In this document: positions 1 through 64,000 of the stretch, in pieces | Layout of the letters: each line of letters opens with the position of its first letter | Position numbering within the stretch: the first letter of the stretch is position 1 | Source of the DNA: a virus | DNA: 64,000 bases | IMG/VR virus record: IMGVR_UViG_3300025438_000010 | Location: 1 to 64,000 of that record | Reading direction: 5' to 3' (one strand) | Translations under genes and position numbers: made by a program | Notes under the pieces: model-generated | The model's database searches: none | Seen by the model: the letters and a program-made list of their open reading frames with translations, nothing else | What the model was told of the DNA's origin: nothing

Positions 1-283
1 ACTTTGCAAAGGGACTCTGCCCCACAGGCTCCCAGCCCTGAGTCTTGCCCGTCACCTCATCCACGTTATCGACCAGATAATTCTCGGGTGCAGCTTTGCC
101 CGGCTTAACCTCGCGGCGAGCCCACCACTCACCATTGTTATCGAGCATCATGCAAGTGCCATCATACTTCCGGGTCGCCACACCCTCACCAGCTAACACC
201 CACTCGCACCCCGGCGTAACCTCATCAGTAACATGCGCCCTATCTTCCAGGTCACGCACAAACAGTGTCGGTATTTTTTTCAT
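1..283 (-). CDS. RNA ligase, N-terminal part (cut by window edge)
   Basis: Reading leftward from an ATG at 283 the frame stays open to the window edge, giving about 94 residues. Near residue 43 lies KYDGT, the motif I lysine signature of the covalent nucleotidyltransferase superfamily (ATP-dependent DNA/RNA ligases, capping enzymes), followed by basic and aromatic residues typical of the adenylation domain. In the family this Lys takes AMP from ATP before RNA end joining; phages use such enzymes to repair cleaved tRNAs. An AAGGGGAA Shine-Dalgarno favours the second of two adjacent ATGs. DNA ligase is possible, but the context motif suits RNA ligase better. Confidence 0.7.
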   Translation of the reverse strand, partial: MKKIPTLFVRDLEDRAHVTDEVTPGCEWVLAGEGVATRKYDGTCMMLDNNGEWWARREVKPGKAAPENYLVDNVDEVTGKTQGWEPVGQSPFAK

Positions 284-341
284 CATTTCCCCTTCATTTG
301 ACTTGTGATTACCACCATACACAGTTATTCAGGCAACACAA

Positions 342-480
342 CTACTTGCAACCAAACTCCCCAGCCCTACACTCCCAATGCTCCCCAATATCGTGCATAG
401 CCTTAACCCACGCCCTCGCGTCCGGCAACTCAGCCGGTGGCCTCGTCTATTCGACAGAAACTACACGAGTGCTGAGCCAC
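342..480 (-). pseudogene. Small Cys-rich ORF split by an apparent +1 frameshift
   Basis: Two overlapping frames together look like one zinc-binding protein of about 45 residues. The first, from a GTG at 480, reads CSFC then EATG and hits TGA at about 430. Skipping one base there continues as ELPDARAW, then C-x7-C, to a TAG at 342-344. The gene lies inside and just after the 3' end of the 82-residue gene at 447-695. It may be a real small gene with programmed frameshifting at GGC-TGA, a decayed gene or a sequence error. I cannot choose between these. No clear Shine-Dalgarno is visible. Confidence 0.3.
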
Positions 481-695
481 CAATTATCAAGCCCAGATAT
501 GTACATACGCATACCAACAACAGGATCCCCGTGAGGGAGCGAAACGATATCGCTAAGACTCGCTACCTCTTCGGTCACCGGAATAATGATAAAAGGTTTG
601 AAGGCATCAATGCGCCTTCCATCCTTATCGGTCTTCACACAAATGCCATGATCGTCGATGTCGTAAACCGAGCCGGTCTCTGTGGTTATCTTCAT
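447..695 (-). CDS. Small phage protein, 82 aa, unknown function
   Basis: I do not recognise this protein. It begins MKITTETG, is beta-rich with several aromatic residues near the C-terminus (DNWWLS) and has no membrane segment. Its ATG overlaps the TGA of the upstream minus-strand gene at 692-922 (ATGA), and a GGAGAA Shine-Dalgarno lies inside that gene's 3' end, so the two are probably translated together. Confidence 0.7.
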   Translation of the reverse strand: MKITTETGSVYDIDDHGICVKTDKDGRRIDAFKPFIIIPVTEEVASLSDIVSLPHGDPVVGMRMYISGLDNWWLSTRVVSVE

Positions 696-922
696 GATGG
701 AAAGTTCTCCGCGTCATCGGCCCAAAGGTCAGTAAAGACGCGCTCGGGTACGATGTGTCCTTTGGTTTTGTGCACCTCAAGGTGGTCAACCATTGCTTTC
801 GTTGAGTGGGCCTCGAAAGAACCCCAGTCCTCTTTATCCATGACACAGGCGCAACACTCTAGGTGACCGCCGACATGCATAAAGACGTAGACCTCGCCCT
901 CGAGGAACCTGCAGTAAGACAT
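692..922 (-). CDS. C2H2-type zinc-binding small protein, 76 aa
   Basis: Contains CCAC (Cys pair) at about residues 23-26 and HLEVH about 20 residues later, a C-x2-C...H-x3-H pattern for one zinc ion. It is paralogous to the protein at 2980-3219, which shares CxxC, the xMxxHLExH segment and a DD-rich end, so this is a duplicated family within the phage. It starts 9 nt after the stop of the 42-residue basic protein at 931-1059 and is probably in the same transcript. Function unknown; a nucleic-acid or protein-binding finger is the simplest guess. Confidence 0.75.
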   Translation of the reverse strand: MSYCRFLEGEVYVFMHVGGHLECCACVMDKEDWGSFEAHSTKAMVDHLEVHKTKGHIVPERVFTDLWADDAENFPS

Positions 923-930
923 AGGAGCTC

Positions 931-1059
931 TTAGGCCTCTCGAGTAACTAAACGTCTCTTGGTCTGGTCAAAAACCTTAGGACGCTTCTTGTACGGCTTC
1001 TCTCCTCTGCCAGAGCCGGAGCCTGCAGAAGGATCTTTTTTCTTTGCTTGTTTACCCAT
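931..1059 (-). CDS. Very basic 42-aa protein
   Basis: A 42-residue Lys/Arg-rich protein (starts MGKQAKKKD, Gly/Ser linker, then basic residues to the end), probably unstructured and nucleic-acid binding. The ATG lies exactly 6 nt after a TATTCT -10 box on the minus strand, so the mRNA is probably leaderless. First gene of a minus-strand unit reading through 692-922 and 447-695 towards the RNA ligase; divergent from the gene at 1090. Confidence 0.7.
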   Translation of the reverse strand: MGKQAKKKDPSAGSGSGRGEKPYKKRPKVFDQTKRRLVTREA

Positions 1060-1089
1060 GGCGAAAGAATAGCATAGACTGGTTGAAAT

Positions 1090-1281
1090 ATGACAAACAA
1101 ATTTGGGTGGTGTCTAGATAAAAACCACAAAACGTGCAGAGTTCACTATCGAGATTTCGTCAGTCAAGAAATTATAGAGTGCTCTTGCGAGTGCCACGAG
1201 GGGCAGAAAAAACCTCTGCTGCCGGAGCCTCGGGTGGTTAGTGCAGCCAAACCTTCGCGCTCCCGCTCCACTAAGAAGTAG
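1090..1281 (+). CDS. Cys/His-rich small protein, 63 aa
   Basis: Contains GWCLD...C-x-V-H and CSCECH, enough Cys and His for one or two zinc sites in the first 40 residues, followed by a Pro/Lys/Ser-rich basic tail. Similar C-rich small proteins are common in actinophages; none has an established role that I know. A TAGACT -10 box at 1075-1080 lies 9 nt before the ATG and no Shine-Dalgarno is visible, so the transcript is leaderless or nearly so. It ends convergently with, and overlaps by 11 nt, the minus-strand gene at 1271-1381. Confidence 0.7.
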   Translation: MTNKFGWCLDKNHKTCRVHYRDFVSQEIIECSCECHEGQKKPLLPEPRVVSAAKPSRSRSTKK

Positions 1282-1381
1282 TGCAGTGACAGTTGTTTTT
1301 AGCGCACGCCTCACAGTGGTGGGGGTCGATGAGGATTGACTGCAGTATTTCGCACACGCAGTAGTCGCTATTGTGCTCCAT
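1271..1381 (-). CDS. Cys-rich micro-protein, 36 aa
   Basis: A 36-residue ORF with CVC, CEAC and CHC, six Cys plus adjacent His residues, suggesting compact metal binding. AGGAGGT lies 4 nt upstream of the chosen ATG; an ATG in another frame 4 nt before would be too close. It follows the gene at 1391-1603 by 9 nt and is probably the last cistron of the leaderless unit that starts at 1877. Confidence 0.65.
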   Translation of the reverse strand: MEHNSDYCVCEILQSILIDPHHCEACAKNNCHCTTS

Positions 1382-1390
1382 ACATACCTC

Positions 1391-1603
1391 CTATTTCTTA
1401 GGGCTCGCCTTTGCGGTGACACGAGCCAGCTCAAGGATTGAGTACACAATCGCTCTTTGAGCGTAAAAGCTACTGTCCTCGGTGTCGTGGATCTCCGCCC
1501 AAGCCAAAGCGTCTAGGGCTGAAGACTTAAACTCGGTCTTCTTAGCCTCCGCTTCGTAGAACCTGGCGTGCTTTTCCTGCTGACGACTTTGATAGTCATT
1601 CAT
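1391..1603 (-). CDS. Small helical protein, 70 aa, unknown function
   Basis: Predicted almost wholly alpha-helical and charged (MNDYQSRQQEKHARF at the start, ASPKK at the end), with no Cys and no membrane segment. Its ATG overlaps the end of the 1596-1877 gene by 8 nt, indicating translational coupling. I do not recognise the family. Confidence 0.7.
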   Translation of the reverse strand: MNDYQSRQQEKHARFYEAEAKKTEFKSSALDALAWAEIHDTEDSSFYAQRAIVYSILELARVTAKASPKK

Positions 1604-1877
1604 TTTCTTTAATCTCCTTAAGTATTCCTGCTAAAGAGTTAAATCCTACGTCATCTATCTCATGCTCGTCAAGGAAGGATTCAAAAGCTTCTTCAACGAG
1701 GTCTGTCGCGTCGGGAGAAAGCTCATCGATAAGCTCTTCTGAGTAGGCGTATGCGAGAGTAACACCTAGAAGATTAAAATTAAAAAAATCTGAATAGGCT
1801 AATTCATCACGCTTGGCCCAAATATCTGCAAGAATGTCACATACGTTGTCAAAAGAGGTTGTTAATGCCTGATCCAT
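1596..1877 (-). CDS. Acidic helical protein, 93 aa, unknown function
   Basis: Strongly acidic, with several DE-rich helices and no recognisable motif. The minus strand reads TAGACT, six bases, ATG, so the promoter -10 box is placed for a leaderless transcript. Divergent from the pyruvyl-transferase-like gene at 1929, with about 50 bp between the starts. Confidence 0.75.
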   Translation of the reverse strand: MDQALTTSFDNVCDILADIWAKRDELAYSDFFNFNLLGVTLAYAYSEELIDELSPDATDLVEEAFESFLDEHEIDDVGFNSLAGILKEIKENE

Positions 1878-1928
1878 ACATCCAGTCTACCCGTAAAATA
1901 GAATATGTAGAAGTAGAAAGGTAGTTTT

Positions 1929-2657
1929 TTGATATACGAATGGTTAATGGACGGACACGTCCGCAACTTTGGTGATGCGCTATATGAAGTATTTGTTGAT
2001 CCTGAGACTTTAAAAGACTGGAAGCAAGACGAGGAAAAAATGCACTTTCCTATTGGAAGTGTTATACACAATCAAGTAATAGTAGAGACACTAGAGCTGG
2101 GATACACGCCAGTCTTCTATGACTGTGGGTGGCGGGGGGAAGAACTAGATCCGGACTTAGTTAAAGAGTGCACCTTCCTAGGAGCCCGAGGACCTCACAC
2201 CCAGGGGGAGCTGGCTCGGCACGGAGTGGTTGTCCCCATGTCCTTGGATGCGGCGTACAAAATACCTAAAATTGTACCTAAGGGAGTTCCTCACGGTATG
2301 ACAGTATCTATCCGACACATTATGGACGACTCGGACTACAGCATTGACGCTGCTCTTGCTTTGGGAGTAGACGCTCTTTTTGCCCCAGCTGTAGGAGAAA
2401 AACAAGATGTTCTGGATCTTATTGAAAAAATATCGGGTGCCAGGTTTGTCCTAGCGGGGTCAATGCATGCTGCAATTATTGCGCATGCCTACGAAGTACC
2501 GTTTGCTTTATTAGACACCGGATACATTAATTGCTCCCCTAAGTGGGAAGATTGGTTGGCATCCATTGAGGTAACAGATGTAGACTGGGTAGATAACATT
2601 ATTGACGGCAGAAAGTGGCATAAGTCCGCTGTACTGAAAGGAAGCACTCATGGATGA
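1929..2657 (+). CDS. Polysaccharide pyruvyl transferase-like protein
   Basis: 242 residues from a TTG start supported by AGAAAGG seven bases upstream; the first ATG is at 1947. The family (PF04230) moves pyruvate from phosphoenolpyruvate to sugar residues in surface polysaccharides. Visible family marks are NFGDAL near the start, IGSVIH, the ARGPxT segment at about residue 86 and SMHAAIIAHAYEVPF at about residue 180. It is shorter than typical cellular members (300-400), so activity is uncertain. With the beta-propeller (4818), methyltransferase (5779) and glycosyltransferase (12545) it suggests glycan modification. Its stop overlaps the next gene by 8 nt. Confidence 0.75.
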   Translation: MIYEWLMDGHVRNFGDALYEVFVDPETLKDWKQDEEKMHFPIGSVIHNQVIVETLELGYTPVFYDCGWRGEELDPDLVKECTFLGARGPHTQGELARHGVVVPMSLDAAYKIPKIVPKGVPHGMTVSIRHIMDDSDYSIDAALALGVDALFAPAVGEKQDVLDLIEKISGARFVLAGSMHAAIIAHAYEVPFALLDTGYINCSPKWEDWLASIEVTDVDWVDNIIDGRKWHKSAVLKGSTHG

Positions 2658-2772
2658 AGAACTTGAAGGTTTTGAAGACGACGACTACTTAGACGACATT
2701 ATTGGGCTTCCTCTCGTGGACGACGAGGACTTTGACGAGCAAGACCTACTGGACGAGGATGAGTACGAATAA
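2650..2772 (+). CDS. Hyperacidic 40-aa protein
   Basis: A 40-residue ORF made mostly of Asp and Glu, with isolated aromatic and hydrophobic residues in the middle (DDIIGLPLV). It overlaps the end of the upstream gene by 8 nt and shares a base with the next start (TAATG), so three genes form one translated unit. Acidic phage micro-proteins can be DNA mimics or inhibitors; this is inference from composition only. Confidence 0.65.
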   Translation: MDEELEGFEDDDYLDDIIGLPLVDDEDFDEQDLLDEDEYE

Positions 2773-3050
2773 TGGAAGATGATATTATTTGGGAGGGCCT
2801 TGTAGGGCTCAACAACTTTAAAGCAAAAATCCACGTCATTGCCCCGCAGGTGATGAAGAGAGGTTTGCTTAAAATCTACACACTTGATGACAAACTTCTA
2901 TACCAAAAAGAAGTTCCGGTTAACCGAATGGAAAAGTTTGGAGGGACTGAGCGAGAGATGAAGTGGTGGAATAAAGAAATTAGGAACTGGGTTCTGAATA
3001 ATTCACCGTATCGTCCTCAAGCAATCTTTCCTTCAGATCCTGAGGAATAG
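2772..3050 (+). CDS. Phage protein, 92 aa, unknown function
   Basis: Starts at the TAATG junction with the acidic gene. Contains a beta-rich first half (EGLVGLNNFKAKIHVI) and a helical Trp-rich part (KWWNKEIRNWVL) before a Pro-rich end. No known family recognised. The last 71 bp run convergently over the 3' end of the minus-strand gene at 2980-3219. Confidence 0.7.
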   Translation: MEDDIIWEGLVGLNNFKAKIHVIAPQVMKRGLLKIYTLDDKLLYQKEVPVNRMEKFGGTEREMKWWNKEIRNWVLNNSPYRPQAIFPSDPEE

Positions 3051-3219
3051 CATCTCCCGTGCGCTCGTGCGCCTCGAGGTGACCAATCATCTCTTCTGTA
3101 GACGGAGCAAAGTAGGCTGGCTCAATGAAGTCTCCAAACCGGCACATATAACATGCCAAGCCTCTGGTTTCCGTTTTTACGATAGATACGTCATAATGGG
3201 GTATTGAGCAATAAATCAT
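2980..3219 (-). CDS. C2H2-type zinc-binding protein, 79 aa (paralogue of 692-922)
   Basis: Starting at the ATG at 3219 the protein has CYMC at about residue 23 and HLEAH about 24 residues later, then an acidic end, matching the 692-922 protein. I chose this ATG because a TATACT -10 box lies exactly 6 nt upstream (leaderless), with TTTGTA 17 bp before it as a -35 candidate. The frame is open further upstream but lacks support. Overlaps the convergent plus-strand gene by 71 bp. Confidence 0.75.
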   Translation of the reverse strand: MIYCSIPHYDVSIVKTETRGLACYMCRFGDFIEPAYFAPSTEEMIGHLEAHERTGDAIPQDLKERLLEDDTVNYSEPSS

Positions 3220-3240
3220 TTTTCGAGTATAGAGGAAAAA

Positions 3241-3606
3241 ATGGAAACTACAAAGATAGACATCCAAGACAGAGAGTGGGCATCAGAGCTGCAGATTGAT
3301 TTGCAGGAGTACATTATGCGGTTGTACGATTCTGTAGACGCAGAAGAAGGAACAAGAGAGTATGAGTGGGGTATTGAGACGGCTAGCGGTCTCCCCTTTT
3401 GTGGGTGTGACGTCTGCCAAGGAAGAGAGATTCTGAGTTTCCTGAGCGGGCAAATTATTGAAGGCTATAGAGCCGGGAAGATAGGTCTTTACGAAGATGA
3501 CCCCTCGTCGTCTTCATCAAACTCTTCCATGTCTTCCTCCAGCTCTTCGACGGTGCTGGGGTGTCGTTCGGCTTCTCCTGAAGACCCGTCCCTGTTTGAG
3601 GGGTGA
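3241..3606 (+). CDS. Phage protein with C-x-C-x2-C motif and poly-Ser tail, 121 aa
   Basis: The first 85 residues look like an ordinary small globular protein with CGCDVC at about residue 58. After that the frame becomes an almost pure Ser stretch. That tail is the antisense of the Asp/Glu-rich end of the minus-strand gene 3489-3836, which it overlaps by 118 bp, so part of the tail may be an accident of overlap. AGAGG is 5-6 nt before the ATG. Confidence 0.65.
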   Translation: METTKIDIQDREWASELQIDLQEYIMRLYDSVDAEEGTREYEWGIETASGLPFCGCDVCQGREILSFLSGQIIEGYRAGKIGLYEDDPSSSSSNSSMSSSSSSTVLGCRSASPEDPSLFEG

Positions 3607-3836
3607 TCATACTGAGGGGAGATGGTGACCTCATCTTCGTACCCCTCATCTCCCACATCCATGGATACAACTGCCATGGAGATGATAAAGAGAGCCTGCC
3701 TTTCACTAAAACCAACTCGTAGAAGAGAGAGGAACATTTCATGCATCTCATGAGACTGCGCATCAAGTGGGCTCATTGAAGCAGAGCCCGCAAGCTGGGA
3801 AAAAAGTTTGTTTAGGTCTTCCGGCTCTTCGCTCAT
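3489..3836 (-). CDS. Acidic phage protein, 115 aa, unknown function
   Basis: Helical first 60 residues (MSEEPEDLNKLFSQL, then Met-rich helices) followed by an acidic tail rich in Glu and Asp. The ATG sits 6 nt after TAGACT on the minus strand, a leaderless arrangement, with TGACTA about 18 bp further upstream. Converges on and overlaps the plus-strand gene at 3241. Confidence 0.75.
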   Translation of the reverse strand: MSEEPEDLNKLFSQLAGSASMSPLDAQSHEMHEMFLSLLRVGFSERQALFIISMAVVSMDVGDEGYEDEVTISPQYDHPSNRDGSSGEAERHPSTVEELEEDMEEFDEDDEGSSS

Positions 3837-4018
3837 GTAACCAGTCTAGAAGGTAACAAGCCAGCTTAGTCAGTGTATCTTTGGTGTTTTTAAAAATAAG
3901 ACTAAAAAAATAAAGTAGATTCCTGGAAAACCTTGAAAAATAAACTGTCCTGGTGTGGCGATCGAAAGTCGTGGTTGTGGGTTATTTAATAAATCTGGTA
4001 ATATAGTAATATAGCAGT

Positions 4019-4297
4019 ATGGGACGGATTAAAAAATCTAAACAACAAACTCCTAACGCTTCCGCGCACTGGGTAGTCAACGAAGAAATGATGATTAACA
4101 ATCGTCATGTAGCCAGAGGCACAGAACTGTCTATCTATGGACAGCGTGGGAGGTTTCGTTTCTATAAGCACGTCTTAAATGAGGACAAAGAATGGATAGA
4201 CGTGATAGACAAGTTTAAAGCTTTTCGATCTTTTAGGGTTGAAGATGTTAAAAGAGTTCACTACAAGAACAAAATCAGGCTCCCTAAGGGGAAGTAG
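4019..4297 (+). CDS. Conserved actinophage-type basic protein, 92 aa
   Basis: A basic protein with a beta-rich core (GTELSIYGQRGRFRFY, then EWIDV). I have seen this pattern in actinophage hypothetical proteins but know no function. No Shine-Dalgarno; AT-rich TATAGT and TATAGC boxes lie just upstream of the ATG. A gene-poor 180 bp separates it from 3836. Confidence 0.65.
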   Translation: MGRIKKSKQQTPNASAHWVVNEEMMINNRHVARGTELSIYGQRGRFRFYKHVLNEDKEWIDVIDKFKAFRSFRVEDVKRVHYKNKIRLPKGK

Positions 4298-4339
4298 AAT
4301 AAATCAGCGCCCGTTACTACAACTGCACGAAAAAAGAAG

Positions 4340-4582
4340 TCAGCCCCTAAAAAGAAGCTCTGACTCGTCAACCACATCAAGGGCCAGCTCAAAGATAGTG
4401 TCTTCGTGCCTGTCAAAGTGGTGCTTGCAGAAAAAAAGATTGCCATAGTCAAAAGAAACCATGAAGTAGCTCTGCGAATTACAGGCGTCGCATCGCTCGT
4501 TCAAGGTATACCATTCAGTTGTTTCTGTTGACGCAGACAGAAGCGCGAGGCTTGCGGGGTCTGTGGGGGGCAGCTCAGCCAT
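4340..4582 (-). CDS. DUF7455-like zinc-binding protein, 80 aa
   Basis: Contains RCDAC at about residue 30 and FCKHH about 20 residues later, the C-x2-C...C-x2-H pattern of the small actinobacterial family listed as DUF7455 (function unknown, thought to be zinc binding). The ATG at 4582 overlaps the stop of the DUF3039-like gene (ATGGCTGA), so the two are coupled. An in-frame ATG further upstream would lie inside the neighbour. Confidence 0.7.
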   Translation of the reverse strand: MAELPPTDPASLALLSASTETTEWYTLNERCDACNSQSYFMVSFDYGNLFFCKHHFDRHEDTIFELALDVVDESELLFRG

Positions 4583-4808
4583 TAAACTCCACAATCAGCT
4601 CTGAGCAAGTAGGGCAAACGGGGTAGTTGTCAGGATTGCGATGAGGAACCCAAATCTTTCCGCAAAGAGCCATGACTGGATACCCCTCAACGGCTGCGAG
4701 GAGAGCGTCTTCTTTGGTGACGTAGTGAGAGAAGACATCGTGGTCGCCGTCTTCTGTAAACGTGCGAACTTGCTCATAGGTCAAAGCTCCGGATCCTGTT
4801 AGTGCCAT
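4575..4808 (-). CDS. DUF3039-like protein, 77 aa
   Basis: Residues 45-77 carry ALCGKIWVPHRNPDNYPVCP then TCSEL, closely matching DUF3039, a small actinobacterial family with one Cys and a CPxC pair and no proven role. TAAACT is exactly 6 nt before the ATG on the minus strand (leaderless layout). First of a two-gene unit with 4340-4582. Confidence 0.8.
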   Translation of the reverse strand: MALTGSGALTYEQVRTFTEDGDHDVFSHYVTKEDALLAAVEGYPVMALCGKIWVPHRNPDNYPVCPTCSELIVEFNG

Positions 4809-4817
4809 ATAAAAAGT

Positions 4818-5774
4818 TTAGTACTGAACAGGAGTAAGTGACTTGGATACTACCGACTTAGGCATAATTGCAATGTGGCTAGAGACATCTTCTCTCCCGA
4901 AAGAAATTAAAAAGTCGGTGCCTCGCTCGACTATTCCAGAACAAAACTCCACCCCTGGCTTGTGAAACTGAAAGCCTTTTGATAGAGCTACAATCATTCC
5001 TCTGGCGTCAAACTCGACAAAATAGTGGACATAGTTGCGTAAATAACTGTCTTTGTGTCCGAAGGCTCTCTGGTCCCATACCCTGCTTTGCTCAGCGTAG
5101 GTTCTGTGCATGACTCCAATATAGCCGGACTCTCCCCAGGGGAGCAGATTGCTGCTACCCCGCAAGGTGGATACCTCGGGGTTGTCGGTCATCCAGCTTG
5201 TCACAAGCTCTCCGGTGACCGTCGCGTTGGGGCCATAAATCCAGTCAAAAAAATCAGAGGGTTCATAGAGAGGAGTCATCCAGTTTTTTTCGGGGCGCTG
5301 ATCATCAATCCCGCTAAACTTTGTAAACTCTGTTAGGCAGTTCTTCCTTAGGTCTACTTTTGCTACTGCCATCCGAGCTGCCGGAGTGATGTCTTTCTCC
5401 ATCGTTACACACGAAAAGTACATCTGACCGTCCCTGTAGAAAATTTTAGGGTCCTCCGGCCCTCGCTCGAAGTTCCAGCCTTCAACGGTAGACGTATCAA
5501 TCTGCCTCAAGTTCTTTACTTTTAAATCCTTGGTTAGCTCTGAAAACCAAATGTTGGAGTGGAACTTGTTATCGGGAGTATTAGGGAGGTAAGAACCATT
5601 AGGAGCAATGATGTAGTTACTGGAGCGAAAGGCCACAACCAACCCTTTACGCGGGAAGTAGCCTATAGAGGGGTTAGTAGCTCCCCAGTTTTTATCATCG
5701 GACTTGACCAATCTTAAAAGGTCAACAATATCTCCGCCAAGCTGACGGACAGTAGGATATGCCTTGAGAACCAT
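4818..5774 (-). CDS. GH130-like beta-propeller glycosidase/phosphorylase
   Basis: 318 residues of beta-propeller character. The strongest mark is RGPEDPKIF at about residue 104, like the EDPR segment of five-bladed propeller enzymes of family GH130 (mannoside phosphorylases and hydrolases). Later blades include GYIGVMHRTY and KPGVEFCSG. A role in cutting or remodelling mannose-type glycans of host or phage is inferred; other propeller families (GH43-like, sugar binding) remain possible. The ATG is 6 nt after TAGACT, and that box overlaps the stop of the upstream methyltransferase gene. Confidence 0.6.
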   Translation of the reverse strand: MVLKAYPTVRQLGGDIVDLLRLVKSDDKNWGATNPSIGYFPRKGLVVAFRSSNYIIAPNGSYLPNTPDNKFHSNIWFSELTKDLKVKNLRQIDTSTVEGWNFERGPEDPKIFYRDGQMYFSCVTMEKDITPAARMAVAKVDLRKNCLTEFTKFSGIDDQRPEKNWMTPLYEPSDFFDWIYGPNATVTGELVTSWMTDNPEVSTLRGSSNLLPWGESGYIGVMHRTYAEQSRVWDQRAFGHKDSYLRNYVHYFVEFDARGMIVALSKGFQFHKPGVEFCSGIVERGTDFLISFGREDVSSHIAIMPKSVVSKSLTPVQY

Positions 5775-5778
5775 AAGA

Positions 5779-6555
5779 CTAGTCTACATAGATAACAGAG
5801 GGATACCTATCGACGACAGGCCCTATTTTTTTAGCAACAGTAAAGATGTTGTCGCCAAGATGTTGCATGGAGAAGCCTAGATTTTTTAGACCTTCGAGGG
5901 GAAGCTCGGCGGGAGCTGCAAAAATATTTTCCGTCCACGCGGATCCGTCAAAGCCGGCTGCCTGGAGAACCTTAGACAGAGAATAGACGGTGTACTCATA
6001 GTTGTGTCGGTCCATTGACCCGGAAAGGCGGTACTGCATATAGAAGTACGGATCTAAGCCCTTCAACATGTTGCTTAGCCCCCTAGAGCTGGCGATGTTC
6101 GGAGTTGTCAGAAGCATAAGACCCCCTGGCTTGAGCACTCTGTTTAGCTCGGAGAGCATAAACATCGGGTCTTGCTCCATGTGCTCGATAACCTCAGAGC
6201 AAAGAATGTAGTCGAATGTCTCGTCTTCTACAGGAAGAGGAGTTGTTTCTAGATTAACTCGATATGCAGGGACTTTTCTAATGTTGTCCCCCATTTTAAT
6301 TGTTTTAGTCCCGCTGGCGTTCTTAGTTAAATCGTACTCTGTGACATGCACCTCTAAGCGTGGGGCCACTAATTCAAGAATGATGGGGACAATAGAAGAT
6401 GTCCCGATCTCAAGGAGCTTACCCTTTACGGGGCTCTGGTCCATGAGAACACTAAGTGTCCTGGCATACCTTAAATGATGAACTCGTAAGTACGGATCGT
6501 CCTGAGGGATGAGATCTTTTAAATGTCTACTGACAAACGGATTTATTTCTGGCAC
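5779..6555 (-). CDS. SAM-dependent methyltransferase (type 11)
   Basis: 258 residues with class I methyltransferase motifs: KGKLLEIGTS at about residue 44 (SAM-binding loop), VTEYD (acidic ribose-binding position), FDYILCSEVIEHM at about 110 and LKPGGLMLLTTPN at about 140. The substrate cannot be read; neighbours suggest a sugar or glycan. GTG start at 6555, placed 6 nt after TAGACT, which itself lies over the stop codon of the C1 peptidase gene. Confidence 0.8.
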   Translation of the reverse strand: MPEINPFVSRHLKDLIPQDDPYLRVHHLRYARTLSVLMDQSPVKGKLLEIGTSSIVPIILELVAPRLEVHVTEYDLTKNASGTKTIKMGDNIRKVPAYRVNLETTPLPVEDETFDYILCSEVIEHMEQDPMFMLSELNRVLKPGGLMLLTTPNIASSRGLSNMLKGLDPYFYMQYRLSGSMDRHNYEYTVYSLSKVLQAAGFDGSAWTENIFAAPAELPLEGLKNLGFSMQHLGDNIFTVAKKIGPVVDRYPSVIYVD

Positions 6556-6559
6556 ACAT

Positions 6560-7282
6560 CTAGTCTAGCGAAATATCAAACTTAGGGGTGTTGCGACCCG
6601 CGGGGACGCACGCTTCCCCTCCTTGTAGAAGAAGAGCGGTGAGATCCCTATACTTAATAATCCCTGAGCCATTGATTCCATAGCTAGTGCCCCAAGAGTT
6701 GCGCCACCTGAAAACTTCCTGAGCTTTTCCATTCACCACGTAAGAAGGATCGTAACCCGTGACCACCAAACAGTGGCCACCCACGTGGTCTCCTTCAACT
6801 GTCACAACGCCATTTCTTGTTGTCCGATACATCCCCGAATACCAGGGAATTCCGATGACTACGGGACCATAACTAATGATGCAGTCCCTAACATCCCAGG
6901 AGCCGAAACACCAGCGGTATGAACCAATCTGTCCGTCCTCTTGCATTATCTTTGCACCCGCTAAAACAGAAGTACCTTCATAGTTTTCTCCAGGAATGTC
7001 ATCAATCTTTTGAGCCCTGCGATATGCCAAAGTTGCGTAGTCCTGAGCTGCTGCCACTGTCGGGTTGGGGGATGGGGTGAAGGGCTCAGCCAATAGTTCT
7101 GCGGTCCAGCCATACCCAACGCAGGCACCCTCGCGTCCCTGATTGAGGACCGGGCCCTCTTTCCAGAAGACAGGCCGTCGCTGCACCGGAGCTGGGAGGA
7201 TAGATCGAACGGCGTAGTTTTTAGAACGCGGATCGTGGGTCGATGTCCAGTCCAGGACTCTTTCTTCAGGAAGGATGATCAT
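6560..7282 (-). CDS. Papain-like (C1) cysteine peptidase
   Basis: 240 residues with all C1 landmarks: LNQGREGACVGYGW with the oxyanion Gln and nucleophile Cys at about residue 53, GGHCLVVTGYD with the catalytic His at about 168, and WRNSWGTSYG with the Asn at about 193. The N-terminal 40 residues resemble a short propeptide and there is no signal peptide. Phage C1-like enzymes occur as virion or host-directed proteases; the target is unknown. TAAACT lies 6 nt before the ATG (leaderless layout). The tRNA genes lie immediately upstream. Confidence 0.85.
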   Translation of the reverse strand: MIILPEERVLDWTSTHDPRSKNYAVRSILPAPVQRRPVFWKEGPVLNQGREGACVGYGWTAELLAEPFTPSPNPTVAAAQDYATLAYRRAQKIDDIPGENYEGTSVLAGAKIMQEDGQIGSYRWCFGSWDVRDCIISYGPVVIGIPWYSGMYRTTRNGVVTVEGDHVGGHCLVVTGYDPSYVVNGKAQEVFRWRNSWGTSYGINGSGIIKYRDLTALLLQGGEACVPAGRNTPKFDISLD

Positions 7283-7302
7283 TGTACAAGTTTATCATTT
7301 GC

Positions 7303-7373
7303 TGGCTACCCTGGACTCGAACCAGGAACATTTCGGTTAACAGCCGAACGCTCTGCCAATTGAGCTAGTAGCC
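7303..7373 (-). tRNA. tRNA-Asn (GTT)
   Basis: The reverse complement folds as a cloverleaf: acceptor GGCTACT/GGTAGCC, anticodon stem TTCGG/CCGAA with loop CTGTTAA (anticodon GTT), and a T arm with GGTTCGAGTCC. Discriminator base A; the 3' CCA is not encoded. Five bases separate it from tRNA-Thr, so both are probably processed from one precursor. Confidence 0.93.
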
Positions 7374-7378
7374 ATTAG

Positions 7379-7452
7379 AGCCTCCTGTCAGATTCGAACT
7401 GACGACTTCCACTTTACAAGAGTGGCACTCTGACCAACTGAGTTAAGGAGGC
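7379..7452 (-). tRNA. tRNA-Thr (TGT)
   Basis: Cloverleaf on the minus strand with acceptor GCCTCCT/AGGAGGC, anticodon stem CCACT/AGTGG with loop CTTGTAA (anticodon TGT, reading ACA) and T loop TTCGAAT. The 3' CCA is not encoded. It supports an A-ending codon that would be rare in a high-G+C host. Confidence 0.93.
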
Positions 7453-7457
7453 TGAAC

Positions 7458-7718
7458 TTACTTCCAGTCGTCTGGGCTGTCGCCGTTTATGTTCAGCTCC
7501 TTGGGCCACGGAAGGCCCGCATCTCGCCAGGCTGGGGGAACAGTAGTTCCTTCTTTCCAAATGTGTGAGTAGATCCTATCCCCAACATCTCGAAGATCGA
7601 TGCCGGTCTCTTCATAGATTTGCTCACCGTCTAGTTCCATGGTGGCTAACCAGTGAGATAGTTCCTCCTCGTGGTAGACGTGTTTGATCTTGATAACAAG
7701 TTCTCTATCTTCAAGCAA
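7458..7718 (-). CDS. Acidic phage protein, 86 aa, unknown function
   Basis: Begins MLEDRELVIKIKHVY and contains ELSHWLATMELDGE and a Pro/Trp-rich end. No family recognised. The TTG start at 7718 is preceded by GGGAGG with a 6-nt spacer; that Shine-Dalgarno is also the last codons of the 35-residue gene upstream, so translation is coupled. It ends 5 nt before tRNA-Thr. Confidence 0.7.
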   Translation of the reverse strand: MLEDRELVIKIKHVYHEEELSHWLATMELDGEQIYEETGIDLRDVGDRIYSHIWKEGTTVPPAWRDAGLPWPKELNINGDSPDDWK

Positions 7719-7721
7719 GGG

Positions 7722-7829
7722 TTACCTCCCTCTCACTCTTCGCTCTTTGTAGCACTTTGGGCAGTAGCTACCCATAAACCTTACCCGGTGTGTGTAGCAG
7801 GGATAGCCTTTTCTAGGTCTTTTGGACAT
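7722..7829 (-). CDS. Basic zinc-ribbon-like micro-protein, 35 aa
   Basis: 35 residues, Arg/Lys rich, with a single CPKC pair plus an upstream Cys and His (PCYTHR). It could bind metal alone or as a dimer. It lies between the membrane micro-protein and the 86-residue gene, and its stop overlaps the next gene's ribosome-binding site. Confidence 0.6.
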   Translation of the reverse strand: MSKRPRKGYPCYTHRVRFMGSYCPKCYKERRVRGR

Positions 7830-7834
7830 TAAGA

Positions 7835-7957
7835 TTAAAAAATACTAATAAGATAAATTGTCGGCACAATAATTGCTAAGACAAAACTAATCCAGGAAAG
7901 GTGTTTGTAGTCTTCTTCGGTTTTTTTGAACGGCTTACGAGAAGCCACGTCTGCCAT
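7835..7957 (-). CDS. Single-pass membrane micro-protein, 40 aa (possible lysis accessory)
   Basis: A charged N-terminal half (about 20 residues) followed by one hydrophobic helix (SFVLAIIVPTIYLISIF) reaching the C-terminus. The ATG shares a base with the endolysin stop (TAATG). Position after an endolysin suggests a holin or antiholin, but a more typical holin gene is at 15230, so this is only an inference. Confidence 0.65.
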   Translation of the reverse strand: MADVASRKPFKKTEEDYKHLSWISFVLAIIVPTIYLISIF

Positions 7958-8694
7958 TAGTATTTTCCGCCGTTAAGAGCTCTCTGGAGGCCACTGATGG
8001 TCCCACGGCCCCAGATGCCGTCAATTCTCCCTGTATAGAAACCTCTGGACTGAAGGCGCCTCTGAACCGCCCGTCTGGTGTTGGGCCCCATGATTCCGTC
8101 AATCCCGTTCTTGGGGTATCCGTGCTTGACTCCGGAGCGCTGAATGGCACGATAGGTCATAGGACCAGGTCGACCATCGATCATTCCTTCGTAATCCCAA
8201 GCTACTTTAAGTGCGTCTTGCCATGCTTTCCAGGTGTTGCGGTCAAGTCTTCCATGGACCTGAAGCAAGGCCGGGCTCACCGGCGCTGAGATTGTTCCAT
8301 CAATCAGCGGGAGAGGATCCTGGGTGCGTCCCCAAAGCCTTGAGGTCCTTGCTTCGAAGTGAAGATGGTTTCCAGTAGAAGCACCTGTAGTGCCTGCACG
8401 GTAAATAAATTCTCCTGGTCGAACCCGAGCGTTCTTCTTTAAAGGAGTCCGGTGCTCTCCGTGGTAATAAACGGTGTAAAGATTAGATGCATGCTTAATA
8501 ATGACGACATGCCCCCCTCCCTTGGGGGACCAGCCGATGTGGACCACCTTGCCGTCGCCTGCGCTGAGGACATTGAACGATCCACCAAAATCAATACCGT
8601 GGTGCATTTTGCCGAGCTCCCCCGTGATGGGGTGCCTGCGGGGGCCGTAGGGGCTGGTGATAGGGCGTTTGGGGGCGGGATGTGAAAGCTTCAT
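7957..8694 (-). CDS. Endolysin: M23 peptidase with peptidoglycan-binding repeats
   Basis: 245 residues. Residues 1-125 form an M23 (lysostaphin-type) zinc endopeptidase: MHHGIDFGG gives His and Asp ligands at about 32-36 and GNHLHFEA the HxH at about 110. Two C-terminal repeats (IDGRPGPMTYRAIQ, IDGIMGPNTRRAVQ and a third IDGIWGRGT copy) match PG_binding_1 modules. There is no signal peptide, as expected for a holin-dependent lysin that cuts peptide cross-bridges. TACACT lies 6 nt before the ATG (leaderless layout). Confidence 0.9.
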   Translation of the reverse strand: MKLSHPAPKRPITSPYGPRRHPITGELGKMHHGIDFGGSFNVLSAGDGKVVHIGWSPKGGGHVVIIKHASNLYTVYYHGEHRTPLKKNARVRPGEFIYRAGTTGASTGNHLHFEARTSRLWGRTQDPLPLIDGTISAPVSPALLQVHGRLDRNTWKAWQDALKVAWDYEGMIDGRPGPMTYRAIQRSGVKHGYPKNGIDGIMGPNTRRAVQRRLQSRGFYTGRIDGIWGRGTISGLQRALNGGKY

Positions 8695-8764
8695 ATATGT
8701 AGTGTACCTTTTTTAAAACTGTGCTAATTTGACGAACAAGATATTAAATGAAAGAGAGAGTGAG

Positions 8765-9073
8765 ATGTCCTGGATTAATAACCCCGAGCTAACCTCGGAT
8801 CAAAAAGAAAAAATTTACTACGAAAGTATGGAAAAAGCCATGGATGCTGGCGGAAAGCTGGCACTTAGTGAAGTACCTATGTTCCAGTTCAACCTGGCTC
8901 AGCTGCACCACGAGGCAAAAAAAGAAAGCCAGGAAAGGGCAGACGCTTTCCTCGAAGCATTAGAGCTGAGCTGCTTCCACTTTAAAGCTCAAGAGGGTGT
9001 AGACGGGGAAGTTGCGTGGGAATCTAGAGAGGCTAAAGCTCAAGAGGTTTTGAGTCTTGCCAGGAAGTCTTAA
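8765..9073 (+). CDS. Helical phage protein, 102 aa, unknown function
   Basis: Starts MSWINNPELTSDQ and is almost entirely alpha-helical and charged. I chose the ATG at 8765, after a purine-rich AAAGAGAGAG. A TTG at 8729 in the same frame would add 12 residues with no better ribosome site. Divergent from the endolysin and convergent with nrdB, sharing the hairpin at 9091-9110. Confidence 0.65.
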   Translation: MSWINNPELTSDQKEKIYYESMEKAMDAGGKLALSEVPMFQFNLAQLHHEAKKESQERADAFLEALELSCFHFKAQEGVDGEVAWESREAKAQEVLSLARKS

Positions 9074-9090
9074 ACATTAGGTAAAAGAAA

Positions 9091-9110
9091 AGCCCTCCAA
9101 AGGGAGGGCT
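9091..9110. terminator. Bidirectional rho-independent terminator
   Basis: Perfect 8-bp stem AGCCCTCC/GGAGGGCT with a 4-base loop between convergent genes. The minus-strand side is followed by TTTTCTTTT, a good terminator tail for the nrdB transcript; the plus-strand side has only a weak T run. Confidence 0.8.
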
Positions 9111-9115
9111 GATCT

Positions 9116-9154
9116 TTACTTGCCTTTACCGCAAGTGCAGTTTCCGTTACACAT
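9116..9154 (-). CDS. Cys-rich 12-aa peptide after nrdB
   Basis: ATG to TAA encodes MCNGNCTCGKGK: three Cys and basic residues in twelve codons. It begins 2 nt after the nrdB stop and ends before the terminator, so it lies on the nrdB mRNA. A weak AAGGG precedes it. It could be a redox or metal-binding micro-peptide linked to ribonucleotide reductase, or chance. Confidence 0.35.
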   Translation of the reverse strand: MCNGNCTCGKGK

Positions 9155-9155
9155 A

Positions 9156-10133
9156 TTAACCCTTAGCGTTGACCTCGTAAGAGGTGTTGGTGGACTCAAA
9201 GAAGTTTACCAACTGCAAGGTGTCGTTTGCCGTGGCCATCCACTTCGCGGGGTTGGACACGTTGTACTGAGCAGGAAGCCCAAGCTCCTCGAAGCGACGG
9301 TCAGCCAAGTACTTCACGTACTGGTTGACGTAATTCGCGTTGAGGCCAAGAATGCCTGAGGGGAACATCTCCTCGTTGTAAGCACACTCCATCTCAACGG
9401 CTTCCTTAATCATTGCAATAACCTCTTCAACAAACTCTTCAGTCGCGACCTCTGGATTTTCCTCCAAGACAGTCAGGATAAGATTGATGCCGAACTTAAG
9501 GTGCAAGGACTCATCACGAACAACCCAGTCGATAAGCGAACCATAGTTCCTGAGGAGGTTGCGCTGACGGAAGCTCAGAGCAACCATGAAGCCTGAGTAG
9601 AACCAGATGCCCTCCATGATGATGTTGTACGCAATAAGGTTACGCAGGAAGTCCTGCTTGCCCTCAACGGTTGTGATGTCCAGGGTCTCCTCAGTCATAC
9701 GCTTGATGAACTTCGTCTGAAACTCTTCCTTACGCGCAATCGTGGCAGACTCGATGTGCTGACCGTAGATTTTTTCACGATCAACGGGGAAGGTTTCGAG
9801 CACATACTCAAAGCTCATGCAGTGGTTGGCTTCTTCCCACATCTGCTTCGCAAGATACAAGTGTGTCTCAGGTGCGTTCACGTACGGGTACACGCCGAAA
9901 GCGAGGGCCTTGTTAACGATGAGCTCCGAAGGGTTGAAGAAAGACATAAGAAACTCAATAGCGTGACGTTCTTCATCCGTCATCTTCTTGAAGTCTGCGA
10001 TGTCCTCGCCCAACTGAATTTCGTTGGGGAACCAGGTGTTAGCAACAGCCTGGTCGTAGAGGTCCATGGCCCACTGATATTTCACGGGCTTGAGAAGGAG
10101 CCCATCCTGAATGCCCGTACCAAGGATTCCCAT
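9156..10133 (-). CDS. nrdB: Ribonucleotide reductase beta subunit, class Ic-like
   Basis: 325 residues from the ATG at 10133, the usual R2 length. R2 holds the metal cofactor that starts the radical in NrdA. Predicted metal ligands are E70, E101, H104, E174, E208 and H211. The position of the radical tyrosine (H-x3-Y in E. coli) is Phe108 (EANHCMSF). Glu as first ligand plus Phe at the radical site, with spacings 31, 73 and 34, are the features of class Ic Mn/Fe R2 proteins as I recall them for Chlamydia. The start shares a base with the upstream 28-aa ORF (TAATG). No alpha subunit is in this window. Confidence 0.93.
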   Translation of the reverse strand: MGILGTGIQDGLLLKPVKYQWAMDLYDQAVANTWFPNEIQLGEDIADFKKMTDEERHAIEFLMSFFNPSELIVNKALAFGVYPYVNAPETHLYLAKQMWEEANHCMSFEYVLETFPVDREKIYGQHIESATIARKEEFQTKFIKRMTEETLDITTVEGKQDFLRNLIAYNIIMEGIWFYSGFMVALSFRQRNLLRNYGSLIDWVVRDESLHLKFGINLILTVLEENPEVATEEFVEEVIAMIKEAVEMECAYNEEMFPSGILGLNANYVNQYVKYLADRRFEELGLPAQYNVSNPAKWMATANDTLQLVNFFESTNTSYEVNAKG

Positions 10134-10219
10134 TACTGGCAACTTTCGCACATTAGAGCTTCCATTGGATCTACAGGACATGCGTACCCGTCGATTGTTG
10201 TTGTGTTTTCTGGGTCCAT
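10133..10219 (-). CDS. Cys-containing 28-aa leader peptide gene before nrdB
   Basis: A 28-residue ORF (MDPENTTTIDGYACP... ending CESCQ) whose TAA overlaps the nrdB ATG. GAAAGG lies about 10 nt before its ATG. The frame that would extend nrdB upstream by 35 residues covers the same DNA but has unlikely composition for R2, so I favour two coupled cistrons. CESC plus an earlier Cys suggests metal or redox sensing; control of nrdB translation is possible. Confidence 0.6.
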   Translation of the reverse strand: MDPENTTTIDGYACPVDPMEALMCESCQ

Positions 10220-10315
10220 AGGAAGACCAACCTTTCATGAGAGAAGAAAAAATGAAGAACCTCTAGTATACGCAGTTCGACAAAAGTTCTATAAGGTGCT
10301 AAAAATGTACAATAT

Positions 10316-10345
10316 TGATTTAAAAAGGAAAACTATTATATGGAT
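10316..10345 (+). promoter_or_regulatory. Promoter for the membrane M23 peptidase gene
   Basis: TTGATT followed 16 bp later by TATATG, in an AT-rich 140-bp divergent region. The minus strand has a TATACT box at about 10266-10271 that could serve the 28-aa/nrdB unit. Both are inferred from sequence only. Confidence 0.45.
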
Positions 10346-10382
10346 GTGATAGCCTAAACGGAGTCAGAAAGGAACCAACCCC

Positions 10383-11321
10383 ATGACCCAGACAGATAAA
10401 TCGGAAATAAATAAACTACATAAGTGGCACCCCTATAGAAAACTCCGCAGAGCTTCAAGAGACACGGTCGGAGAAAAATTTAAAAAGTCTAACCACACCT
10501 ACTCGGTTGTTTTATTCACAGGCCTAGCTTTGTTCGCACCAATGCTGGTGGGCCCCCCGGCTGGGGGAGCTAAGCCTCTACCACTAGTCGAATCTTCTAG
10601 AACTGCTCCTTTCGTTGCTGAGCTGCTCTCTGGTGTGGGAGGCCCCGAAATGGTCCCTGTACGAGAAGTGACGACACTTGAAAAAATAACTCTAAAACTT
10701 GAAGAAACAGACTCCCGGTTCGACATCTTCAACGAAAACGAGAAAGGACCAGAGAAAGGACCAGAGGTCACAGTGACGAAGGTCTACAACCATCTCAAGG
10801 TTGCCAACACTGTCATGCCTACAACGAATTCCGAGATCGCCAGTGATTATGGATGGAGGACACCTCCTTGTCGTGGTTGTAGTGCGGACCACAAGGGTGT
10901 TGATTTTGTCCCTGGTTTTGGAAAGCCCATTTTTGCTGTTGCTGATGGGATGGTCATTAAGATGGGGAGCAACGGAGGCTACGGAAACTACGTCAAGCTG
11001 GCACATCTGGTCGCAAACTCTGAGGGTGTCGTAGAAGAGTGGGAGACACTCTACGCACATATGAGAGATGACTCTTTTGTGGAAGGAATGATTGCTGGAT
11101 CTGTTGTGAAGAGCGGTGAGACCATCGGTGAAGTGGGAAACACCGGAATGTCTACAGGACCCCACCTCCACTTCGAGCTGATTATCAACGGAGAGCATGT
11201 GGATCCGCTTCCGCTTCTTGGAACCTACGAAGTGATCATCGTAACCGAGGAAGACTACCCGGACTTTATGTTTGTCGGGGAAACCATTAAAAAAGTAGAG
11301 ACGGTCGTAGCCTACGAATAA
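10383..11321 (+). CDS. Membrane-anchored M23 metallopeptidase
   Basis: 312 residues. A basic N-terminus of about 38 residues precedes one hydrophobic helix (YSVVLFTGLALFAPMLVG, about 40-57), then a linker and an M23 domain: SDYGWRTPP, DHKGVDF with His and Asp ligands at about 168-173, and GPHLHFEL at about 260. Such proteins cut peptidoglycan outside the membrane; here it could act in lysis, or as a spanin-like or superinfection protein. AGAAAGGA is 9 nt before the ATG. It is distinct from the soluble endolysin at 7957. Confidence 0.85.
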   Translation: MTQTDKSEINKLHKWHPYRKLRRASRDTVGEKFKKSNHTYSVVLFTGLALFAPMLVGPPAGGAKPLPLVESSRTAPFVAELLSGVGGPEMVPVREVTTLEKITLKLEETDSRFDIFNENEKGPEKGPEVTVTKVYNHLKVANTVMPTTNSEIASDYGWRTPPCRGCSADHKGVDFVPGFGKPIFAVADGMVIKMGSNGGYGNYVKLAHLVANSEGVVEEWETLYAHMRDDSFVEGMIAGSVVKSGETIGEVGNTGMSTGPHLHFELIINGEHVDPLPLLGTYEVIIVTEEDYPDFMFVGETIKKVETVVAYE

Positions 11322-11339
11322 AGATGTTTAAAAAGAAGA

Positions 11340-11381
11340 AGCCCCGATGAGGAAGGTAAGTAAATCATCGGGGCTTCTTTA
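11340..11381 (+). terminator. Rho-independent terminator
   Basis: 11-bp stem AGCCCCGATGA/TCATCGGGGCT followed by TCTTTATT, 18 nt after the M23 gene. Confidence 0.85.
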
Positions 11382-11412
11382 TTGGAGCGGAGAGAGGAGA
11401 ATCCCAAAACCC

Positions 11413-11916
11413 CTAACCACTAAAGATAGTATCACAGATGTACATTAAATGCGGTTCTTCCTCCTCGCTGTAAAACATTTTTTTATACGTAACATCTGCC
11501 TCGGTGTATCCAGCCTTCTTGAGAACTCGAGTGCTCAAGGAATTAGCGACGTGGACGTAAGCATGTACTTCCAGAACATTGAGATTCTCCAGGGCGAAGT
11601 TAGTGATGAGCCGGACGGCAGTAGTTGCCATCCCTTGTCCCCAATGCTTCTTGTCAATCCAATAGGCAACTTGACACGTGAAGTAAGTAAAGTCTCTTAG
11701 AGATACTTCTCCCACCAATTCATCGTGAAGGAAGATTCCGTATATGACCTTCGTTTTGTCGGTTGCTTCTGATCTTTCAATCAACCACTCTCTGTGGTAC
11801 TTCTTGTTCTCTTTTTTTAAAAAAGAAAGATCAAGACTAGCCGAGCTGTCTAGGCTTTGAACCACAACGTTTTTATGTTCTAGATAAAGATGGGTGTCAT
11901 GAAGATTTTTCCTCAC
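11413..11916 (-). CDS. GNAT acetyltransferase (RimJ/RimL type)
   Basis: Residues about 75-135 carry the acetyl-CoA motif (WGQGMATTAVRLITNFA) and the family-typical NxxSxRVLKKAGY segment, so this is an N-acetyltransferase like RimL. I prefer the GTG at 11916 (167 aa) because GAGGAG lies 10 nt upstream; a TTG at 11946 would give 177 residues. It overlaps the end of the 38-aa zinc gene. The substrate (protein N-terminus, antibiotic or sugar) is unknown. Confidence 0.8.
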   Translation of the reverse strand: MRKNLHDTHLYLEHKNVVVQSLDSSASLDLSFLKKENKKYHREWLIERSEATDKTKVIYGIFLHDELVGEVSLRDFTYFTCQVAYWIDKKHWGQGMATTAVRLITNFALENLNVLEVHAYVHVANSLSTRVLKKAGYTEADVTYKKMFYSEEEEPHLMYICDTIFSG

Positions 11917-12013
11917 TGTAATGGCGCTCCTCACAATCTCGGGCAAAACTTGGAACTACATAGATTTGGGAGCAAACGGCGCAAGTCCACTGATTATCAT
12001 GTGTTTTAGTCAT
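11897..12013 (-). CDS. Zinc-ribbon-like micro-protein, 38 aa
   Basis: Contains CAVC and a downstream C-x3-RH, enough for one zinc. AGAAGGAG precedes the ATG closely. It overlaps the start of the GNAT gene, suggesting coupled translation. Confidence 0.65.
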   Translation of the reverse strand: MTKTHDNQWTCAVCSQIYVVPSFARDCEERHYSEEKSS

Positions 12014-12025
12014 ACTCCTTCTATT

Positions 12026-12508
<483 letters not shown>

Positions 12509-12544
12509 TATTATTCCTTACTCCTTTTACGATAGGATTTCCCT

Positions 12545-13204
12545 ATGAATCACTATAACGTTGTATTTGCCACTCCCGGTAAAGATATGCACAGGGAATA
12601 TGTCATGAGCCTTGTAGCTAGCTGCGCCTGGCTGGCGGAGCAGGGTATGACCTTTACGCTGATTAATCGTACATCATCCTTTGTCGCTAGCGCAAGGGAG
12701 TGGACGGCTGTCTTTAGTGAAGGCAGTAGATGGGACGTGAATGAGATTGGTTCGGGAGCTTTCACATACGATCGATTAGTGTGGATCGACTCGGACATCT
12801 CGTGGACTGTCGAGGCGCTGAAGAATTTGTTGGCGCATGATCTTGATGTTGTCTCAGGGGTTATGCCGATAGATGTTAACGGTCGAGTAGGTATGACGAG
12901 GTTCACGGAGGGGGGAGCTCCTACTGTTATGAGCTGGACGGACATTCTGTTTGAAGATGACGTCTTTGAAGTAGACGGTGTTAGTTTTGGATTCCTTGCG
13001 GTGAAGAGTGGAGTTTTTGAGAAGATGCCACGTCCTTGGTTCAAGATTCGAGAAGTTCCTCTCCCTGAGGGGGGTGAAGATTTCTTCGTAAATTTAGGTG
13101 AAGACTACTCGTGGTGTCTCAATGCTCGAGAATCTGGGTTCACAATTTGGGTTGATAAAAATATTTCAGTCAACCACCAAAAAGAGAACACTCTTCATTT
13201 TTAA
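12545..13204 (+). CDS. GT-A fold glycosyltransferase-like protein
   Basis: 219 residues. VWIDSDISW at about residue 81 supplies the DxD metal/nucleotide-sugar motif, and a later GEDYSWC segment resembles the acceptor-side acidic motif of family 2 enzymes. It has the short size of phage-type transferases and no membrane segments. It would add a sugar to DNA, a virion protein or a surface glycan; none can be preferred. TAGGAT is exactly 6 nt before the ATG (leaderless layout). Confidence 0.75.
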   Translation: MNHYNVVFATPGKDMHREYVMSLVASCAWLAEQGMTFTLINRTSSFVASAREWTAVFSEGSRWDVNEIGSGAFTYDRLVWIDSDISWTVEALKNLLAHDLDVVSGVMPIDVNGRVGMTRFTEGGAPTVMSWTDILFEDDVFEVDGVSFGFLAVKSGVFEKMPRPWFKIREVPLPEGGEDFFVNLGEDYSWCLNARESGFTIWVDKNISVNHQKENTLHF

Positions 13205-13571
13205 ATTAAAAACCAGCAAAACTATGACGAAGCGACTAACTTAACAAAACTATCAACTACCTTAATACTGCATGATTAGCTTAATAACAGACCTTTTCTA
13301 CCTAACCCCACGTATAAAAGTTTTTTAAATCTGAGGAGGGGTAAATTAGGTCTTATATTATCGTAATTACCGTATTGCCAGTTTCGCTAAGTTAGTGTTT
13401 GGTCGCTTCGTTAGTAGATATAAGGATTTTGCAAAAAAAACACGTTTCCCCTTGTCAGCTACTTCGGAGGGTGGTAGGTTAAAGTTGCATTGCATTGCAT
13501 GCATTGCATGTATTGATATGTTTTAGTCTACATTGCAAAAAAAATAATACGATATACAGATAGGAAAGGCA
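13205..13571. other. Gene-free region with iterons and inverted repeat (possible origin or control region)
   Basis: No convincing ORF. An AT-rich 367 bp holds five overlapping TGCAT/GCAT units at 13486-13509 and a long inverted repeat: ACGAAGCGACTAACTTA at 13227-13243 matches the complement of TAAGTTAG (13388-13395) plus GTCGCTTCGT (13402-13411), split by 6 bases. AT tracts lie between. Clustered short iterons, dyads and AT-rich DNA are features of replication origins; a regulatory role for the genes at 13572 onward is the alternative. Confidence 0.45.
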
Positions 13572-14126
13572 GTGGTTAATAATTCAAAAAAGATACTTGA
13601 GGGACTTGGCTATGATATTGAAGATGCAATAGCTAAAGACGCAGCCCTCACTAAGGCACGATCAAAAAGTCCATACGTGTGTCTGTGTGGACACCCGGTG
13701 AGTAGTCATACTCCAGATCCTGAGGACGAGAGCAAGACTGTTTGTAAGCCAACCAGGATGTGGTGTCACTGCACGTCTCTCAATCCCGTACTCAAGGTGC
13801 AGGACACGAGAAAGTTCTACCGAAAGACAAATAGTTACGGAGTTGAGCACGCACTGATACGTGGAATTGTTGCCTCAATGCAGGCTGACAAACACACTGA
13901 GGTGATTGAGGAACGATACAAGTGCATGATTCCCAAGTGTAAAGTCAAAGGCTCTTCGAGTGCTATCCATCCTGTTCTTGTGGAATACGGACTCCCAAAC
14001 TTCCCCAAGGGGAAGCTAGTCAAGAACCATAAGTTCACCAAACTTTCAGAGTATGAAGTAGACTTGAGAGATATTTTGATGTGCCAGGAACACCTAGATG
14101 AGTTCGTATTAAGGAGCATTAGATAA
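13572..14126 (+). CDS. Cys-rich zinc-binding phage protein, 184 aa
   Basis: An N-terminal CLCGHPVSSH plus CKPT...CHC cluster (about residues 37-67), a conserved-looking KFYRKTNSYG segment, then a second cluster with C-x4-C (about 119) and CQEH near the end. Related proteins occur in actinophages without assigned function. GTG start; AGGAAAGG is unusually close, so the start is uncertain. First gene of a three-gene unit to 15039. Confidence 0.7.
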   Translation: MVNNSKKILEGLGYDIEDAIAKDAALTKARSKSPYVCLCGHPVSSHTPDPEDESKTVCKPTRMWCHCTSLNPVLKVQDTRKFYRKTNSYGVEHALIRGIVASMQADKHTEVIEERYKCMIPKCKVKGSSSAIHPVLVEYGLPNFPKGKLVKNHKFTKLSEYEVDLRDILMCQEHLDEFVLRSIR

Positions 14127-14356
14127 TGGAAAAGAAACTACGTGAACTAAAAGAAATGGGAATCTTGAATGATGTCTCCTTCTTCAGCGTCTTATCAATA
14201 GTCACTGAATTCAAGGCAGATGTTCTTTCAATGATTGAAGACTGGGAAGCAGGTATTGATCCCGAAGATAAAACTCTGTACAGTCTTGCTTTACGGAGAA
14301 CGGTTGACCTTATCAACGGCAACAGTTCTGTGGATAATAGAGACGAGGAAGGATAA
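14126..14356 (+). CDS. Helical phage protein, 76 aa, unknown function
   Basis: Acidic helices and no motif recognised. Its ATG shares a base with the upstream stop (TAATGG), so it is translationally coupled. Confidence 0.7.
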   Translation: MEKKLRELKEMGILNDVSFFSVLSIVTEFKADVLSMIEDWEAGIDPEDKTLYSLALRRTVDLINGNSSVDNRDEEG

Positions 14357-14358
14357 CA

Positions 14359-15039
14359 ATGTCTGACGAAATAAATAAAACCCCCAGGGAGTACTGGGCT
14401 GGTCCTCACATGCCACCTCCAGCTCCTGCACCACTTACACCGTTTGTCTCTTCTCGTGTACCTGAGACAAAGTGGGAAATCACCCCCGAGCCAATAACCG
14501 AGGAAGAGTCAGGGCGCATTATGAACGTAATTGATTCGGGACTAGAGCCTGAAGAGGGAAATATAAATCCCAAAACCCCCACAGAGAAGGCGCACAAATC
14601 AGCCAGGATTAATCCGGACACTCCTCGAGTTCTTGGACTTGCAGTGTTCCTGGTGTTTGTCCTCATGGTCTCCTCGTTCATTGTTTCGTTCTTTGGTATC
14701 TGGGGAGTCTCTCAAGAAACAACAAACATCCCTGATGCAATTACCTGGCTACCGGCACTCTTCTTGGATGCTGCGATTCTCGCCTACACAATCAGCTACT
14801 TTGTGTTTAAGGCTAGGGGTGAGCCAGTTGTCAAAACCAGGTTTGCTTTGTGGGCCTTCGCTTTGCTGTCAGTTGCAGCGAACATTGCTCACACACTTGA
14901 CGGCATTACTCCAGAGATGAGTACCTACTCTGTGGCAATCGGTCTGATGATTACCGGATCGGCTCCTATTGCTGTGGTCCTCTCTATGGAGGAGATTGCA
15001 CGACTGGCCTTTGAAAGGTCACCGGATAAGAAAAAGTAA
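14359..15039 (+). CDS. DUF2637-like four-helix membrane protein
   Basis: 226 residues: about 90 Pro/Glu-rich cytoplasmic residues, then four predicted membrane helices (about 93-116, 128-147, 160-180 and 190-207) and a basic end. The helix order and the LPALFLDAAI and ANIAHTLDG segments resemble DUF2637, a family common on actinobacterial plasmids and phages and sometimes linked to plasmid spread proteins. Role here unknown. Confidence 0.65.
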   Translation: MSDEINKTPREYWAGPHMPPPAPAPLTPFVSSRVPETKWEITPEPITEEESGRIMNVIDSGLEPEEGNINPKTPTEKAHKSARINPDTPRVLGLAVFLVFVLMVSSFIVSFFGIWGVSQETTNIPDAITWLPALFLDAAILAYTISYFVFKARGEPVVKTRFALWAFALLSVAANIAHTLDGITPEMSTYSVAIGLMITGSAPIAVVLSMEEIARLAFERSPDKKK

Positions 15040-15074
15040 ATCAGTTTATATAATAACTAAATAGCACTACGAGA

Positions 15075-15109
15075 AACCCGCTGGTTGTCATACGACTGGC
15101 GGGTTTTTT
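15075..15109 (+). terminator. Rho-independent terminator
   Basis: AACCCGC/GCGGGTT stem with a 17-nt loop followed by TTTTTT, ending the 13572-15039 unit. Confidence 0.85.
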
Positions 15110-15229
15110 GCCCCCGGTCACCAACCTGATTGTTTGGTAAAGTCTAGATTGTCCCCAGAGACCTCTCTCGGGATGTCGTACTCTGATGTATGAGTGCGAA
15201 ACTCTGTAATGAAATAGAAGGAGAACTAT

Positions 15230-15535
15230 ATGCTCACCTCGAAGGACTTCTGGACTGCTGCACTTGAGCGTGCGGTCACGGCCTTCGCAGCTGCACTTAT
15301 TGCAGCTATCGGATCGGACCAGATCGGTGTCCTTGACATTGACTGGACTGGAGCGGCCTCCCTTGCGGGAACAGTCGCTGTGCTGTCCATCCTCACTTCC
15401 ATCGTCTCCGGCGGATCAAGCAAGACCCACTCGGTCGCTTTGTTCGGCCCGGAACGAATCCAGGTTCCTGAGCCCCCTAAAAAGGCAACGGCAACCAAGA
15501 AGGCCCCTGTCAAGAAGGCAACGGCCAAGAAGTAG
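15230..15535 (+). CDS. Holin (r1t-like family)
   Basis: 101 residues. FWTAALERAVTAFAAALIAA is the amphipathic/membrane start typical of r1t-type actinophage holins, a second hydrophobic segment follows at about 40-60, and the tail is Lys/Ala/Pro rich. Holins open the membrane for the endolysin. AGAAGGAG precedes the ATG. The endolysin is 7 kb away on the other strand, so the lysis genes are not a single operon. Confidence 0.8.
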   Translation: MLTSKDFWTAALERAVTAFAAALIAAIGSDQIGVLDIDWTGAASLAGTVAVLSILTSIVSGGSSKTHSVALFGPERIQVPEPPKKATATKKAPVKKATAKK

Positions 15536-15550
15536 GAACACCAACGGTCC

Positions 15551-15578
15551 CCGCCCTGGGTAAAAATGCCCGGGGTGG
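15551..15578 (+). terminator. Hairpin after holin gene
   Basis: Ten-base stem CCGCCCTGGG/CCCGGGGTGG (with wobble pairs) around an AT loop. There is no T run, so it may be an attenuator or RNA-stability hairpin rather than a full terminator. Confidence 0.5.
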
Positions 15579-15598
15579 GTCTGACCAAAAAGGACTAG

Positions 15599-16507
15599 AT
15601 GTTAGATTCTTTAGAAAGTACACCCGAAGACGAGGATACTGAGCCAGCTCACGATACTCCTGTAGATTTACGGCCTGACCTCTCCGAGATCGGCCTGAAC
15701 GAAATGGAAAAAGGTGTCGTTGAGGATACCTATGACAACCGTAGCGCTCTGCGTCGAGCAAAATTCACTTGGGATCCGGTCTACTCCCAGAACGGCACGC
15801 CCACTGGGTTGATAGCGGCCCGCTCTCCAGAACAACTTAAGGAACGGAGACTCCTTTCTCTCGTTGAGAAGAAGCCTCTCCTAGTAGATCCTTCTAATGT
15901 CAACGGTGACTACCTCACAGGCCTGGATCTTTTGGTAGATGAGGAAGCTTCTAAGCTCTCCCCACCGTGGGTTATCGCCTCAACGCGGGCCTGGTTGAAG
16001 GAGCAAGACAACGGCGGGCCTGCTTCCCCTACTCGTGCCCCGCTCGCTCACCCGCACCGCTGTATTCGAGTTAAGTCTGACGGTGTGCGCTGCATGCTGT
16101 GGGGATCCGGAAGGATCAAAGACGGTGGGCTATGCCGTATGCACTTGAAGTCGGCCCGGAAACCCGGCGAGGACGTAGAACGCGCCCGCCGTAAGCTTAT
16201 GCAGTCCGCACCTTACGCGGTAGACGTTCTTGAAGAGTTGATGGAGAATGCTGCTCTTGAGCAGGTACGCCTGAAAGCCTCAACGGAGATCCTAGACCGA
16301 GCCGGAGTACGAGCTGGGATGGATATCGGCGTGGAGATAGGGCTTATGGACGCCCGTAGCCCTGCTCAGATCGTAGCTGAAAGACTTTCACGGCTTGCAG
16401 AAGGAGCCAACGCTCTTCAAGCACGGCTTGCTCATCAAGAAGAAGAAGAAGTAGTAGAAGCAGAAGTAGTTAAGGAAGAGAAATCTGATGACACAACAGA
16501 TAGCTGA
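15599..16507 (+). CDS. Putative terminase small subunit
   Basis: 302 residues. A zinc-like cluster (HPHRCIRV, CML, CRMH; about 142-182) precedes a helical region where QVRLKASTEILDRAGVRAG (about 222-240) matches the conserved helix of actinophage small terminase proteins, followed by an acidic EEEE tail. These proteins bind packaging sites and recruit the large subunit. No large terminase lies next to it here, which is unusual, so the call rests on the helix alone. Confidence 0.5.
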   Translation: MLDSLESTPEDEDTEPAHDTPVDLRPDLSEIGLNEMEKGVVEDTYDNRSALRRAKFTWDPVYSQNGTPTGLIAARSPEQLKERRLLSLVEKKPLLVDPSNVNGDYLTGLDLLVDEEASKLSPPWVIASTRAWLKEQDNGGPASPTRAPLAHPHRCIRVKSDGVRCMLWGSGRIKDGGLCRMHLKSARKPGEDVERARRKLMQSAPYAVDVLEELMENAALEQVRLKASTEILDRAGVRAGMDIGVEIGLMDARSPAQIVAERLSRLAEGANALQARLAHQEEEEVVEAEVVKEEKSDDTTDS

Positions 16508-16643
16508 TCAAGCGGCCCGGCTTGCAGACAGACTCTTTGAGGATATACAGCTGGCAAGGACACGAGACGAGCACATTCGTGTAACGGCTAGGGCTAATGA
16601 GGCTCGCGAGCTAGCCAACGGCTTGCAATTATTAATTAAATAA
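16488..16643 (+). CDS. Helical 51-aa protein, unknown function
   Basis: Nearly all alpha-helix with heptad-like Ala/Leu/Arg spacing (QAARLADRLFEDIQLARTRDE). Overlaps the end of the preceding gene by 20 nt, indicating coupling; it may work with that protein. Confidence 0.65.
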   Translation: MTQQIADQAARLADRLFEDIQLARTRDEHIRVTARANEARELANGLQLLIK

Positions 16644-16699
16644 AATACTATGCTATTTTATTAATTAATAATTTGTTTGTCAAATCGACAGGAGAGGAC

Positions 16700-16798
16700 A
16701 TGAACGAACCTACAACCTGCTTCTGGTGCGATCACCCGCTGAATTCCGAGGGGATCTGCTCTCACTGCGCCAGCGATTTGCGTATACTAGATAAGTAG
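16700..16798 (+). CDS. Zinc-ribbon micro-protein, 32 aa
   Basis: CFWC and CSHC, 11 residues apart, make a complete C4 zinc ribbon in a 32-residue protein. AGGAGAGG lies upstream at the right spacing. Confidence 0.75.
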   Translation: MNEPTTCFWCDHPLNSEGICSHCASDLRILDK

Positions 16799-16918
16799 TG
16801 TAGAAATAGACACTACCTGCACCGAAGGGGCTTACCTCCTTTCACCCTAGCGGTGTAGGGCTCAGAGAAGAGCTACTGAAGGCCCCCCGTTCTTCCCAGC
16901 GGGGGGTCTTCTTCTTTT
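16795..16918 (+). ncRNA. Candidate structured small RNA
   Basis: A TATACT -10 box (16783-16788) inside the end of the zinc micro-gene is followed by about 90 nt without an ORF. This begins with a 7-bp hairpin (GTAGTGT/ACACTAC), then a region flanked by CACCG/CGGTG, and ends in a strong terminator (GGCCCCCC/GGGGGGTC then TTCTTCTTTT, 16881-16918). The promoter has no good -35. It could be only the 3' UTR of the upstream gene. Confidence 0.4.
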
Positions 16919-16971
16919 ATTGCCAGGATTCAGAAGATCTGTCGAGACTTTCCGTGAGACGGAAAAGGTCC

Positions 16972-17001
16972 CCGTACAAAGTTAATTTTAAACTTGTACG
17001 G
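16972..17001. promoter_or_regulatory. 30-bp palindrome upstream of the array (candidate operator)
   Basis: CCGTACAA and TTGTACGG arms enclose a TTAA-rich centre; 24 of 30 positions are symmetric. It overlaps the -35 region of a promoter whose TATAAA -10 is at 17010-17015. A second small dyad (TTTCCGT/ACGGAAA, 16949-16965) lies just upstream. Confidence 0.55.
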
Positions 17002-17021
17002 AAATGTGCTATAAATGAACT

Positions 17022-17168
17022 ATGACAGAAACAGAAGCACTACCCAGCATATTCGCAATATTTATTGTTGTTCCTACATTGGTATCCGCTTTCGTAATCA
17101 TTTGGTTCTTTGGCCGTGCACAGATGAAGGCGGATTACTACCCCGAGCACTGGAAAGATGTTCCGTAA
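17022..17168 (+). CDS. Single-pass membrane protein, 48 aa
   Basis: One hydrophobic helix (FAIFIVVPTLVSAFVIIWFF, about residues 11-30) between a short acidic start and a charged end. TATAAA is 6 nt before this ATG (leaderless). A different-frame ATG at 17015 opens a longer reading frame that runs into the next gene, but that frame lacks protein-like composition before 17225. The stop TAA is part of promoter P1. Confidence 0.7.
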   Translation: MTETEALPSIFAIFIVVPTLVSAFVIIWFFGRAQMKADYYPEHWKDVP

Positions 17169-17194
17169 AAAAATTTAACCGGGTGCTATATAAT
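17163..17194 (+). promoter_or_regulatory. Array promoter P1
   Basis: CCGTAAAA with TATAAT beginning 26 bp after its first C (17189-17194). The first copy of the array design; no terminator precedes it. Drives 17225. Confidence 0.75.
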
Positions 17195-17224
17195 AAAAAC
17201 ACGACGGCCAGAAAGGAGAAAAAA

Positions 17225-17584
17225 ATGGCTACCACATATGAAGGGAAGGAATTCATTTTTACCTTCCCCGGTTCAGAGACAAACTACGATCTCAACATCT
17301 GGGATCGCAGGGGGTACGAGACCGAATACGCAGAGGAGGGCTGGGCTATCAGTGTCTATGAGATCCCATACATCGGCTCACCGTATGGCTCAGGCGAGTT
17401 CCGTGAGGACCTCAGCTTTGACCTCACCCCAGAAGAAGCCAAGAGCCTAACCCTGGGATGGGATCCGGCGCTCGGAGGGGACTACTGCCCGGACTCCGAC
17501 TTCTGGCTTGATGTTCAGGGGTTCATGGACACCTACACGAACATCCCGGCTCGAGTACGCGAACTACTCGAGAACCTGCCCTAG
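17225..17584 (+). CDS. Array gene 1: acidic phage protein, 119 aa
   Basis: Starts MATTYEGKEF after AGAAAGGAG. Acidic and aromatic rich (Tyr, Trp), with a DFWLDVQGFMDT segment. I do not recognise it. As the first protein of the promoter array it is expected to be made early. Confidence 0.75.
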   Translation: MATTYEGKEFIFTFPGSETNYDLNIWDRRGYETEYAEEGWAISVYEIPYIGSPYGSGEFREDLSFDLTPEEAKSLTLGWDPALGGDYCPDSDFWLDVQGFMDTYTNIPARVRELLENLP

Positions 17585-17594
17585 ATTGCTGGCG

Positions 17595-17633
17595 AGGACC
17601 TCCGTAAAAAACGACGGGGGTCCTTGCTACAAT
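17595..17633 (+). promoter_or_regulatory. Array unit P2: hairpin enclosing the promoter element
   Basis: Stem AGGACCTCCGT/ACGGGGGTCCT (17595-17624) with CGTAAAA spanning arm and loop. The CCG starts at 17602 and TACAAT is at 17628-17633. Terminator and -35-like element occupy the same bases. Confidence 0.75.
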
Positions 17634-17665
17634 ACAAATACAACGGTCCGAGAAAAGGAGAAAAA

Positions 17666-17908
17666 ATGGACTACATGTTAGAACAACCCGAGCCCCAGGC
17701 TATTCGGGAAGAAAAAAGAAACCTAGTTTGTTTCAACGACGACTGCGCCATGTTTGAGTCCGAGGTAGAGATTCTTGTAGAGATTGAATACTGGAGTGAC
17801 ACCGAGGCACGGTTCGATTGGGAGTGCGACTCCTGCCGAACAATGTACGATCGAGAGTTCAATCCGATGGATGACATCGATTGGGATTCCTACTACGAAG
17901 GGAGATAG
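17666..17908 (+). CDS. Array gene 2: acidic zinc-ribbon protein, 80 aa
   Basis: From the ATG after AAAAGGAG. It has CFNDDC at about residue 19 and CDSC at about 54, forming one zinc site in a very acidic protein (many Asp, Glu, Tyr). Function unknown. Shares promoter P2 with the following gene. Confidence 0.75.
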   Translation: MDYMLEQPEPQAIREEKRNLVCFNDDCAMFESEVEILVEIEYWSDTEARFDWECDSCRTMYDREFNPMDDIDWDSYYEGR

Positions 17909-17910
17909 TG

Positions 17911-18105
17911 ATGTATAACGGCAGGTATGGCACTGTTGAGTGCCTGGTGTGTGGGAAAGATATAGAGCCAGGATCGGAGGAGGCCGTAAGCCTTCACGAC
18001 GGCGAGGATATCTCACCCGTTGCTCACCTATTCAGCTGGATGTGCGACAGCGATTGCGTTGAAGAATACGCCGACAACAATGAGTCAAGCTACTTCGAAG
18101 GGTAG
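17911..18105 (+). CDS. Array gene 3: zinc-binding protein, 64 aa
   Basis: CLVC at about residue 9 and C-x3-C near residue 47 form a probable zinc site; the protein is acidic. GAAGGGAG precedes the ATG, 2 nt after the previous stop, so it is a second cistron of P2. Similar CxxC proteins recur through the array. Confidence 0.75.
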   Translation: MYNGRYGTVECLVCGKDIEPGSEEAVSLHDGEDISPVAHLFSWMCDSDCVEEYADNNESSYFEG

Positions 18106-18111
18106 CTACCA

Positions 18112-18155
18112 CGAGGGGCCTGTCCGTAAAAAACGGATGGGCCTCTCGCTATAAT
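18112..18155 (+). promoter_or_regulatory. Array unit P3: 16-bp hairpin with the promoter element at its loop
   Basis: A 16-bp stem (18112-18127 with 18133-18148, two or three wobbles) closes on a loop of five A. The CCGTAAAA element (18124) is the top of the stem plus loop, and TATAAT is at 18150-18155, directly after the hairpin. Confidence 0.8.
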
Positions 18156-18184
18156 AAAAATGTCCGAACGAAAAGGAGAAAAAA

Positions 18185-18709
18185 ATGGGATTGGACATGT
18201 ATCTATCAGTACGGAAATACGTCAGTGCAATTGATTGGAGAGGAGTTGACAAGCTTGGCCCGGAAGAGTCAATCAGCGATTACCCCAACCTTGACTACGC
18301 CGAGGTCACGGAACGGCTTGGATTGAAGCCTTTCATCGCAAATGCGGCACACTCCGGCATGAACGTGACCGCAACCGCTGTCTACTGGAGAAAAGCTAAT
18401 GCCATCCACAAGTGGTTCGTAGACAACCTCGCTGACGGCGTGGATGACTGCAGACCGCTGTGGGTTTCAACCGACCACCTGAAGGAGTTGTTTTTTAACG
18501 TGTGCGAGGTATTAGCTAGCAATAAAGACCCACAGGTAGCCGAGGAGGTTCTTCCATCAGAAGACGGGTTCTTCTTTGGCGACACCAGTTACGGTGAGGC
18601 GTACTGGGATGACCTGGAATACACACAGAAAGCCCTAGAAAAAATCTTGACTCTGGCTGAGTCGGATGAGGGTAAGGCTGTGGACTTCGAGTATCAAGCC
18701 TCCTGGTAG
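18185..18709 (+). CDS. Array gene 4: conserved MGLDMYL-type phage protein, 174 aa
   Basis: Begins MGLDMYLSVRKYV and contains NAIHKWFVDN at about residue 77 and a SYGEAYWDDL segment near the end. Proteins of this type occur in many phages and some bacteria; no activity is established that I know. AAAAGGAG precedes the ATG. The largest of the early array products after the GP88 and DUF1281 proteins. Confidence 0.8.
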   Translation: MGLDMYLSVRKYVSAIDWRGVDKLGPEESISDYPNLDYAEVTERLGLKPFIANAAHSGMNVTATAVYWRKANAIHKWFVDNLADGVDDCRPLWVSTDHLKELFFNVCEVLASNKDPQVAEEVLPSEDGFFFGDTSYGEAYWDDLEYTQKALEKILTLAESDEGKAVDFEYQASW

Positions 18710-18724
18710 GCCTCAAGCGGAAAG

Positions 18725-18788
18725 ACCCTCGGTGAAAGCCGGGGGTTTTTCTGTTTCCGTAAAAAAACAACAATAGGGGTTATATAAT
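18725..18788 (+). promoter_or_regulatory. Array unit P4: terminator plus promoter
   Basis: ACCCTCGG/CCGGGGGT stem with TTTTT (18725-18750), then CCGTAAAA at 18757 and TATAAT at 18783-18788. Confidence 0.85.
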
Positions 18789-18822
18789 AAAAACATAACG
18801 ACGGAGCTACGAAAGGAGAATC

Positions 18823-19539
18823 ATGAAGCTCAAGCGTTCCAAGGACCGGAAGGTCACCAATCTAGTCACACCGAACGGGAAGGCCCCGTCCATTGCTAAC
18901 ACCTTTGGACTACCAGCAGGTAAGGCCTACTCATGCCCCGGCGCGACGTCCATCTGTGAGAGTGTCTGCTACGCGGGCAAGCTCGAGAAGGTATACAAGA
19001 ACGTCAAGGCGGTCCTGGTACACAACTGGGAACTGCTGAAGGACGCGGATCTCGATGAGATGCGACGACTACTCACTGAGATGGTCGACGACTTCATCAC
19101 GGACTGCAACCGACGGCAAGCGCCTAAGGACTTCAGAATCCACTGGGACGGCGACTTCTTCTCGGACACCTACGCTATGGCGTGGAGGATGACGATGGAG
19201 TCACGGCCCGAGGTCAACTTCTGGGTCTACACCCGGACCATGAGTGCGGCACGGTTGCTCAAAGGCACATCCAATCTGTCCCTGTACTTCTCGGCAGACA
19301 ACGAGAACATGCCGATAGCGCTCACGTTACGGCGTGAAGGGATACTGCTTGCCTACCTGGCGGATACTTTTCAGGAAGGTCAGGCACGGATGAAAGAGGC
19401 AACGGGCAAGCCCGGAGCCAAATGCCCGGAGAACACTAAGCAGATCCCATTGATTAGTGTCAACGGCTCGGCATGCATGGTGTGCCAGCTATGTCCTAAG
19501 GGCAAGGCTGACATCGTATTCAGTGCCAGCAAGTCCTAG
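18823..19539 (+). CDS. Array gene 5: GP88 family protein
   Basis: 238 residues resembling mycobacteriophage gene product 88 (PF17338): NTFGLPAGKAYSCPGAT, CESVCYAG (about 28-54), a central HWDGDFFS motif at about 107 and a C-terminal cluster C-x2-C-x2-C (ACMVCQLCP). The many conserved Cys suggest a metal or iron-sulphur site; no enzymatic role is proven. Normal family length. Confidence 0.85.
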   Translation: MKLKRSKDRKVTNLVTPNGKAPSIANTFGLPAGKAYSCPGATSICESVCYAGKLEKVYKNVKAVLVHNWELLKDADLDEMRRLLTEMVDDFITDCNRRQAPKDFRIHWDGDFFSDTYAMAWRMTMESRPEVNFWVYTRTMSAARLLKGTSNLSLYFSADNENMPIALTLRREGILLAYLADTFQEGQARMKEATGKPGAKCPENTKQIPLISVNGSACMVCQLCPKGKADIVFSASKS

Positions 19540-19544
19540 CGGAG

Positions 19545-19602
19545 TCCCCCGGTGAGAGCCGGGGGTACTTCCGTAAAAAATAAAATTGCTTGGAGATATA
19601 AT
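19545..19602 (+). promoter_or_regulatory. Array unit P5: terminator plus promoter
   Basis: CCCCCGG/CCGGGGG hairpin (19546-19565), CCGTAAAA at 19571, TATAAT at 19597-19602. Confidence 0.8.
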
Positions 19603-19633
19603 AAAGATAGCAACGACGAAAAGGAGCAAGACA

Positions 19634-19855
19634 ATGGAAACAACTGAGATGACAAATTTCTACCGGAAGCACTACGGAGTTTTGGTAGGGAGAAAAATAA
19701 TCGCAATACGATCAATGTACCCCGAAGAGATGAAACTTTTTATGTGGTACGGAGACCCCGGTGTGGTTATTGAGACCGACAAGGGACTGATTGTCCCCTC
19801 GAGCGACCCGGAAGGCAACTCTCCCGGACAGCTACTGCTAGACGGATTCGAGTAG
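19634..19855 (+). CDS. Array gene 6: phage protein, 73 aa
   Basis: Starts METTEMTNFY after AAAAGGAG. A beta-rich small protein with a basic VGRKIIAIRS segment. Not recognised. Confidence 0.75.
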   Translation: METTEMTNFYRKHYGVLVGRKIIAIRSMYPEEMKLFMWYGDPGVVIETDKGLIVPSSDPEGNSPGQLLLDGFE

Positions 19856-19856
19856 T

Positions 19857-19912
19857 CCGTAAAAAATTGGGGAGCCTCTCGCTATAATAAAAACAGATAG
19901 CGAGGGGCTTCC
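19857..19912 (+). promoter_or_regulatory. Array unit P6: promoter inside a hairpin
   Basis: CCGTAAAA at 19857 and TATAAT at 19883-19888. Arms 19871-19884 and 19898-19912 pair around the -10 box, so a read-through transcript would fold over it. No T run follows. Confidence 0.75.
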
Positions 19913-19941
19913 CTCAAAAAAAACGACAAAAGGAGAATGAC

Positions 19942-20586
19942 ATGCCTAACTGGGTATCTAATCAAATAAATATCACGGGACCTAAAGAAGAACTCGATAG
20001 GCTCCAAAAGCAAGCCGCAACGCCTTACCAGACTAAATCGTCTGTACTCACCGAAGACGGATTCGAGTGGGTGGACGCAGAGAACCAGGAGGAACTTTCA
20101 TTCTGGAACTTTGTCAGTCCCGACGAATCAATCCTGGAGGAGTATTTTGGCCCGGAGGCTAACAAGACTCTGGAGCAAGCGCTTCGACACGAGACCAACC
20201 ACTGGTACGACTGGAATGTCCGCAACTGGGGAGTCAAGTGGGACGCCAGCTATGTGGGAGTGACCCAAGTGTCTGACACGGAGATTGCCTACACCTTTGA
20301 GACACCGTGGGACGCAGTCGTTCCGGTATTCCTGAAGATGGTGGAGGAGTATCCTGCCCTTGACTTCGAGTACCGATATCTGGAGGAGCAAGGCTGGGGA
20401 GGGGAGCTTCACGCCTCAGAAGGTATCTACTGGATAATGGACGAGTGGGAGATTCCGGAGACACACGAAGACCGCGTGGACAAAATTGGCTACTGCCACT
20501 GTGCGGAGGTCGGCACGCGCGAGGAGGACATCAAGTACTTGTTCGACGATTGTCCCCCAAAAATGGTCTTGATGGCCAGCAAGTAA
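19942..20586 (+). CDS. Array gene 7: DUF1281 / YubB ferredoxin-like protein
   Basis: 214 residues. MPNWVSNQINITG at the start, NWGVKWDA at about 94 and a FETPWDAVVPVFLKM segment are the signature of the DUF1281 family (api92/YubB), found on plasmids and phages, with a ferredoxin-like fold and no proven function. The C-terminal CHCAE and DDCPP Cys are extra. A hairpin GGGCGAG/CTCGCCC follows before the next gene, which has no array promoter of its own. Confidence 0.85.
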   Translation: MPNWVSNQINITGPKEELDRLQKQAATPYQTKSSVLTEDGFEWVDAENQEELSFWNFVSPDESILEEYFGPEANKTLEQALRHETNHWYDWNVRNWGVKWDASYVGVTQVSDTEIAYTFETPWDAVVPVFLKMVEEYPALDFEYRYLEEQGWGGELHASEGIYWIMDEWEIPETHEDRVDKIGYCHCAEVGTREEDIKYLFDDCPPKMVLMASK

Positions 20587-20643
20587 GATACTGGAGGGGG
20601 CGAGTAACGGCTCGCCCTCTCTAGTCCTAGAAAAGGAAGAAAA

Positions 20644-20919
20644 ATGGAAGAAGAAACAGAAACTATCGGCGAGGTCGAAAGAACTCTTCACTACTTCGCT
20701 GATGACGGTAACTATGGGTCTGCGGACGGACTTACGATCATGGAGTCTACCCATTGGGACGAAATTGATTGGTCAATTATTGAGGGAGCACCCGAGCACT
20801 TCCGCCCAATGGTTGCCCGGTTGATTACAGAAAGCTATGAACCGGACGCTAATGAACAAGCCCTACGCGCTGAGTTTGCTAAGTACGGGGTTGACATTAG
20901 TGACTATGAGAAAGACTAG
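20644..20919 (+). CDS. Array gene 8: acidic phage protein, 91 aa
   Basis: Strongly acidic, with a WDEIDWSIIEG segment and a helical C-terminus. Not recognised. AAAAGGAAG lies upstream. It probably depends on P6 read-through past the 20592-20620 hairpin. Confidence 0.75.
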   Translation: MEEETETIGEVERTLHYFADDGNYGSADGLTIMESTHWDEIDWSIIEGAPEHFRPMVARLITESYEPDANEQALRAEFAKYGVDISDYEKD

Positions 20920-20966
20920 TAAGTAACTGGGGGGAATTGACTTGGGGGTTTCCCGTCGTTTCCTCC

Positions 20967-21041
20967 ACGGTGTTGGTGGTCACCGTTATCAAAATCACTA
21001 TTTTAGTTTCCGTAAAAAATGTCTGAGGTGGGAGATACAAT
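20967..21041 (+). promoter_or_regulatory. Array unit P7: hairpin plus promoter
   Basis: ACGGTG/CACCGT stem (20967-20986), CCGTAAAA at 21010, TACAAT at 21036-21041. The leader folds as CACAGCAAC/GTTGTTGTG at the predicted 5' end. Confidence 0.75.
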
Positions 21042-21102
21042 AAAGACAACACAGCAACAAGCCCGTTGTTGTGAAAAAATGACGGAGTGAAAGGAGATAG
21101 CA

Positions 21103-21453
21103 ATGGCTATCGTCAGAAAGCGCAAGGTAAGCAAGGTTACGATTGTCGAGGACACCAAGACGGTCACCAAGACCGCCGTGGAACTTACGGACAGCGAGCA
21201 GGAAATCCTGGAGTCGTTTCTGAAGGCACGAACTGAAGAAACCGAAGCCAAGAAGGAGAAGGAACGCCTCTCCGCCCTGGTGAAGGACATTATCGGTGAC
21301 GCTCAGGTCGCTCTGGTGAACGGCGAAGTCCGAGTGGAGTTGCTCCGCTACCCACGAGTGACAATCGACTCGAAGTTGTTGTTCGAGAGTTTCACCGAAG
21401 CCTACGAAGCCACGGCACGCCAGTCCGTGGTCACCCGTATCCAAGCCAAGTAA
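21103..21453 (+). CDS. Array gene 9: coiled-coil basic phage protein, 116 aa
   Basis: A charged helix (DSEQEILESFLKARTEETEA, then KKEKERLSALVKDI) between a basic beta-like start and a beta-rich end with LLRYPRVTID. I have seen this arrangement in actinophage hypotheticals; function unknown. Confidence 0.75.
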   Translation: MAIVRKRKVSKVTIVEDTKTVTKTAVELTDSEQEILESFLKARTEETEAKKEKERLSALVKDIIGDAQVALVNGEVRVELLRYPRVTIDSKLLFESFTEAYEATARQSVVTRIQAK

Positions 21454-21509
21454 CACACGGGTCGGCTCCCCTCCGGGGGAGTCGGCTCACCCTAACGAAA
21501 GGAAACAAA

Positions 21510-21791
21510 ATGGGAAACATGACGGCACGAGAATTAGCGTTTCTAGGTAATGAAGGATTAGGACTAGACACCGCTATCTCATTCCACCTTACGAGCAATC
21601 ACTTTCCGCCGGTACCGACGATTATGGTCGGCGCGTGTGTCGAAGCGATAGACAACGCTAATGAAGGCGAGTGGGACAAGTTAGTCCAACTACCAGAAGG
21701 TGTGGGGTACCGGGGAAGGACTGTCGCACCGACAAAAGCGATCATTGAGCAACACCACCTTGACTCATTCCTAGACGACACCGAGGACTGA
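21510..21791 (+). CDS. Array gene 10: conserved phage protein, 93 aa
   Basis: Contains ISFHLTSNHFPPVP (about 23-36) and LPEGVGYRGRTVAP, segments that I recognise from small conserved actinophage proteins without known function. GAAAGGAAAC precedes the ATG. Second cistron after a GCTCCCC/GGGGAGT hairpin. Confidence 0.75.
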   Translation: MGNMTARELAFLGNEGLGLDTAISFHLTSNHFPPVPTIMVGACVEAIDNANEGEWDKLVQLPEGVGYRGRTVAPTKAIIEQHHLDSFLDDTED

Positions 21792-21800
21792 GCGACAAGG

Positions 21801-21864
21801 AAGCCCCTGAGAAATCAGGGGTTTCTTTGGTTCCGTAAAAAACTGAAGCGCACGGTTATACAAT
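21801..21864 (+). promoter_or_regulatory. Array unit P8: terminator plus promoter
   Basis: AAGCCCCTGA/TCAGGGGTTT hairpin with TTTCTTT (21801-21828), CCGTAAAA at 21833, TACAAT at 21859-21864. Leader stem CAGGG/CCCTG. Confidence 0.85.
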
Positions 21865-21903
21865 AGAAGCATACAGGGACAAGCCCTGGAAAAGGAGAAC
21901 GAC

Positions 21904-22245
21904 ATGAGTGATGTAGTAATTATCAAAACTGACGGTACTGTCGAAGCCCACAAGTTGTCCGGGGATTCAACCGCCGACTTCAACCTCATCAGAAACGCCG
22001 TCGAGGGCTTTGTGGAGCGAGTTCCTATCTCTGACTACACCCAACTGATGTGGGTGAACGAGGAGGGCAAGTTGCGTGGACTCCCCCACAACCCGAAGGC
22101 TCAGACCCTCTGGGACTCACAATGGGGAGCCGGAACTGACCGGATTGTGGGAAATGTGGTCATCACGGGTGACGACACCGAAGAAGGCGAAACAGGCACT
22201 CTCCCCGAAGGAGAAGCCGAACGGCTAGTGGCGCTACTGTCCTAG
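21904..22245 (+). CDS. Array gene 11: DUF3846-like protein
   Basis: 113 residues with MWVNEEGKLRGLPHNPKAQTLW in the middle and IVGNVVITGDD near the end, the layout of DUF3846, a small phage/plasmid family of unknown role. Acidic C-terminal tail. Confidence 0.75.
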   Translation: MSDVVIIKTDGTVEAHKLSGDSTADFNLIRNAVEGFVERVPISDYTQLMWVNEEGKLRGLPHNPKAQTLWDSQWGAGTDRIVGNVVITGDDTEEGETGTLPEGEAERLVALLS

Positions 22246-22256
22246 CCGACACGGAG

Positions 22257-22319
22257 AAGCCCCTGCTACGGCAGGGGTTTCTTTGTTCCGTAAAAAATGT
22301 AAAGGCGTGGCTATATAAT
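22257..22319 (+). promoter_or_regulatory. Array unit P9: terminator plus promoter
   Basis: AAGCCCCTGC/GCAGGGGTTT with TTTCTTT, CCGTAAAA at 22288, TATAAT at 22314-22319. Leader stem ACTAGCCC/GGGTTAGT. Confidence 0.85.
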
Positions 22320-22378
22320 AAAACTACTAGCCCAAACGGGTTAGTAAGACGGGAAACATAAAACGAAAGGGGCCAGAA

Positions 22379-22819
22379 ATGGCTAGAAGTATCGCAGTCC
22401 GTATCAAGACGGAGAAGGTTATAGCCTCGCTAGAAGCCTCACTTGAGAAGATGCAGCACGACAAGGAGAACGAGAAGCCACTCAGGGAGAAGTACGACAA
22501 GGAGTTGGAGGCTTGGACTCAGAAGGTCAAGAAGTACGCTCTCACCATGCCCAAGCCTAAGGACATGGACATGGTCGCGGTTGGGGGAGGCTACTACCAC
22601 CGTATTGCCTCGGACAACCCTGAGGATATTGCTGTTCAAATAGTCCTTGCGGTTCCGGCTAATAAGGTTCCAGAACGCCCCGAGGCTCCTGACGCTGTTG
22701 CGGCTTGGCAGTACCGTGATGCGGTGGAGAACATTGAGAACGCGCTCCGGTTGCTCCGTATGACCGACCAAGAAGAAATCAGCACGGGTACTTACAGCAA
22801 AATTGCTCAGTACCTCTAA
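22379..22819 (+). CDS. Array gene 12: helical phage protein, 146 aa
   Basis: Basic helical N-terminal half with coiled-coil character (KVIASLEASLEKMQHDKENE), a GGGYYHRIASD centre and a helical end. No motif recognised. GAAAGGGG Shine-Dalgarno. Confidence 0.75.
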   Translation: MARSIAVRIKTEKVIASLEASLEKMQHDKENEKPLREKYDKELEAWTQKVKKYALTMPKPKDMDMVAVGGGYYHRIASDNPEDIAVQIVLAVPANKVPERPEAPDAVAAWQYRDAVENIENALRLLRMTDQEEISTGTYSKIAQYL

Positions 22820-22828
22820 CGGCTGGAC

Positions 22829-22887
22829 AGCCCCTCACTACGGTGGGGGTTGTTCCCGTAAAAAATATCGGGCACGGTCTATACAAT
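22829..22887 (+). promoter_or_regulatory. Array unit P10: terminator plus promoter
   Basis: AGCCCCTCAC/GTGGGGGTT hairpin, CCGTAAAA at 22856, TACAAT at 22882-22887. Confidence 0.85.
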
Positions 22888-22942
22888 AAAGACATACCGA
22901 CACCGAGTAAAAGGCTGGGTGCGGTCTACTGAGGAGGTAGTA

Positions 22943-23272
22943 ATGATTATCGAGAGTGCGGTCAGGGATAGTTCCCTGGAGTTGTACCTGGACAATGCTC
23001 ACGGCATTGCCTTTGACACCTGCCACAAGATTTATGTCTTGATGGACAGCGAGCAGATGGGTCTGATGCGGGAGTATGAGTATGACCCTTTGATTTCTTC
23101 AGACGAGATGACACCTGCCGAGATGTACGAAACGGTGGCTGGCTGGTACGAGGAGTCTTGCCAACTGCGGTTTATCCAAGCCGTCACCACAGCCCCAGAT
23201 AACCCCAACGAGGGCTATGTAGATATAGTTCCCCAGTTCCTACTGTTCAACGAGGACGAGGACGAGGACTGA
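22943..23272 (+). CDS. Array gene 13: acidic phage protein, 109 aa
   Basis: Starts MIIESAVRDSS after GAGGAGG. Acidic throughout, with EYEYDPLISSDEM and a DEDEDED end. Not recognised. Confidence 0.75.
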   Translation: MIIESAVRDSSLELYLDNAHGIAFDTCHKIYVLMDSEQMGLMREYEYDPLISSDEMTPAEMYETVAGWYEESCQLRFIQAVTTAPDNPNEGYVDIVPQFLLFNEDEDED

Positions 23273-23280
23273 TAAGGAGA

Positions 23281-23337
23281 GTGCCCCTCTACGGAGGGGT
23301 ACTTTCCGTAAAAAGTGGCGTGGTGCGCCGATACAAT
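23281..23337 (+). promoter_or_regulatory. Array unit P11: terminator plus promoter
   Basis: GTGCCCCTC/GAGGGGTAC hairpin, CCGTAAAA at 23306, TACAAT at 23332-23337. Confidence 0.8.
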
Positions 23338-23366
23338 AAAGACACGGACAGCAAAGGAGGACAATT

Positions 23367-23549
23367 ATGTCTGAAAAAGTGACGGTGGCACACCTGCCTA
23401 CCTGTAACTTCTGTACCAACCTGGCAGGATATGACGCTAGGACGGTGTTAGGCGCGTGGGCTTACCTATGCGAGGAACATTTCTACCCCATGACCGAGGG
23501 ACGGCTTGGGACTGGCTACGGTCAGAAACTAATCCTGGAGGAGGCATGA
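23367..23549 (+). CDS. Array gene 14: zinc-binding protein, 60 aa
   Basis: CNFC at about residue 13 and CEEH at about 35 form a probable zinc site, followed by GRLGTGYGQKL, an arrangement seen in small actinophage proteins. Function unknown. Its stop overlaps the next start (ATGA). Confidence 0.75.
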   Translation: MSEKVTVAHLPTCNFCTNLAGYDARTVLGAWAYLCEEHFYPMTEGRLGTGYGQKLILEEA

Positions 23550-23692
23550 TGGCAATAGTAGTTAGGCGCTACGGCGTTACACCAACACGCGCCGGTCTGG
23601 TATCGACCTGCGTGGAGTGTGGGAGAGTATTCGACCTCACCGATGAAACTGACGCTAACGAGTTAGCCTACGGACACGACTGCGAGGTGTGA
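23546..23692 (+). CDS. Array gene 15: zinc-ribbon protein, 48 aa
   Basis: CVECGRVFDLTDETDANE then HDC makes a C-x2-C...H-x-C site; the GRVFDLTDETDA stretch is familiar from actinophage micro-proteins. Either of two adjacent ATGs (23546, 23549) follows GGAGGAGG; the first overlaps the upstream stop. Confidence 0.75.
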   Translation: MMAIVVRRYGVTPTRAGLVSTCVECGRVFDLTDETDANELAYGHDCEV

Positions 23693-23700
23693 GTGACACG

Positions 23701-23768
23701 GCACGCCCCCTCTCCGGAGGGGGTGCTGTCGTTGTCCCGTAAAAAATTGGGAGTAGTGGGAATAAAAT
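23701..23768 (+). promoter_or_regulatory. Array unit P12: terminator plus promoter
   Basis: GCACGCCCCCTC/GAGGGGGTGC hairpin (23701-23726), CCGTAAAA at 23737, and a weaker -10 (TAAAAT, 23763-23768). Short leader without a clear 5' stem. Confidence 0.75.
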
Positions 23769-23790
23769 AAAGGTATCAACGGGAGGAGGA

Positions 23791-23967
23791 ATGATGATAT
23801 GTCAATACTGTAATGAGAACCCTGTCCGGGAAGGCTGGGCTATCACCTGCGCCGTGTGTACTTTCATGTGTACACGGTGCAAGGAGGACACACCCTACGA
23901 ATTAGGAGTGTCCTGGGATAGGTACTGTGACCCCTGCGGTGTTGCGGTGGCTTCTGTCCCATTCTAA
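23791..23967 (+). CDS. Array gene 16: four-CxxC zinc protein, 58 aa
   Basis: Four C-x2-C pairs (CQYC, CAVC, CTRC, CDPC) in 58 residues, enough for two zinc ions in a double ribbon. GGGAGGAGGA precedes two possible ATGs. A protein of this kind could bind RNA polymerase or nucleic acid; this is inference. Confidence 0.75.
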   Translation: MMICQYCNENPVREGWAITCAVCTFMCTRCKEDTPYELGVSWDRYCDPCGVAVASVPF

Positions 23968-23970
23968 GCG

Positions 23971-24033
23971 ACTCCCCCTCTCCGGAGGGGGTTTCGCCGT
24001 TCCGTAAAAAACATGGAGGGGGGCTTATACAAT
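23971..24033 (+). promoter_or_regulatory. Array unit P13: terminator plus promoter
   Basis: CCCCCTCTCCGGAGGGGG hairpin with TTTCG, CCGTAAAA at 24002, TACAAT at 24028-24033. Confidence 0.85.
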
Positions 24034-24086
24034 AAAGACATGACGGGGGGACACTAGGGCTTTCCGCATAACCTGAGGAGGACACC

Positions 24087-24425
24087 ATGGGTGACCGTTC
24101 GAATATCGCGATTGTCTACCACACCGGAGAAACTATCTACCTGTACGGGCATTGGCTCGGGCATGAAAGTCAGAGGATTGTCGCACGCGCAATTTCTGAG
24201 GGCAGGCGAATGGAAGACGAGTCTTATTTCGCTCGGATTCTTTTTAGCAAAATGATTGCTGAGGACATTGCCGGCGAAACCGGCTTCGGTATCGCACCGT
24301 ATGAGGTAGACCAGGACTACGGCAATCCCACAGTTACCGTGGATTTTCGTGACCACACGGTGATGCACGACAACTGGGATAACGCTGTCCCGTTCGCTGA
24401 CTACCCCCGGCTAGTACTGGTATAG
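24087..24425 (+). CDS. Array gene 17: conserved MGDRSNI phage protein, 112 aa
   Basis: Begins MGDRSNIAIVYHTGETIYLY, then GHWLG, a start shared by many actinophage hypotheticals. Mixed alpha/beta, acidic. Function not known. GAGGAGG Shine-Dalgarno. Confidence 0.8.
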   Translation: MGDRSNIAIVYHTGETIYLYGHWLGHESQRIVARAISEGRRMEDESYFARILFSKMIAEDIAGETGFGIAPYEVDQDYGNPTVTVDFRDHTVMHDNWDNAVPFADYPRLVLV

Positions 24426-24434
24426 CCTGACGGG

Positions 24435-24498
24435 AGCCCCTCACTTCGGTGAGGGGCTACCCCGTTCCGTAAAAAATTGGCTACGGCATGGATACAAT
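24435..24498 (+). promoter_or_regulatory. Array unit P14: terminator plus promoter
   Basis: AGCCCCTCAC-TTCG-GTGAGGGGCT hairpin, CCGTAAAA at 24467, TACAAT at 24493-24498. Leader stem AGGGG/CCCCT. Confidence 0.85.
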
Positions 24499-24539
24499 AA
24501 AGACAACAGCAGGGGAAATACCCCTACGGGAGGAGAGTC

Positions 24540-24875
24540 ATGGATACGGCTACGGTAGTAGGATTGGTGGCTACTACACCACGATATGTAGAAACTATTG
24601 ACGGGAAGCGTGTTTTATCTTTTCGTCTGGCGTGCCCTCAGAAGGGTTACGACAGGGACACCGGCGAGTGGGTGCCTAAAGACACAAACTGGTACACGGT
24701 GCTGTGCTTTGACGATGTAGCAAGCGACTGTGTCGACAGGGTTGGCAAGGGGAGTCGGATTGTTGTAGTTGGTAATCTGATGAAAGTCACAGATTGGTCT
24801 GCTGACAGCCCCTCGGGTACTTCGGTAGAAATACACGCCCACACCCTGGGTAACCTGGGGAAGAACATATCCTAA
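24540..24875 (+). CDS. ssb: Array gene 18: single-stranded DNA-binding protein
   Basis: 111 residues with the OB-fold order of bacterial SSB: VVGLVATTPRY, VLSFRLACPQ, NWYTVLCFDDVA, GSRIVVVGNLMK and a closing strand (VEIHAHTLG). It stops after the OB domain and lacks the acidic C-terminal tail that recruits partners, so it may act alone or as a competitor. It would coat single-stranded phage DNA early in replication. Confidence 0.85.
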   Translation: MDTATVVGLVATTPRYVETIDGKRVLSFRLACPQKGYDRDTGEWVPKDTNWYTVLCFDDVASDCVDRVGKGSRIVVVGNLMKVTDWSADSPSGTSVEIHAHTLGNLGKNIS

Positions 24876-24876
24876 C

Positions 24877-24942
24877 GGTAACCCCCTCTCCGGAGGGGGA
24901 TTACCCGTCTCCGTAAAAAATCACACGGTGCTTCGGTACAAT
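24877..24942 (+). promoter_or_regulatory. Array unit P15: terminator plus promoter
   Basis: GGTAACCCCCTC/GAGGGGGATTACC hairpin (24877-24905), CCGTAAAA at 24911, TACAAT at 24937-24942. Very short leader with no 5' stem. Confidence 0.85.
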
Positions 24943-24967
24943 AAAGATATGGAAAGGAGGTCAGCAA

Positions 24968-25171
24968 ATGTCTGACATAAAATACCCTGAGGTGGAAGTA
25001 GAACTGGTAGGACAGGACGGCAACGCGTTCGCTGTTATGGCAAGAGTGAGCAAGGCTCTCCGCCGGGCTAGTGTGGCTCAGCAGGAGATTGACGAGTACC
25101 TCAAGGAATCTACCTCTGGGGACTACGACCACCTAGTGGCAACCGCCACCCGGTGGGTTACGGTTCACTAA
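24968..25171 (+). CDS. Array gene 19: conserved actinophage protein, 67 aa
   Basis: Starts MSDIKYPEVEVELVGQDGNA; the following helix (KALRRASVAQQEIDEYLK) and TATRWVTV end are shared with many small actinophage proteins of unknown function. GGAAAGGAGG Shine-Dalgarno. Confidence 0.8.
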   Translation: MSDIKYPEVEVELVGQDGNAFAVMARVSKALRRASVAQQEIDEYLKESTSGDYDHLVATATRWVTVH

Positions 25172-25184
25172 CCCCACACGGCAC

Positions 25185-25245
25185 TAGCCCCTCTTCGGAG
25201 GGGTTATTGTCGTCCGTAAAAAATGCGGTGAGGACACCATACAAT
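25185..25245 (+). promoter_or_regulatory. Array unit P16: terminator plus promoter
   Basis: AGCCCCTC-TTCG-GAGGGGTT hairpin, CCGTAAAA at 25214, TACAAT at 25240-25245. Confidence 0.85.
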
Positions 25246-25299
25246 AAAGACATAGACAAGGAGGCACTAGAACTCTTTGCTATAACCTGAGGAGGAACT

Positions 25300-25521
25300 A
25301 TGTACGAGGTCGAGACCAGAATGGTCATAACCACACCACGGTGTCCCGAGTGCGGAGAGGCTGGCATTCTCCAAATCCCGGCAGACGGCTACGACCGCTG
25401 GGCAGAGGGTGCGCTTATTCAAGAAGCCTTTCCCAACCTTTCCCTAGCCCTTAGGGAACAACTGAAGACCGGCTATCACGGCGCTTGCTGGGATACGGCT
25501 TTTGGACCCGTCCCTTTTTAG
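25300..25521 (+). CDS. Array gene 20: zinc-ribbon protein, 73 aa
   Basis: CPECGEAG at about residue 15, then GYDRWAEGALIQEAFPNL and GYHGACWDTAFG. One CxxC plus a late Cys/His pair. The pattern is common in actinophages; function unknown. Confidence 0.8.
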   Translation: MYEVETRMVITTPRCPECGEAGILQIPADGYDRWAEGALIQEAFPNLSLALREQLKTGYHGACWDTAFGPVPF

Positions 25522-25532
25522 CCCCACACGGC

Positions 25533-25596
25533 AATTCCCCGGCTTAGGCTGGGGTTTTGTCGTCCCGTAAAAAATGAGGGAACACGGGAATATAAT
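25533..25596 (+). promoter_or_regulatory. Array unit P17: terminator plus promoter
   Basis: CCCCGGC-TTAG-GCTGGGG with TTTTGT, CCGTAAAA at 25565, TATAAT at 25591-25596. Leader stem GACAC...GTGTC with an inner AAGC/GCTT. Confidence 0.85.
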
Positions 25597-25650
25597 AAAG
25601 ACATAGACACCAAGCAAAAGGCTTAGTGTCACTACCCTGGAGGAGTACCT

Positions 25651-25926
25651 ATGAGTACACGGGCAAAGGTAAGGGCAAAAGTCCTTGCAGATGGTGGGAC
25701 CTTTGAGGAGGGCTACACCGGCTGGGCAAGCGACACCTACTGGGTCGAGGTAACACTCTCCGATTCAGAAACGGTGTGGGCTTGTGAGGCGACAGAGTAC
25801 GACAGCCTCTGGACCCTGAGGGTCGAGCAAGAGGATAGCGAAACTCGCGCTCAGATGTGGAGCTATGTCTGGGACAAGGTACGCTTTCCCGTAGTTCGCC
25901 GTGATAGCTTCTCACAAGCTGTCTAA
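25651..25926 (+). CDS. Array gene 21: phage protein, 91 aa
   Basis: Basic start (STRAKVRAKVLADGG), then a Trp-rich beta region and a helical end. Not recognised. GGAGGAG Shine-Dalgarno. Confidence 0.75.
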   Translation: MSTRAKVRAKVLADGGTFEEGYTGWASDTYWVEVTLSDSETVWACEATEYDSLWTLRVEQEDSETRAQMWSYVWDKVRFPVVRRDSFSQAV

Positions 25927-25931
25927 CCCCC

Positions 25932-25999
25932 AAGCCCCTGTCAGAAATGGCAGGGGTTCCTGGGGTGCCGTAAAAAAATTCTATCGAAGGTCGTACAAT
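25932..25999 (+). promoter_or_regulatory. Array unit P18: terminator plus promoter
   Basis: AAGCCCCTGTCA/TGGCAGGGGTT hairpin, CCGTAAAA at 25968, TACAAT at 25994-25999. Confidence 0.85.
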
Positions 26000-26051
26000 A
26001 AAGACAACGGCACACGGGGTACGCCTGTGAGCCACTACCTGAGGAGGCACT

Positions 26052-26165
26052 ATGAGTGACAACCCTTTCGACAACCTGGACATTATCAACCAGGACGCGA
26101 TTGACGCGATGGATGACGAAACCGTCAAGACGGTTTGGGAAATCCTTACCAAAGCCGGCTACTAG
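26052..26165 (+). CDS. Array gene 22: acidic micro-protein, 37 aa
   Basis: MSDNPFDNLDIINQD followed by a short helix ending KAGY; almost no basic residues. GAGGAGG precedes the ATG. Acidic micro-proteins of this size are typical host-takeover products, but no target can be named. Confidence 0.75.
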   Translation: MSDNPFDNLDIINQDAIDAMDDETVKTVWEILTKAGY

Positions 26166-26222
26166 GCGAGAGAGGGCGGGGAAACCCGCTCTCTCCCCCT
26201 ACCCCAACAGAAAGAGGAAAGA

Positions 26223-26450
26223 ATGTTAGAAAGAATTACACGGGTAAATTACTACTGGAAAGACACGGTAATCCCTGGAGATACTGACGCACAAGTAGTT
26301 ATCCTGAACGATAGCGACAAGTACGAACAAATGTCTAATGATGGAAGTTTCGATGAGCGTATCTGGTTCTACTTTCAGAATGAAGATGAGTTCCAACGAG
26401 CCTTTGACCCCGCTAACACGGAGTTCGAGTTCGTCCTCACCGGAGGATAG
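26223..26450 (+). CDS. Array gene 23: acidic phage protein, 75 aa
   Basis: Beta-rich and acidic (VNYYWKDTVIPGDTDAQVV). Second cistron of P18 after a GAGAG...CTCTC hairpin without a T run. Not recognised. Confidence 0.75.
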   Translation: MLERITRVNYYWKDTVIPGDTDAQVVILNDSDKYEQMSNDGSFDERIWFYFQNEDEFQRAFDPANTEFEFVLTGG

Positions 26451-26474
26451 GTTTTCCTCCCAGGGAAAAAGCAC

Positions 26475-26539
26475 AAGCCCCGCCATTTCTGGCGGGGTTT
26501 TGTGTGTCCGTAAAAAGTTAGGGGACACGGGGATACAAT
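26475..26539 (+). promoter_or_regulatory. Array unit P19: terminator plus promoter
   Basis: AAGCCCCGCCA/TGGCGGGGTTTTG hairpin, CCGTAAAA at 26508, TACAAT at 26534-26539. Leader stem GCACGGAACA/TGTTCTGTGT. Confidence 0.85.
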
Positions 26540-26591
26540 AAAAACATCAGCACGGAACAAGCGGTGTTCTGTGTCTAACCCTGGAGGAACT

Positions 26592-26747
26592 ATGTATTAC
26601 TTTGTTACGGTTATAGAAAAAGCCTCACGAGAGATTGTGGCGACTTATCTTGACGCCTTTGAGTCTGACGCTCACGAGAGGGCTCAGACCATTGGAACCA
26701 TTGAAGGCTACGCGGTGTTCATTACTAGTGGTGACCCACTCTCATAG
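26592..26747 (+). CDS. Array gene 24: small phage protein, 51 aa
   Basis: MYYFVTVIEKASREI then a helix and a short beta end; possibly a small ferredoxin-like fold. GGAGG Shine-Dalgarno. Not recognised. Confidence 0.75.
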   Translation: MYYFVTVIEKASREIVATYLDAFESDAHERAQTIGTIEGYAVFITSGDPLS

Positions 26748-26757
26748 CAACTAGGGG

Positions 26758-26819
26758 AGCCCCAGCTTAGGCTGGGGTTTCTGCTGTCCGTAAAATTCGA
26801 TCGACACGGACGATACAAT
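26758..26819 (+). promoter_or_regulatory. Array unit P20: terminator plus promoter (TCGATCGA type)
   Basis: AGCCCCAGC/GCTGGGGTTT hairpin, CCGTAAAA at 26788, TTCGATCGA in the spacer, TACAAT at 26814-26819. Leader stem GACAG/CTGTC. Confidence 0.85.
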
Positions 26820-26873
26820 AAAAGCACAGACAGGGACACAAGGTTTCTGTCCTAACCCTGGAGGATAGCAATT

Positions 26874-27062
26874 ATGCGTTCACACGATGGATTGGCAGAA
26901 TGGGCTTTGGAACAAGCCACCACACGGGAGCAAATTGCTCACCACATCGAGCGTTTGCGCGATGATGCCCTGATGATTCACGACTACCCCGAGCAGGCTA
27001 TCGCCTTTATCGAGGACGAACTCCGTGAGATTCGGGTGCTACTGGCTAGGGATTCAGACTAG
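26874..27062 (+). CDS. Array gene 25: helical protein, 62 aa
   Basis: Three predicted charged helices (AEWALEQATTREQIAHHIERLRDD). No known family. GGAGG Shine-Dalgarno. Confidence 0.75.
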   Translation: MRSHDGLAEWALEQATTREQIAHHIERLRDDALMIHDYPEQAIAFIEDELREIRVLLARDSD

Positions 27063-27071
27063 CCAGACACG

Positions 27072-27132
27072 GAACCCCTCTCCGGAGGGGTTTCGGTCGT
27101 CCGTAAAAATCGATCGAAGGACGGAATACAAT
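27072..27132 (+). promoter_or_regulatory. Array unit P21: terminator plus promoter (TCGATCGA type)
   Basis: AACCCCTC-TCCG-GAGGGGTTT hairpin, CCGTAAAA at 27101, TCGATCGA in the spacer, TACAAT at 27127-27132. Leader stem CAGCA...TGCTG. Confidence 0.85.
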
Positions 27133-27179
27133 AAAAACATCAGCACGGAAATACCGGGCGATTGCTGGGAGGAGTGGCT

Positions 27180-27386
27180 ATGCCCACTTTGGTTGTCACG
27201 GACACCAACAAGATTGGTGTCGATGGTTTGGTGGAAAGGCTTGCCGACCACATCATTATGGTAGTCGATAGGCGCGGGTATGGTGAGCAGGACAATGTCC
27301 ACACCATCACGCTTGCCGACACCATTCGCAACACGGAGGCGCACGGGCTTGCCTGTCGCCTAGGGTTTCTCGCCCACATCGAGTAG
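27180..27386 (+). CDS. Array gene 26: phage protein, 68 aa
   Basis: From the ATG after GGGAGGAG: MPTLVVTDTNKIGVDGLVER, alternating strands and helices. Not recognised. Confidence 0.75.
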   Translation: MPTLVVTDTNKIGVDGLVERLADHIIMVVDRRGYGEQDNVHTITLADTIRNTEAHGLACRLGFLAHIE

Positions 27387-27396
27387 CCCTGCCCAT

Positions 27397-27467
27397 ACTG
27401 TCCCCTCTCCGGAGGGGATAGTGTGCGTTTGCTGTCCGTAAAATTCGATCGAAGCACGGAATATAAT
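27397..27467 (+). promoter_or_regulatory. Array unit P22: terminator plus promoter (TCGATCGA type)
   Basis: ACTGTCCCCTC/GAGGGGATAGT hairpin, CCGTAAAA at 27436, TTCGATCGA in the spacer, TATAAT at 27462-27467. Confidence 0.85.
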
Positions 27468-27516
27468 AAAGACACAAGCACACGGGAACCCCTGTGGCTT
27501 ACCTGAGGAGGAACTA

Positions 27517-27600
27517 ATGAGTGAAAATATGTGTTCAGGCTGTGGCGATATCTGCCGGGCAAGTGAATCAAAGTGCGGTATCTGTAGAGGGGGGTGGTGA
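27517..27600 (+). CDS. Array gene 27: zinc-ribbon micro-protein, 27 aa
   Basis: CSGCGDIC and CGIC supply five Cys in 27 residues. GAGGAGG precedes the ATG. First of three closely spaced cistrons from P22. Confidence 0.7.
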   Translation: MSENMCSGCGDICRASESKCGICRGGW

Positions 27601-27603
27601 GAG

Positions 27604-27780
27604 ATGGGCATCACGGAAATGTTCCAACTGATTCGCCAAGTCTGGTCAGACTCTATGTCAGACAATGGCGCTATCTGGGAACGCTCTAACGCGGAACTAC
27701 AGAATGCTAAGGCTAACTACCCCGACCTGTACGAAGAAGCCCTGGCTATGGCATACGAGGCGAGTGTGAATCAACGATGA
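27604..27780 (+). CDS. Array gene 28: helical protein, 58 aa
   Basis: A single-domain helical protein (MFQLIRQVWSDSM, then NAELQNAKANYP). Starts 3 nt after the previous stop and overlaps the next start (ATGA). Confidence 0.7.
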   Translation: MGITEMFQLIRQVWSDSMSDNGAIWERSNAELQNAKANYPDLYEEALAMAYEASVNQR

Positions 27781-27980
27781 GCCAGACACCAGACACGGCT
27801 TATGGGGTAACGCTCAGTTTCACATTCCACGAGCCACGGAACAAGACACGGGAAGAAGCCGAGCGCTTTATCAACGAGTATGTGAGCAGACTCGCCGAGA
27901 ATGACGAGAGTGACCTACCCGAAGTCCGATGGGACGATGTGGAGTGGAACATCGTGGAACTACTGCCAGAAGCACAGTAA
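27777..27980 (+). CDS. Array gene 29: acidic phage protein, 67 aa
   Basis: Starts in the ATGA overlap. Beta strand YGVTLSFTFHEP, one helix, then an acidic beta end (VRWDDVEWNIVELL). Not recognised. Confidence 0.75.
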   Translation: MSQTPDTAYGVTLSFTFHEPRNKTREEAERFINEYVSRLAENDESDLPEVRWDDVEWNIVELLPEAQ

Positions 27981-27989
27981 GCCACAAGC

Positions 27990-28054
27990 AAGCCCCTGGC
28001 GAGAGCCGGGGGTTTTGCTGTCCCGTAAAATTCGATCGAAGCACGGAATATAAT
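27990..28054 (+). promoter_or_regulatory. Array unit P23: terminator plus promoter (TCGATCGA type)
   Basis: AAGCCCCTGGC/GCCGGGGGTTTTG hairpin, CCGTAAAA at 28023, TTCGATCGA in the spacer, TATAAT at 28049-28054. Leader stem AGCAC...GTGCT. Confidence 0.85.
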
Positions 28055-28109
28055 AAAGACATAGCACAAGGGCACAAGGTCCTAGTGCTCTAACCCTGAG
28101 GAGAAAGAA

Positions 28110-28430
28110 ATGCTGAAAGAGAAACTGACCACACTGCCGGAGTTGTACAGCACGGACGAGACGAAGGGCGACCTGCCTGCTGTTTATGTGTTCACACCAG
28201 ACGCTGGAGCGACCTGGGTGCTTTGGGAGTACAGCCCCGAAGAAGGACTGGCGTTCGGGCTGTGCGACCTGGGCTTGGGCTTTCCCGAGATGGGATATGT
28301 CTCAGTCCCCGAGTTGGAATCACTACGCGGTAAGTTTGGCTTGCCTGTCGAGGTAGACACCAGCGTCACCACACGGTTCCAGGGCTACGAGAAGGCTGGA
28401 GTGTCGACCCCTGAGTACCTGATGGCTTGA
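28110..28430 (+). CDS. Array gene 30: DUF2958-like protein
   Basis: 106 residues. TWVLWEYSPEEGLAFGLCDLG and MGYVSVPELESLRGKFGLPVEVD follow the pattern of DUF2958, a family common on plasmids and phages, of unknown function. Complete length. Confidence 0.75.
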   Translation: MLKEKLTTLPELYSTDETKGDLPAVYVFTPDAGATWVLWEYSPEEGLAFGLCDLGLGFPEMGYVSVPELESLRGKFGLPVEVDTSVTTRFQGYEKAGVSTPEYLMA

Positions 28431-28440
28431 GAGCCGTACC

Positions 28441-28510
28441 CCCCAGCCCCCACTCCGGTGAGGGTTGGGGCAGTGTGCTCGTAAAATTCGATCGAAGCAC
28501 GGGTTATACT
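28441..28510 (+). promoter_or_regulatory. Array unit P24: hairpin plus promoter (TCGATCGA type)
   Basis: CCCCAGCCCCCAC/GTGAGGGTTGGGG hairpin. The element here is TCGTAAAA (28479), the only copy without CCG, and the -10 is TATACT (28505-28510). Confidence 0.75.
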
Positions 28511-28539
28511 AAAAACATCACAAGGGAAAGGAGACAATA

Positions 28540-28692
28540 ATGTCTTACACTTACAAAATAGTGTTTGTGATAATCACCCTGGGAGTGGTACTCTCTTTCC
28601 ACGACACCTACTGGCCTTGGGCTATGGTTCCTCTGGTGCTTTCGGCACTGGTTGGCGCTATTGGGCTCAGGCTCGGGGGTCGAGGAAAATAA
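28540..28692 (+). CDS. Array gene 31: two-helix membrane protein, 50 aa
   Basis: Two hydrophobic helices (about 6-20 and 26-43) joined by a short HDTYWPW turn, with a basic GGRGK end. GAAAGGAG Shine-Dalgarno. A host-membrane function is likely, but none can be named. Confidence 0.75.
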   Translation: MSYTYKIVFVIITLGVVLSFHDTYWPWAMVPLVLSALVGAIGLRLGGRGK

Positions 28693-28716
28693 GTTTTCCT
28701 CCCAGGGGAAAAGGCA

Positions 28717-28780
28717 GACCCCCTACTTCGGTAGGGGGTTCTGTCATTCCGTAAAAAAGACATAGCACGGAGAATATAAT
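28717..28780 (+). promoter_or_regulatory. Array unit P25: terminator plus promoter
   Basis: GACCCCCTAC-TTCG-GTAGGGGGTTC hairpin, CCGTAAAA at 28749, TATAAT at 28775-28780. Confidence 0.85.
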
Positions 28781-28834
28781 AAAGACATAGACAGGGAGAC
28801 AAAAGGGCTTTCTGCTATAACCTGGGAGGTCATT

Positions 28835-29044
28835 ATGGCTAAGCAGTTTCGAGTCCTCGCAAGCAAGTCGGGCTTCAAGACGTTCGACTTCACTTATGAC
28901 GCACACGAGGAGTCATACGCTCGCAAGGTCGCTAACACACTGAGCGATGAAAATTGGTCAGTGTGGTTTGAGACCCTCGATGACAAGCACCAGAGTGCGG
29001 TCATCAACGACCTAGACTTTGTCTTCGGCAAGACACAGTTCTAA
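28835..29044 (+). CDS. Array gene 32: phage protein, 69 aa
   Basis: FRVLASKSGFKTFDFTYDAHEE then a helix and FVFGKTQF; mixed alpha/beta. Not recognised. GGGAGG Shine-Dalgarno. Confidence 0.75.
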   Translation: MAKQFRVLASKSGFKTFDFTYDAHEESYARKVANTLSDENWSVWFETLDDKHQSAVINDLDFVFGKTQF

Positions 29045-29055
29045 GGCGCACGGCA

Positions 29056-29121
29056 GACCCCTGGCTTCGGCTAGGGGTTTTGTCGTTCCCCGTAAAATTC
29101 GATCAACACGACTTGTAGAAT
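29056..29121 (+). promoter_or_regulatory. Array unit P26: terminator plus promoter
   Basis: GACCCCTGGC-TTCG-GCTAGGGGTTTTG hairpin, CCGTAAAA at 29090, variant spacer TTCGATCAA, -10 TAGAAT (29116-29121). Its leader has the clearest 5' stem: GATATC...GATATC with CAGAGAG/CTTTCTG inside. Confidence 0.85.
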
Positions 29122-29177
29122 AGAGATATCACAGAGAGACACTAGGGCTTTCTGGATATCTGGGAAGGAAACAAATT

Positions 29178-29369
29178 ATGTATCAGGTAAAAATCTTTAC
29201 ACACAGAGATGCCTCGCTCTTCGCCGAGTCTGAGACGTTCCAGACTAGGGAGGAAGCCGATGCCTACGCCACGTCTGTTGGCACGGGAGAGGGCTACTGG
29301 ACCGAGATTCACCACTCGCAGGCGGTGTGGAGCAACTTCACATCACACGAGAGGCTTGCCCACCAGTAA
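29178..29369 (+). CDS. Array gene 33: small phage protein, 63 aa
   Basis: MYQVKIFTHRDASLF, then REEADAYATSVG and a Trp-containing end; probably a small alpha/beta fold. Similar in style to arrays 24 and 34. Not recognised. Confidence 0.75.
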   Translation: MYQVKIFTHRDASLFAESETFQTREEADAYATSVGTGEGYWTEIHHSQAVWSNFTSHERLAHQ

Positions 29370-29382
29370 GCCCTCACCCCAG

Positions 29383-29443
29383 GACCCCACTTCGGTGGGG
29401 CTTCTGGCATTCCGTAAAATTCGATCGACCCTAGGAATACAAT
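29383..29443 (+). promoter_or_regulatory. Array unit P27: terminator plus promoter (TCGATCGA type)
   Basis: GACCCCAC-TTCG-GTGGGGCTTCT hairpin, CCGTAAAA at 29412, TTCGATCGA, TACAAT at 29438-29443. Leader stem AGACAgCAGGG/CCCTGtGTCT. Confidence 0.85.
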
Positions 29444-29492
29444 AAAGACATAGACAGCAGGGAAATGCCCTGTGTCTACCTGGGAGGCACTA

Positions 29493-29714
29493 ATGGCTCA
29501 CAACTACAAGGTCAATGGCTGGTTCGGTTCTACCACGGCAGGGTGGCGTATCGCCCTGGAGCCTGCTTTCTTCGAGGACATCGAGGAGGCACGGCTCTAT
29601 GCCCAGGGACTCCACCTAGCCAATCAGGAGGCTAACACGGAAGCCTACGAGGTCGAGGTCTTCAGACTTCGGGAGCGAGGTCTTGCTCTCCGAGTCCTGG
29701 AGTACAGCGCCTAG
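29493..29714 (+). CDS. Array gene 34: phage protein, 73 aa
   Basis: Starts MAHNYKVNGWFGSTT after GGGAGG. Contains DIEEARLYAQGLHLANQEAN (helix) and a beta/basic end. Last protein-coding unit of the array. Not recognised. Confidence 0.75.
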   Translation: MAHNYKVNGWFGSTTAGWRIALEPAFFEDIEEARLYAQGLHLANQEANTEAYEVEVFRLRERGLALRVLEYSA

Positions 29715-29726
29715 GACTACCCCAGG

Positions 29727-29793
29727 GACCCCACTTCGGTGGGGTTTCTGGAGTTCTTGCGCCGTAAAAATCCCGGAGTGAGATTGGTACAAT
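29727..29793 (+). promoter_or_regulatory. Array unit P28: terminator plus promoter
   Basis: GACCCCAC-TTCG-GTGGGGTTTCT hairpin (29727-29749), CCGTAAAA at 29762, TACAAT at 29788-29793. No gene follows before the next terminator. Confidence 0.85.
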
Positions 29794-29798
29794 GGAAC

Positions 29799-29890
29799 CA
29801 CACCACAAGGGAGCACAGGGCTCCTCGCGGAGCTCTCCACGAGAGCAAGCTCTAGCTCATCACCAGGACCCCACTTCGGTGGGGTTTCTG
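29799..29890 (+). ncRNA. Candidate small RNA from the ORF-less last array unit
   Basis: Promoter P28 is followed by about 70 nt with no start codon or Shine-Dalgarno and then by a terminator nearly identical to two others (GACCCCAC-TTCG-GTGGGGTTTCT, 29867-29889). The transcript contains GCTCC-TCGC-GGAGC and GCTCT-CCACG-AGAGC hairpins and an AGCTCTAGCT palindrome. This is what a phage-encoded regulatory RNA would look like; a remnant of a deleted gene is the alternative. Confidence 0.55.
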
Positions 29891-29964
29891 GCGTTTATAG
29901 GTTTTTACGATAAAGGTGTGTAGGGTAGTGGCAACTAACTAATATTTATTTCTAGGGGGGAATA

Positions 29965-30423
29965 GTGGCTAATCCAGATACGGACTTACAAGGGGTAGGG
30001 GTCTACTTAGAACAAAGATCCCCTAACAGACTGACCGGAGCTACTCACCAGCTGTTTATTTTTCCGGAGGGCTATACGCCTACACTTCAAAGGATTGTCC
30101 CTAAGGTTTTCCATAGGCATCTCAACAGGTACGCCCCACGGAAGAACTGGATCTGTGCGCCATTACACCTTAACGAGGTTGACTTTTCTGATGAGGAAAC
30201 TGTGGCTGAGTTACTACTACCTCCGCTGGCTCGAGCTGTATGGGGAGAGTACACACTGGTTGGGAAGCCACTACTCTTCGAGGTATCAAAGAAGGACATG
30301 TTCGAGGTTGCTAGGAGAAAACTACCTACGCGGATTAATTTAAAGATAAAGACAATGCGGAGTGCTCACGGCTACCCAGAATCTGTAGTCGAGATCGAGA
30401 AGAAGGAGGAAGCAGATGGTTGA
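29965..30423 (+). CDS. Phage protein before the MoxR ATPase, 152 aa
   Basis: GTG start with a G-rich AGGGGGG upstream. Basic, with a central ENWICAPLHL-like beta part and a helical acidic middle (EETVAELLLPPLARAVW). It overlaps the ATPase gene by 8 nt, so it is probably part of the same complex or pathway. Not recognised. Confidence 0.75.
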   Translation: MANPDTDLQGVGVYLEQRSPNRLTGATHQLFIFPEGYTPTLQRIVPKVFHRHLNRYAPRKNWICAPLHLNEVDFSDEETVAELLLPPLARAVWGEYTLVGKPLLFEVSKKDMFEVARRKLPTRINLKIKTMRSAHGYPESVVEIEKKEEADG

Positions 30424-31468
30424 TGTAGCACGGGATGGTGTAGGTAGGTTCCAGGGCCCGGTAAAAGGCTCAAGGGCAGTTACTGAGCTCGAATCATGGG
30501 ACATCTTGGTTGATATCCTTAAACAGAGCTCAGACGAGGCTGTGGCCAAGAGATTACTTGGTGAGGTCCCTGGAGATGGAAGATACATCCCACGGAAGCC
30601 TAAAGGCTCCGGGATGTCACAAAAGGAAAAGAAGTTAATGAATATTGATGCTCTAGAAGGCCACACCAGCTACGAGAGGCCAAATGGGGATCTCTACTAC
30701 AGCAGACCCTGGGGAGCTCACGCGGATGTCGAGGTCCTGAGGAAAGCCAGGGAAGCCACGGCTTCTGGCTCTGGCTCGTCGCTGTTTGCCTTGCTCTATG
30801 GATCACCAGGGTGTGGCAAGACTGCACTGGTCGAAGCGGCGTTCCCGGATGTTTATACGTTGATGGGAACTGGCGACACTGAGGTTGCTGACCTGGTTGG
30901 TGGTTACATCCAGAATGACGATGGTGGCTTCGAGTGGGTTGATGGTGATCTGTTGAAGGCTGCAGAAAATGGAGCTGTCTACTTCATCGACGAGATTGGG
31001 TTGATTGACCCCAAGGTTCTTTCAGTCGTGTACGGGCTGATGGATGGGCGGCGAGAGCTTTCTGTTACTGCCAACCCCCAACGCGGAACCATTAAAGCTC
31101 ATCCCAACTTTTATGTGGTGGCTGCAACAAACCCCAATGCTCCTGGCGTGCGGCTTTCAGAGGCGCTGCTGTCACGCTTCACGATGCAGGCAGAGATGAC
31201 CACGGACTGGGGACTGGCCAAGAAGTTAGGTGCCTCGGTCCGAATCGTCACTGCCGCCCAGAACCTGGCTAAGAAGCAGAGCTCGCGTGAGGTGTCTTGG
31301 GCACCTCAGATGCGAGAGCTCCTGGCGTTCAGGGATGTGTCAGAGCTTTATGGAACTGATTTTGCGATCTCTAATCTCCTGGCTTTGGCTCCAGAGATGG
31401 ATCGTCCAATGGTTGCAGATGTGTTGACCAGGGTCTATGCTGAGGACCACCGACCAGCGAGGATTTAA
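30416..31468 (+). CDS. MoxR-type AAA+ ATPase
   Basis: 350 residues. After about 110 basic/helical residues the AAA+ core shows Walker A GSPGCGKT (about 130), Walker B VYFIDEIG (about 192), sensor 1 ATNPN and an arginine-containing LLSRF. The inserts and LMDGRRELSV loop match the MoxR branch, which works with VWA-domain partners to insert metals or remodel complexes. The VWA partner is the next gene, 1 nt away. AAGGAGG Shine-Dalgarno. Confidence 0.88.
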   Translation: MVDVARDGVGRFQGPVKGSRAVTELESWDILVDILKQSSDEAVAKRLLGEVPGDGRYIPRKPKGSGMSQKEKKLMNIDALEGHTSYERPNGDLYYSRPWGAHADVEVLRKAREATASGSGSSLFALLYGSPGCGKTALVEAAFPDVYTLMGTGDTEVADLVGGYIQNDDGGFEWVDGDLLKAAENGAVYFIDEIGLIDPKVLSVVYGLMDGRRELSVTANPQRGTIKAHPNFYVVAATNPNAPGVRLSEALLSRFTMQAEMTTDWGLAKKLGASVRIVTAAQNLAKKQSSREVSWAPQMRELLAFRDVSELYGTDFAISNLLALAPEMDRPMVADVLTRVYAEDHRPARI

Positions 31469-31469
31469 G

Positions 31470-33218
31470 ATGGAGCATTTGAGGCACAGTGATCCAGAAG
31501 GGGAGAGCCCTCCGCCCCCGATCGAGTGGCTGAAGGTCGGGACCACTGTTGCTGACCTGACCAATCAGCTCTCTGCCCGGAATGACATCATCGCCCTCGT
31601 CGGGCCTGATGCGGCACATGGTGCGCCAGCCTGCTTCTTCCCCCACCACTCTGAGGTTGAGCTCAACACCAACACAGCTTTTGGGCCCAGAACAGCCCCA
31701 GAGGATGTCGGGGACCTCACTGATCCCAAGAGGCAGTACGAGTTTCCTCGTGCAGTTGGTCTGATTGCCCACGAAGCCTTCCATGCTCGATACAGCAGGT
31801 GGAGTGCGTCTGAAACAGCAGATCAGCTCAATGCGGAGGAGTTCAAGGCCTTCGAGCTGCTGGAGGAGTCACGAATTGAGTATCAGGGGCTTCAGGATGT
31901 CCCACGGGTTCGTGAGTTCATTAGATCGGCTGTGATTGACATTAATCTTGAGCACCGCCCCGAGATGGAGCACACAGAGGCCGCTTTCCAGGTTTTTGGT
32001 TTAATCAATGCACGCGTTCAGGCTGGCACGCTCGAGGAGCGAGAGGTCGAGGATGTTGTGGGCCAAGTCACTGACTTTTTAGGCGCAGAGCTTTCCCTGC
32101 ACTTGTCTGGAATTGTCTCGACGTTCCATGAGTCCAGAGATCTTTCGGAGAGGCACCAGCTGGCTCGTGAGTGGGTCGCTGCAAAGCATGAGGCGGCTGA
32201 TCAGAGAGGGGAGAAGCCTGATGGTGGTTTTGACCCCGCAGCCCTGGCTCAGGCCGTAAAAAATGCGCTAGAAGATATTATCCTTACAGCTAGCATTGCT
32301 TTAGCTGACCAAGAGTCAGACGAGGTAGCCGAAGCTTTCGTGCTTGATGTCCAACAAAAGACAAAGCAGCGTAAGCGCAACGAGCAGGAGGCAGAGAAGC
32401 TGTTCAGCAAAGCTTCGGAGCTTAGCTCAAGCTTCACTCGGTCACACATGAAGCAGATGCGGGATCCAACCCCCGAGGAGCGTGCGGCTGCAGTTATCGT
32501 CGCCACCGAGCTGGAGAAGGCAAAGTACCACGACCGCATTGAGATTGAGACAGACAACTATCTTCCTCCTGGTCGACTTCGCACACGAGCACTTGTCCAA
32601 GCACGGGCAGCTGAGAGCAAGGGCCTCAGGCTGGCAAGCACACCCTGGCGTAGGACCAAGCGCAAGCACACTATCGACCCTTCTCTCACAGTGGGGGTGA
32701 TGGTGGACATCTCTGGCTCTATGTCGAGCGCCATGGAGCCTATGGCAGTGACAGCCTGGGTCATGAGCGAGGCAGTTCGTAGGATTCAGGGGCGAGCGGC
32801 TATGATCTACTATGGCGACTCAGTGTTCCCCACACTCAGCCCTGGGCAGCACCTAGAGAAGGTCTACATCTACGGAGCCTATGATGGCAGCGAGGAGTTT
32901 GACAAGGCTTTTCGTGGGCTAGATGGGGCCCTTGGACTTCTTGAGGGCTCGGGTGCTAGACTGTTAGTGATATCGTCTGATGGACACTATCGGTCTGATC
33001 AGATTGAGCAGGCACGACATTGGATCACAGAGTGCGCCAAAGCCGGGGTTGCGATTCTTTGGTTGCCCTACGACACAGGGCGTAGTCTCAGCAGGCTCCT
33101 GGGCCCTGGTGTGCCCCAACATCATATTTCGGTGGTCACAGGAACTATGTCTCCAGCAGGCGTAGCCACACGCATTGGCCGAGCTGCAGCCGCAGCCCTG
33201 GCTCAGGCAAGTCAATAG
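31470..33218 (+). CDS. Zincin-like plus VWA-domain protein (MoxR partner)
   Basis: 582 residues from the ATG after GAGGAT; an ATG at 31437 in frame lies inside the ATPase gene. Residues 98-107 (IAHEAFHARY) hold an HExxH zinc motif, with LLEESRIE about 35 residues later as the likely third ligand, as in DUF2201-type metallopeptidase-like domains. A helical middle follows, then a VWA domain with a MIDAS DISGSMS at about 412 and a later SSDGHY. Such pairs act as chaperones or processing machines; the substrate is unknown. Confidence 0.8.
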   Translation: MEHLRHSDPEGESPPPPIEWLKVGTTVADLTNQLSARNDIIALVGPDAAHGAPACFFPHHSEVELNTNTAFGPRTAPEDVGDLTDPKRQYEFPRAVGLIAHEAFHARYSRWSASETADQLNAEEFKAFELLEESRIEYQGLQDVPRVREFIRSAVIDINLEHRPEMEHTEAAFQVFGLINARVQAGTLEEREVEDVVGQVTDFLGAELSLHLSGIVSTFHESRDLSERHQLAREWVAAKHEAADQRGEKPDGGFDPAALAQAVKNALEDIILTASIALADQESDEVAEAFVLDVQQKTKQRKRNEQEAEKLFSKASELSSSFTRSHMKQMRDPTPEERAAAVIVATELEKAKYHDRIEIETDNYLPPGRLRTRALVQARAAESKGLRLASTPWRRTKRKHTIDPSLTVGVMVDISGSMSSAMEPMAVTAWVMSEAVRRIQGRAAMIYYGDSVFPTLSPGQHLEKVYIYGAYDGSEEFDKAFRGLDGALGLLEGSGARLLVISSDGHYRSDQIEQARHWITECAKAGVAILWLPYDTGRSLSRLLGPGVPQHHISVVTGTMSPAGVATRIGRAAAAALAQASQ

Positions 33219-33234
33219 AAGGAGAAAGAGCATT

Positions 33235-33498
33235 ATGAGAGAAGAAGGATCCATAGTTATAAGCAGGCGCTACACCCCGATGCTGAGCGCAGCCCTGGGG
33301 CACTACATGAAATTCCTCACGGCCTCCCTCCATCGAGAAGAAGACATGGACATTGATCAAATGGCTGATTTCATGGAGGTGTACACGACAGCCGGAAGCC
33401 TCTGGGTCAAGGCAATGAAGTCCCAGGGGTTTGACCAGAAGGACATTGCAGCCCTGATGTCCATGATCGATGGTAGGCGCTTAGATGGTCTACTCTGA
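33235..33498 (+). CDS. Helical phage protein, 87 aa
   Basis: From the ATG after AGAAGGAG; helices rich in Met (MLSAALGHYMKFLTASL). 16 nt after the VWA gene and overlapping the next gene by 14 nt, so in the same operon. Not recognised. Confidence 0.75.
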   Translation: MREEGSIVISRRYTPMLSAALGHYMKFLTASLHREEDMDIDQMADFMEVYTTAGSLWVKAMKSQGFDQKDIAALMSMIDGRRLDGLL

Positions 33499-33700
33499 TC
33501 TCATCCCCCTGATTCGAGAGGTGCTGTTTGTCGGAGAGCATTTCACGATGATGACTTCGGTTGCTGTGGACGAGGCCCTACGGGAGCCTGGTGAGTCGGA
33601 CGACGAGTTTTACATCCGTCTTGCTTCGGTGGGTATAGAGCAGTACTACGGGTGGAATGTGCGGGAGCAGTCGGTCGATATTGCTGTCGTCCTGGAGTAG
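33485..33700 (+). CDS. Acidic phage protein, 71 aa
   Basis: Helical (LIPLIREVLFVGEHF, then SVAVDEALREPGES), acidic, with no motif. Overlaps the upstream gene by 14 nt. Confidence 0.7.
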   Translation: MVYSDLIPLIREVLFVGEHFTMMTSVAVDEALREPGESDDEFYIRLASVGIEQYYGWNVREQSVDIAVVLE

Positions 33701-33718
33701 GGTTGCTATCATATAGGG

Positions 33719-33886
33719 GTGGATAAATCATATCGCCCCGTGGCCAACCCTGCATACGCCAAGGCCATCTCCGAGCTTCGTCGAAGCAACGCGGCGGGCA
33801 CTCACGCGGACGCCAGATCGCGTAGAGAGAGAAGTCGAGAGGCGGCTCTCAAGGCGGCAATTAAACGAGAAACCGAGGCCGAGTGA
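33719..33886 (+). CDS. Basic helical protein, 55 aa
   Basis: Arg/Ala-rich helix (SRRERSREAALKAAIKRETE). GTG start 6 nt after TATCAT (33707-33712), a leaderless layout. A second in-frame GTG at 33740 would remove 7 residues. The stop overlaps the next GTG. Confidence 0.65.
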   Translation: MDKSYRPVANPAYAKAISELRRSNAAGTHADARSRRERSREAALKAAIKRETEAE

Positions 33887-34128
33887 ATGTACTAGAGGTT
33901 ACATACGTAACTCCTACCACCGCAGTTGCACTGGTCGACGACCCCAAGGATGGCTCCACTAAATTGGTGGTGGTGCACCTCACCGGGGAGGATGCTGTCG
34001 TGCTAGACTTTGACTCCTTGATAACTACTGAAGCACTGACTGCGGCAGGACCTCGAGAGGCGATGCGAGTCACTCGGGAACTTCGGAGTCAGCTGTGGGA
34101 TAGTGAGAGCGGTCATGCGGTATCCTAA
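33883..34128 (+). CDS. Phage protein, 81 aa
   Basis: GTG start overlapping the previous stop (GTGA). Beta-rich first half (VLEVTYVTPTTAVALVDD), helical second half. Not recognised. Confidence 0.7.
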   Translation: MNVLEVTYVTPTTAVALVDDPKDGSTKLVVVHLTGEDAVVLDFDSLITTEALTAAGPREAMRVTRELRSQLWDSESGHAVS

Positions 34129-34171
34129 TATAGCGCCCCTCGTAGGGGCCGTGAAAGAACGGTTTAACACA

Positions 34172-34333
34172 ATGAAAGTTGATCTGAGTCGAGTAGTCTG
34201 GACCTCAGTTGCAGCCACTGGTTGCGCACTGGGCTCCATTGCCTCAGCCATCTGGGGCTCTTTGGATCTGACGCTGGCCCTTGGGCTGGTTGCAGTGGCC
34301 TCGGCTTTGCTGTCAACGCGAGAGGTTAGGTAA
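34172..34333 (+). CDS. Small membrane protein, 53 aa
   Basis: Two hydrophobic stretches (VVWTSVAATGCALGSIASAIW and LTLALGLVAVASALL) with a basic tail. I chose the ATG after GAAAGAACGG, since the longer frame crosses a GCCCC/GGGGC hairpin. Overlaps the next gene (TAATGG). Confidence 0.7.
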   Translation: MKVDLSRVVWTSVAATGCALGSIASAIWGSLDLTLALGLVAVASALLSTREVR

Positions 34334-34725
34334 TGGATAACGAGAAGACCCCAGAAACAAAAGCAGATGAGCAGGAGAGTGCAGTAGTCATTGAGGCTGT
34401 GGAGCCCCAAGAGACTCCCAAGCCCAAGGCTCCAGTTGCTTCGACCCCAGCTAGTTCTATCGAGCATGGCTCAGTCGTTTCGATGTCGGCGATTGTCGCA
34501 GGCAGTAACAGCCGGAACTCTACTTCTGTGCGGCTGGTCCAAAGACGGCTAATTGAACTTGGCCACATGGGTGCAGGGTCTGACCTTCCCGGTTGGCTCA
34601 GCAATGGCACTCTCGACGCCCTGGCTGAGTACATGGACAAGGCACGAGTCAAGGCGTCAAGCGAAACTGATCATGCGGTGATTGAGTCCCTGATGAAGGG
34701 CACACCCGCCAAAGTCACCAAGTAG
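34333..34725 (+). CDS. Protein with a peptidoglycan-binding-like repeat, 130 aa
   Basis: A 60-residue Pro/Glu/Lys linker is followed by VRLVQRRLIELGHMG and WLSNGTLDALAEYM, the two-helix pattern of PG_binding_1 domains. No catalytic domain and no signal peptide. Its stop is at the first base of the 433-bp repeat. Confidence 0.6.
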   Translation: MDNEKTPETKADEQESAVVIEAVEPQETPKPKAPVASTPASSIEHGSVVSMSAIVAGSNSRNSTSVRLVQRRLIELGHMGAGSDLPGWLSNGTLDALAEYMDKARVKASSETDHAVIESLMKGTPAKVTK

Positions 34726-35157
34726 CCCACACGGTTCTAACACGGGCAACCTTGGGCGCTTTTTCTGTTGGGGTGGTGCCCCCTGTGGGAGTGCCCCCTT
34801 ACCCTAGCCAGGGGGGCGCTGGGGGTGACTTGAGTAGGCGCTACCCCAGGGGCTGAGACTCTACTAGGACAGTCTCCACCCCCAACGACTAAGCCCCCCT
34901 CTTTCGAGGGGGGCTAGCCTGTGATGACCTACCAGGTGGCGACTGTGCGAGCCCCTGTGAACTCCCAGGGGAGTGAGCCGTAAGCCAAGCGAGCCATGTC
35001 GTGGAATGCAAGCTCTTCGTTCTTGTAGGTTGCGCTAGCAATTCCAGTTCCCATTGCCTTGCAGTCTTTGGCGAACTCGCGAACCTGCGCGACTGTGTCG
35101 ATTGCGAAGCTGTACTCTGTGCCGTTCATGTCCCTAGCTGTGATTCCAAACATTTTG
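34725..35157. repeat. Direct repeat copy 1, 433 bp
   Basis: Bases from GCCCACACGG to CATTTTG recur at 35330-35762 with, as far as I can read, no difference. The copy holds about 165 bp of C/G-rich DNA with a hairpin AGCCCCCCTC/GAGGGGGGCT (34892-34915) and the whole 74-codon minus-strand gene. The two copies are offset by 605 bp. Confidence 0.95.
34929..35153 (-). CDS. Duplicated phage protein, copy 1, 74 aa
   Basis: MFGITARDMNGTEYSFAIDT then a helix (AQVREFAKDCKAMGTG) and a beta end. Not a family that I can name. Identical to copy 2 at 35534-35758. The Shine-Dalgarno (GGGAGGT) lies outside the repeat and differs from that of copy 2, so expression may differ. Confidence 0.8.
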   Translation of the reverse strand: MFGITARDMNGTEYSFAIDTVAQVREFAKDCKAMGTGIASATYKNEELAFHDMARLAYGSLPWEFTGARTVATW

Positions 35158-35329
35158 CTACCTCCCAGATTGTGAGCCTGGCTTCGTGCCCTGCTCGTTG
35201 TAACTATTATTGCATGATTTATTAGAATAACCTAATCGCTTACATCCCGGGCGTGTCGCTTCTGGGTTGTAGGCTTTCATGCCGTGACCCCTCTAGAGTC
35301 ACTTGCCTATGTCCCTGAGTAGCACGGTT

Positions 35330-35762
35330 GCCCACACGGTTCTAACACGGGCAACCTTGGGCGCTTTTTCTGTTGGGGTGGTGCCCCCTGTGGGAGTGCC
35401 CCCTTACCCTAGCCAGGGGGGCGCTGGGGGTGACTTGAGTAGGCGCTACCCCAGGGGCTGAGACTCTACTAGGACAGTCTCCACCCCCAACGACTAAGCC
35501 CCCCTCTTTCGAGGGGGGCTAGCCTGTGATGACCTACCAGGTGGCGACTGTGCGAGCCCCTGTGAACTCCCAGGGGAGTGAGCCGTAAGCCAAGCGAGCC
35601 ATGTCGTGGAATGCAAGCTCTTCGTTCTTGTAGGTTGCGCTAGCAATTCCAGTTCCCATTGCCTTGCAGTCTTTGGCGAACTCGCGAACCTGCGCGACTG
35701 TGTCGATTGCGAAGCTGTACTCTGTGCCGTTCATGTCCCTAGCTGTGATTCCAAACATTTTG
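35330..35762. repeat. Direct repeat copy 2, 433 bp
   Basis: Second copy of the repeat at 34725. The flanks on the right-hand side of both copies also share CATCCCGGGCGTGTCGC (35246 and 35858 areas) and resembling leader sequence, so the original duplication was longer and its outer parts have diverged while the 433-bp core stayed identical. Confidence 0.95.
35534..35758 (-). CDS. Duplicated phage protein, copy 2, 74 aa
   Basis: Same protein as 34929-35153. Its own leader has AAAGGAAAC before the ATG. A frame extension of 20 residues upstream exists but the Shine-Dalgarno supports the shorter start. Confidence 0.8.
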   Translation of the reverse strand: MFGITARDMNGTEYSFAIDTVAQVREFAKDCKAMGTGIASATYKNEELAFHDMARLAYGSLPWEFTGARTVATW

Positions 35763-35807
35763 TTTCCTTTCCCAGGTAGCTTGGCCTTGTGCCTTGCTGA
35801 TGTTTCT

Positions 35808-35838
35808 ATTATAGACACACCCCCCTAGGGGTTGTCAA
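35808..35838 (-). promoter_or_regulatory. Promoter for duplicated gene copy 2
   Basis: On the minus strand TTGACA (35833-35838) and TATAAT (35808-35813) are separated by 19 bp containing a CCCCTAGGGG palindrome. The -10 and following bases resemble those of the array promoters, but the -35 is the sigma70-type consensus. Confidence 0.65.
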
Positions 35839-36629
35839 GTCTGAATCTGTTTTTCTGCATCCCGGGCGTGTCGCGCTTAGGTATGCGGGTATGTCTCTAG
35901 GGGGGGGTGTGACTGTGTACACCTAGCCCCTAGCCCCTACACGGGTGTAACACGGGCGCGAATTGGGGCAACCCTTCATGCGGTGGGTGGTCGCCCAGAG
36001 AGTCCCTGAGGGTTCCCTAGTACCTAGAGGGGAAGCCCCCCCCCTTACTTGCCTAGTTACTTGTGCGCCATTAGTCATACCCCAGGGGGCAGGGGTGTAC
36101 TAGTTGAGCACGCTCTAGCACTTAGTTGCCTGTCTCTAGGTCAGGGGGTAGCCCTCAATGCTTAGGTGACCCTTACCCACCCCCACCCCTACGCTCAGGG
36201 AGTACACCTAGACATGCGGGTGATGACCTTTTAGAGAGTCTCTGAATCTCTAGGTTGATTGACCAACACCCCACCCCCCCTATCCCCAGCACATCACCCC
36301 ACCCCCCACCCCTAGCACCCCACCCCCCTCACTAGTTGTCTCTCTTATGTCTCAATGTCTTAGTCGTGTCTAAATGTCCTAGTCAATGTCACTCAATGTC
36401 TTAGTTAATTTTTTTTTCGTCGAGTCTCCAAGATTTTTTTAGTGCCGGGTTTTTTAGCACAAACACAACACCCACCCCACCCCCCTGAATTACCCCACCC
36501 CCCTCCCGCCAAACAGGAAACAATCTCAACAGGGCTGAAATGTAAGCCCATCCAACTCACCGGTCAAATTCAAAAAAACATACTGTTCATATAAATAATG
36601 TTTCCGTACAATCTACGTTTCGCGATTCT

Positions 36630-36659
36630 CCGTACGATTCAGGTAAAGCCCTGTACAAT
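36630..36659 (+). promoter_or_regulatory. Promoter of the late (head) operon
   Basis: TACAAT (36654-36659) lies exactly 6 nt before the ATG of the gene at 36666. CCGTACG lies 24 bp upstream, a relative of the array CCGTAAAA element but 2 bp closer. Another CCGTACAAT is at 36604. Confidence 0.6.
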
Positions 36660-36665
36660 AGAGAA

Positions 36666-37163
36666 ATGGCCTCCCTTTCCCCCGATGAAGTAGTTTTCCT
36701 CGAAAGTTTGCCTCGAGCAGCCTTTGAGTCAAGACTCCGCGCCTTGTGGAACACTGGCTGGTCTTTAAACTCTTTAGGCCAGTCTTTAAGGCCGCCACGC
36801 CCTAAAACAACAATCCACTTCTGGGTCCGCAGGGCTTCTGATGTGAAGCAGTTTCGTGCCGTACCTATGCCACCTAAGAAGTCTTTAGCGACCGAGACGC
36901 CAACAAAAAAGCCTCCCCGCCTGCGCTCAGTGTCCCCTGGGGTTCCGCAGGATATGAAACCTAGGCTTCTAGAGCTCTCATCCTTGGCGCGTCGCTATCG
37001 GTCAAAAACTTCGTCGTCCAGTCCTTTTGCGCAAGCAAATGAGGAGCTAACAACAATTTCCCTGACTCTCCGCAGTATGGGAGTGCCAACCGCCGCTATC
37101 GCTGAGGCTGCAGGGGTCTCGTACCGTGCAATGGCTAAGAGATTGAGTAAGAATCAAAAATGA
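36666..37163 (+). CDS. HTH DNA-binding protein at the head of the late operon
   Basis: 165 residues with two helix-turn-helix-like segments: WSLNSLGQSLRPPRPKTTIH (about 35-55) and MGVPTAAIAEAAGVSYRAM (about 140-158), joined by a Pro/Lys linker. Such a protein could be a late regulator or a packaging (small terminase-like) protein. Leaderless start. Confidence 0.65.
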   Translation: MASLSPDEVVFLESLPRAAFESRLRALWNTGWSLNSLGQSLRPPRPKTTIHFWVRRASDVKQFRAVPMPPKKSLATETPTKKPPRLRSVSPGVPQDMKPRLLELSSLARRYRSKTSSSSPFAQANEELTTISLTLRSMGVPTAAIAEAAGVSYRAMAKRLSKNQK

Positions 37164-37492
37164 AAACGTATAAGACACAAAGCGGTACCTACAAAGAGGA
37201 GGACCTCGCTGTTGTAATCTGGGTAAACCCGAAACACCTCAAAAAAGCAAATGCTCGGTTCCTTGAGACCATGACCTCTGATAGCTCCCCACACCCGATG
37301 GCTTTTCCGATTACTTCTTTGACTACCAATAAGATGTGGCGAAATGCTCGGATCGCTAACACCAAAGAAGATGTCTACGCCCTTATCGGGTCTACCGAAC
37401 GAAACAAGCCGCTTCTCGTGCCACTCCCCACGGCAAGAGAGGCTTTGGACTGGACAAGCTTTTACGTCCCCACAGAGTATGTGGATATGTAA
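37160..37492 (+). CDS. Phage protein, 110 aa
   Basis: Starts in an ATGA overlap. Mixed alpha/beta with VVIWVNPKHLKKANARFLE. Not recognised; late operon. Confidence 0.7.
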   Translation: MKTYKTQSGTYKEEDLAVVIWVNPKHLKKANARFLETMTSDSSPHPMAFPITSLTTNKMWRNARIANTKEDVYALIGSTERNKPLLVPLPTAREALDWTSFYVPTEYVDM

Positions 37493-37857
37493 TGCAGAAG
37501 ACAATAGATATTTTCCCGGCAGTATTGCGCCTAGCCCCACCAGGTTCGCTGGAAAATATTACAGACCTACCGGTCAGGGGTGATGCCCCCGCCGGGACAA
37601 GAAAACTGGATCGAGCACGGGCTGTGATTGTCCAGGGCACCCTTTACGTTGCGGTCGACTCTCCTACAGGCCCCGAGGTTGTTTTTAGGGAAAAGGTTGA
37701 GGAGCAGCACCACGAAAAAAAAGTTTCCCATGTAAGGACAGTTTCAGGTAAGATAATTGTTATTAGTAAAGACGAGAACTGCGGATGCGGCTCTCGCTTG
37801 AGAGGCTGGAACCCGTTCGGCTTCTTAGTATCATCATCGGAGGATCCTCTTGCATAG
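37492..37857 (+). CDS. Phage protein with CGCG motif, 121 aa
   Basis: Starts in a TAATG overlap. Beta-rich, with a KDENCGCGSRLRGWNPFG segment near the end that could bind metal. Not recognised. Confidence 0.7.
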   Translation: MQKTIDIFPAVLRLAPPGSLENITDLPVRGDAPAGTRKLDRARAVIVQGTLYVAVDSPTGPEVVFREKVEEQHHEKKVSHVRTVSGKIIVISKDENCGCGSRLRGWNPFGFLVSSSEDPLA

Positions 37858-38032
37858 AGAAAATTTAGTGCGAGCCATAGAGCTTGCCATTAGAATGAGT
37901 GACAAAGACTGCGAGCACCACGCTCTGTCTGAAAGACACGCTCACGAGTGCACTCAGTGCACTGCTGAGATAGCTGTTGAAGCCCTAGAGAACAGGATTT
38001 CCCTTCCGTGGAATACGTCATCCTCGGTCTAG
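37850..38032 (+). CDS. Cys/His-rich small protein, 60 aa
   Basis: CEHHALSERHAHECTQC concentrates His and Cys residues for metal binding. TTG start overlapping the previous gene by 8 nt. Overlaps the next gene by 25 nt. Confidence 0.6.
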   Translation: MHRENLVRAIELAIRMSDKDCEHHALSERHAHECTQCTAEIAVEALENRISLPWNTSSSV

Positions 38033-38283
38033 CCACCTACAGGCTTACCCGTCTGTTTACAAGGGACACAATTCTTGAGTCTTTTCGCAATTGGTGGTGG
38101 TCCAAGTTTCCCCCCGAGAAAAACCCTCTAGGCTATCTGCTTACATGCGAGTGGTGTTTGTCCTTTTGGTTCGGGTCACTTGTTTTTGTGTGTTATATGA
38201 TTAGTACAGTAACTGTTTTAGTTGTGGTGCCTTTTGCACTGTCTGCTATTGCAGGCCTGTTGACCGCGTATGAGGACAAATAA
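38008..38283 (+). CDS. DUF1360-like membrane protein
   Basis: 91 residues: ATYRLTRLFTRDTI, then LGYLLTCEWCLSFWFG and a hydrophobic helix (VTVLVVVPFALSAIAGLL). The CxxC within a membrane-proximal segment and the order match DUF1360, a small phage/bacterial membrane family often located near phage head genes. GTG start. Confidence 0.8.
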   Translation: MEYVILGLATYRLTRLFTRDTILESFRNWWWSKFPPEKNPLGYLLTCEWCLSFWFGSLVFVCYMISTVTVLVVVPFALSAIAGLLTAYEDK

Positions 38284-38316
38284 CTCATACTCCGCAACAA
38301 CTGACAAGAGGAACAA

Positions 38317-40146
38317 GTGGGCATATACACTCGAGGCGAGTCTGATGACTCCACCCCGACTCCCCCAAAAGCTAAAAGCCAGGGCATCAGGACCTCCGGC
38401 AAAAACAGTTCCCGGTCTACTCAGTATGTAGTCAACAAAAAAGTTCCGCAGCCTTCGGCATTCTCTAATCTTTTCATTGCCAACTCTCCAGCGTCGTCTG
38501 TTCCCTATAACTACCCTCGCTCGATGACAGCGGCTGCTGCTCAAATGAAGGTCAACGACCGCGCTGAGTTTGAGCAGTTTAAGTCTCGCCGCTCCGCTTC
38601 TTCCAGCGCTTGGCAGTCTGAGGCCTGGGAATATTACGACGCAATCGGGGAAATTAAATACGCTTTTAATCTTGTTTCATCAGTAATCTCCAGAATCCGC
38701 ATTTATTCAGCAACTGTTGACGACCCCAGCCAGGCTCCCATCTCAGTACACGAGTCTGGAACAATTGAAGCCAACCTTGCTTCTGCTGCAGAGCGTGCTC
38801 TAGCCCGTCTTAGCTCTGCGTACGGCGGACAGGCTGGTCTTTTGAGAGACGCCGCCTTGAACATCTCTGTCACAGGTGAGTGCTATCTCGTCCAGTTCCC
38901 AGCTCGCATTGGCTCCGGGGAACCAGAGTCCTGGGACGTAAGATCCGTTGATGAAGTCCTTCCTGACTCTAAAGGTAACTTTGCTGTAGCCGGACGCCGT
39001 GAGCAGCTTAGTGGCCAGGGGGCTTCTCAGGGAATGGGACTGTACCCACTTCCTAAGTCAGCTTTTGTTGGGCGCATTTGGCGATCACACCCTCGCTTTT
39101 CCGATGAAGCAGACAGCTCCTTGCGCGGTCTTCTTGACCTGTGTGCTGAGCTTCTTTTGCTCAACCGCACATTCCGTGCAACAGCTCGTTCACGTCTTAA
39201 CGCCGGTGCTCTCTACCTGCCAGACGGACTTTCCGTTGCCGCCCAGGCTGACCCTAACTACCCCTTTGATGATGAAGATGGCATGGGCGCTTCGTTTACA
39301 CCTGAAGAGGCAGAAGACGAGTTCGAAGAGCAACTGATTGACGCAATGACGACCCCCATCAGGGATGAAGAGTCTGCAAGCGCCGTTGTTCCTTTGATTA
39401 TCCGTGGACCTGCCGAGCTTGGTGACGCAATCAAGCAGTTCAAGTTTGAGCGTTCCTTCGACCCAGCACTGGCTGAGCGTTCGGACCGCGTCCTTGAGCG
39501 CATCATGCAGGGCCTTGACGTTCCTAAGGACGTCGTTTCGGGAATGGCGAACGTTAAGTACTCCAACGCCCTACAAATCGACGAGAGCCTCTACAAGGCG
39601 CACATTGAGCCTTTGATGCTTCTTATTGTCGACGCGCTTACGGCTGTCTACCTTCGCCCCTACCTTATTGCTCAGGGGTACCCAGAAGTTGACGTAAACC
39701 GTCTTGTTGTTTGGTATGACCCCAGCGCTGTCTCTACTCGTAATGACCGAGCAACAGACGCAGACGCAGGGTTTGACCGGGGAGCAATCAGTTACGACAC
39801 CTGGCGACGGGCTCATGGCTTCTCCGACCAAGACGCACCCAAGCCTACCGAGGTAGCCCTCCGGATGCTCCAAGAGCGCGGAGTTATCACGCCTGAGCTT
39901 ACCGAGGCACTTCTTGGTGTGGTTGCGCCTGATGTCATGGAAGCGGTCCGTGGTGCCTCTCAGGGCGCTTCCGCAGGCCCCATCCCCCCTGAGCTAGAGC
40001 AAATACTGCAACAGGCAGCTGGCGGAGCCCCCGCAGACCCGGCTGCTGAAGAGTCAGAAGCTCCGGCAGCTCCCCAGGAGGAATCACCCGGAGCGCAGGC
40101 CGGGCAAGAGCCTCCAGGCCTGGGTATTCCCGAGGTAGCCCCGTAA
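38317..40146 (+). CDS. Portal protein
   Basis: 609 residues, GTG start after AAGAGGAAC. The core matches actinophage portals: WEYYDAIGEIKYAFNLVSSVISRI (about 106-130), a long central helix region and MQGLDVPKDVVSGMANVKYSNALQIDE (about 397). The last 45 residues are Pro/Ala/Glu rich. Portals form the dodecameric ring through which DNA enters and leaves the head. No large terminase gene precedes it in this window. Confidence 0.85.
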   Translation: MGIYTRGESDDSTPTPPKAKSQGIRTSGKNSSRSTQYVVNKKVPQPSAFSNLFIANSPASSVPYNYPRSMTAAAAQMKVNDRAEFEQFKSRRSASSSAWQSEAWEYYDAIGEIKYAFNLVSSVISRIRIYSATVDDPSQAPISVHESGTIEANLASAAERALARLSSAYGGQAGLLRDAALNISVTGECYLVQFPARIGSGEPESWDVRSVDEVLPDSKGNFAVAGRREQLSGQGASQGMGLYPLPKSAFVGRIWRSHPRFSDEADSSLRGLLDLCAELLLLNRTFRATARSRLNAGALYLPDGLSVAAQADPNYPFDDEDGMGASFTPEEAEDEFEEQLIDAMTTPIRDEESASAVVPLIIRGPAELGDAIKQFKFERSFDPALAERSDRVLERIMQGLDVPKDVVSGMANVKYSNALQIDESLYKAHIEPLMLLIVDALTAVYLRPYLIAQGYPEVDVNRLVVWYDPSAVSTRNDRATDADAGFDRGAISYDTWRRAHGFSDQDAPKPTEVALRMLQERGVITPELTEALLGVVAPDVMEAVRGASQGASAGPIPPELEQILQQAAGGAPADPAAEESEAPAAPQEESPGAQAGQEPPGLGIPEVAP

Positions 40147-41198
40147 TGGCAGACCCAAAAGAGGTATACGCAGCTCTTCACAAGACTGAAGAGCTTCTTG
40201 CCGAGATGCGCAAAGAGGCCCGGGAGCTTTCTACTAAGAAAACGGGAGCAGGAACCCCGGCTCCTAAGAAAGATCGGGTCAAGGGGTCTAAGAAAAACCC
40301 CAAAGGTTCTGCATCCGGGGATAAAAAAATTACTTTTGACGCCAAAACTGAGACAGCCATTAAAAACAAGGTTGAAGAGCACAACAAGACCGCTAAAAAG
40401 GGCCGTAAGGCCACCACAAGGATGCTCAAGGCAGTCTACCGCCGTGGAGCTGGTGCCTACAGTACCTCACACCGCCCCGGAAAGACTCGCAATCAGTGGG
40501 CAATGGCTCGAGTAAACGCTTTCCTCAAGCTTTTGCGCTCTGGAAAGCCCTCCAAGGCTGCTTACACTCAGGATAACGACCTTCTTCCCGCTGCACACCC
40601 TAAGTCTTCAAAGAAAAGCGCTTCTACCCTTACTGCATCGGGGCTGATACCCGAAGAGCAAGCCTTAGCAGATGCTTTGGCGGAGGTTGTAGCAGTCCAC
40701 GGCAAGTTTGACCAAGACGGTGACGGCGTTTGGGCGGGCTACACTCCCGCAAACGAAAACGAAGACGCCGCAATTGGCGTTAAGTGTTCAAACTGCGTTT
40801 TTTACCAAGGCGGAGACCAGTGCGGAATCATCAGTCTCAGTGTTGAACCAGAGGGCAAGTGCCGCTTTGCTGTTTTGCCCGAGGGGGCCGTCCAGGGAGA
40901 CAAAGTCCCCCTTCGAGACCCCGAGTCTCTCGATCTTTTGCTTGCCTCTGCGGACGCTTCCGGCGAGTTGGCCATCTCACTAAAGGACTATTCAGAGTAT
41001 AATTCTGTAGAAGAAACAGTCATCGCTTTAACAGAGGCTTCGGGTATGGGATACGACGCAGAATTTGCCATTAAGGCGGCTTGGATGCGTGCAGTTAGAA
41101 ACGGAGAAGACCCGTTTGAGCGGGCAAAGCAGCTTGCGCTAAACCCCGCTGGTAGCCTTGATGTACACCTTCTTCCTGCAGACTGGGAGGACAGGTAG
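40146..41198 (+). CDS. Basic head-associated protein with zinc-like motif
   Basis: 350 residues. A Lys-rich N-terminus (to about 85) leads into YRRGAGAYSTSHRPGKTRNQ and DNDLLPAAHPKSS (about 100-155), a segment often fused to actinophage head proteins, then CSNCVFYQGGDQC (about 215-227) and a helical end. TASG at about 164 resembles the possible cleavage motif in neighbouring head proteins. Overlaps portal and the giant gene by single codons. Confidence 0.65.
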   Translation: MADPKEVYAALHKTEELLAEMRKEARELSTKKTGAGTPAPKKDRVKGSKKNPKGSASGDKKITFDAKTETAIKNKVEEHNKTAKKGRKATTRMLKAVYRRGAGAYSTSHRPGKTRNQWAMARVNAFLKLLRSGKPSKAAYTQDNDLLPAAHPKSSKKSASTLTASGLIPEEQALADALAEVVAVHGKFDQDGDGVWAGYTPANENEDAAIGVKCSNCVFYQGGDQCGIISLSVEPEGKCRFAVLPEGAVQGDKVPLRDPESLDLLLASADASGELAISLKDYSEYNSVEETVIALTEASGMGYDAEFAIKAAWMRAVRNGEDPFERAKQLALNPAGSLDVHLLPADWEDR

Positions 41199-44100
41199 TG
41201 TCTGATAATATTCCCGTCTCCCCCCTTAACTATCACGGTTCCTTCGAGGACGAGAATAATCAAATTATTGACGCGGCTCTGGAGTTTGCACATGATGCCA
41301 ACCAGGGCTATACGGGCACCCGGGTTGCCACAGACGGAGTAGTTCTCGACGTTGCCAGGCGGACTCTCCGGGAACTAGACAACCATCCTTTCTCTGTTCG
41401 TAAACATCTTACTTTGACAGATGTTTCTCACTTTATTGTTTTGCTTCAGAAAGACAAGGCTGTTACCGCCTCGGTCCAGCACACCGATCTTCTCCCCGTT
41501 GCCCACCCTCGGTCTTCCGCAGAGCACGAGCTGAGTAACCAAGATCTGTTCGCCGCCAAAGCCCGCTGGATTGCCGACGACCCGTCTATTAAAGACGAGG
41601 AAACTCGTGCCATGGTTGCCTCGATGCTTACGGCTCCTGAGGGCTCTGCTGAGCGCGAATATTACGCAACCAGGCTTGAGAACAGCCCCCAGGGGGCTAT
41701 TCCTGTAAGAGCCTTGATTGCGGCGTTTACCGGCGGCCTAGGCGCTAACAAGGGTTACTGGATGCGCCAGCGTCGTGACCGTAAGGGTCGCTTTGCTTTC
41801 GAGGGCGGTGGCCTTAGTGTATTGGTCAAGGGCAGCACAGGTGCTGTTCGCAGGCTGACTGGTCGTACTGTTGGTCCGGGTGTTGGTGAAAAAAATGACT
41901 ATTTTGATATGGAAGTTTCTCCCGGAAGCCTTGTCCGTGTTCCAGCATCTGCAACCGAGTCTTCTAAAGCGTACTTGCCTAGCCCAAACGCCCCGGACGG
42001 ATACAGCCCTCAAAAGGCTCGGGTCCAAGCTGGCGACCCCGTCATCGACGAAAAAGACTTAATTCGTCCTGATGCTCCCAGTGGCTTTAATAAAGTTGCC
42101 GACGGAGCTGATGTCGACTCTCCCGAGGAAAAAGAGTACTATGGCGAAGACGCCGACTTTGGTACAGTGTACGAAGACGAAAATTATACTGTCCGGCAGT
42201 TTGACTCAGGGTCTTCCCCCGTTGCCCGAGACAATTTTAACTTGGCTCAGGAAGCCGAGCAGTCTTGTGGGCTCACCGCAGCCGGTGAGGGCGATAACTG
42301 TCCGATTAAAACTAGTGGCGCTGGTGAAAACGGAAGCTTTGACCCAGAGAAGCCGGTTTTGTTTGTCAGCCGTACAGACGACGCGAGCAATCCTGACATC
42401 TTTGCGGCCTCCCAGAGCTGGGCGGACACCCTAGACTACATTCGTCAGGATGAGCCTCGGTACGAAGCCGAAGATAGACCAGCCCCTTACATCAAACTTG
42501 GTGACCCGAGTAGGCGGGATAACCTTGACCCCACTAGGCGCGAAGAGGGCCCACGCGGCCCCGATAATAGAAGAGTCGATCCACACGGCTTTATTATTCC
42601 GGATAAACCCGGCCTTATTGATGGCGGGGGAAGAGTAAGACCTGACGGAACAAGAGAGTTGCTCGAGGGGCGTCGGCCGGACAGCTATCCGATGCGCATC
42701 CCCCTCCCGGGCCCCTGGAACCCCCGCATTCCCGGCACTGGGCGAAGGCCCCGCCCCGGAGGAGGCCGCGCTCCTGGCGGAGGCGGACGCTCTCCCGGAA
42801 CAGGACGCCGCTGGGGCTCCAACGGCCCTAACGAGGGCCACGCTCCCTACCCAATCCCTGGGCGTCGTGTCTACCCCGGCGAAATTGCGGACATGCGCGT
42901 TGGATCAGAGATGGAGCAATATCTCGGAGGATTCCTTTCGACTCTCTTTGGAACAGCAAAAAAGCGACAGCTACGAAAAACTGGTGCTGACGAGTGGGTT
43001 GACCTGGAGACCGGAGAGACTTACACTAACGATCAAGTCTCAGAGATGGCCGCAACTAGTGGTAAAGATAGTTCTCCTTTTACGGGACTTGCGACAGGAC
43101 CCGAGGTACGCCCCGGAACATTTACTAAAATGATGTCAGGCTCGCTTTTTAGCGAGCTTCCCACCGGCAGTGAGCTTAATGATCACCTAAGACTTTTTAA
43201 CGTTATGACCCAGTTCCGCAAGGTTGGGTATAACCAGTGGCGTCGGTGGGACGGCAAAATCTTTACAGATGCTGAGGTGCAAAAAAAGAGCGGCACTATG
43301 CAGATTGACCGAGTTGGAGAATTTGGTCCTGGTAGACCCCCCGGTGGGGAAGTATCAGGAGAATCCTCTAAACCAAGACTCCCCAGAGGTCCACTGACCC
43401 CCGAAGAGCTGGCCGAGCTTCGCCCCGGATCCCTTATTTCTATACCTGGAGAAGACGATCAACCTCCTCGCTTCTTTGTAAAAGTAGGCGAAAACGACTG
43501 GCGCGAGATTGACCCAGAGAATTTTACGTCAGACCCTGCAGTTTCTTTCACTGATGAAGACATTCTCAACATGGGTAAGGACATTACTCTAGAGAAAGAG
43601 CCAGAGGCCTACGAACAGGGGCAACTAGGCATGCGTCCATCAGATCTTTCTCCTGAGGCCCTGGAAAACCTCCCCGAGGGCACAGTTGTAGGGACTTCAG
43701 ATGAAGAAATTGATAACCTCAACATTCCCCGGCAGCCCTATGCGACTGAAGAGGCGTACCAAGCAGCCCTAGAAGAAGCCAAAGAGTTTTACCGCCGCAA
43801 TAGGTGGCGTAAGCGTGGTCCCAACGAGTGGGTAAATGACTTTGGTGAGTTTGCTACAGACGCAGATATTGCAGACGGAAAGAAAACTCCTGGACTTATT
43901 ATCTCTCTCGGCGATGAGGTTAGCACCCCCGAAGGCTACTACGATTTAAATCGAGAAGAGCTTTACACGCCTACAGGCGGCGCAGAAGGGCAAACCTCAC
44001 CTGACTTCACCGATGACCCCGCAGAGCTGGCTCAACGTTTCTCAGAGGAAGAGCTGCAGGCAGCCCTTAAAGAAGCCCTCGAGAACCCCAACGGTTTTGG

Positions 44101-47100
44101 CTATCTAGAGTTTGCAGAAGGCGACGAGCCGGTGCCTGCAGAAGCACTGTACTATGCCTTGGTTCGTAAGCTCGGTGTCGATGTAGCAGATAAATTTGTC
44201 AGCGTCGTTTATGGTGAAGGGCGAGCCTTTGACGCAGAGACTGAGCTTGCCCGAGAATTCCCCGACATTCTTAGTGATGACCCAGGCAAGCGCCAGGCTG
44301 CTCTTATCGAGGCTTGGAACACCCAATGGGGGCGCTCCAAGTTTGCACTAGATAGAGACGGAAACTTCACTGTTACCGGTAAAGACAATGACAGCATTGC
44401 CACTCAGTATCTGCTCGACAAAATCAGGGCAGAAGAGTGGGGGCAAGAGTTTCTTAACGACTTCCAAGAGGAGTATGGCGAGGTTCTTAATGACCGCACT
44501 AAGGCGGCAATTAAAGATCTTTTCAAGGCTTATCCAGGACTAGAGAGCTCCGACCCCAAAGAGCGTGAAGCCGCAGTACTCAGGGCTCTAGACGATTTAA
44601 TTAGTGACGACGAATATGTTGCTGATGAAGACGGAAACATCGTTGAGGTGAGCCCCAAGACTGCGCTTACTAAACTTTTGTGGGACATGGCTCAAGAGTT
44701 TATTGGTGGAACATCCGCCCCTACTGGTAGAAAAGAAGAAGGAAATCTTCCTTCCGTGATCGAGGGGGCTTCCGAAGAGGAGAAAGCTGAGTTCGATAAA
44801 ACAGGTGACCCCACTCCTTTCCTCCCTAAAGACAACCCCGAGTCCTTTGAAAACGTGTGGAACAACTACTACAACCCACTTCCCGAGCCTTATGACCCCA
44901 AAGACGGTCCTGACCAGATCAATCCGGTAAATCTTGCTCGTAAATTCACCCCTGATCAGCTGAAAGAGCAGCTTCGCGAGGCCATTCTTGATGGGAGTGG
45001 TTACGGTGTCGTTGCTTTCGAGGGCCCCTCCGGCGAGCCCATTGAGTTCCGAGTCCCAGCCGAAGCGCTGAGGGATGCACTGCAGCTTCAGGGCGAGGAT
45101 GCAAACGCCTTTATTCAAGATATTTTTAACGAAAACCTTTCACCAGCCAAGCAGGTTCAAAAACTTATTGACGAAATTGCTGACCTTAAAGCTAGGCGTG
45201 ATGCGGAGACAAACTCCACGGAGAAGGGCAAACTTACTCGACAGATTAACAAGAAGACCGCTGAGATCGGGATGCGCTATAAGGCTATTGTGGCTCTTAA
45301 AAAGCGCGAGGCCCAGCTAGACCGTCTATCCAAGCAGAGCAGCTTGTCTGACGAAGAGCGCCAGCAGGTTCTGGACAAACTTGAGCAGGTTCGAGCACGT
45401 CGGGAGCAAGAAGAAGGCATCTTCAATGGAGACCTAGAGCAGGGCGAAAGCATGACCCCGTTCGAGGAAAATGTAGATGCTGAGCTTGAGAAGTTTGACT
45501 TTGAGCAGGCCTCTACTCGTACGCCAGTCGAGCCCCCTGCAGCTGAATCTCCTGAAACGGTAGAAAAGGATAAGCCTAAGCCCGTTGTCTCCTACAAGAG
45601 GGTAGGCAACAAAGTATTCATCAGACAGCGGACTGGTCGCGTTATCACCAACAACCCTGAGTTTAAAGAGTTTATTAAGGAAAACGGTTTTGTCTACGAC
45701 TCTAAAGTAGACAAGGTGTTTGAAATTTCTGAAATGGATGACACTGAATTTAACGAATTTATGCGTACCGTTCGTGACCGGTTCGGTATTAGTCTTGAGC
45801 CCGAGAAGGGTCAAGAAGCCATTGACTTTGATGCCTCGCCTTCACCTACTCCTCGCCCCGTGCCCAGCCCAGCTGAGTTTGGAAAGTCCCCCAATAGTGC
45901 GTCTATTATCGAGTCTCTTCAGCGCCGAATTGCGGATATTCAAGAATTTGTTAGAAAAAAAGTTGTCCCACTTCTGCGCTCCGATAAAAGTGACGAGAGC
46001 CGGCAGGGACAGCAGCTTAATCGCAGAGCAGAGAACATTACTCGTAAGCTTAAGAATCGGATTAGTCGTCATCAAGATGAGGCACCAGTCGGCAAGGATG
46101 CTCGTGACCCCCGTGTCCTCAACATCCGCCCTACGGACTACCAAGTAGGGGATGTCTTTGTAGACGATTTGTTCACTGTTGATCGAATTGAAGTATCAGA
46201 GCCCATCACAGACCGGCAAAGTCCCTACTTTGGTGAGCGCGAAATTGTCTACTTCGGGCACTACCCGGGTGGCGTGGAGCAAATGAAAAAGCGCCCGGAG
46301 AACTTCAGAACCGATGGAGTTTACCGAGGCTTAGGGTCACCTGCTGGGGGGGACCTGCCCGCCCTGAATTCTCCCAAGGGTGAGGAGTATCTCCCCGAGG
46401 CAGCTCGTAATCAGCCTAGAGGAAATCTGGAGCAGATTGAGCGAGAGCCTCTTGACGGCCGCGAGAGACGGAATCTTTATGGTCCTAAGCAAAGAGACTT
46501 CCCCGAAGAACACGACAAATTCCTTAGAGACTATGAAAAGTACGAAGCTGACCTAGCGGAAAGAAGGGCTAGCTGGTCTCCCCCGGCTCCTTCTGGTGAA
46601 ACACGACCCACCACTACATCAGAAGGCCAAGGAGCTCCAACTCCTGGTCCTCGCCCCAAGATTGTAACCGGGTCTGACGAAGCTCAAAACTTGAAGCCCG
46701 GGGATATTACATACAGGGAAAACCCAGACGGCTCTCTTGAGTTTTTTGTTGTCCAAACTGTTGAAAACCGTAAGGTAAAGACCGGGACTAAGACTGTTAC
46801 GCAGGAGGCCCCCGAAGCCCCTCAGGTCGTAGACACTGAGACGGCCCAATCGGCTCTTGACGAGGCCGTCAGGCGCTACCCCGAGCTGGGGGAGGATGAT
46901 CCGGCTAGACGGAAACGTGCGTACGCCAAACTTATCGGAGAGTTTTACGCAGAGGCCCAGCAGGCTGGAGAAGCCCGTAAAGAAGGTAAAGACTATGTTC
47001 CACTGGAGGGCCCTTTAGGAGAGCGCTTTGGTTGGCTGCTTAGTCAGCGAGAACGAGTTGTCGCAGGTGAGCCCCTTAGTGTAGAAGAAGTGGTTCCAGG

Positions 47101-50100
47101 CGAGCCTCGAGAAATTGAAGAAGATGTTTTCGAAGAAAAAACATTTGTAACTGGTTACCACCCAGGGCACGAAATTCAAGAAAAGTCTTGGAGCCCCCAG
47201 ACTACTATTAATTACGTCAGAGGTGAGACTGGTCTTCCCCCGGCTGGGGATAAGCCAGCTGTTCCCGGAAAAACAGATATCTACGCTTCTACTTCCAACA
47301 AAGCGGAGCGTGCGAGGCTCCTAGCAGAGAGAGAATCCACCCTTTCTGAGTCATCAAAGCTCTACGCTCTTGACTCTGCTGCTAAAGTCAACGCTGTCCC
47401 GAGTAAAGTTAAAAACCCCAATAGTTTTGTGATGATTGGAAAGTTTGTTCCGGCTTTCTTTGGGAAAAAGATTTTGGACCTTGTCCGTGGTAAGACTGGC
47501 AAGGAAATTAAAGAAGAGCTGAAGAGCAAGAGGGTTGTGTTCCTTGACTTTGAAAGTGTTGGTAAGGGATTTGATAGACGAAACCCAGATGCCCCAATTC
47601 AGGTCGCGGCGGTTGTCTACGAAAACGGTCAAGAAACTGGTCGTAAGGTTCTCTTTATCAACCCCGGTGAGCGCCTTGGCGGGTATTACTACGAGGCCTA
47701 CCCTAAGAAAGACCAAGATGCTGCTCCTGGTGATGTCACCCCCGGAAAACTGCCAGACGGCTCACGTGTAGGACAAATTGTTGGCGATGAGCTTATTACC
47801 TACACAAGGCAGGGAGCGCGTTGGGTTAATGATGCCAACTCCGAGGATGTTTTAAACACAACCCAGCTAAAAACCCGCTCTTCTGAAACTCTAAAGCTAA
47901 ACGAAGAAGGACAGCCCACTCTAAGAGGTAATCGTCTTCGTGATTCTGACGGTAATCCCATCACTGATGAGTTTTTGTCCTCGCAAAAGGGACTCGAGGA
48001 GTCCTTCCGCGAGCTGATTGACTTTATCGGGGAAGATGCATACCTCTCCGCTTTTAACGCCGATTTCGACATTAATTTATTGGATAGTTTTGCGGAGCGT
48101 TTAGGGCTTGACTTCCGCAGTGACGGGTTTATCGACCCTCTAGCCCTGGCCCGGGCCCTCAATCCAGATGACTCTGTCCCCAACAACCTTCCCTCGGTCG
48201 CAACCAGATACGGGATTATTAGGGACCCAGATGACTGGCACAACGCTGAGATTGACGTTGAGGTTCTTCCAGATCTTCTGGACAAAATGCTTGATGAAGT
48301 AACCCCCGACAACTCTGTTCTTGACGCAGACAAAAGAGCAGCCGAGTATGAGAACGGGATTCGCAGATATTTTGAACAGCTAGACCAGTGGGAGGCCCAA
48401 GAGGGGATTACACCTAGGTCGCCCGCGCCGGTAGAAGCCCAAGAGGAGCCTACACCTACACCTACACCTACACCTGCTCCTGCTCCTGCGCCTCAGGGCG
48501 AAGACACCTCTTCAGATCAAGAAATTGATGCTATGGGGATCGGGGCCAACCCTCGCTCTATATTTGGTGACACAATAAATGAAGAGTGGATTGCAGACGA
48601 AGAAAACACTATCGTTGTGGCCAATAGTGCTAGCAATGTCAGAGACCTGCGGATTGGTGACTTTTTCGGAGATCAAAACGGAGAGTACAACGAGCTTCTT
48701 GTAGTAGAGACAGATCCCATCACCGGCAGGGAGACATTTACTTACCGAAATGTCAACACAGGAGAGATTTTTAGGGCTTTTGGGGCTCCAGGGTCTCAGG
48801 CGCGGGTGGGTACAGATCAAATGCCTTTGCGCAGGCGATCCGAACTAGACGGGCTGAGTAACGCTGAAATTCTAGGTCTTTTAAATAATCGCGCACGTAG
48901 AGACTCTCTAAATATGGCCGTCCCTGAGGTTCAATTTGAAGACGGGGCAAGTAGGGCTGTTTCTAAAGCTATTGACGACTTTATTAACGAAGGTCGTGGA
49001 GACGCCTCCGTCTCGGACGGCTTGCCTGCTCGCGAGACAAGTGCCATGCACACCGATAAAAACGGATTTGCTCTTGCCGTAGACGACCTTGTCTATAACC
49101 CTAAGACAGGTACTACACATAAAGTAACCCAAACTTACCCAACGTACTCTAAAAATGAATACGTTAACTACGTTCGAATAAGTTTTATTAATTCCAAAGG
49201 CCAGGCCGACTCTAAGCCTATGGCGTCCGACAAACTTGAACTGATCAATCCCCCTGCTCAGGAAGAGGCCCTTTCGCCTCTGTCAGATGTTTTTGGCGAG
49301 CAGGTCGTTATCGGAGGTAAGAAAGAAAAGCCTAGAGATCCAATTTTAATTGCTCGCACAATAGAGCGACTTATGGGCTACCTGAACCCCGGGCCAGGAT
49401 ATATTCGTCCGATTGGCAATGCCATTAAGGCGGCTATTAAAGCCTATAGAAATAATGATTTTGCATCTGCTGAACGCTTTGCGGGGGCGGCAGTAGACTA
49501 CGCTGACTCCATAGAAGCCCCAAAAATCACTGTTGAAGACATCAAAAACCAGGTTGCTGACAGAGCAAGAGGTCTTGCTGGCCTGATTCAGCTGCCTGAG
49601 ACAGGTCCTGCACCCAGGGAGGCCTTTGCTGAAGCCGTTGGTCTGTACAACACCGGGAAGTATGCCCAGGCTCGCAGGAAGCTTGACACGGTGGAAGATC
49701 TACTCTGGAACGAGGCAGAAGAAGCTCGTCAATCTGCAGGTCGCTCACCGCAAACTGCTGTTAAAAAGTTTATTGATGGAGTTGGAGAACTAGAATCTGC
49801 GATTGATGCTCCCCTAACCAGAGAATATTTTGCTCGGCTACTCCGAGATGCTCAACGCAAAGACTATGATTTTGAAAATAAAGAGGGGATTATTCAAGAG
49901 GCACTTCAAGCCATTAGAGACGGATTTATTATCCCCGGATATCAAGTTCTTGAAAGACTTGCTCGCACCAGAGAACGCCAGCTTGATCAAAAAAATCCAA
50001 AGCGGAGAAAGCTTGGAGAAGAAAGCTATACTCAGCGGCTCACAGCTGAGATTAACTCTGACGTTGCTGAGAAGCCGGGGTCCTCTGCAGATGAATTAGC

Positions 50101-53100
50101 GGAGACAGGGACACCCGAAGAGGCTGCTCAGGAGCAATTAGACCAAGTTGTCAACACGGAAGGTCGTCGTGGTCTTTTTTACACAGACGCTGCGAGTATT
50201 CAAGAAAAAGATATTGTCTTTACAGAAAGCGGTGTTGGGACTGTCATAAAGAGGCGGGACCTTGAAGACGGGTCCATTGAATTGACTGTTACGTCTTCGC
50301 GTGCTGTCCTTGATGCAGATGGTAACGAAGTAGATCTTCTTACCTCCTACAATAAACTGTCCTCCCAGCCCGATGATGAAATACTTCTTCTTCAACGACC
50401 CGCCAAGGACAATGCCCCTCTCCCCCAGAAAGCTCGCAGTATTGGGTCCTCTGAGATTTCTGACTCTGATTATAACGAATTTGAAGGATTCACTGGGCCA
50501 GAAATTGTTGATGAAGAGGATAACGAAATTGAGCCTCCCCCCGTCCTTAACATGGCAGTCCCGGGAACTTCTCCAGCAGAGGACGTAAATGCTACCCCAG
50601 AGCAGGCAGCCATTATGGATGCTATCGCAGAGGGAGTTAAACGCGTTAAGGTTCTAGCATTTGCTGGAAGCGGTAAGACCACCAGTCTTAAGATGGCTGC
50701 TAAGTCAATTCTTAAAAAGAACCCTAAAGCCAAGATTCTTATGGTTATGTTTAATGTCTCTTTGAAGGAAGAGACCTCTGCAAAAATGCCAAAAGGCGTC
50801 GAGGTTCGTACCTCTGGATCACTTGCTTTCCAGGCCTTAGACCCCCAGCTTAAAAACAAACTGAGTAACCAGGCAAATACAGCCAAGTTCCCCGACATGG
50901 CCGTTTCCCTCCGGCAGGAAACTAAAAAGCTCGGCATCCAGGGTCCTCGTAAGCTTACGGTTGATGGCTCAGAAGAAGAATTCAGTGCCACTAGAGTAGC
51001 TCGGGAAGTTAAGAGAGCTGCTATTAAATTTTCATACAGCTCAGATGATAGAGTTACTGCTGAGCACTTTGGTGATAAATTTGATGAGGTTCCAGCCGAG
51101 CTGATTAATTTAGCGCAGAATTACTTTGACATGGCTGTATCGCCAAATGGTGATATTAAGCTAGAGAATCACCACATTGTAAAGCTTTGGTCAATGTCCA
51201 ACCCCGATCTGACAAAGTTTGGCTCTGGTGTCTGGAACACCGGAGCTCAGTATCTCTTTTTTGATGAGGCGCAAGACATCAACCCAGCCGTGGAAAAAGT
51301 TATCACCAACCAGAAAAACTTTGAGTCTATGGTCTGGGTCGGGGATAGCCGACAGGCTATTTATCAATTTATGGGTGCTGTAGATGCAATCAAGAGGTTC
51401 TCTGCCGACCGTGTGCTGGCACTCACACAGTCGTTCCGCTTCGGGGAAAAAATTGCTGGGATTGCGAATCGTGTGCTCAGTCTTATCGGTGAGCCAAGAC
51501 GCATTAAAGGCTCCGGCCCGAGCGGTGAGATTATCGATGGCATGTCTGATCCGACCATTGTTATCAGTCGAACTAACCCTGGTGGCTTGGCCAAGTTGGC
51601 TCAGTTTATTGAAGAAGGAAAAGCTGTCGCCATAGACGAAGACGCACTCATGGAGTACACATCTCTGCTCGACGGTATTGCTTTCCTCAGAGCACGCACT
51701 AACAATCCGGGACTAGAGCGCCCCGCCACACTGCACCCGCAACTTGTTGCATATGACGACTATAGCCAACTCCTTGAGGAGAAAAAAGAGGGAATGCTTG
51801 GCGGAGGTGCTTCTGCAATGCTCAACATTTTGCAGAAGTTCCAAGAGTCTCCTAACGACATCGGAGCTGTGCGTGATCTCATAAATCAGTTCTCCGTGGT
51901 TCGAGACATCCCCACTGCAAAGCGTAGTGAAGACTATAAAGCTCTTGATTACGACGACATTGAGCCCGGAAGTATTGTCCAGGTCAACGCGGAGTCCGAG
52001 CAGGCTCGCAGGGGGAACTCCGCAGCTTACGCCTGGGTGGGAGACGACGGCACAGTTTTTGCCCGAGCTTTTGGATTCAACCGAGGTCAAGGAGCTGCTC
52101 AAGAGCGCAAAGCTATGCATGCTTACTTTAAGTCTCTAGGGTTTAAATGGGACCCAGAGGCAAGCATCCCCGACTCCTTGCGCCAGATAAAAAACTCTAA
52201 CGGTAAGTCTATGCAGACTCCGCCCGAGGGGCAGGGTGGAGCATATGTTATGCCCGCCGGGTCTCCCACAAATCTGGACGAAAACGGTCGCTGGATGCTC
52301 GCCAATCAAATTAAAAAATACGCTAATAACTACTTCCAAACTCCAGAAACTCCCATCTCGTTTACCACTGCCCACAGGGCAAAAGGCCGTGAGTGGGATC
52401 AAGTTCTAATTGCCGGGGACTTCCCAAAGCCAGATATGGACGAAGAAAGCCTTGAATGGAAGCTTCCCGATGAGGAGGAGCTAAACCTTATTTACGTAGC
52501 AGTCACTCGAGCAATTAAAGGCTTAGATCTTGGCTCCCTGAGTTGGGTGCTGGAGGAGACCACGGACGACGACGCCGCGTATCGTCAGCCAAGTGCTGAA
52601 GAGAGCGTCTTGAACATGGCTATTCCTACTAAAAAAGTCAGCAAAGTTGAATTTGTTGAAATGGTAGATGAAGCCGATCAAGCCTTGGCTGCCCAAACCC
52701 AGCGGGTTCTGGATGAGATTAAAACAGCAATTGCGGACGGGGAAACCCCCCCGTGGGTCGCCCCATGGCAGGCAACAACCAGAAATCAAAATACTACTCC
52801 GGGTCGTCTTCCTATAAGTGTTACTACCGGTAACGCCTACTCGGGAAGCAATCTTCTTTATCTGCAGGCAGTAGCTAAGAACAACGGTTGGTCAGATAAC
52901 CGCTGGGCCACCCAGGGCGAAATAGATAAGCGCGGGGGCAAAGTAAAAGCAGGTGAGCTCCCCACTAGGATGACTGCTTGGTTGCCCAACTACACCACAA
53001 TTTTAGATGACGAAGGCAACGAACTTGAGACCATTTATTCGGTAAGCCCTCAAGATCACTTTGTATATAACGTTGAGCAAGTAGACGGTCTAAGCAACCT

Positions 53101-54781
53101 TGGAAATACCCCTAGTGCCGCATCTCTTACCCCTTCAGAAGCAGAAAATGCTATGTTGGCTTCCTACGTAGACGCACCCTCTATTGTTAACCAAGAATCC
53201 AGCCCCGAAGACGTCGAAAGCGGCCGGGCTGCCGCTAACTACCAGCTAACCACGGACACCATCTCTCTGCCTCTCAGGGAAAACTTTCCTTCTAATGAGA
53301 AATATTTTGAAGCACTCGCCCATGAACTTATTCACTCAACAGGCGCGACTCAGCGACTCAATAGGGAAAGTGTTGCCTTCCCCGGAGGGGTGAGTGCCTA
53401 CTCCGCTGAGCAGTATGACGAAATGAGAGTCGAGGAAGAGTTTATTGCTCAGATTGGTACAGCTATTCTGGCCTCCCGGTTAGGGGTTAGCCTAGATATT
53501 CCAAACTTGGCTTCTTACATGAAAGCCTGGCAAGATGTGTACAGTGACGACCCAGACCGCCTTGTGCGAGCAGCCAGAAAAGCTCAGGATGCTGCTGATT
53601 ACATTCTTCGAGGCGGTGGCGGAGGCTCCGCGTCAGCCCCTGAGGCCGCCCCGCTAGATGATTTTCTTGTCTCCTCTACTGGCTGGCAGCTAGCCGTTCC
53701 CACAGAGCGTTTTAACATGGCTATCCCGTCGGAAGACACAACTCCGGAAAAACTAAAGAGTGAAGTTTCCGAAACTAAGACTAAAGCTCAAGAAATTTCT
53801 GAAAAAGTGACCAACATGGTTGTACAGGCCATTGAAGATGGAAAGGAGCTTCCATGGAACAAGCCGTGGACAAGCGACAACATTTTCTCGATGCCCTACA
53901 GCGTGACCTCAAATAAGCCCTACCGAGGATCTAACATTGTTTCCTTGTGGGTAGCGGCGGCAGTAAACGACTGGGAAGATAATCGCTGGATTACTTTCAA
54001 CGAAGCCAAAAAGCGTGGTGGGTCCGTCAAAAAGGGCTCCAAAGGCACTCAAATTGTTAACTGGAGCCCAGTCAAGAAGAACGTAGAACAGCCAGACGGA
54101 AGCATGAAAGAGGAAGTAGCCTTTATGCGGCCCTCAGTCTACACTGTGTTCAACGTGGAGCAGACAGAGGGTGTGCAAGACCTCCCCGAGCCCGAGTTGA
54201 TGGAGCCAGTGCCGATTCTAGAGGCAGAAACTGCTGTCCTCGATCGGTACAAAGATGCGCCTCCTATTAGCAATAAGCTTCAAGATGCCGCCTTCTGGCG
54301 TCCCTCAACAGACGAAATTGTTATGCCGCTTCGGGAACAATTTAGTGATGTAGGAGAGTACATCGCTACCCTATTTCACGAACTTACCCACAGTACCGGG
54401 CACAAGAATCGGCTAGACCGTAGTGACCTTGGCGATAAGTATTCAACACACCTTGATGCTCGAGGAGAGGAGGAGCTTGTTGCCGAAATAGGCTCTGCTA
54501 TTCTTGCCGCCCGCATGGGAATAGAGCTAGACCTCACTCGAACAGCTGGTTACGCACAGTCCTGGTTGCGCCCTTTGAAGAATGATCCCGACATGATAAC
54601 CAAGGCAGCTCAGAAGGCGCAGGCTGCAGTAGACTACATTCTCGGAGACTCCCCCTACCGGGGAGAATCCGGTCGGACTGGTGAGGAGCGTGCAGCGGAC
54701 CTAGAGGCCCCTGAAGCAAATGCCGAGCCCACTGCCCCAAACCTAGGAGAGCAGGGAGTACCTGGAGATAGCAATGATTGA
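41198..54781 (+). CDS. Giant polyvalent protein (exonuclease, helicase, two ArdC-like peptidases), 4527 aa
   Basis: GTG start in a TAGTG overlap. In order: DLLPVAHPRSS segment (about 95); Gly/Pro/Arg-rich region (about 435-560); four repeats with K-x-G-x-(N/D)-x-W (about 590-895); two copies of an 80-residue helical domain (about 935 and 1237); coiled coil (1315-1410); DnaQ-like exonuclease with DFES, AFNADFD and HNAEID (2110-2365); UvrD-like SF1 helicase with GSGKT (3155), DEAQD (3355) and HRAKG (3725); ArdC-like domains each with HELxH (4041, 4394). Such polyvalent proteins are thought to be injected with phage D NA to protect it. Coding is intact for 13.6 kb. Confidence 0.9.
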   Translation: MSDNIPVSPLNYHGSFEDENNQIIDAALEFAHDANQGYTGTRVATDGVVLDVARRTLRELDNHPFSVRKHLTLTDVSHFIVLLQKDKAVTASVQHTDLLPVAHPRSSAEHELSNQDLFAAKARWIADDPSIKDEETRAMVASMLTAPEGSAEREYYATRLENSPQGAIPVRALIAAFTGGLGANKGYWMRQRRDRKGRFAFEGGGLSVLVKGSTGAVRRLTGRTVGPGVGEKNDYFDMEVSPGSLVRVPASATESSKAYLPSPNAPDGYSPQKARVQAGDPVIDEKDLIRPDAPSGFNKVADGADVDSPEEKEYYGEDADFGTVYEDENYTVRQFDSGSSPVARDNFNLAQEAEQSCGLTAAGEGDNCPIKTSGAGENGSFDPEKPVLFVSRTDDASNPDIFAASQSWADTLDYIRQDEPRYEAEDRPAPYIKLGDPSRRDNLDPTRREEGPRGPDNRRVDPHGFIIPDKPGLIDGGGRVRPDGTRELLEGRRPDSYPMRIPLPGPWNPRIPGTGRRPRPGGGRAPGGGGRSPGTGRRWGSNGPNEGHAPYPIPGRRVYPGEIADMRVGSEMEQYLGGFLSTLFGTAKKRQLRKTGADEWVDLETGETYTNDQVSEMAATSGKDSSPFTGLATGPEVRPGTFTKMMSGSLFSELPTGSELNDHLRLFNVMTQFRKVGYNQWRRWDGKIFTDAEVQKKSGTMQIDRVGEFGPGRPPGGEVSGESSKPRLPRGPLTPEELAELRPGSLISIPGEDDQPPRFFVKVGENDWREIDPENFTSDPAVSFTDEDILNMGKDITLEKEPEAYEQGQLGMRPSDLSPEALENLPEGTVVGTSDEEIDNLNIPRQPYATEEAYQAALEEAKEFYRRNRWRKRGPNEWVNDFGEFATDADIADGKKTPGLIISLGDEVSTPEGYYDLNREELYTPTGGAEGQTSPDFTDDPAELAQRFSEEELQAALKEALENPNGFGYLEFAEGDEPVPAEALYYALVRKLGVDVADKFVSVVYGEGRAFDAETELAREFPDILSDDPGKRQAALIEAWNTQWGRSKFALDRDGNFTVTGKDNDSIATQYLLDKIRAEEWGQEFLNDFQEEYGEVLNDRTKAAIKDLFKAYPGLESSDPKEREAAVLRALDDLISDDEYVADEDGNIVEVSPKTALTKLLWDMAQEFIGGTSAPTGRKEEGNLPSVIEGASEEEKAEFDKTGDPTPFLPKDNPESFENVWNNYYNPLPEPYDPKDGPDQINPVNLARKFTPDQLKEQLREAILDGSGYGVVAFEGPSGEPIEFRVPAEALRDALQLQGEDANAFIQDIFNENLSPAKQVQKLIDEIADLKARRDAETNSTEKGKLTRQINKKTAEIGMRYKAIVALKKREAQLDRLSKQSSLSDEERQQVLDKLEQVRARREQEEGIFNGDLEQGESMTPFEENVDAELEKFDFEQASTRTPVEPPAAESPETVEKDKPKPVVSYKRVGNKVFIRQRTGRVITNNPEFKEFIKENGFVYDSKVDKVFEISEMDDTEFNEFMRTVRDRFGISLEPEKGQEAIDFDASPSPTPRPVPSPAEFGKSPNSASIIESLQRRIADIQEFVRKKVVPLLRSDKSDESRQGQQLNRRAENITRKLKNRISRHQDEAPVGKDARDPRVLNIRPTDYQVGDVFVDDLFTVDRIEVSEPITDRQSPYFGEREIVYFGHYPGGVEQMKKRPENFRTDGVYRGLGSPAGGDLPALNSPKGEEYLPEAARNQPRGNLEQIEREPLDGRERRNLYGPKQRDFPEEHDKFLRDYEKYEADLAERRASWSPPAPSGETRPTTTSEGQGAPTPGPRPKIVTGSDEAQNLKPGDITYRENPDGSLEFFVVQTVENRKVKTGTKTVTQEAPEAPQVVDTETAQSALDEAVRRYPELGEDDPARRKRAYAKLIGEFYAEAQQAGEARKEGKDYVPLEGPLGERFGWLLSQRERVVAGEPLSVEEVVPGEPREIEEDVFEEKTFVTGYHPGHEIQEKSWSPQTTINYVRGETGLPPAGDKPAVPGKTDIYASTSNKAERARLLAERESTLSESSKLYALDSAAKVNAVPSKVKNPNSFVMIGKFVPAFFGKKILDLVRGKTGKEIKEELKSKRVVFLDFESVGKGFDRRNPDAPIQVAAVVYENGQETGRKVLFINPGERLGGYYYEAYPKKDQDAAPGDVTPGKLPDGSRVGQIVGDELITYTRQGARWVNDANSEDVLNTTQLKTRSSETLKLNEEGQPTLRGNRLRDSDGNPITDEFLSSQKGLEESFRELIDFIGEDAYLSAFNADFDINLLDSFAERLGLDFRSDGFIDPLALARALNPDDSVPNNLPSVATRYGIIRDPDDWHNAEIDVEVLPDLLDKMLDEVTPDNSVLDADKRAAEYENGIRRYFEQLDQWEAQEGITPRSPAPVEAQEEPTPTPTPTPAPAPAPQGEDTSSDQEIDAMGIGANPRSIFGDTINEEWIADEENTIVVANSASNVRDLRIGDFFGDQNGEYNELLVVETDPITGRETFTYRNVNTGEIFRAFGAPGSQARVGTDQMPLRRRSELDGLSNAEILGLLNNRARRDSLNMAVPEVQFEDGASRAVSKAIDDFINEGRGDASVSDGLPARETSAMHTDKNGFALAVDDLVYNPKTGTTHKVTQTYPTYSKNEYVNYVRISFINSKGQADSKPMASDKLELINPPAQEEALSPLSDVFGEQVVIGGKKEKPRDPILIARTIERLMGYLNPGPGYIRPIGNAIKAAIKAYRNNDFASAERFAGAAVDYADSIEAPKITVEDIKNQVADRARGLAGLIQLPETGPAPREAFAEAVGLYNTGKYAQARRKLDTVEDLLWNEAEEARQSAGRSPQTAVKKFIDGVGELESAIDAPLTREYFARLLRDAQRKDYDFENKEGIIQEALQAIRDGFIIPGYQVLERLARTRERQLDQKNPKRRKLGEESYTQRLTAEINSDVAEKPGSSADELAETGTPEEAAQEQLDQVVNTEGRRGLFYTDAASIQEKDIVFTESGVGTVIKRRDLEDGSIELTVTSSRAVLDADGNEVDLLTSYNKLSSQPDDEILLLQRPAKDNAPLPQKARSIGSSEISDSDYNEFEGFTGPEIVDEEDNEIEPPPVLNMAVPGTSPAEDVNATPEQAAIMDAIAEGVKRVKVLAFAGSGKTTSLKMAAKSILKKNPKAKILMVMFNVSLKEETSAKMPKGVEVRTSGSLAFQALDPQLKNKLSNQANTAKFPDMAVSLRQETKKLGIQGPRKLTVDGSEEEFSATRVAREVKRAAIKFSYSSDDRVTAEHFGDKFDEVPAELINLAQNYFDMAVSPNGDIKLENHHIVKLWSMSNPDLTKFGSGVWNTGAQYLFFDEAQDINPAVEKVITNQKNFESMVWVGDSRQAIYQFMGAVDAIKRFSADRVLALTQSFRFGEKIAGIANRVLSLIGEPRRIKGSGPSGEIIDGMSDPTIVISRTNPGGLAKLAQFIEEGKAVAIDEDALMEYTSLLDGIAFLRARTNNPGLERPATLHPQLVAYDDYSQLLEEKKEGMLGGGASAMLNILQKFQESPNDIGAVRDLINQFSVVRDIPTAKRSEDYKALDYDDIEPGSIVQVNAESEQARRGNSAAYAWVGDDGTVFARAFGFNRGQGAAQERKAMHAYFKSLGFKWDPEASIPDSLRQIKNSNGKSMQTPPEGQGGAYVMPAGSPTNLDENGRWMLANQIKKYANNYFQTPETPISFTTAHRAKGREWDQVLIAGDFPKPDMDEESLEWKLPDEEELNLIYVAVTRAIKGLDLGSLSWVLEETTDDDAAYRQPSAEESVLNMAIPTKKVSKVEFVEMVDEADQALAAQTQRVLDEIKTAIADGETPPWVAPWQATTRNQNTTPGRLPISVTTGNAYSGSNLLYLQAVAKNNGWSDNRWATQGEIDKRGGKVKAGELPTRMTAWLPNYTTILDDEGNELETIYSVSPQDHFVYNVEQVDGLSNLGNTPSAASLTPSEAENAMLASYVDAPSIVNQESSPEDVESGRAAANYQLTTDTISLPLRENFPSNEKYFEALAHELIHSTGATQRLNRESVAFPGGVSAYSAEQYDEMRVEEEFIAQIGTAILASRLGVSLDIPNLASYMKAWQDVYSDDPDRLVRAARKAQDAADYILRGGGGGSASAPEAAPLDDFLVSSTGWQLAVPTERFNMAIPSEDTTPEKLKSEVSETKTKAQEISEKVTNMVVQAIEDGKELPWNKPWTSDNIFSMPYSVTSNKPYRGSNIVSLWVAAAVNDWEDNRWITFNEAKKRGGSVKKGSKGTQIVNWSPVKKNVEQPDGSMKEEVAFMRPSVYTVFNVEQTEGVQDLPEPELMEPVPILEAETAVLDRYKDAPPISNKLQDAAFWRPSTDEIVMPLREQFSDVGEYIATLFHELTHSTGHKNRLDRSDLGDKYSTHLDARGEEELVAEIGSAILAARMGIELDLTRTAGYAQSWLRPLKNDPDMITKAAQKAQAAVDYILGDSPYRGESGRTGEERAADLEAPEANAEPTAPNLGEQGVPGDSND

Positions 54782-54920
54782 AAACTTTCTAGACAAAAAA
54801 TCGGTTGAAGACTACTATTATATTGTGGACAGTGCTTTCTATGACGGAACTGCTGCAGAAGACGTAGAGTCCGATAAAAAGTACGCTGAAGAGAATCCCG
54901 AAAAGGCGGAGGATTTATAA
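54774..54920 (+). CDS. Acidic 48-aa protein
   Basis: Tyr- and Asp/Glu-rich (VEDYYYIVDSAFYDG). Overlaps the giant gene by 8 nt and the next gene by 1 (TAATG). Not recognised. Confidence 0.7.
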   Translation: MIENFLDKKSVEDYYYIVDSAFYDGTAAEDVESDKKYAEENPEKAEDL

Positions 54921-55078
54921 TGGATAAAGATAAAACACCCACAATGTGGACTGAAGAGATCCTTGAAAAGTATCTCCGAGTAATCGAGCTAGCCGAAGTA
55001 GACCCAAATGTTCTTCAAGAAAGAGCAGATGCTGTTGTACCCATAGAGTTGCCAGAAGGAGAGAAGCCCCGTGAGTGA
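54920..55078 (+). CDS. Acidic helical 52-aa protein
   Basis: Single-helix type sequence (EEILEKYLRVIELAEVD) with a Pro/Glu end. TAATG start and 8-nt overlap with the next gene. Not recognised. Confidence 0.7.
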   Translation: MDKDKTPTMWTEEILEKYLRVIELAEVDPNVLQERADAVVPIELPEGEKPRE

Positions 55079-55355
55079 TTCTCCTGAAGAAAAATTAACA
55101 GATCATATGTACATTATTTATGACGCTCCCACGGGTCAAGTCACCCAGGTTAAGTACGAAACAGCTGCGCACGGGCTGTGGACCAGAATTCAAGGGGAGT
55201 GGCGGGAATTAGCTTTAGAAGATGAGAGCGAAGATTTTATGGAGCGCAGAGAAATTGCTGGAAAAAACTACCTAGAAACTCGTGACTATTTTGACGACCA
55301 AACCGAGCAAAAGATACTTACCTACGAGCCAGAGTACAGGATGTGGTTTGCTTAA
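55071..55355 (+). CDS. Acidic phage protein, 94 aa
   Basis: GTG start. MYIIYDAPTGQVTQVKYETA then WTRIQGEWREL: a beta-rich domain, acidic overall. The stop overlaps the start of the maturation protease fusion (TAATG). Not recognised. Confidence 0.7.
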   Translation: MSDSPEEKLTDHMYIIYDAPTGQVTQVKYETAAHGLWTRIQGEWRELALEDESEDFMERREIAGKNYLETRDYFDDQTEQKILTYEPEYRMWFA

Positions 55356-58300
55356 TGATTGAGCTCTTAGGGCATAGAGGCAATAGAGTCTTATTCGACG
55401 ATGACGGATATGGCGTCATTATCGACGCCCAAGAAAACACTGTAGTCGAGTACGGAGAGACCGACTCTTTGGTTGCCTCGGCAGACTGGAGCTCCTCTAC
55501 GGAGTCAGGGAATTATGCACTTGCAGAAGAGCTGGCTTCTGCCGCGCTTACTGATTTAGATATAAATGTACTCTCAGCCAATGACCGTATGTACACCATC
55601 CCCGCCGGTGTGAAAGAAGAGGCAAAAAGAGGACTTAAGTGGCGCAAAGAGGAAAGCCGTGGAGGCACTAGCGTTGGCCTGAATACCGCCCGGACTTTGG
55701 CAAAAGGTGGCCAAATTGGGATTAAAAAAGTTAGGCACATTGCTAAATATTTTCCACGGCATGAGGTTGATAAAAAAGGTAAAGGCTACAAGCCCAAAGA
55801 AGACGGGTACCCCAGCAATGGTCGTATTGCATGGGCACTTTGGGGAGGCGACTCCGGTAAGAGCTGGGCCTCAAGGATTGTAGAAAGCGAAGACAAAAAA
55901 AATAAAAAAGGTGTCTCCGCCGGGGGGTATGACCAGAGCCCTAGGGTAGATTTCTCTGCTTTTACAGAAAAAACAGATTTTTATGTACGAATTAGATTAG
56001 ATGGAACCGGCATTGACAGGCTTTATCGCGTTCTGACAGACGGCATGTGCCAAGTTTGGGACGACGGCTGCTGGGACGATATGGGCGATATTTCGTTTGA
56101 CTTTATCACCTATGACAAAGCCCTGGACGACCCCTACGACTCCTGTAAAAAAATTCATGTTCCCGTAGACCTTAAAACAGCTGTAGCCGTTTCTGCTTTG
56201 TTTGACAGTGACCCCTACAGAGCTGTGAAAATAGTAGAAATTGAGCCAGAGGAAACAACCCTATTTGAAAAATCCATGGCTGAGCTTGACTGGGATGTTT
56301 TTGACCAGCTAAGTGATGACCAGCTTGAGGTAGACGACTACTGGGACGACGGTCTTACAGCTTCAGGAACAGCTACTTTTGCAGAAGAAGCTGACAGTAC
56401 CCCGGGTGTCTACACCGAAGAGGAGCGCTCCGAGAACGCCTCGACTCAGGTTAGAGACCGTCTTGGTCGCTTTGCCGAGGTGGGCCAGCGAGTTGTTATT
56501 GGTGGGAACTACAACTACCAGGGAAACATTACAGCACTAGACGGAGCCACAAAGCAGATTAGTGTCGAACTAGACAACGGCACGTCTGTTGATGTGCCGG
56601 GGGACTCTGTGCAGGATGTCTCCACTTTTGAACCAATCCCAGTGTCTAGTCCTACTGCCACTCCTTTGGATTACACAGGAATCCTCGGAGAGCCCAGAGT
56701 TCCCATCGACCAGCCCAATGCCATGCTGCCTGGACGCCTCCCCCCTCTCACCGCAACTGACACAAATCTTCTGGTAAACGACTGGGATTCCTGGGTTGCG
56801 GGGCAGCGGCTAGCCCCTGAATACTCAGGCGACCCCCTCCCTCCTTTTGTTCCCAAAGAGGTTCCTGATATTAATACGGCTATGGGGCGCTACTACGAGG
56901 GAGCATTTAATCCTGACGGATCCACCAAACCTGGTTGGAACCCCGCAGTGGCGCAGAACGTATTTAACGAACCGCTTCTACGCGACTGGCTAGATGAGCG
57001 GTACGCCAACAATTCTGGGGAAATCGGGTACCACAACCGTGGTTGGTATACGCCTCCTGTAACGCCAAGGTCCACGCCTGTTGAGCAAAAAAAGACTCGT
57101 AGTGAGGTATACGACCCCACCAACGTGGCCTACTGGAATGATAGATTTAATCCAGTTAACTTCTCTATTACCGCTGCTGCTGACGATAAGCCCCTAACTC
57201 CCGAAACAAGTGATGTTCCGGTCATGTACCTGGCTATTGTAGCTGACGACGACCCCCAGGCGGTTATGGAGCTTGTAGCGTTGGTGCCTGCGTCAAAAAC
57301 AAGCAACGCTCCTTTCGCGTACAAGCGTGAGCCCGGCAAGTGGGTTGCTGATAACCAGATTATCTCTGATCTTAGAAGTGCAACACCACCCCCCGTAATT
57401 GTCCTTGACAACGAAATGCTTTCAGAAGTCACTGAGCAGATTGATAGTATACAAGCCTCTGTGAAGCTTCCCTACTTTATTGCCCACACAGACAACAAGA
57501 TTATTCGGGCATTAGTAGCCGCCGGTGGAGCTGACCGCAACCGTGGCAACGCTGAAAAGCTTCGCAGGTACTGGACTGTTGGCAAAGGCGGATTGAAAAT
57601 TCGCTGGAACACTCCTGGTGATTGGACTCGGTGTAACCGCCAACTTAAGAAGTACATGGGTCCCCGTGCAAAAGGCTACTGCGCTCTCCGCCACAAAGAG
57701 ATGACAGGTGTCTGGCCTGGAGATAAGAAAAATATTGGTAAGAAAACCAAGAAAGCACTGAAAGCATCTGCTGAACTAGAAACACTTAAATCTGAAGACC
57801 AGATTATTTCTGAATTTACTTTAAGAGCTAAGGCCGAGTCCGCCAGGTCACGAGTTGCTGGGAGGCACGGAGTTTCTCCAACTCTGCACGGCCTTGAGTT
57901 TGTAATCCCCCTCGTCATCCCTGAAAACGTAGAAACGGGGGATGGACGTATATTTAAAAAAGGATCGATCACCCTAAGAAGTCTTCCTCTGCCTCTTCTA
58001 TGGCAGATTAAAACAGGGGACGGCCATGACGGGTCCGTTGTGGTTGGTCAAATTATTTATATGGAAAGAACTAATGAAGGCATAGGAAATGCCTATGGAG
58101 TTTTTGATACAGGACCCTTCGCTAAAGAAGCAGAGCGTTTAGTTCGTCATGGGTTTATTCGTGGGGTTTCTGCGGACATGGATAAATTTGAAACTGTAGA
58201 CGAAATTCTCCCTGAAGACGAAGCCGGAGAGAAGTCAGATGATGACAACGCCGGTAAAATAAATATAAAGAGCGCCCGTGTGATGGCTGTAACTATTGTC

Positions 58301-60145
58301 CCTAAACCAGCTTTCCAAGAGTGCTACATTCAAATTGTTGATAACTCCAAATCGAGTTATCAGGAGGAAGATATGATCCCCGACGGCATTTACATTGATG
58401 AAGTGGACCCCCTGGGTGCGTCTGCTCTTGTAGCTAGTGGCCTCATAGCCGGAGCAGTCCCTCTAGAGCCCCCCACAGAGTGGTTCAATGACCCACGGCT
58501 GCGGCAGGCTACCCCTCTTACAATTGATGACGATGGAAGAGTTTTTGGGCACGTTGCCGCTTGGAATGTTGACCACATTGGAATGACGTCTGGGACTCGT
58601 CCTCCCCGTAGCCGCTCCAAGTACGCTTATTTCCACACGGGAGCCCTCAGGACAGCCGAAGGAGCAAACGTCCCCGTGGGGCAGCTTACCCTGGCTGGTG
58701 GACATGCGGGTCTAGAAGCTTCGGCGCAGGAAGCTGTTCGTCATTATGATGACACCGCTTCCGCGTTTGCAGACGTTCACGCTGGCGAAGATTCTTTCGG
58801 CATCTGGGTCGCCGGCTCTTTGCGACCCGGCATTACCCCAGAACAGGTTCGTGCAGCCCGTGCGTCAGCTCCCTCTGGTGACTGGCGTCCGATTAACGGT
58901 CGCCTAGAGCTGGTAGCAGTGTGTCAAGTAAATGTCCCCGGATTTCCCATTGCGCGGGCTCGTGTTGCCTCCGGTCAGGTTATGGCTTTAGTCGCAGCAG
59001 GTGCGAACGTTCTTGCTCACATGAAGCACGACCCACTCGCAGAGTTGAATCAAAAAGTTGATGAGGTTCTCCGGCAACAAAATCAGCCCTACTTTGAAAA
59101 AGCAGAGGAGCTAAAATCTCGCTTTAGCTCACTGACTTCTGATATTTACACGGAAAAAGCATCTGAGCTTTCCGCCCGTGTGAGTAAGGCTAAGAAGGAA
59201 GACGAAGAAAGCTCTGACTACATGATCCAGATGATGGATGATGATCCCGAATCAGAAATGGCCGTTGTCCCTCGTAGAGTCCGCCAGCGTCTTGCAAAAG
59301 AGGGTAAGGCAATGCCAGATGGCTCCTTCCCCATCCGCAACCCCCAGGACTTGAAAAATGCCATTCGCGCTTATGGCCGGGCAAAGCCAGGAAGTAAGGG
59401 TGCGGTTCGTAAGCACATTATGCGACGAGCTAAGGGCTTAAAGCTGACAGACCTGATTCCACCCAAATGGAGTACCGCGTATTCAGAGGACGGAGAAGAG
59501 CTGTCGCTAAGGCAGAGAGCCGAGGCCGCCGCCTCTTTTTTAAAAAGTGAGGCAGTTTTTGCACAAGCCGTAGAGCTGGACCCGGACGAAATCAATGTCA
59601 TTAAGCAGCTTCCGGGGCGGGATGAAGATGGCAGGATTAAGTACACACCTGAGACACAGCCTCGTGATGCCGAGGGGAAGTTTCGCAGGGTCTTGGCTCG
59701 TCTAAAGAATGATCTGGGCACTTCAGGTCTTCAAGATGTTGTCGAAAAGGTCGAAGAGGCAGAGGGTATGGCATTTGCCGGAAACTACGCTCAAGCCGCT
59801 GAGTCCGCCGCTGCTCTTATCGATATTTTAGAGCGCCTAGACACTAACGCCCTTAATTCGGATGCGCTGGAGAATATTAAATCCAGTACTGCAGAGCTAG
59901 GCAAGGTAATTGCCAATCTTCCTCTTGCCTTCGGTGAAGATGCAGAGAAAATTCGCTTCAGTGATGTCCCTCCGGCGCTGCAAAGATTGATGGAAGAAAT
60001 GATTGAGCGAGTCGAGGAAAAGATTGGTCAAGAAGACGCCGACATCGCTACGCAGGGGCTGAAGTCCTTTATGTCCGGGTCAGACCTGTACAGCCAGTCA
60101 GAGATATCCAGCGAAATGTCTACGCTTTTGAGGCTCCTCACCTAA
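55355..60145 (+). CDS. Capsid maturation protease fusion, 1596 aa
   Basis: ATG at the TAATG overlap. Blocks in order: PRHEVDKKGKGY...GRIAWALWGGD (91-178); LGRFAEVG domain (360-425); RYWTVGKGG...YCALRHKEMTG (716-790); prohead protease (836-997) with HDGSVVVGQI and RGVSADMD as probable His and Ser; VFGHVAAWNVDHIGM...VNVPGFPIAR domain (1046-1225); DUF6582-like DGSFPIRNPQDLKNAI (1320-1375); helical tail. The protease would cut scaffold and capsid precursors. TASG/TAAA-type motifs between blocks may be its own sites. Confidence 0.85.
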   Translation: MIELLGHRGNRVLFDDDGYGVIIDAQENTVVEYGETDSLVASADWSSSTESGNYALAEELASAALTDLDINVLSANDRMYTIPAGVKEEAKRGLKWRKEESRGGTSVGLNTARTLAKGGQIGIKKVRHIAKYFPRHEVDKKGKGYKPKEDGYPSNGRIAWALWGGDSGKSWASRIVESEDKKNKKGVSAGGYDQSPRVDFSAFTEKTDFYVRIRLDGTGIDRLYRVLTDGMCQVWDDGCWDDMGDISFDFITYDKALDDPYDSCKKIHVPVDLKTAVAVSALFDSDPYRAVKIVEIEPEETTLFEKSMAELDWDVFDQLSDDQLEVDDYWDDGLTASGTATFAEEADSTPGVYTEEERSENASTQVRDRLGRFAEVGQRVVIGGNYNYQGNITALDGATKQISVELDNGTSVDVPGDSVQDVSTFEPIPVSSPTATPLDYTGILGEPRVPIDQPNAMLPGRLPPLTATDTNLLVNDWDSWVAGQRLAPEYSGDPLPPFVPKEVPDINTAMGRYYEGAFNPDGSTKPGWNPAVAQNVFNEPLLRDWLDERYANNSGEIGYHNRGWYTPPVTPRSTPVEQKKTRSEVYDPTNVAYWNDRFNPVNFSITAAADDKPLTPETSDVPVMYLAIVADDDPQAVMELVALVPASKTSNAPFAYKREPGKWVADNQIISDLRSATPPPVIVLDNEMLSEVTEQIDSIQASVKLPYFIAHTDNKIIRALVAAGGADRNRGNAEKLRRYWTVGKGGLKIRWNTPGDWTRCNRQLKKYMGPRAKGYCALRHKEMTGVWPGDKKNIGKKTKKALKASAELETLKSEDQIISEFTLRAKAESARSRVAGRHGVSPTLHGLEFVIPLVIPENVETGDGRIFKKGSITLRSLPLPLLWQIKTGDGHDGSVVVGQIIYMERTNEGIGNAYGVFDTGPFAKEAERLVRHGFIRGVSADMDKFETVDEILPEDEAGEKSDDDNAGKINIKSARVMAVTIVPKPAFQECYIQIVDNSKSSYQEEDMIPDGIYIDEVDPLGASALVASGLIAGAVPLEPPTEWFNDPRLRQATPLTIDDDGRVFGHVAAWNVDHIGMTSGTRPPRSRSKYAYFHTGALRTAEGANVPVGQLTLAGGHAGLEASAQEAVRHYDDTASAFADVHAGEDSFGIWVAGSLRPGITPEQVRAARASAPSGDWRPINGRLELVAVCQVNVPGFPIARARVASGQVMALVAAGANVLAHMKHDPLAELNQKVDEVLRQQNQPYFEKAEELKSRFSSLTSDIYTEKASELSARVSKAKKEDEESSDYMIQMMDDDPESEMAVVPRRVRQRLAKEGKAMPDGSFPIRNPQDLKNAIRAYGRAKPGSKGAVRKHIMRRAKGLKLTDLIPPKWSTAYSEDGEELSLRQRAEAAASFLKSEAVFAQAVELDPDEINVIKQLPGRDEDGRIKYTPETQPRDAEGKFRRVLARLKNDLGTSGLQDVVEKVEEAEGMAFAGNYAQAAESAAALIDILERLDTNALNSDALENIKSSTAELGKVIANLPLAFGEDAEKIRFSDVPPALQRLMEEMIERVEEKIGQEDADIATQGLKSFMSGSDLYSQSEISSEMSTLLRLLT

Positions 60146-60308
60146 GTGACCGAAAAGGGTTAAAAATCGTCCAATCACCTTTTTTAAACCCTAGTAACAT
60201 TATTACTAGGTGGAGTGCCTCTACACGCACTGCGGTTGGAAGTCCCTCGGCCTCGACTAACAAGCAATAGAACAACCCCGTTCTATCTGACTGCCCTAAG
60301 GAGGGACA
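60146..60308 (+). other. Structured leader of the major capsid gene
   Basis: 163 bp without a gene. It holds two perfect dyads: CCTAGTAA/TTACTAGG (60190-60210) and ATAGAAC/GTTCTAT nearer the start, then AAGGAGGG. This could be a processing or stability element that raises capsid expression, or contain a late promoter; no convincing -10/-35 pair is visible. Confidence 0.5.
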
Positions 60309-62354
60309 GTGGACCAAATCAAAGAAATGCTGAATCAGCTTTCTGAGTTGGCCGACGATCAAGTCGGCGAACTTCAAAGCCAGATTGTCGGCGAATTTGA
60401 AGCGGTCGAGAAAGAAGACCCTTCTCCGCAGACAGTTGACGCTATGACGTCTCTTGCCGATATGCTCGACTCGGTTCGCACCGAGATGAAGCAGCGCGAG
60501 GCCGCAGCCCAGGAGCTTGCCCAGCGAGCCGCCGAGGCCGCTTCTCGTGTATATGGCGAAGGCGACTCAGCCGAAGAAGAAATGATGGCCGACTCAGAGA
60601 CCCCGATGGAAGAGGGTACTGAAGAGGCTGGCATGGACCCTGAGGCTGAAGAAATGGATAAAGAAATGGCTATGGAAAAAGAAGGAATCGTGGACACCGA
60701 GGACGGCCCTATGGAGGTCGAAATTGAGCCCGCAGATTCTGACGACATTGCTGAGGCTGAAGGCGAAATGCCTGATGACGAAGAAGAAAAAGCCATGATG
60801 TCCGAAGCGTCAATTGACGAAGAGAAGACTACCGAACTCTCGACCGAAGAAACAACTACTTCTGAAGCACCTGCTGAAGAAGCACCTGAGGATGAAGAGA
60901 CCGACTCTTCTGAATCTGACGAATCAGCCGATGAAGATGCTGAAGGAACCGACGAAGCCGAGGCTTCCGTTGAGTCCGATGCAACTACAGAAGCTTCCGT
61001 CGAAACTCAAGAAACCCCAACTGAGCTTTCCGCTCAAGAAACTATGGAGGCACCCGTGACCGCCGCTGCACAAAACGCAGAAAACCTCGAGATTGAGGTA
61101 CCAGCGGACCGCCGCCCTGTTGCTCAGGTATCAGCAGCTCCCGTGGCTATCACGGCAGGTGCTGACATCCCAGGCTACACAGCTGGTAGTACGCTAGAAA
61201 GCATGGACACCGTCGCAGAGGCGATGTCCAAACGAATTCACTCGCTTCGCCGCGTGAATGGTGGAGATGGAGAGCAGCACATTGTTGCTTCTGTTACCAC
61301 CTCCTTCCCCGAAGAGCGTACGCTCTCAACCGATGCAGAAGCGAACTGGAACAAAATTCAGGACGTCGTTGGCCCCGAGGCCCTCGTCGCTGCTGGTGGA
61401 CACCAGGCTCCCTTTGAAGTTCGTTATGACATCTTTGGATTCGGTTCAACAAACCGTCCCGTCCGAGAGGCCCTTCCGAGCTTTCAAGCAGATCGTGGTG
61501 GAATTCGCTTCATTACTCCGCCAATTCTCTCTGACTACCCCGACGCAATAGGCGTGTGGACAGCTGCTAATGACGCAGCTGAAACCCCCAGCCCTAGCAC
61601 CAAGAACAGTCTGACTGTTGCTGCCGCTCAGGAGAACACCGTTGCTACTGACGCTGTGACCCTTCAGCTGCAGTTCGGCAACCTGGCAACTCGCGCGTAC
61701 CCTGAACTGATTGCTCGTCACAACGAGCTCGGTCTTGTTCAGCACGCACGCGAGGCAGAGCAGAACCTGCTCAGCAAGATTGCTGCTGGTTCGACAGCCG
61801 TAACCTCCACCAGCCTCATTGGTGTTGGTCGCGACTTCCTCGTCCAGCTTGGTCGCGCTGCTACAGGCTACCGTGCCCGGCACCGTCTTGAGCCAGATGC
61901 TCCATTGCGCATTATCCTCCCCGTGTGGGTTAAGGATGCAATGGTAGCTGACCTGGCTCTGTCGATGCCTGGTGACAGCCTGCTCAACGCATACAGCGAG
62001 ATTGACGGCCTGATGGCCTCTCGTGGCATCAACGCTAGCTACACCCTGGACAGTGGCATGGCCACCGCTCAAGGCGCTAACGCGCTGAACGAGTTCGCTG
62101 ATACCTTCGTTTGGTACATCTTCGCTGAAGGAACATTCTTGTTCCTTGATGGCGGAACACTGGACCTGGGTATCATCCGAGACAGCTCGCTCGCTGGAAC
62201 CAACGACTACAAGATGTTCGTTGAAACCTTCGAAGGTGTTGCAAAGGTCGGTGTCGAGAGCCTTGCGGTTACTTCCACTATCCAGGTGAATGGTGCGGCT
62301 GCTGCCCTCCGTGACACCCTTGGTGGGGTTGCCTCAGCGGTAATCGAGTACTAA
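60309..62354 (+). CDS. Major capsid protein with acidic scaffold-like N-terminus
   Basis: 681 residues, GTG start after AAGGAGGG. Residues 1-70 are helical, about 85-245 are almost only Glu, Asp, Ala, Ser and Thr, and from about 265 a typical HK97-fold-type capsid sequence follows (FEERTL..., ELIARHNELGLVQ, SLIGVGRDFLVQLGRAATG, FLFLDGGTLDLGIIRD). The acidic part fits a delta/scaffolding domain removed during maturation, with VTAAAQNAEN (about 250) or AITAGADIPG (about 280) as candidate cut sites. Confidence 0.85.
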   Translation: MDQIKEMLNQLSELADDQVGELQSQIVGEFEAVEKEDPSPQTVDAMTSLADMLDSVRTEMKQREAAAQELAQRAAEAASRVYGEGDSAEEEMMADSETPMEEGTEEAGMDPEAEEMDKEMAMEKEGIVDTEDGPMEVEIEPADSDDIAEAEGEMPDDEEEKAMMSEASIDEEKTTELSTEETTTSEAPAEEAPEDEETDSSESDESADEDAEGTDEAEASVESDATTEASVETQETPTELSAQETMEAPVTAAAQNAENLEIEVPADRRPVAQVSAAPVAITAGADIPGYTAGSTLESMDTVAEAMSKRIHSLRRVNGGDGEQHIVASVTTSFPEERTLSTDAEANWNKIQDVVGPEALVAAGGHQAPFEVRYDIFGFGSTNRPVREALPSFQADRGGIRFITPPILSDYPDAIGVWTAANDAAETPSPSTKNSLTVAAAQENTVATDAVTLQLQFGNLATRAYPELIARHNELGLVQHAREAEQNLLSKIAAGSTAVTSTSLIGVGRDFLVQLGRAATGYRARHRLEPDAPLRIILPVWVKDAMVADLALSMPGDSLLNAYSEIDGLMASRGINASYTLDSGMATAQGANALNEFADTFVWYIFAEGTFLFLDGGTLDLGIIRDSSLAGTNDYKMFVETFEGVAKVGVESLAVTSTIQVNGAAAALRDTLGGVASAVIEY

Positions 62355-62401
62355 TCCCCTAATCATCTACACGAGCAACGCTTACAGTCTAAGGAGTAAA
62401 A

Positions 62402-63289
62402 ATGGCAACATTTCAAGGAGTATTTGAAGCTCACAAGCTTACTCCCGCTCCCGCCGGACTGCTAAGCGTTGCTCGTGTGATGACACACACCGCTCGTGCC
62501 TATGACGAGCGCTGGGTTAGAGAGTTCTCTCAGGAGTATGACTCACTTCCCACATCAGTTCAACTATTAACAGTTAATGATGCGACCGTCGCAGACGGTG
62601 TTATTTCGACTGATTCTGGATCTAGTTACCTAGACTATGTTCCTTTTTACATTGATGTTGAGGATTTCGCCTCAACTTTTGGTCTTCTCGGAGAAGATCG
62701 GTTTAAGCGTGTTATCACAGAACTTGAGTCAGTTACTCAAAAGGTGATAGAGCGTGAGTTCTGGGAGGGTAAAGCCGCTCAGGCAGAGACTACTGCCAAT
62801 TCAAACATGTATTTGACCAAGTCTGGCTTAGCCACTATTCCCGTTGCGGGGGCCTTTAAGCCCGAAAACGCTTTGATGCACCTGGAACAGGCTATCTCTT
62901 CCTCCCCCGTAGGTGAGACCGGTGTTATTCACGTGACGCGCGACGTCGCCTCCATCCTGGGATCCCGGTTGGTTTACCTTAAAGCAAAAGACGACAACCC
63001 CGCTCAGGTGATGACTCGCCTTGGAACCCCCGTAGTCATCGGCTCGGGGTACACAGGGAAGGGCCCCATCGGGGACACAAACGCAGCGGCTTCGGCCACA
63101 AACAAATGGATTTTTGCCACAGGGAGCGTAGACGTTCACCTAGGCAAGATAGAGGTTGTAAACGACACCTTGGCTCAAGGTGCCGATGTTACAATTAATA
63201 ATATGAGAATCAAAGCGTATCGCCCAGCGGCGGTGCTCTCTGACCCAGCAATGCATTTTGCAATGCGAGTGACACTTCCCAGCGATTAA
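62402..63289 (+). CDS. Virion structural protein, possibly capsid-like
   Basis: 295 residues after AAGGAG. YVPFYIDVEDFASTFGLLGEDRF and EREFWEGKAAQAE, then GVIHVTRDVASILGS and a beta-rich end, resemble a small HK97-fold or head decoration/connector protein. It lies directly after the major capsid gene, where a minor capsid or second capsid-type protein is expected. Exact role uncertain. Confidence 0.65.
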   Translation: MATFQGVFEAHKLTPAPAGLLSVARVMTHTARAYDERWVREFSQEYDSLPTSVQLLTVNDATVADGVISTDSGSSYLDYVPFYIDVEDFASTFGLLGEDRFKRVITELESVTQKVIEREFWEGKAAQAETTANSNMYLTKSGLATIPVAGAFKPENALMHLEQAISSSPVGETGVIHVTRDVASILGSRLVYLKAKDDNPAQVMTRLGTPVVIGSGYTGKGPIGDTNAAASATNKWIFATGSVDVHLGKIEVVNDTLAQGADVTINNMRIKAYRPAAVLSDPAMHFAMRVTLPSD

Positions 63290-63323
63290 CCCACAAACAA
63301 GAAAGAAATAGGAGCACACTGGT

Positions 63324-64000
63324 ATGGCTACACAGGACTACGCGGCCAGCGTCCAAGGTGTGGCGATCCGAGTCACTCGACTGGACGCCGCAGGCAATCT
63401 GCTTAATGGACCCGGAGATTCCTACGCCACTTCGGCGTTTCTCCGAGCATCATTTACACCCGAATACGAAGAAGGCGACGAAATCACCGAGAAGGCTGCT
63501 GACGGCACAATTTGTGTTTCGTACAAAGCACCTGACACCCTCAAGCGAATCACCATGGAAATTGCGATCTGTGAGCCCGACCCCGAGCTTACAGCGTTGA
63601 TGTCCGGTGGATTGCTTCTTCGCAAGAACTACGGAAGCTTTGCTTCACCTGACAACAAGAGCATTGGTTGGGCCGCACCTGGTGTGGGCGACGACCCCGC
63701 TGGAAACGGTGTTTCCATCGAGGTTTGGTCCTTTGCTATTAAAGACGGCAAGCGTGACGCTGCTCTTCCCTACTTCTACTGGGTTTTCCCCTACGCCAAG
63801 TTGCGTCAGAGTGGTGACCGCGTTATCGAGAACGGCCTTCTCGCTAACACTTTTGAAGGACACGGACTGGGTAATGCGCTCTTCTCGACAGGTCTTGACG
63901 ACCGCTGGGAGTTCCCCATCGCCACAGAGCGTCCCTACAGCTACGCACGTGGCACATGGGCACCTGAAGGCCTTAAGGGCTTCTACCGTTGGTTTGGTCT
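63324..64000 (+). CDS. Probable tail or connector protein (cut by window edge)
   Basis: Open from the ATG at 63324 to the window end (225 codons). Beta-rich (GVAIRVTRLDAAGNLL, DTLKRITMEIAICEPDPEL, YFYWVFPYAKLRQSGD), with the character of tail-tube or tail-terminator proteins of siphoviruses and in the right place after the head genes. AGGAG is 9-10 nt upstream. Confidence 0.6.
   Translation, partial: MATQDYAASVQGVAIRVTRLDAAGNLLNGPGDSYATSAFLRASFTPEYEEGDEITEKAADGTICVSYKAPDTLKRITMEIAICEPDPELTALMSGGLLLRKNYGSFASPDNKSIGWAAPGVGDDPAGNGVSIEVWSFAIKDGKRDAALPYFYWVFPYAKLRQSGDRVIENGLLANTFEGHGLGNALFSTGLDDRWEFPIATERPYSYARGTWAPEGLKGFYRWFG

Follow-up and report, generated by a model that had tools for sequence, protein, structure and literature searches.

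Twenty-eight predicted promoters built alike, with another element in place of the −35 and a constant spacing, arrayed in the genome of a virus

A stretch of 64,000 nucleotides of viral DNA (the window) carries an array of 28 sites that, read from the sequence, are supported as promoters of a single design, in which the −35 is replaced by another element, the geometry is strict and the units are insulated by terminators. The DNA is that of a large virus of actinobacteria, which probably brings or controls its own promoter reader, and a recogniser dedicated to the element is supported as the best inference. The array is known from one assembly only, and its contig is a fragment in which end repeats were not seen; a sibling contig (G044) matches 36–56 kb of the window at 99.9%, so the phage itself is real.

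The window has 30 occurrences of the element CCGTAAAA, where 1.6 would be expected and 100 shuffles gave at most five. Twenty-seven of its copies lie within 17163–29769 and, together with one TCGTAAAA at 28479, make up the 28 copies, all on the + strand. The original prediction had described these copies as having an invariant 26 bp geometry and no TTGACA-like −35, and both descriptions hold: the first base of the element lies 26 bp before the first T of the −10 in 28 of 28 copies, and with spacers of 15–19 bp the best resemblance to TTGACA is three of six positions in every copy, the same as at random positions. An A-tract is found at about −34 to −29 and the −35 hexamer is absent; a sigma70-type −10 is retained, and a box stands at a constant distance upstream of it in many copies. 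The −10 reads TACAAT (15 copies), TATAAT (ten), TATACT, TAAAAT or TAGAAT (one each), and this TAYAAT −10 is of the sigma-A type. The sequence AAARAYA is conserved 3′ of the −10, from which we infer that transcription begins near base 39 of every copy. The spacer TTCGATCGA, or one near it, is common to seven copies; in the other 21 the spacers have diverged to 30% identity (27.6% in the null) with their length unchanged, which argues that the spacing is under selection and the geometry constrained. The weight-matrix check that had been suggested set the array apart, since the 28 copies score 26–42, the next-best site scores 8.6 and nothing resembling an array promoter was found elsewhere in 89 kb of the phage (the window, the remainder of its contig and 13.5 kb of a sibling contig). 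The array and its parts are located as follows.

17163–29793, + strand: promoter array, 28 × [C/T]CGTAAAA-N18-TANAAT, upstream of ~34 small genes plus a structured RNA
17163–17201, + strand: promoter 1, TATAAT; a 48-aa membrane ORF (17022–17168) has its stop codon overlapped by the element; no preceding terminator
17602–17640, + strand: promoter 2, TACAAT
18124–18162, + strand: promoter 3, TATAAT
18757–18795, + strand: promoter 4, TATAAT, upstream of a GP88 gene
19571–19609, + strand: promoter 5, TATAAT
19857–19895, + strand: promoter 6, TATAAT, upstream of a DUF1281-like gene
21010–21048, + strand: promoter 7, TACAAT
21833–21871, + strand: promoter 8, TACAAT
22288–22326, + strand: promoter 9, TATAAT
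22856–22894, + strand: promoter 10, TACAAT
23306–23344, + strand: promoter 11, TACAAT
23737–23775, + strand: promoter 12, TAAAAT
24002–24040, + strand: promoter 13, TACAAT
24467–24505, + strand: promoter 14, TACAAT, upstream of an SSB-like gene
24911–24949, + strand: promoter 15, TACAAT
25214–25252, + strand: promoter 16, TACAAT
25537–25558, + strand: terminator hairpin, an example of those preceding 23 of the 28 copies
25565–25603, + strand: promoter 17, TATAAT
25603–25630, + strand: conserved 5′ leader hairpin, an example
25968–26006, + strand: promoter 18, TACAAT, gene for a 37-aa microprotein; kin orthologues TTGAC-driven
26508–26546, + strand: promoter 19, TACAAT
26788–26826, + strand: promoter 20, TACAAT
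27101–27139, + strand: promoter 21, TACAAT
27436–27474, + strand: promoter 22, TATAAT, three-gene unit
28023–28061, + strand: promoter 23, TATAAT
28479–28517, + strand: promoter 24, TCGTAAAA element, TATACT
28749–28787, + strand: promoter 25, TATAAT
29090–29128, + strand: promoter 26, TAGAAT
29412–29450, + strand: promoter 27, TACAAT
29762–29800, + strand: promoter 28, TACAAT; no downstream ORF
29800–29893, + strand: predicted ~94-nt structured non-coding RNA with a 3′ terminator hairpin, driven by promoter 28

Each cassette opens with a terminator and continues with the element, the −10, the start site and a 5′ leader hairpin, followed by one to three small genes. A GC-rich hairpin lies at most 60 nt upstream of 24 of the 28 copies, compared with 18% of random 60-mers, and by manual reading 23 are terminator-like and directly adjacent (the exceptions are the copies at 17163, 17602, 18124, 19857 and 21010), in keeping with the claim that nearly every copy follows a terminator. 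The genes are insulated singly or in twos and threes, as had been proposed: 21 units hold one gene, five hold two, one holds three and one holds none. All 18 leaders of at least 33 nt fold, within 0–7 nt of the predicted +1, into a hairpin, which supports the assignment of the start sites. This result comes from single-sequence folding, used in place of RNAalifold, which found no common structure among the leaders and misaligned their variable loops. Downstream of the final copy, which has no ORF, lies the ~94-nt predicted structured RNA (fold z −4.2), for which no Rfam match was found.

Across the sequences searched, the element is private to this phage. It is missing from 90 of 91 kin contigs, the remaining one being a chance match, and IMG/VR and GTDB returned isolated single matches only. 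The decisive scans of both collections used a longer pattern; IMG/VR scans with 14 fixed bases gave chance matches among the matches listed. The full pattern has 36 single matches, put down to chance, in the 84,980 genomes of GTDB, none of which names an actinobacterium, so the objection that the element might be a common host promoter fails.

The arrays of the kin phages, including DSL-LC01 and others from IMG/VR, share the layout, some orthologous genes and the −10, but differ in their promoter signals: the closest sisters have TTGAC −35s, and others use extended −10s or the boxes CTAAAG, CTAGGG or CCAGAG 10 bp 5′ of the −10. In a tree of the AAA-ATPase the window falls within a clade of 14 (support 93/88), in which most sisters use TTGAC −35s. 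The 37-aa gene is preceded by CCGTAAAA here and by GATTTGAC in G047, whose protein is 89% identical, and in L252, L296 and L297; the orthologues of the gene at 24087 are preceded by TTCTAAAG in DSL-LC01 and by ACTTGACA in G062; TTCTAAAG, like other boxes of the kin arrays, lies 10 bp before the −10. In other kin the box that stands at a set position upstream of TATAAT varies fast (CTAAAG, CTAGGG, CCAGAG, CTCAGG) and the −10 is constant, as would be expected under co-evolving, lineage-specific readers. Words of the type GTAAAAAT, enriched in L250, G062 and G051, resembled homologues of the element but were dropped as such, as they lie mostly in ribosome-site or start-codon contexts, e.g. AGGTAAAAATG.

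The explanation that we prefer, and which we consider to have about an even chance of being correct, is that the SigA holoenzyme of the host reads the −10 together with a phage-controlled factor, perhaps a WhiB-like (Wbl) protein at SigA region 4, that reads CCGTAAAA. The actinobacterial RNA polymerase with its housekeeping sigma factor, presumably of the SigA/HrdB type, would melt the DNA at the consensus −10, and where sigma region 4 usually touches TTGACA a dedicated factor would instead contact CCGTAAAA(AA), at about −38 to −29. This factor, presumably encoded by the phage, would take over sigma region 4 and would most plausibly be one of two phage Wbl proteins; the whole array would then be switched as one regulon. 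For an immediate-early array, a phage factor synthesised after infection would arrive too late, unless the factor were injected or encoded by the host. By analogy, the logic of the array would be that of MotA/AsiA in T4, whose middle promoters (a MotA box with AsiA-remodelled sigma70) likewise keep the host −10, use a phage box for the −35 at a fixed distance and number dozens per genome. However, 12 ± 1 bp separate the MotA box, of the TGCTT type, from the −10 in T4 (PMC2988021), whereas CCGTAAAA(AA) stands at 16–18 bp without variation, and no array copy has the MotA consensus at 12 ± 1 bp. No MotA or AsiA homologue came up among the hits of the analysis.

The original prediction of a dedicated recogniser stands as the best inference from the fixed geometry and the replaced −35, but a phage sigma factor is unlikely to be that recogniser. 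Sigma70_r2 was not found in 42 kin records, with ~30–45 kb of this phage unseen (kin genomes are 118–136 kb), and the weak Sigma70_r4 matches in kin include members of the two-HTH family discussed below; as these records of the family yielded no sigma factor, a sigma-remodelling factor is the likelier reader. Wbl genes occur in nearly all large kin; a sibling contig of this phage, G046, has two, and the 75.6-kb contig itself has none. Wbl proteins bind SigA region 4, and WhiB7 grips an A-tract beside the −35 (PMC3905903, PMC10245118). Promoters of the WhiB7/WhiB3 type in actinobacteria resemble the array in having an A-tract near the −35 and a Wbl on SigA region 4, but in WhiB7 promoters the A-tract is 5′ of a normal −35 (PMC3905903, PMC10245118), whereas here it occurs without any −35. 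As Wbl pairs are also present in the sisters that use TTGAC, the presence of Wbl alone is insufficient to explain the element and was rejected as the sole explanation. Between phages, Wbl variation was confined to the C-terminal tail of the short Wbl, and this comparison did not establish covariation with the element.

Among the alternatives, direct reading of the array by an alternative sigma factor of the host with a CGTAAA-type −35 is unlikely, although the element does occupy the place of a −35 (16–18 bp spacer) and some actinobacterial ECF sigma factors, such as BldN, have CGTAAC-like −35s. The −10 is the consensus sigma-A TATAAT and not of the ECF type, the full pattern was not found in recognisable actinobacterial genomes of GTDB, and TTGAC or other elements precede orthologous genes in the sisters. 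It is similarly improbable that plain host SigA suffices through a strong −10 and a downstream AT-rich start region, with CCGTAAAA serving as an A-tract or alpha-CTD contact and no dedicated protein. The very strong −10, the conserved AAARAYA start region and the extended −10 promoters without a −35 in kin arrays are consistent with this; however, CCGT is conserved no less strictly than the A-tract (27–28 of 28 copies) and the spacing is constant, which exceeds the needs of DNA shape.

That a phage repressor uses CCGTAAAA as an operator or stoperator over promoters of low strength, in the way known from Cluster A mycobacteriophages, is still more doubtful. The many asymmetric, co-oriented copies by gene boundaries are like the stoperators of L5 (PMC9283540), which, as in TipsytheTRex, are directional sites spread along the genome, and the half-site CCGTACAA, which is similar to the element, forms a palindrome at 16972–17001 and recurs before a conserved two-HTH protein (36666–37163), whose own promoter bears sites like it. 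Yet known stoperators repress rather than activate, mostly occupy short gaps between genes away from promoters and keep no set distance to a −10, whereas each element of the array is followed by a −10 of its own, exactly 26 bp on, and has no other −35 that a repressor could block. The recognition helices of the two-HTH protein are nearly identical in sisters without the element, for which reason it was also rejected as the reader; structure searches with its AlphaFold model found no match of good confidence. That the element is no transcription signal but a recently spread repeat with inherited rather than selected geometry is very improbable, as only the seven similar spacers favour it and the other 21 are near-random with element, −10 and length kept.

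Among known phage systems, the host-takeover module of SPO1 resembles the array in layout, as had been noted, with many small genes clustered under many promoters, here in terminator-insulated units. The early promoters of SPO1 are of the ordinary sigma-A type, in contrast to the replaced −35 here. Lineage-specific repeats also precede small genes in other actinophages, namely SAS/ESAS in Cluster K and those of Microbacterium phage clusters EC, EF and EG and the palindromes of Cluster O; SAS lies at the ribosome site and the O and EG repeats are palindromic with an unclear role, but none is described as a box that replaces the −35 with a fixed −10 geometry (PMC4351075, PMC7302621).

More tentatively, it is possible, though we would not count on it, that a large family of actinobacterial phages expresses accessory genes from promoter arrays dozens strong, in which a phage-specific box replaces or supplements the −35 and is rewritten in each lineage by co-evolution with a phage Wbl that commandeers host SigA region 4. 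Such a family would parallel in actinobacteria the sigma appropriation of T4, with a promoter code that changes fast and could stop co-infecting phages from reading one another's arrays, and would suggest a reason for the Wbl genes of actinophages. To our knowledge, sigma appropriation has been well worked out in T4 only. With many natural promoter codes, some shared genes under more than one of them and a SigA-binding Wbl in almost every large member, such a family would allow direct tests of how promoter specificity evolves, and laboratory work is feasible in the cultured, more distant relatives Pumpernickel and Zooman, Microbacterium phages that have the VWA protein, capsid and HTH protein in common with this phage. 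As a separate observation, G047, L252 and L301 have words of their own following terminators.

The array of small-gene promoters in the window (17163-29793) is real and striking. All 28 copies were confirmed on the plus strand, each with exactly 26 bp from the first base of the element (base 0), the conserved box in the -35 place, to the -10 hexamer and none with a TTGACA-like -35, and a weight-matrix scan of 89 kb of the phage scored them at 26-42 against 8.6 for the next best site. The array itself is known from one assembly. Conservation is confined to bases 0-9 (CCGTAAAAAA), base 25 (A), the -10 and a following AAARAYA; bases 10-24 carry little information. Among 21 copies, a set chosen to leave out a recently duplicated subset, spacer identity is 30%, compared with 27.6% for shuffled sequences, and the length is unchanged in every one. 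That the spacers have diverged without gaining or losing a base is the best evidence for a functional geometry.

The phage is a large tailed one, part of which is assembled as a 75.6-kb IMG/VR contig; the window covers the first 64 kb of that contig. The capsid protein is identical in four sibling contigs, one of which (G046) extends ~13 kb beyond the right end of the contig; over window 36-56 kb, the sibling contig G044 agrees at 99.9%. DUF7455 and DUF3039, domains known mainly from actinobacteria, are represented by adjoining genes (4340-4808, minus strand) that are kept in the sister phages G051 and G062. Relatives with names, namely DSL-LC01, a lake phage assembled from a metagenome (PMC10611076), and Microbacterium, Gordonia and Arthrobacter phages, all infect Actinobacteria or are assigned there. 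A single gene within the structural operon (41198-54781) encodes a polyvalent protein of 4527 aa. Directly 5' of the array, 15599-16507 weakly matches a terminase small subunit (PHROG 2538, E 0.001); no terminase large subunit was recognised within the window.

The pattern CGTAAAA-N18-TANAAT has 27 matches in its own contig; the 91 other kin records yielded a single one, presumably fortuitous. Extended with AAARAYA, it matched 11 times in IMG/VR and 36 times in GTDB (84,980 genomes), always singly, one per retrieved stretch; none of the 36 has an actinobacterial title, although the true host may be absent from that collection. Matches this rare and solitary argue that the element is not a common host promoter.

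AAA-ATPase relatives were searched for boxes at a fixed distance ahead of TANNAT, a simple procedure that takes the -10 as its anchor, so that boxes with unusual -10s would escape it. DSL-LC01 has ~28 copies of GATTCTAAAGATGT-TATAAT; further lineages use CTAAAGTTGT, TTCCAGAGTTTA, CTAGGGATTG, CTAAAGAAAG or CTCAGGAATG, and still others an extended -10 (CCTGA-TATAAT) or TTGAC -35s. In the AAA-ATPase tree, where only some of the forks have good support and several element labels were assigned by eye, the window clusters with TTGAC users (support 93/88), and the other half contains short-branch sister phages with differing boxes. A 37-aa gene at 26052 follows CCGTAAAA in the window and GATTTGAC in the kin phage G047, the proteins being 89% identical. 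Since orthologous genes carry changed promoters, the promoter element is young, and both the layout and some of the genes are old. Read parsimoniously, these sequences suggest that the phage swapped a SigA -35 for CCGTAAAA across the whole array. A phage-specific box replacing the -35 is an already-known kind of mechanism, of which the array is a variant; the turnover of the box across the family is the more unexpected finding, one for which we found no description in the literature searched. Other words recur in kin phages. G047 (L526, 633-5900), L252 and L301 have their own post-terminator words (GGGGTAAAAATTTcaGGGA, CACTGTGAAAATtcCAAGGA, CGAACGTAAAGAATGTGTACG) at no fixed distance to promoters, words resembling TCTTGCGT stand at like places in the cultured phages Zooman and Pumpernickel, and L249, L306 and L251 repeat TAGTAGCA / TGCTACTAA or TTGCTATCAAGGGA ahead of genes instead of recognisable -10 arrays.

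The units contain one gene (21 units), two (five), three (one) or none (one). Insulation by a terminator before nearly every copy, as originally noted, was borne out for 23 of 28, where a terminator-like hairpin read by eye directly adjoins the promoter, and not for the other five; an automatic search placed a hairpin within 60 nt upstream of 24/28 copies, compared with 18% of random stretches. All 18 leaders of at least 33 nt fold into a hairpin starting 0-7 nt past the inferred start (mean z -3.5). The stem sequences differ between copies, which suggests that structure rather than sequence is conserved; the hairpins perhaps stabilise the mRNA. The last promoter (29762) would yield a strongly structured RNA (z -4.2) with no match in Rfam:
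29800-29893, predicted phage small RNA of ~94 nt that has an array promoter and a terminator to itself

A search of 42 kin records for sigma factor region 2 found nothing, whereas control genomes did match. WhiB-like (Wbl) genes are nearly universal among large kin. The 75.6-kb contig has none, with 30-45 kb of phage, judged by large kin, lying beyond the sequence seen; sibling G046 has two, ~9-10 kb or less past the contig end:
L517:9056-9343, short Wbl with a variable tail (sibling phage)
L517:10011-10532, long Wbl with an added zinc-ribbon domain (sibling phage)
This zinc-ribbon domain is conserved across many large kin. Wbl proteins bind SigA region 4, and WhiB7 grips an A-tract adjoining the -35 (PMC3905903, PMC10245118). 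Because the array element is CCGT followed by an A-tract in the -35 position, the most attractive mechanism is that a Wbl would direct sigma appropriation at these promoters, a logic similar to that of T4 AsiA/MotA (PMC2988021). Against it count the Wbl pairs likewise carried by sisters with TTGAC promoters, and the limitation of variation between phages to the tail of the short Wbl.

A protein that is conserved throughout the family and has two helix-turn-helix regions (36666-37163) was dropped as the reader, since its recognition helices are nearly identical in sisters without the element. In distant kin (L308-L310, Pumpernickel gp350) it has a motif of the RERVRQ type, as sigma region 4.2 does; some of these proteins match Pfam Sigma70_r4. 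Its mRNA looks leaderless, judging from a TACAAT with the ATG 6 nt on, and CCGTACAA-like sites lie upstream throughout the clade. Just 5' of the array, next to an extended -10, is a near-perfect palindrome (16972-17001; CCGTACAAAGTT-AATTTT-AAACTTGTACGG), a probable operator, with a single-base difference between its half-site and the array element. Next to a C-rich non-coding stretch ahead of the HTH gene, a direct repeat of ~430 bp (34722-35760, spacing 605 bp), with a partial third copy at 35936, may serve in replication or packaging, or may have arisen in assembly. Each of its two copies holds the same minus-strand ORF:
34929-35153, 74-aa ORF
35534-35758, the same 74-aa ORF

What the first reader, a model, noticed from the sequence alone, without database searches (positions are those of the whole stretch)
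29762..29890. ORF-less final array unit: candidate phage small RNA
A complete promoter of the array type is followed by about 70 nt of highly structured sequence with no Shine-Dalgarno or start codon, and then by a terminator almost identical to those of two neighbours. All other array promoters drive genes.
Basis: partly seen in the sequence, partly recalled or inferred. Interest (0 to 1): 0.7.

Follow-up and report, generated by a model that had tools for sequence, protein, structure and literature searches.

The report
ORF-less phage array unit, possible sRNA
At the end of a row of 27 one-gene switches in an uncultured actinobacterial phage sits a 28th switch that has a promoter and a stop signal but no gene, so it probably makes a roughly 90-letter RNA that is either a small regulator or the remains of a lost gene.

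Summary
Unit 28 (29762-29891) keeps the array promoter core: CCGTAAAAA, exactly 18 nt, then TACAAT. Its matrix score is 18.1, against 34-55 for the other 27 units and 5.8 for the best non-array site. About 65 nt follow with no TG dinucleotide, hence no start codon, and then a 29-nt hairpin terminator nearly identical to those of units 26 and 27. All 27 other units drive ORFs. Three refinements matter. The promoter is the most divergent of the 28 and has lost the AAAGACA that follows the -10 box elsewhere. The fold is modest (body z -2.6; with terminator -3.6), and array mRNA leaders fold about as well. The 'terminator' lacks a U-run. No relative carries this element: promoter, terminator and body patterns are absent from IMG/VR (one chance promoter site), and 40 MoxR-bearing records, 28 MCP-bearing records and INPHARED gave no match. 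Near-identical population contigs do not reach the array, so conservation cannot be tested. No attenuator-type alternative fold exists, and the downstream operon has its own candidate control motif. No pairing target beats shuffled controls. A short non-coding transcript is likely. A functional sRNA (about 0.45) and a unit that lost its ORF (about 0.3) are not separable here.

The parts
29762..29793 (+). array-type promoter core CCGTAAAA-N18-TACAAT (upstream element 29762-29770, -10 box 29788-29793)
29799..29891 (+). inferred ~85-95 nt non-coding transcript (start inferred from -10 spacing, end from 3' hairpin)
   Evidence: sequence and folds; no transcript data
29809..29825 (+). 5' hairpin GGGAGC-ACAGG-GCTCCT with 5-nt loop, at the place where about 18 of 27 array mRNAs carry a leader hairpin; forms in nascent RNA, later absorbed into a longer stem in the MFE fold
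   Evidence: not recognised by the leader model R1
29832..29846 (+). second local hairpin GCTCTC-CAC-GAGAGC (alternative to the extended MFE stem)
29853..29855 (+). TAG about 8 nt before the 3' hairpin, the spacing that stop codons of units 26 and 27 have to theirs; possible trace of a lost ORF
   Evidence: sequence; weak, could be chance
29863..29891 (+). 3' hairpin CCAGGACCCCAC-TTCG-GTGGGGTTTCTGG, inferred terminator, near-identical to those of units 26 (29379-29407) and 27 (29723-29751)
29903..29912 (+). TTTTACGATA, 3 exact copies in the record, all upstream of + strand ORFs (3241, 12545, 29965); candidate promoter/operator of the downstream operon, hence a boundary of unit 28
   Evidence: (0.06 expected)
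29965..33218 (+). downstream operon: 152-aa conserved ORF, MoxR-type AAA ATPase (30416-31468), VWA-type protein (31437-33218)
   Evidence: domain names partly from general knowledge
17163..29755 (+). the 27 coding array units (promoter, mostly hairpin leader, SD, short ORF, 3' hairpin) of which 29762-29891 is the 28th

Best explanation
Unit 28 is a complete but gene-less transcription unit of the phage's array. The array promoter is read together with the other 27, RNA polymerase stops at the 3' hairpin, and the product is a roughly 85-95 nt, highly base-paired, untranslated RNA. I think it most likely persists as a small RNA of the phage, expressed in step with the array genes, and acts by its structured stem region (base pairing, or binding a protein that also meets the array mRNAs' leader hairpins). 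Shown: promoter core, absence of any start codon, 3' hairpin, predicted fold. Inferred: transcription, termination, stability. Not shown at all: any target or function.
For: Promoter core with exact 18-nt spacing, far above every non-array site. No start codon in the 67 nt between predicted start and hairpin. Body folds better than shuffles (z -2.6 body, -3.6 with hairpin). 3' hairpin kept nearly identical to the neighbours'. The downstream operon appears to have its own upstream motif, and no alternative pairing of the terminator's 5' arm exists, so the unit looks self-contained. Abundant small non-coding transcripts from phage promoters are documented in actinobacterial phages L5, D29 and StarStuff (PMC5712189).
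Against: No expression data and no relative with the element. The promoter is the weakest of the 28 and lacks the AAAGACA conserved in the others. Fold stability is ordinary for this array. Antisense and target searches do not beat shuffles (best target energy matched by 44 of 100 shuffles; 18-nt complementarity to unit 27 also seen in 8 of 60 shuffles). No U-run after the hairpin.
Confidence: 0.45

Rival explanations
1. Relic: a former array unit whose ORF (from the SD to the stop codon) was lost, for instance by recombination in this repeat-rich array, leaving promoter, leader and terminator. It may still be transcribed but does nothing.
For: The transcript is about a leader (46-50 nt) plus stop-to-terminator spacer plus terminator long. 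A 5' hairpin with 5-nt loop sits where array leaders have theirs. Best match of the body is in register with the leader of unit 23 (28060 vs 29799), p 0.002 with two scoring schemes. TAG 8 nt before the terminator, as in neighbours. Promoter is the most degraded of all.
Against: With a stricter gap penalty the leader match drops to p 0.097; neither a sequence profile nor the covariance model R1 of the leaders recognises unit 28, although the profile also misses about half of the true leaders in leave-one-out; no recognisable ORF fragment remains; the three core promoter elements and the terminator are intact.
Confidence: 0.3
2. Regulated leader: 29762 is the promoter of the MoxR-VWA operon at 29965 and the hairpin is a promoter-proximal terminator (attenuator) in a 166-nt leader.
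For: In relatives the orthologue of the 29965 gene has a promoter-like site close upstream, in several of them resembling that of neighbouring units (e.g. L039, L043). In this phage 29762 is the last array-class promoter before the operon.
Against: With the terminator forbidden its 5' arm pairs with nothing upstream (cost 19.4 kcal/mol), so there is no antiterminator. The hairpin is the same as those that end the neighbouring gene units. A separate motif (TTTTACGATA) shared with two other gene upstream regions lies between hairpin and gene, about 53 nt before the start codon.
Confidence: 0.15
3. Boundary element: promoter and hairpin have no RNA function; the second terminator insulates the operon from array read-through.
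For: Two near-identical terminators in tandem directly before a differently controlled operon.
Against: Insulation needs no promoter between the terminators, and the intact promoter would add transcription.
Confidence: 0.1

Closest known systems
Abundant small non-coding RNAs of Cluster A mycobacteriophages L5/D29/StarStuff (Pleft RNAs; D29 gp63-64 intergenic RNA)
   Same: Actinobacterial phage; ORF-less transcripts made from a phage promoter during lytic growth (PMC5712189)
   Different: Those are shown by RNA-seq and Northern and come from a ~500-nt region without canonical terminator; here one ~90-nt unit with hairpin terminator, prediction only, no sequence relation tested
Terminated phage sRNAs such as lambda OOP RNA
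   Same: Short promoter-hairpin-terminator RNA without ORF (review PMC12197685; anatomy of OOP from general knowledge)
   Different: OOP is antisense to cII; unit 28 is not antisense to any overlapping gene and no trans target was found
Neighbouring array units 26 and 27 of the same phage
   Same: Same promoter core and spacing, same 3' hairpin, same strand, similarly placed 5' hairpin
   Different: They carry SD, start codon and a 63- or 73-aa ORF; unit 28 has none and lacks the AAAGACA start region

Membership tests
array unit of this phage | CCGTAAAA-N18-TAnnnT promoter on + strand | tested here: met
array unit of this phage | AWARAC(A) directly after the -10 box | tested here: not met
   GGAACCA at 29794-29800
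array unit of this phage | SD and start codon with ORF | tested here: not met
   no TG dinucleotide in 29799-29865
array unit of this phage | GC-rich 3' hairpin | tested here: met
array unit of this phage | leader hairpin plus ACCTGGAGG-type leader sequence | tested here: inconclusive
   local hairpin at the right place and pairwise match to unit 23, but profile and covariance model do not recognise it
bacterial/phage small regulatory RNA | dedicated promoter and terminator around a non-coding body | tested here: met
   by sequence only:
bacterial/phage small regulatory RNA | detected transcript of defined size | not testable with these tools
   no RNA data
bacterial/phage small regulatory RNA | conserved structure in relatives | tested here: inconclusive
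   no relative with the element in IMG/VR, INPHARED or 68 related records; near-identical contigs do not reach the site
bacterial/phage small regulatory RNA | target complementarity above chance | tested here: not met
   phage 5' regions and array transcripts only; host mRNAs not testable (host unknown)
known Rfam RNA families | score above gathering threshold | tested here: not met
transcription attenuator | alternative antiterminator pairing | tested here: not met

The most novel reading that the evidence does not exclude
The array has evolved an RNA-only cassette: an mRNA unit stripped to promoter, hairpin and terminator that works as a decoy or pairing RNA for the factor acting on the leader hairpins shared by about 18 of its 27 sister mRNAs, so that one small RNA tunes a whole array of phage genes.
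Probability: 0.08. Interest if true: 0.75.

Novelty: new member of a known kind. Interest (0 to 1): 0.35.

Why it matters
If transcribed and functional it would be a small RNA in a little-known actinobacterial phage group, with its origin readable from the array around it (a protein unit turned RNA unit). If a relic, it shows how these repeat-rich single-gene arrays lose genes. The array itself, with 28 identically spaced promoters of an unusual type and matching leader hairpins, is the more striking object.

Tried and rejected
Attenuator/riboswitch reading: judged unlikely, no antiterminator and no Rfam match. Hidden tiny ORF: none possible with ATG/GTG/TTG. Pairing with phage mRNA starts or array transcripts: not above shuffles. 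Origin as inverted copy of the unit 27 3' end (29673-29690 vs 29841-29858, 15 of 18 complementary): p 0.027 for the adjacent stretch but frequent in shuffles over the array, not pursued. Leader homology by profile and covariance model: not recognised. Relatives: MoxR, unit-27 protein and MCP scans, promoter, terminator and body patterns, phage BLAST, record-level searches: no unit-28-like element. The first promoter pattern scan used a wrong gap and is void. Weak Rfam matches with E 0.25 or worse are chance.

Full report
Setting. The window is bases 1-64000 of a 75,623-bp uncultured virus record. Relatives by the MoxR-type ATPase at 30416 are actinobacterial phages (Gordonia, Microbacterium, Brevibacterium phages, Actinomycetia phage DSL-LC01) and 58 IMG/VR loci, mostly 58-71% identical. 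By the major capsid protein at 60309, four other IMG/VR contigs are identical (L090-L093), but by their lengths and positions none reaches the finding, and a record-level search found nothing in them.

The array. From 17163 to 29793 there are 28 sites CCGTAAAA-N18-TAnnnT (one reads TCGTAAAA), all on the + strand and all with exactly 18 nt between the two elements; none is on the other strand, and in the whole record the only further match to the looser pattern is one at 32254 with a 17-nt gap and a poor -10. A stricter version has 17 matches in the window against none in 100 shuffles. Directly after the -10 box comes AAARAC(A) in nearly all units. Twenty-seven sites are followed by a Shine-Dalgarno sequence and a short ORF; the units I read in full end in a GC-rich hairpin. 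About 18 of the 27 leaders begin with a hairpin that usually has a loop of about 5 nt. The promoter pattern occurs once in IMG/VR (a single chance site), and in 84,980 prokaryote genomes only as single scattered sites, so no other array of this kind is in these collections.

The finding. Unit 28 keeps the upstream element, the exact spacing and TACAAT, but a matrix trained on the other 27 gives it 18.1 against 34.3-54.6 for them and 5.8 for the best unrelated site: it is genuine and it is the most divergent. The difference lies mainly after the -10 box, where AAAGACA is GGAACCA. From the predicted start (about 29799) to the hairpin (29863) there is no TG dinucleotide and therefore no ATG, GTG or TTG; about 7% of equally long array stretches lack a start codon. 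The 3' hairpin is nearly identical to those of units 26 and 27. It has a UUCG loop and no real U-run, so termination there is inferred from its place at the end of neighbouring units. The body folds at -22.4 kcal/mol (z -2.6), with the hairpin -38.6 (z -3.6); the first 32 nt of many coding leaders give z -2 to -5, so 'highly structured' is true but not special to this unit.

Is it a separate unit or the leader of the next operon? In relatives the orthologue of the 29965 gene has its own promoter-like site close upstream. Here the 29762 promoter is about 170 nt away with the hairpin in between. Forbidding the hairpin costs 19.4 kcal/mol and frees its 5' arm without any alternative partner, so a classical attenuator is not supported. 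Between hairpin and gene lies TTTTACGATA, present three times in the record, each time upstream of a + strand ORF (0.06 expected in the window). I read this as a separate control element of the operon; that is inference.

RNA gene or relic? For a relic: the transcript is about as long as a leader plus terminator; a 5-nt-loop hairpin sits at the leader position; the body's best partner is the leader of unit 23, in register from the start site, with p 0.002 under two scoring schemes but 0.097 under a stricter one; a TAG lies 8 nt before the hairpin as in the neighbours; and the promoter is degraded. Against it: sequence-profile and covariance-model searches do not recognise a leader, no ORF fragment is recognisable, and core promoter and terminator are intact. 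For an RNA gene: exactly these intact elements, the missing start codons and the fold. Against it: no relative, no target above chance, no Rfam family. The decisive evidence, variants of the same phage population over this site or RNA reads, is not available here.

Comparison. Small non-coding RNAs made from phage promoters are known in actinobacterial phages: L5, D29 and StarStuff make very abundant ones (PMC5712189), and phage sRNAs generally are reviewed in PMC12197685. A terminated ~90-nt ORF-less unit is anatomically of this known kind. I do not claim membership in any named RNA family.

Verdict. Observation confirmed; interpretation partly supported; a plausible but unproven phage small RNA, with a lost-gene relic as the serious rival.

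Noticed in passing
17163-29793: 28 promoters with an atypical upstream element CCGTAAAAA exactly 18 nt before TAYAAT and AAAGACA after it; not found as an array anywhere else in IMG/VR or GTDB. Which polymerase factor reads it is unknown.
   Followed up: partly
19894-29490 (leaders of units 6-27): About 18 of 27 array mRNAs begin with a stable hairpin, often with a 5-nt loop (ACAAG, AAATA and the like), just before the Shine-Dalgarno sequence; a shared post-transcriptional control is possible.
   Followed up: partly
3175, 12525, 29903: TTTTACGATA occurs exactly three times, each upstream of a + strand ORF; 0.06 expected.
   Followed up: partly
16972-17001 and about 36600-36640: CCGTAC-type inverted repeat CCGTACAAAGTTAATTTTAAACTTGTACGG before the ORF at 17015, and related CCGTACAA/CCGTACGA sites before 36666; look like operators.
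   Followed up: no
16799-16912: Non-coding, hairpin-rich stretch ending in a strong GGCCCCCCG...CGGGGGGTC terminator just before the array, after a 30-odd-codon cysteine-rich ORF; a second candidate RNA or a 3' UTR.
   Followed up: no
34889-35153 and 35494-35818: Near-identical duplicated minus-strand ORF (MFGITARDMNGTEYSFAIDTV...) about 605 bp apart.
   Followed up: no
41198-54781: One ORF of 4527 codons between the portal (38317) and head genes.
   Followed up: no
L002:8624-8700, L007:8419-8485: Similar non-coding sequence (CCTGAGCAAGT...CTGCTCA) after the orthologue of the 20644 gene in two relatives; possible conserved RNA element.
   Followed up: no
L090-L093: Four IMG/VR contigs encode an identical major capsid protein; probably the same phage population, but none covers the array.
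   Followed up: partly

Follow-up and report, generated by a model that had tools for sequence, protein, structure and literature searches.

A single open reading frame with a GTG start (positions 41198 to 54781), found in the 64,000-nucleotide stretch of viral DNA analysed here (the window, cut from a virus record of 75,623 bases that is classed as linear), encodes an intact polyvalent protein of 4527 residues, in which an exonuclease, a helicase and two ArdC units follow an N-terminal region linked to the proteins of neighbouring head genes. The gene lies on the plus strand, as do all the domains, motifs and head genes whose coordinates are given below. We consider, with a probability of about two in three, that this giant is a late polyvalent protein packaged in the head, which would carry its address at the N-terminus, be trimmed and injected, and protect or process the entering DNA; this reading draws on the sequence and on analogy with known systems. 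The integrity of the gene, its domain content, its intact catalytic motifs, its conserved position and its N-terminal links to head proteins were observed directly. By analogy, it can reasonably be inferred to work as an injected anti-defence and DNA-processing machine. For polyvalent proteins, packaging and injection are predicted, and little is known of how such huge chains are recognized for packaging; the present family offers a testable answer in the form of a conserved N-terminal head module ahead of freely exchanged enzyme modules. This kind of protein is already known, and the interest for specialists lies in the head module at the N-terminus, in the motifs it shares and in the linkers that differ by lineage.

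The start codon of the giant shares one base with the stop codon of the upstream gene, and GGGAGGA, which resembles a ribosome-binding site, stands immediately 5' of it. The frame was also unbroken in two further IMG/VR records, contigs of 32,283 bases (L005) and 47,543 bases (L006), each with 100% identity over the query, and this speaks against an assembly artefact in the giant. That separate genes had been fused by misassembly or a frameshift is therefore close to negligible as an explanation: the chain is divided into at least two ORFs in some relatives (L103, L106, L108), but it is entire in these two records of the same virus, and full-length giants of 2,448-4,258 residues are intact in many relatives. 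The single intact gene described in the earlier note was thus confirmed, with its domains and catalytic motifs present, and the frameshift or assembly error by which that note might have been overturned is contradicted by the two unbroken records. No phage nearly identical to the window virus was found in GenBank in a comparison at the DNA level.

Domain assignment by profile and by structure prediction, as suggested in the earlier note, was carried out, and the exonuclease, the UvrD-like helicase and the two ArdC-like units named there were borne out by Pfam, PHROGs and sequence motifs. The DEDDh (DnaQ/PolC-like) exonuclease (47510 to 48316, residues ~2105-2373) matched the RNase_T/DnaQ family at 1.6e-4, just short of the Pfam cut-off, a PHROG exonuclease family at 5.4e-21 and a PADLOC DEDDh profile at 1.7e-12. 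Exo I (DFES, 2117) and Exo II (NADFD, 2287) were intact by pattern search, while the Exo III-type H....D (HNAEID) was read by eye from the translation, the pattern tried having given no match; all three motifs of a DEDDh exonuclease are present with it. The UvrD/SF1A helicase (50579 to 52570, residues ~3128-3791) was detected by Pfam in its N-terminal part (1e-8) and its C-terminal part, and all six motifs, I to VI, were intact between residues 3157 and 3767, as in SF1A UvrD-like enzymes. Its best match by sequence among solved structures was FBH1, a UvrD-family helicase (1.8e-26). ArdC unit 1 (52697 to 53608, residues ~3834-4137) and ArdC unit 2 (53774 to 54694, residues ~4193-4499) together account for two matches to MPTase-PolyVal (PF18818, 1.2e-52) and two to ArdC-N (PF08401, 5.6e-45). 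Both units were complete, with the zincin HExxH and the glutamate helix intact. Unit 2 matched the structure of R388 ArdC (6i89) by sequence at 5.7e-48, and the predicted model of unit 1 matched the same structure by fold at 7.9e-15.

The giant stands among head genes. The portal gene (38317 to 40146, PHROG portal 5.9e-108) is followed by a gene for a 350-residue DUF5824-like protein (40146 to 41198), then by the giant, by a 1600-residue ORF (55343 to 60145) with a head-maturation protease region (conserved domain ~57830-59122), and by the gene for a major capsid protein (MCP) with a long acidic N-terminal extension (60309 to 62354). Identity of 59-75% linked the protease region to counterparts in relatives that are either annotated as capsid maturation protease or placed as such, the annotation being present in the phages DSL-LC01 and Mimi. 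Towards its C-terminal end (~residue 1450), the protease ORF has a segment, RDxxGKFRxVLARLKxxLG, that was conserved across many relatives. The siting of the giant between portal and protease, as first described, is right, with the 350-residue gene separating it from the portal. No large terminase with PF05876 or PF03354 was found in the 75,623-base record; the terminase genes of relatives lie upstream of the portal, and the record is probably incomplete or its terminase divergent.

This arrangement was constant. The N-terminus of the giant lay 3' of the portal gene on the same strand in 161/161 loci holding both, at a median of 1,445 bases, the IMG/VR loci having been collected 80 via the portal and 80 via the giant's N-terminus and the whole set containing some contigs in more than one cut and some viruses in identical copies, so that it does not amount to 161 independent viruses. 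The protease lay 3' of the giant in all 28 loci holding both. It has to be considered that the giant is not packaged and is instead made late to act in the producing cell, in replication, recombination or maturation before packaging, its position reflecting late expression; a helicase and a DnaQ-type exonuclease are indeed ordinary replication and repair activities. We regard this as unlikely, since the position stays fixed while the C-terminal modules are freely exchanged, and the N-terminus is shared with proteins of the head operon. The giant combines several domains of distinct function, among them MPTase-PolyVal and ArdC-N, with a location next to portal and other head genes, as polyvalent proteins do. 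The description as a polyvalent protein in a head operon is thus supported by its domains and by the adjoining portal, protease and MCP genes, and the suggestion that it is probably packaged gains indirect support from its position and from its N-terminal sequence links to head proteins.

Sequence analysis showed that these links lie in the first part of the chain. The N-terminal helical module (41198 to 41539, residues 1-114), which we propose as the packaging address, is paralogous to the upstream 350-residue protein: residues 24-112 of the giant aligned with residues 69-160 of that protein in hhalign over 89 columns (probability 94.3, E 9.9e-8). Within the paralogous region lies the motif DLLPxxHPxSS (41486 to 41518, residues 97-107), common to both proteins, of which the segment DLLPxxHPxS was nearly invariant. 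Further on, an RDRxGRFA segment with a small beta-barrel-like domain (41774 to 41977, residues ~193-260) recurs in the protease ORF. Four loose W-containing repeat units (42875 to 43987, residues about 560-930) and a module present twice and conserved in relatives (43925 to 45232, residues ~910-1030 and ~1180-1345) follow. The N-terminal third had been called repeat-rich, which holds in part, for the W-containing units, concentrated around residues 593-880, and for the doubled module, whose second copy was also delimited at about 1180-1315, but no strict repeat array was present.

A short motif, [LIVM]TA[SA][AG], also connects the head proteins. Against the numbers expected from shuffled sequences, it was observed 39 vs 1.2 times in portal proteins, 41 vs 0.5 in the upstream protein, 25 vs 1.6 in MCPs, 36 vs 1.4 in protease ORFs and 20 vs 2.9 in giants; these ratios overstate the evidence, because the motif was sought after examples had been seen and homologous copies are not independent. 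Six tail-side proteins showed no enrichment, the motif standing at background level there, and this contrast between head and tail side is a better argument than the ratios. In the window, TA[SA][AG] occurs at residue 70 of the portal, 162 of the upstream protein, 250 of the MCP, 338 and 609 of the protease ORF and 359 of the giant, where the strict form is LTAAG (42272 to 42286, residues 359-363). A relaxed form, VTASV (41462 to 41476, residues 89-93), is the copy near DLLP in the window and a candidate trimming site. The strict motif was present in only 18/34 giants. The MCP copies sit in the MCP extension, the contexts are unrelated across the proteins, and structural demands may account for the conservation of the portal copy. 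The simplest reading of the sequences, which is a prediction, is that the motif is a common site of the prohead protease.

The predicted fold of the N-terminal 440 residues was of middling quality (pLDDT 75.9, pTM 0.55) and had no significant match in the PDB; its best match among viral structures was a prohead protease, weak and partial (111 columns, E 0.018). We propose from the sequence that the conserved N-terminal region (~115-440 residues), rather than the enzymes, marks the giant as a prohead protein. The same links, together with the influence of P1 DarA and Hdf on head size (PMC12810830), could also point to a giant that serves mainly to scaffold a large head or to form part of its internal structure, with the enzymes as secondary cargo. 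This we hold to be very unlikely: all catalytic motifs are intact, and the enzyme modules come and go among relatives, which suits effectors better.

Known systems suggest how a packaged giant may act. Phage polyvalent proteins were proposed to be packaged and injected by Iyer et al. 2017 (PMC5512222, cited here from a part of its text). In that part, they join conflict and DNA-processing domains, including MPTase-PolyVal and ArdC, in one chain in phages with portal-type packaging, as the giant does, and a UvrD helicase is reported in a 12,242-residue plasmid-encoded polyvalent chain. The present family differs from the proteins described there in having its own conserved N-terminal head-type module, and no counterpart of the UvrD-ArdC-ArdC end was noticed in that part of the paper. 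The Dar system of phage P1 is also comparable. DarB, an anti-restriction protein of 251 kDa, is packaged in the head and present in the virion; it has an N-terminal packaging signal, 30 residues from its start being enough to direct a reporter to the head, and Ulx, DarB, portal and protease have the consecutive ORF numbers 9-12 (PMC9024508); the N-terminus of DarA is cut by the prohead protease (PMC12810830). The giant, unlike the Dar proteins, has different enzyme domains, and no Dar-type domain was matched in its 4527 residues in the Pfam or PHROGs lists. ArdC of plasmid R388 counters type I restriction (HsdRMS), its own protease activity being dispensable (PMC7213743). Both units of the giant resemble it (6i89, 6sna) in their ArdC-N domain, zincin, HExxH and glutamate helix, but in the giant ArdC is duplicated and fused into a phage chain.

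On these precedents we propose that the N-terminal module brings about packaging, that the chain is then trimmed and injected, and that it protects or processes DNA early on. The module common to the giant and its neighbour would direct the giant into the prohead, where the maturation protease probably trims its N-terminus at a type of site also present in the portal and capsid proteins. As may be expected from the Dar proteins of P1 and the polyvalent proteins described by Iyer et al., it would then enter a new host with the DNA. There, judging by domain homology, the two ArdC units may bind to DNA and weaken restriction of the type I kind; the helicase and exonuclease would act on the incoming DNA, processing or protecting it in the interval before early genes come into play. 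Against packaging we counted that no virion proteome for a member of this family came to light and that so long a chain must unfold to exit via the portal.

The modules of the C-terminal half are separated by a recurring peptide, [LF]NMA[VI]P, with four copies, all between modules: LNMAVP at residue 2571 (48908 to 48925), LNMAVP at residue 3117 ahead of the helicase (50546 to 50563), LNMAIP at residue 3805 at the junction of helicase and ArdC unit 1 (52610 to 52627), and FNMAIP at residue 4172 at the junction of the two ArdC units (53711 to 53728). No others were found in the six frames of the window. In a dedicated test, whose word form was fixed with the motif already known, 0/2000 shuffles gave four copies of a comparable word. 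In an unrestricted 7-mer test the window motif was not above shuffles (82 vs a shuffle maximum of 106), and it did beat them once low-complexity words were excluded. The peptide is kept while synonymous codons differ among its copies, so a recent DNA duplication is not favoured, and the copies may be of unequal age. The flanks of the motif were disorder-prone (P ~0.02), and copies 3 and 4 lie in parts of the predicted model with low confidence.

These features would suit a polyprotein that the head protease, or its own zincins, cut at the four sites into exonuclease-containing, helicase and ArdC proteins, and P1 DdrB is reported to be processed before packaging (PMC5512222). The same paper states that N4 vRNAP and ArdC, which have the same peptidase family, are transferred whole. 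The motif was absent from the portal, the MCP, the protease ORF and the relatives aligned at the same boundaries. A comparable linker, IMDPP, occurs six times in one giant (L104), three times in L195 and L186, once in L194 and not at all in L196, and in proteins 64-84% identical to that of L104 most copies are missing or elsewhere, a gain and loss unlike that of an essential cleavage site. We judge such a polyprotein rather unlikely. Cutting by the head protease at [LF]NMA[VI]P is not favoured, given both the absence from head proteins and the fast turnover of IMDPP, and we do not call the copies cleavage sites because the comparable motif is so quickly gained and lost.

Linkers of this sort were also found in another lineage, where both giant ORFs of L106 carry a GFxQxPG-type motif about 24 times over 5,100 residues, one copy standing just ahead of the first ArdC unit, as in the window. 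The sequences suggest that the linker peptides are real and recurrent, with fast turnover; they may serve for docking or cleavage or be a by-product of module shuffling, with cleavage of low probability. It is doubtful that such peptides, which differ by lineage (LNMAVP in the window, GFAQEPG and IMDPP in others), are cleavage or docking sites in head-packaged giants, perhaps with a partner protein. A shared form, L-x-M-[AGKSN]-hydrophobic, was only slightly enriched in other giants, in a few lineages, and was rejected. In most other giants, a search for repeated 7-mers gave low-complexity P/E/A stretches or repeats no more prominent than in shuffled sequences.

The giants of the family share their N-termini and several middle modules, and their C-terminal parts are exchanged. 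A helicase followed by ArdC in one chain was found in eight relatives, some nearly identical to each other, with the helicase region 31-34% identical to that of the window. The ArdC duplication was rarer: among 40 records, with the window's 100%-identical records set apart, two MPTase-PolyVal matches occurred in one other lineage (G037), in which the second ORF of L106 joins an ADP-ribosyltransferase domain to two ArdC units. In G026, a broken frame divides a single domain, which accounts for its two matches. L097 and L107 each have another HExxH close to their C-terminus; it belongs to no Pfam family and was not counted as a second ArdC. The order and length had been put forward as worth study; helicase with ArdC recurs in the eight relatives and giants of ~2,400-4,300 residues are the rule, so the window giant is not a singleton. 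The giant was split into two ORFs in L103, L106, L108 and L065, which may reflect sequencing error or gene fission. Sub-threshold PI3/PI4 kinase matches (1.6e-5 and 7.2e-5) lie near the C-termini of the L104 giant and of L114 gp82. One 160,704-base contig (G012; loci L032 and L034) holds two portal-plus-giant head modules, which may reflect a genuine duplication, chimeric assembly or the joining of two viruses.

The metagenome-assembled phage DSL-LC01, predicted to infect Actinomycetia (PMC10611076), gave the sole match to the N-terminal 1,200 residues among 50,697 GenBank phage records, and the host of the window virus is probably actinobacterial, as judged solely from this kinship. In DSL-LC01, Mimi, Pumpernickel and Zooman alike, the portal gene is followed at this position by a giant gene. 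The DSL-LC01 giant (3289 residues) has a related N-terminus and gp77 of Arthrobacter phage Mimi (2709 residues) a related helicase; neither contains an ArdC domain by Pfam. Virion content can be checked directly in the cultivated relatives with giants at this position (Arthrobacter Mimi; Microbacterium Zooman and Pumpernickel). One degenerate pattern found no relatives in bacterial genomes (GTDB), a weak negative.

Two other features of the window were observed. An AAA_5 ATPase and, after it, a protein with a weak, sub-threshold match to VWA_CoxE (30416-33218) form a MoxR/CoxE-like pair, possibly the same as a gene annotated as cobalamin biosynthesis upstream of the head genes in DSL-LC01. A perfect 300-nt direct repeat (34722-35021 and 35327-35626, 605 bases apart) lies in surroundings with few long ORFs; each copy takes in most of the same small minus-strand ORF, and the repeat may be a duplication or an effect of assembly.
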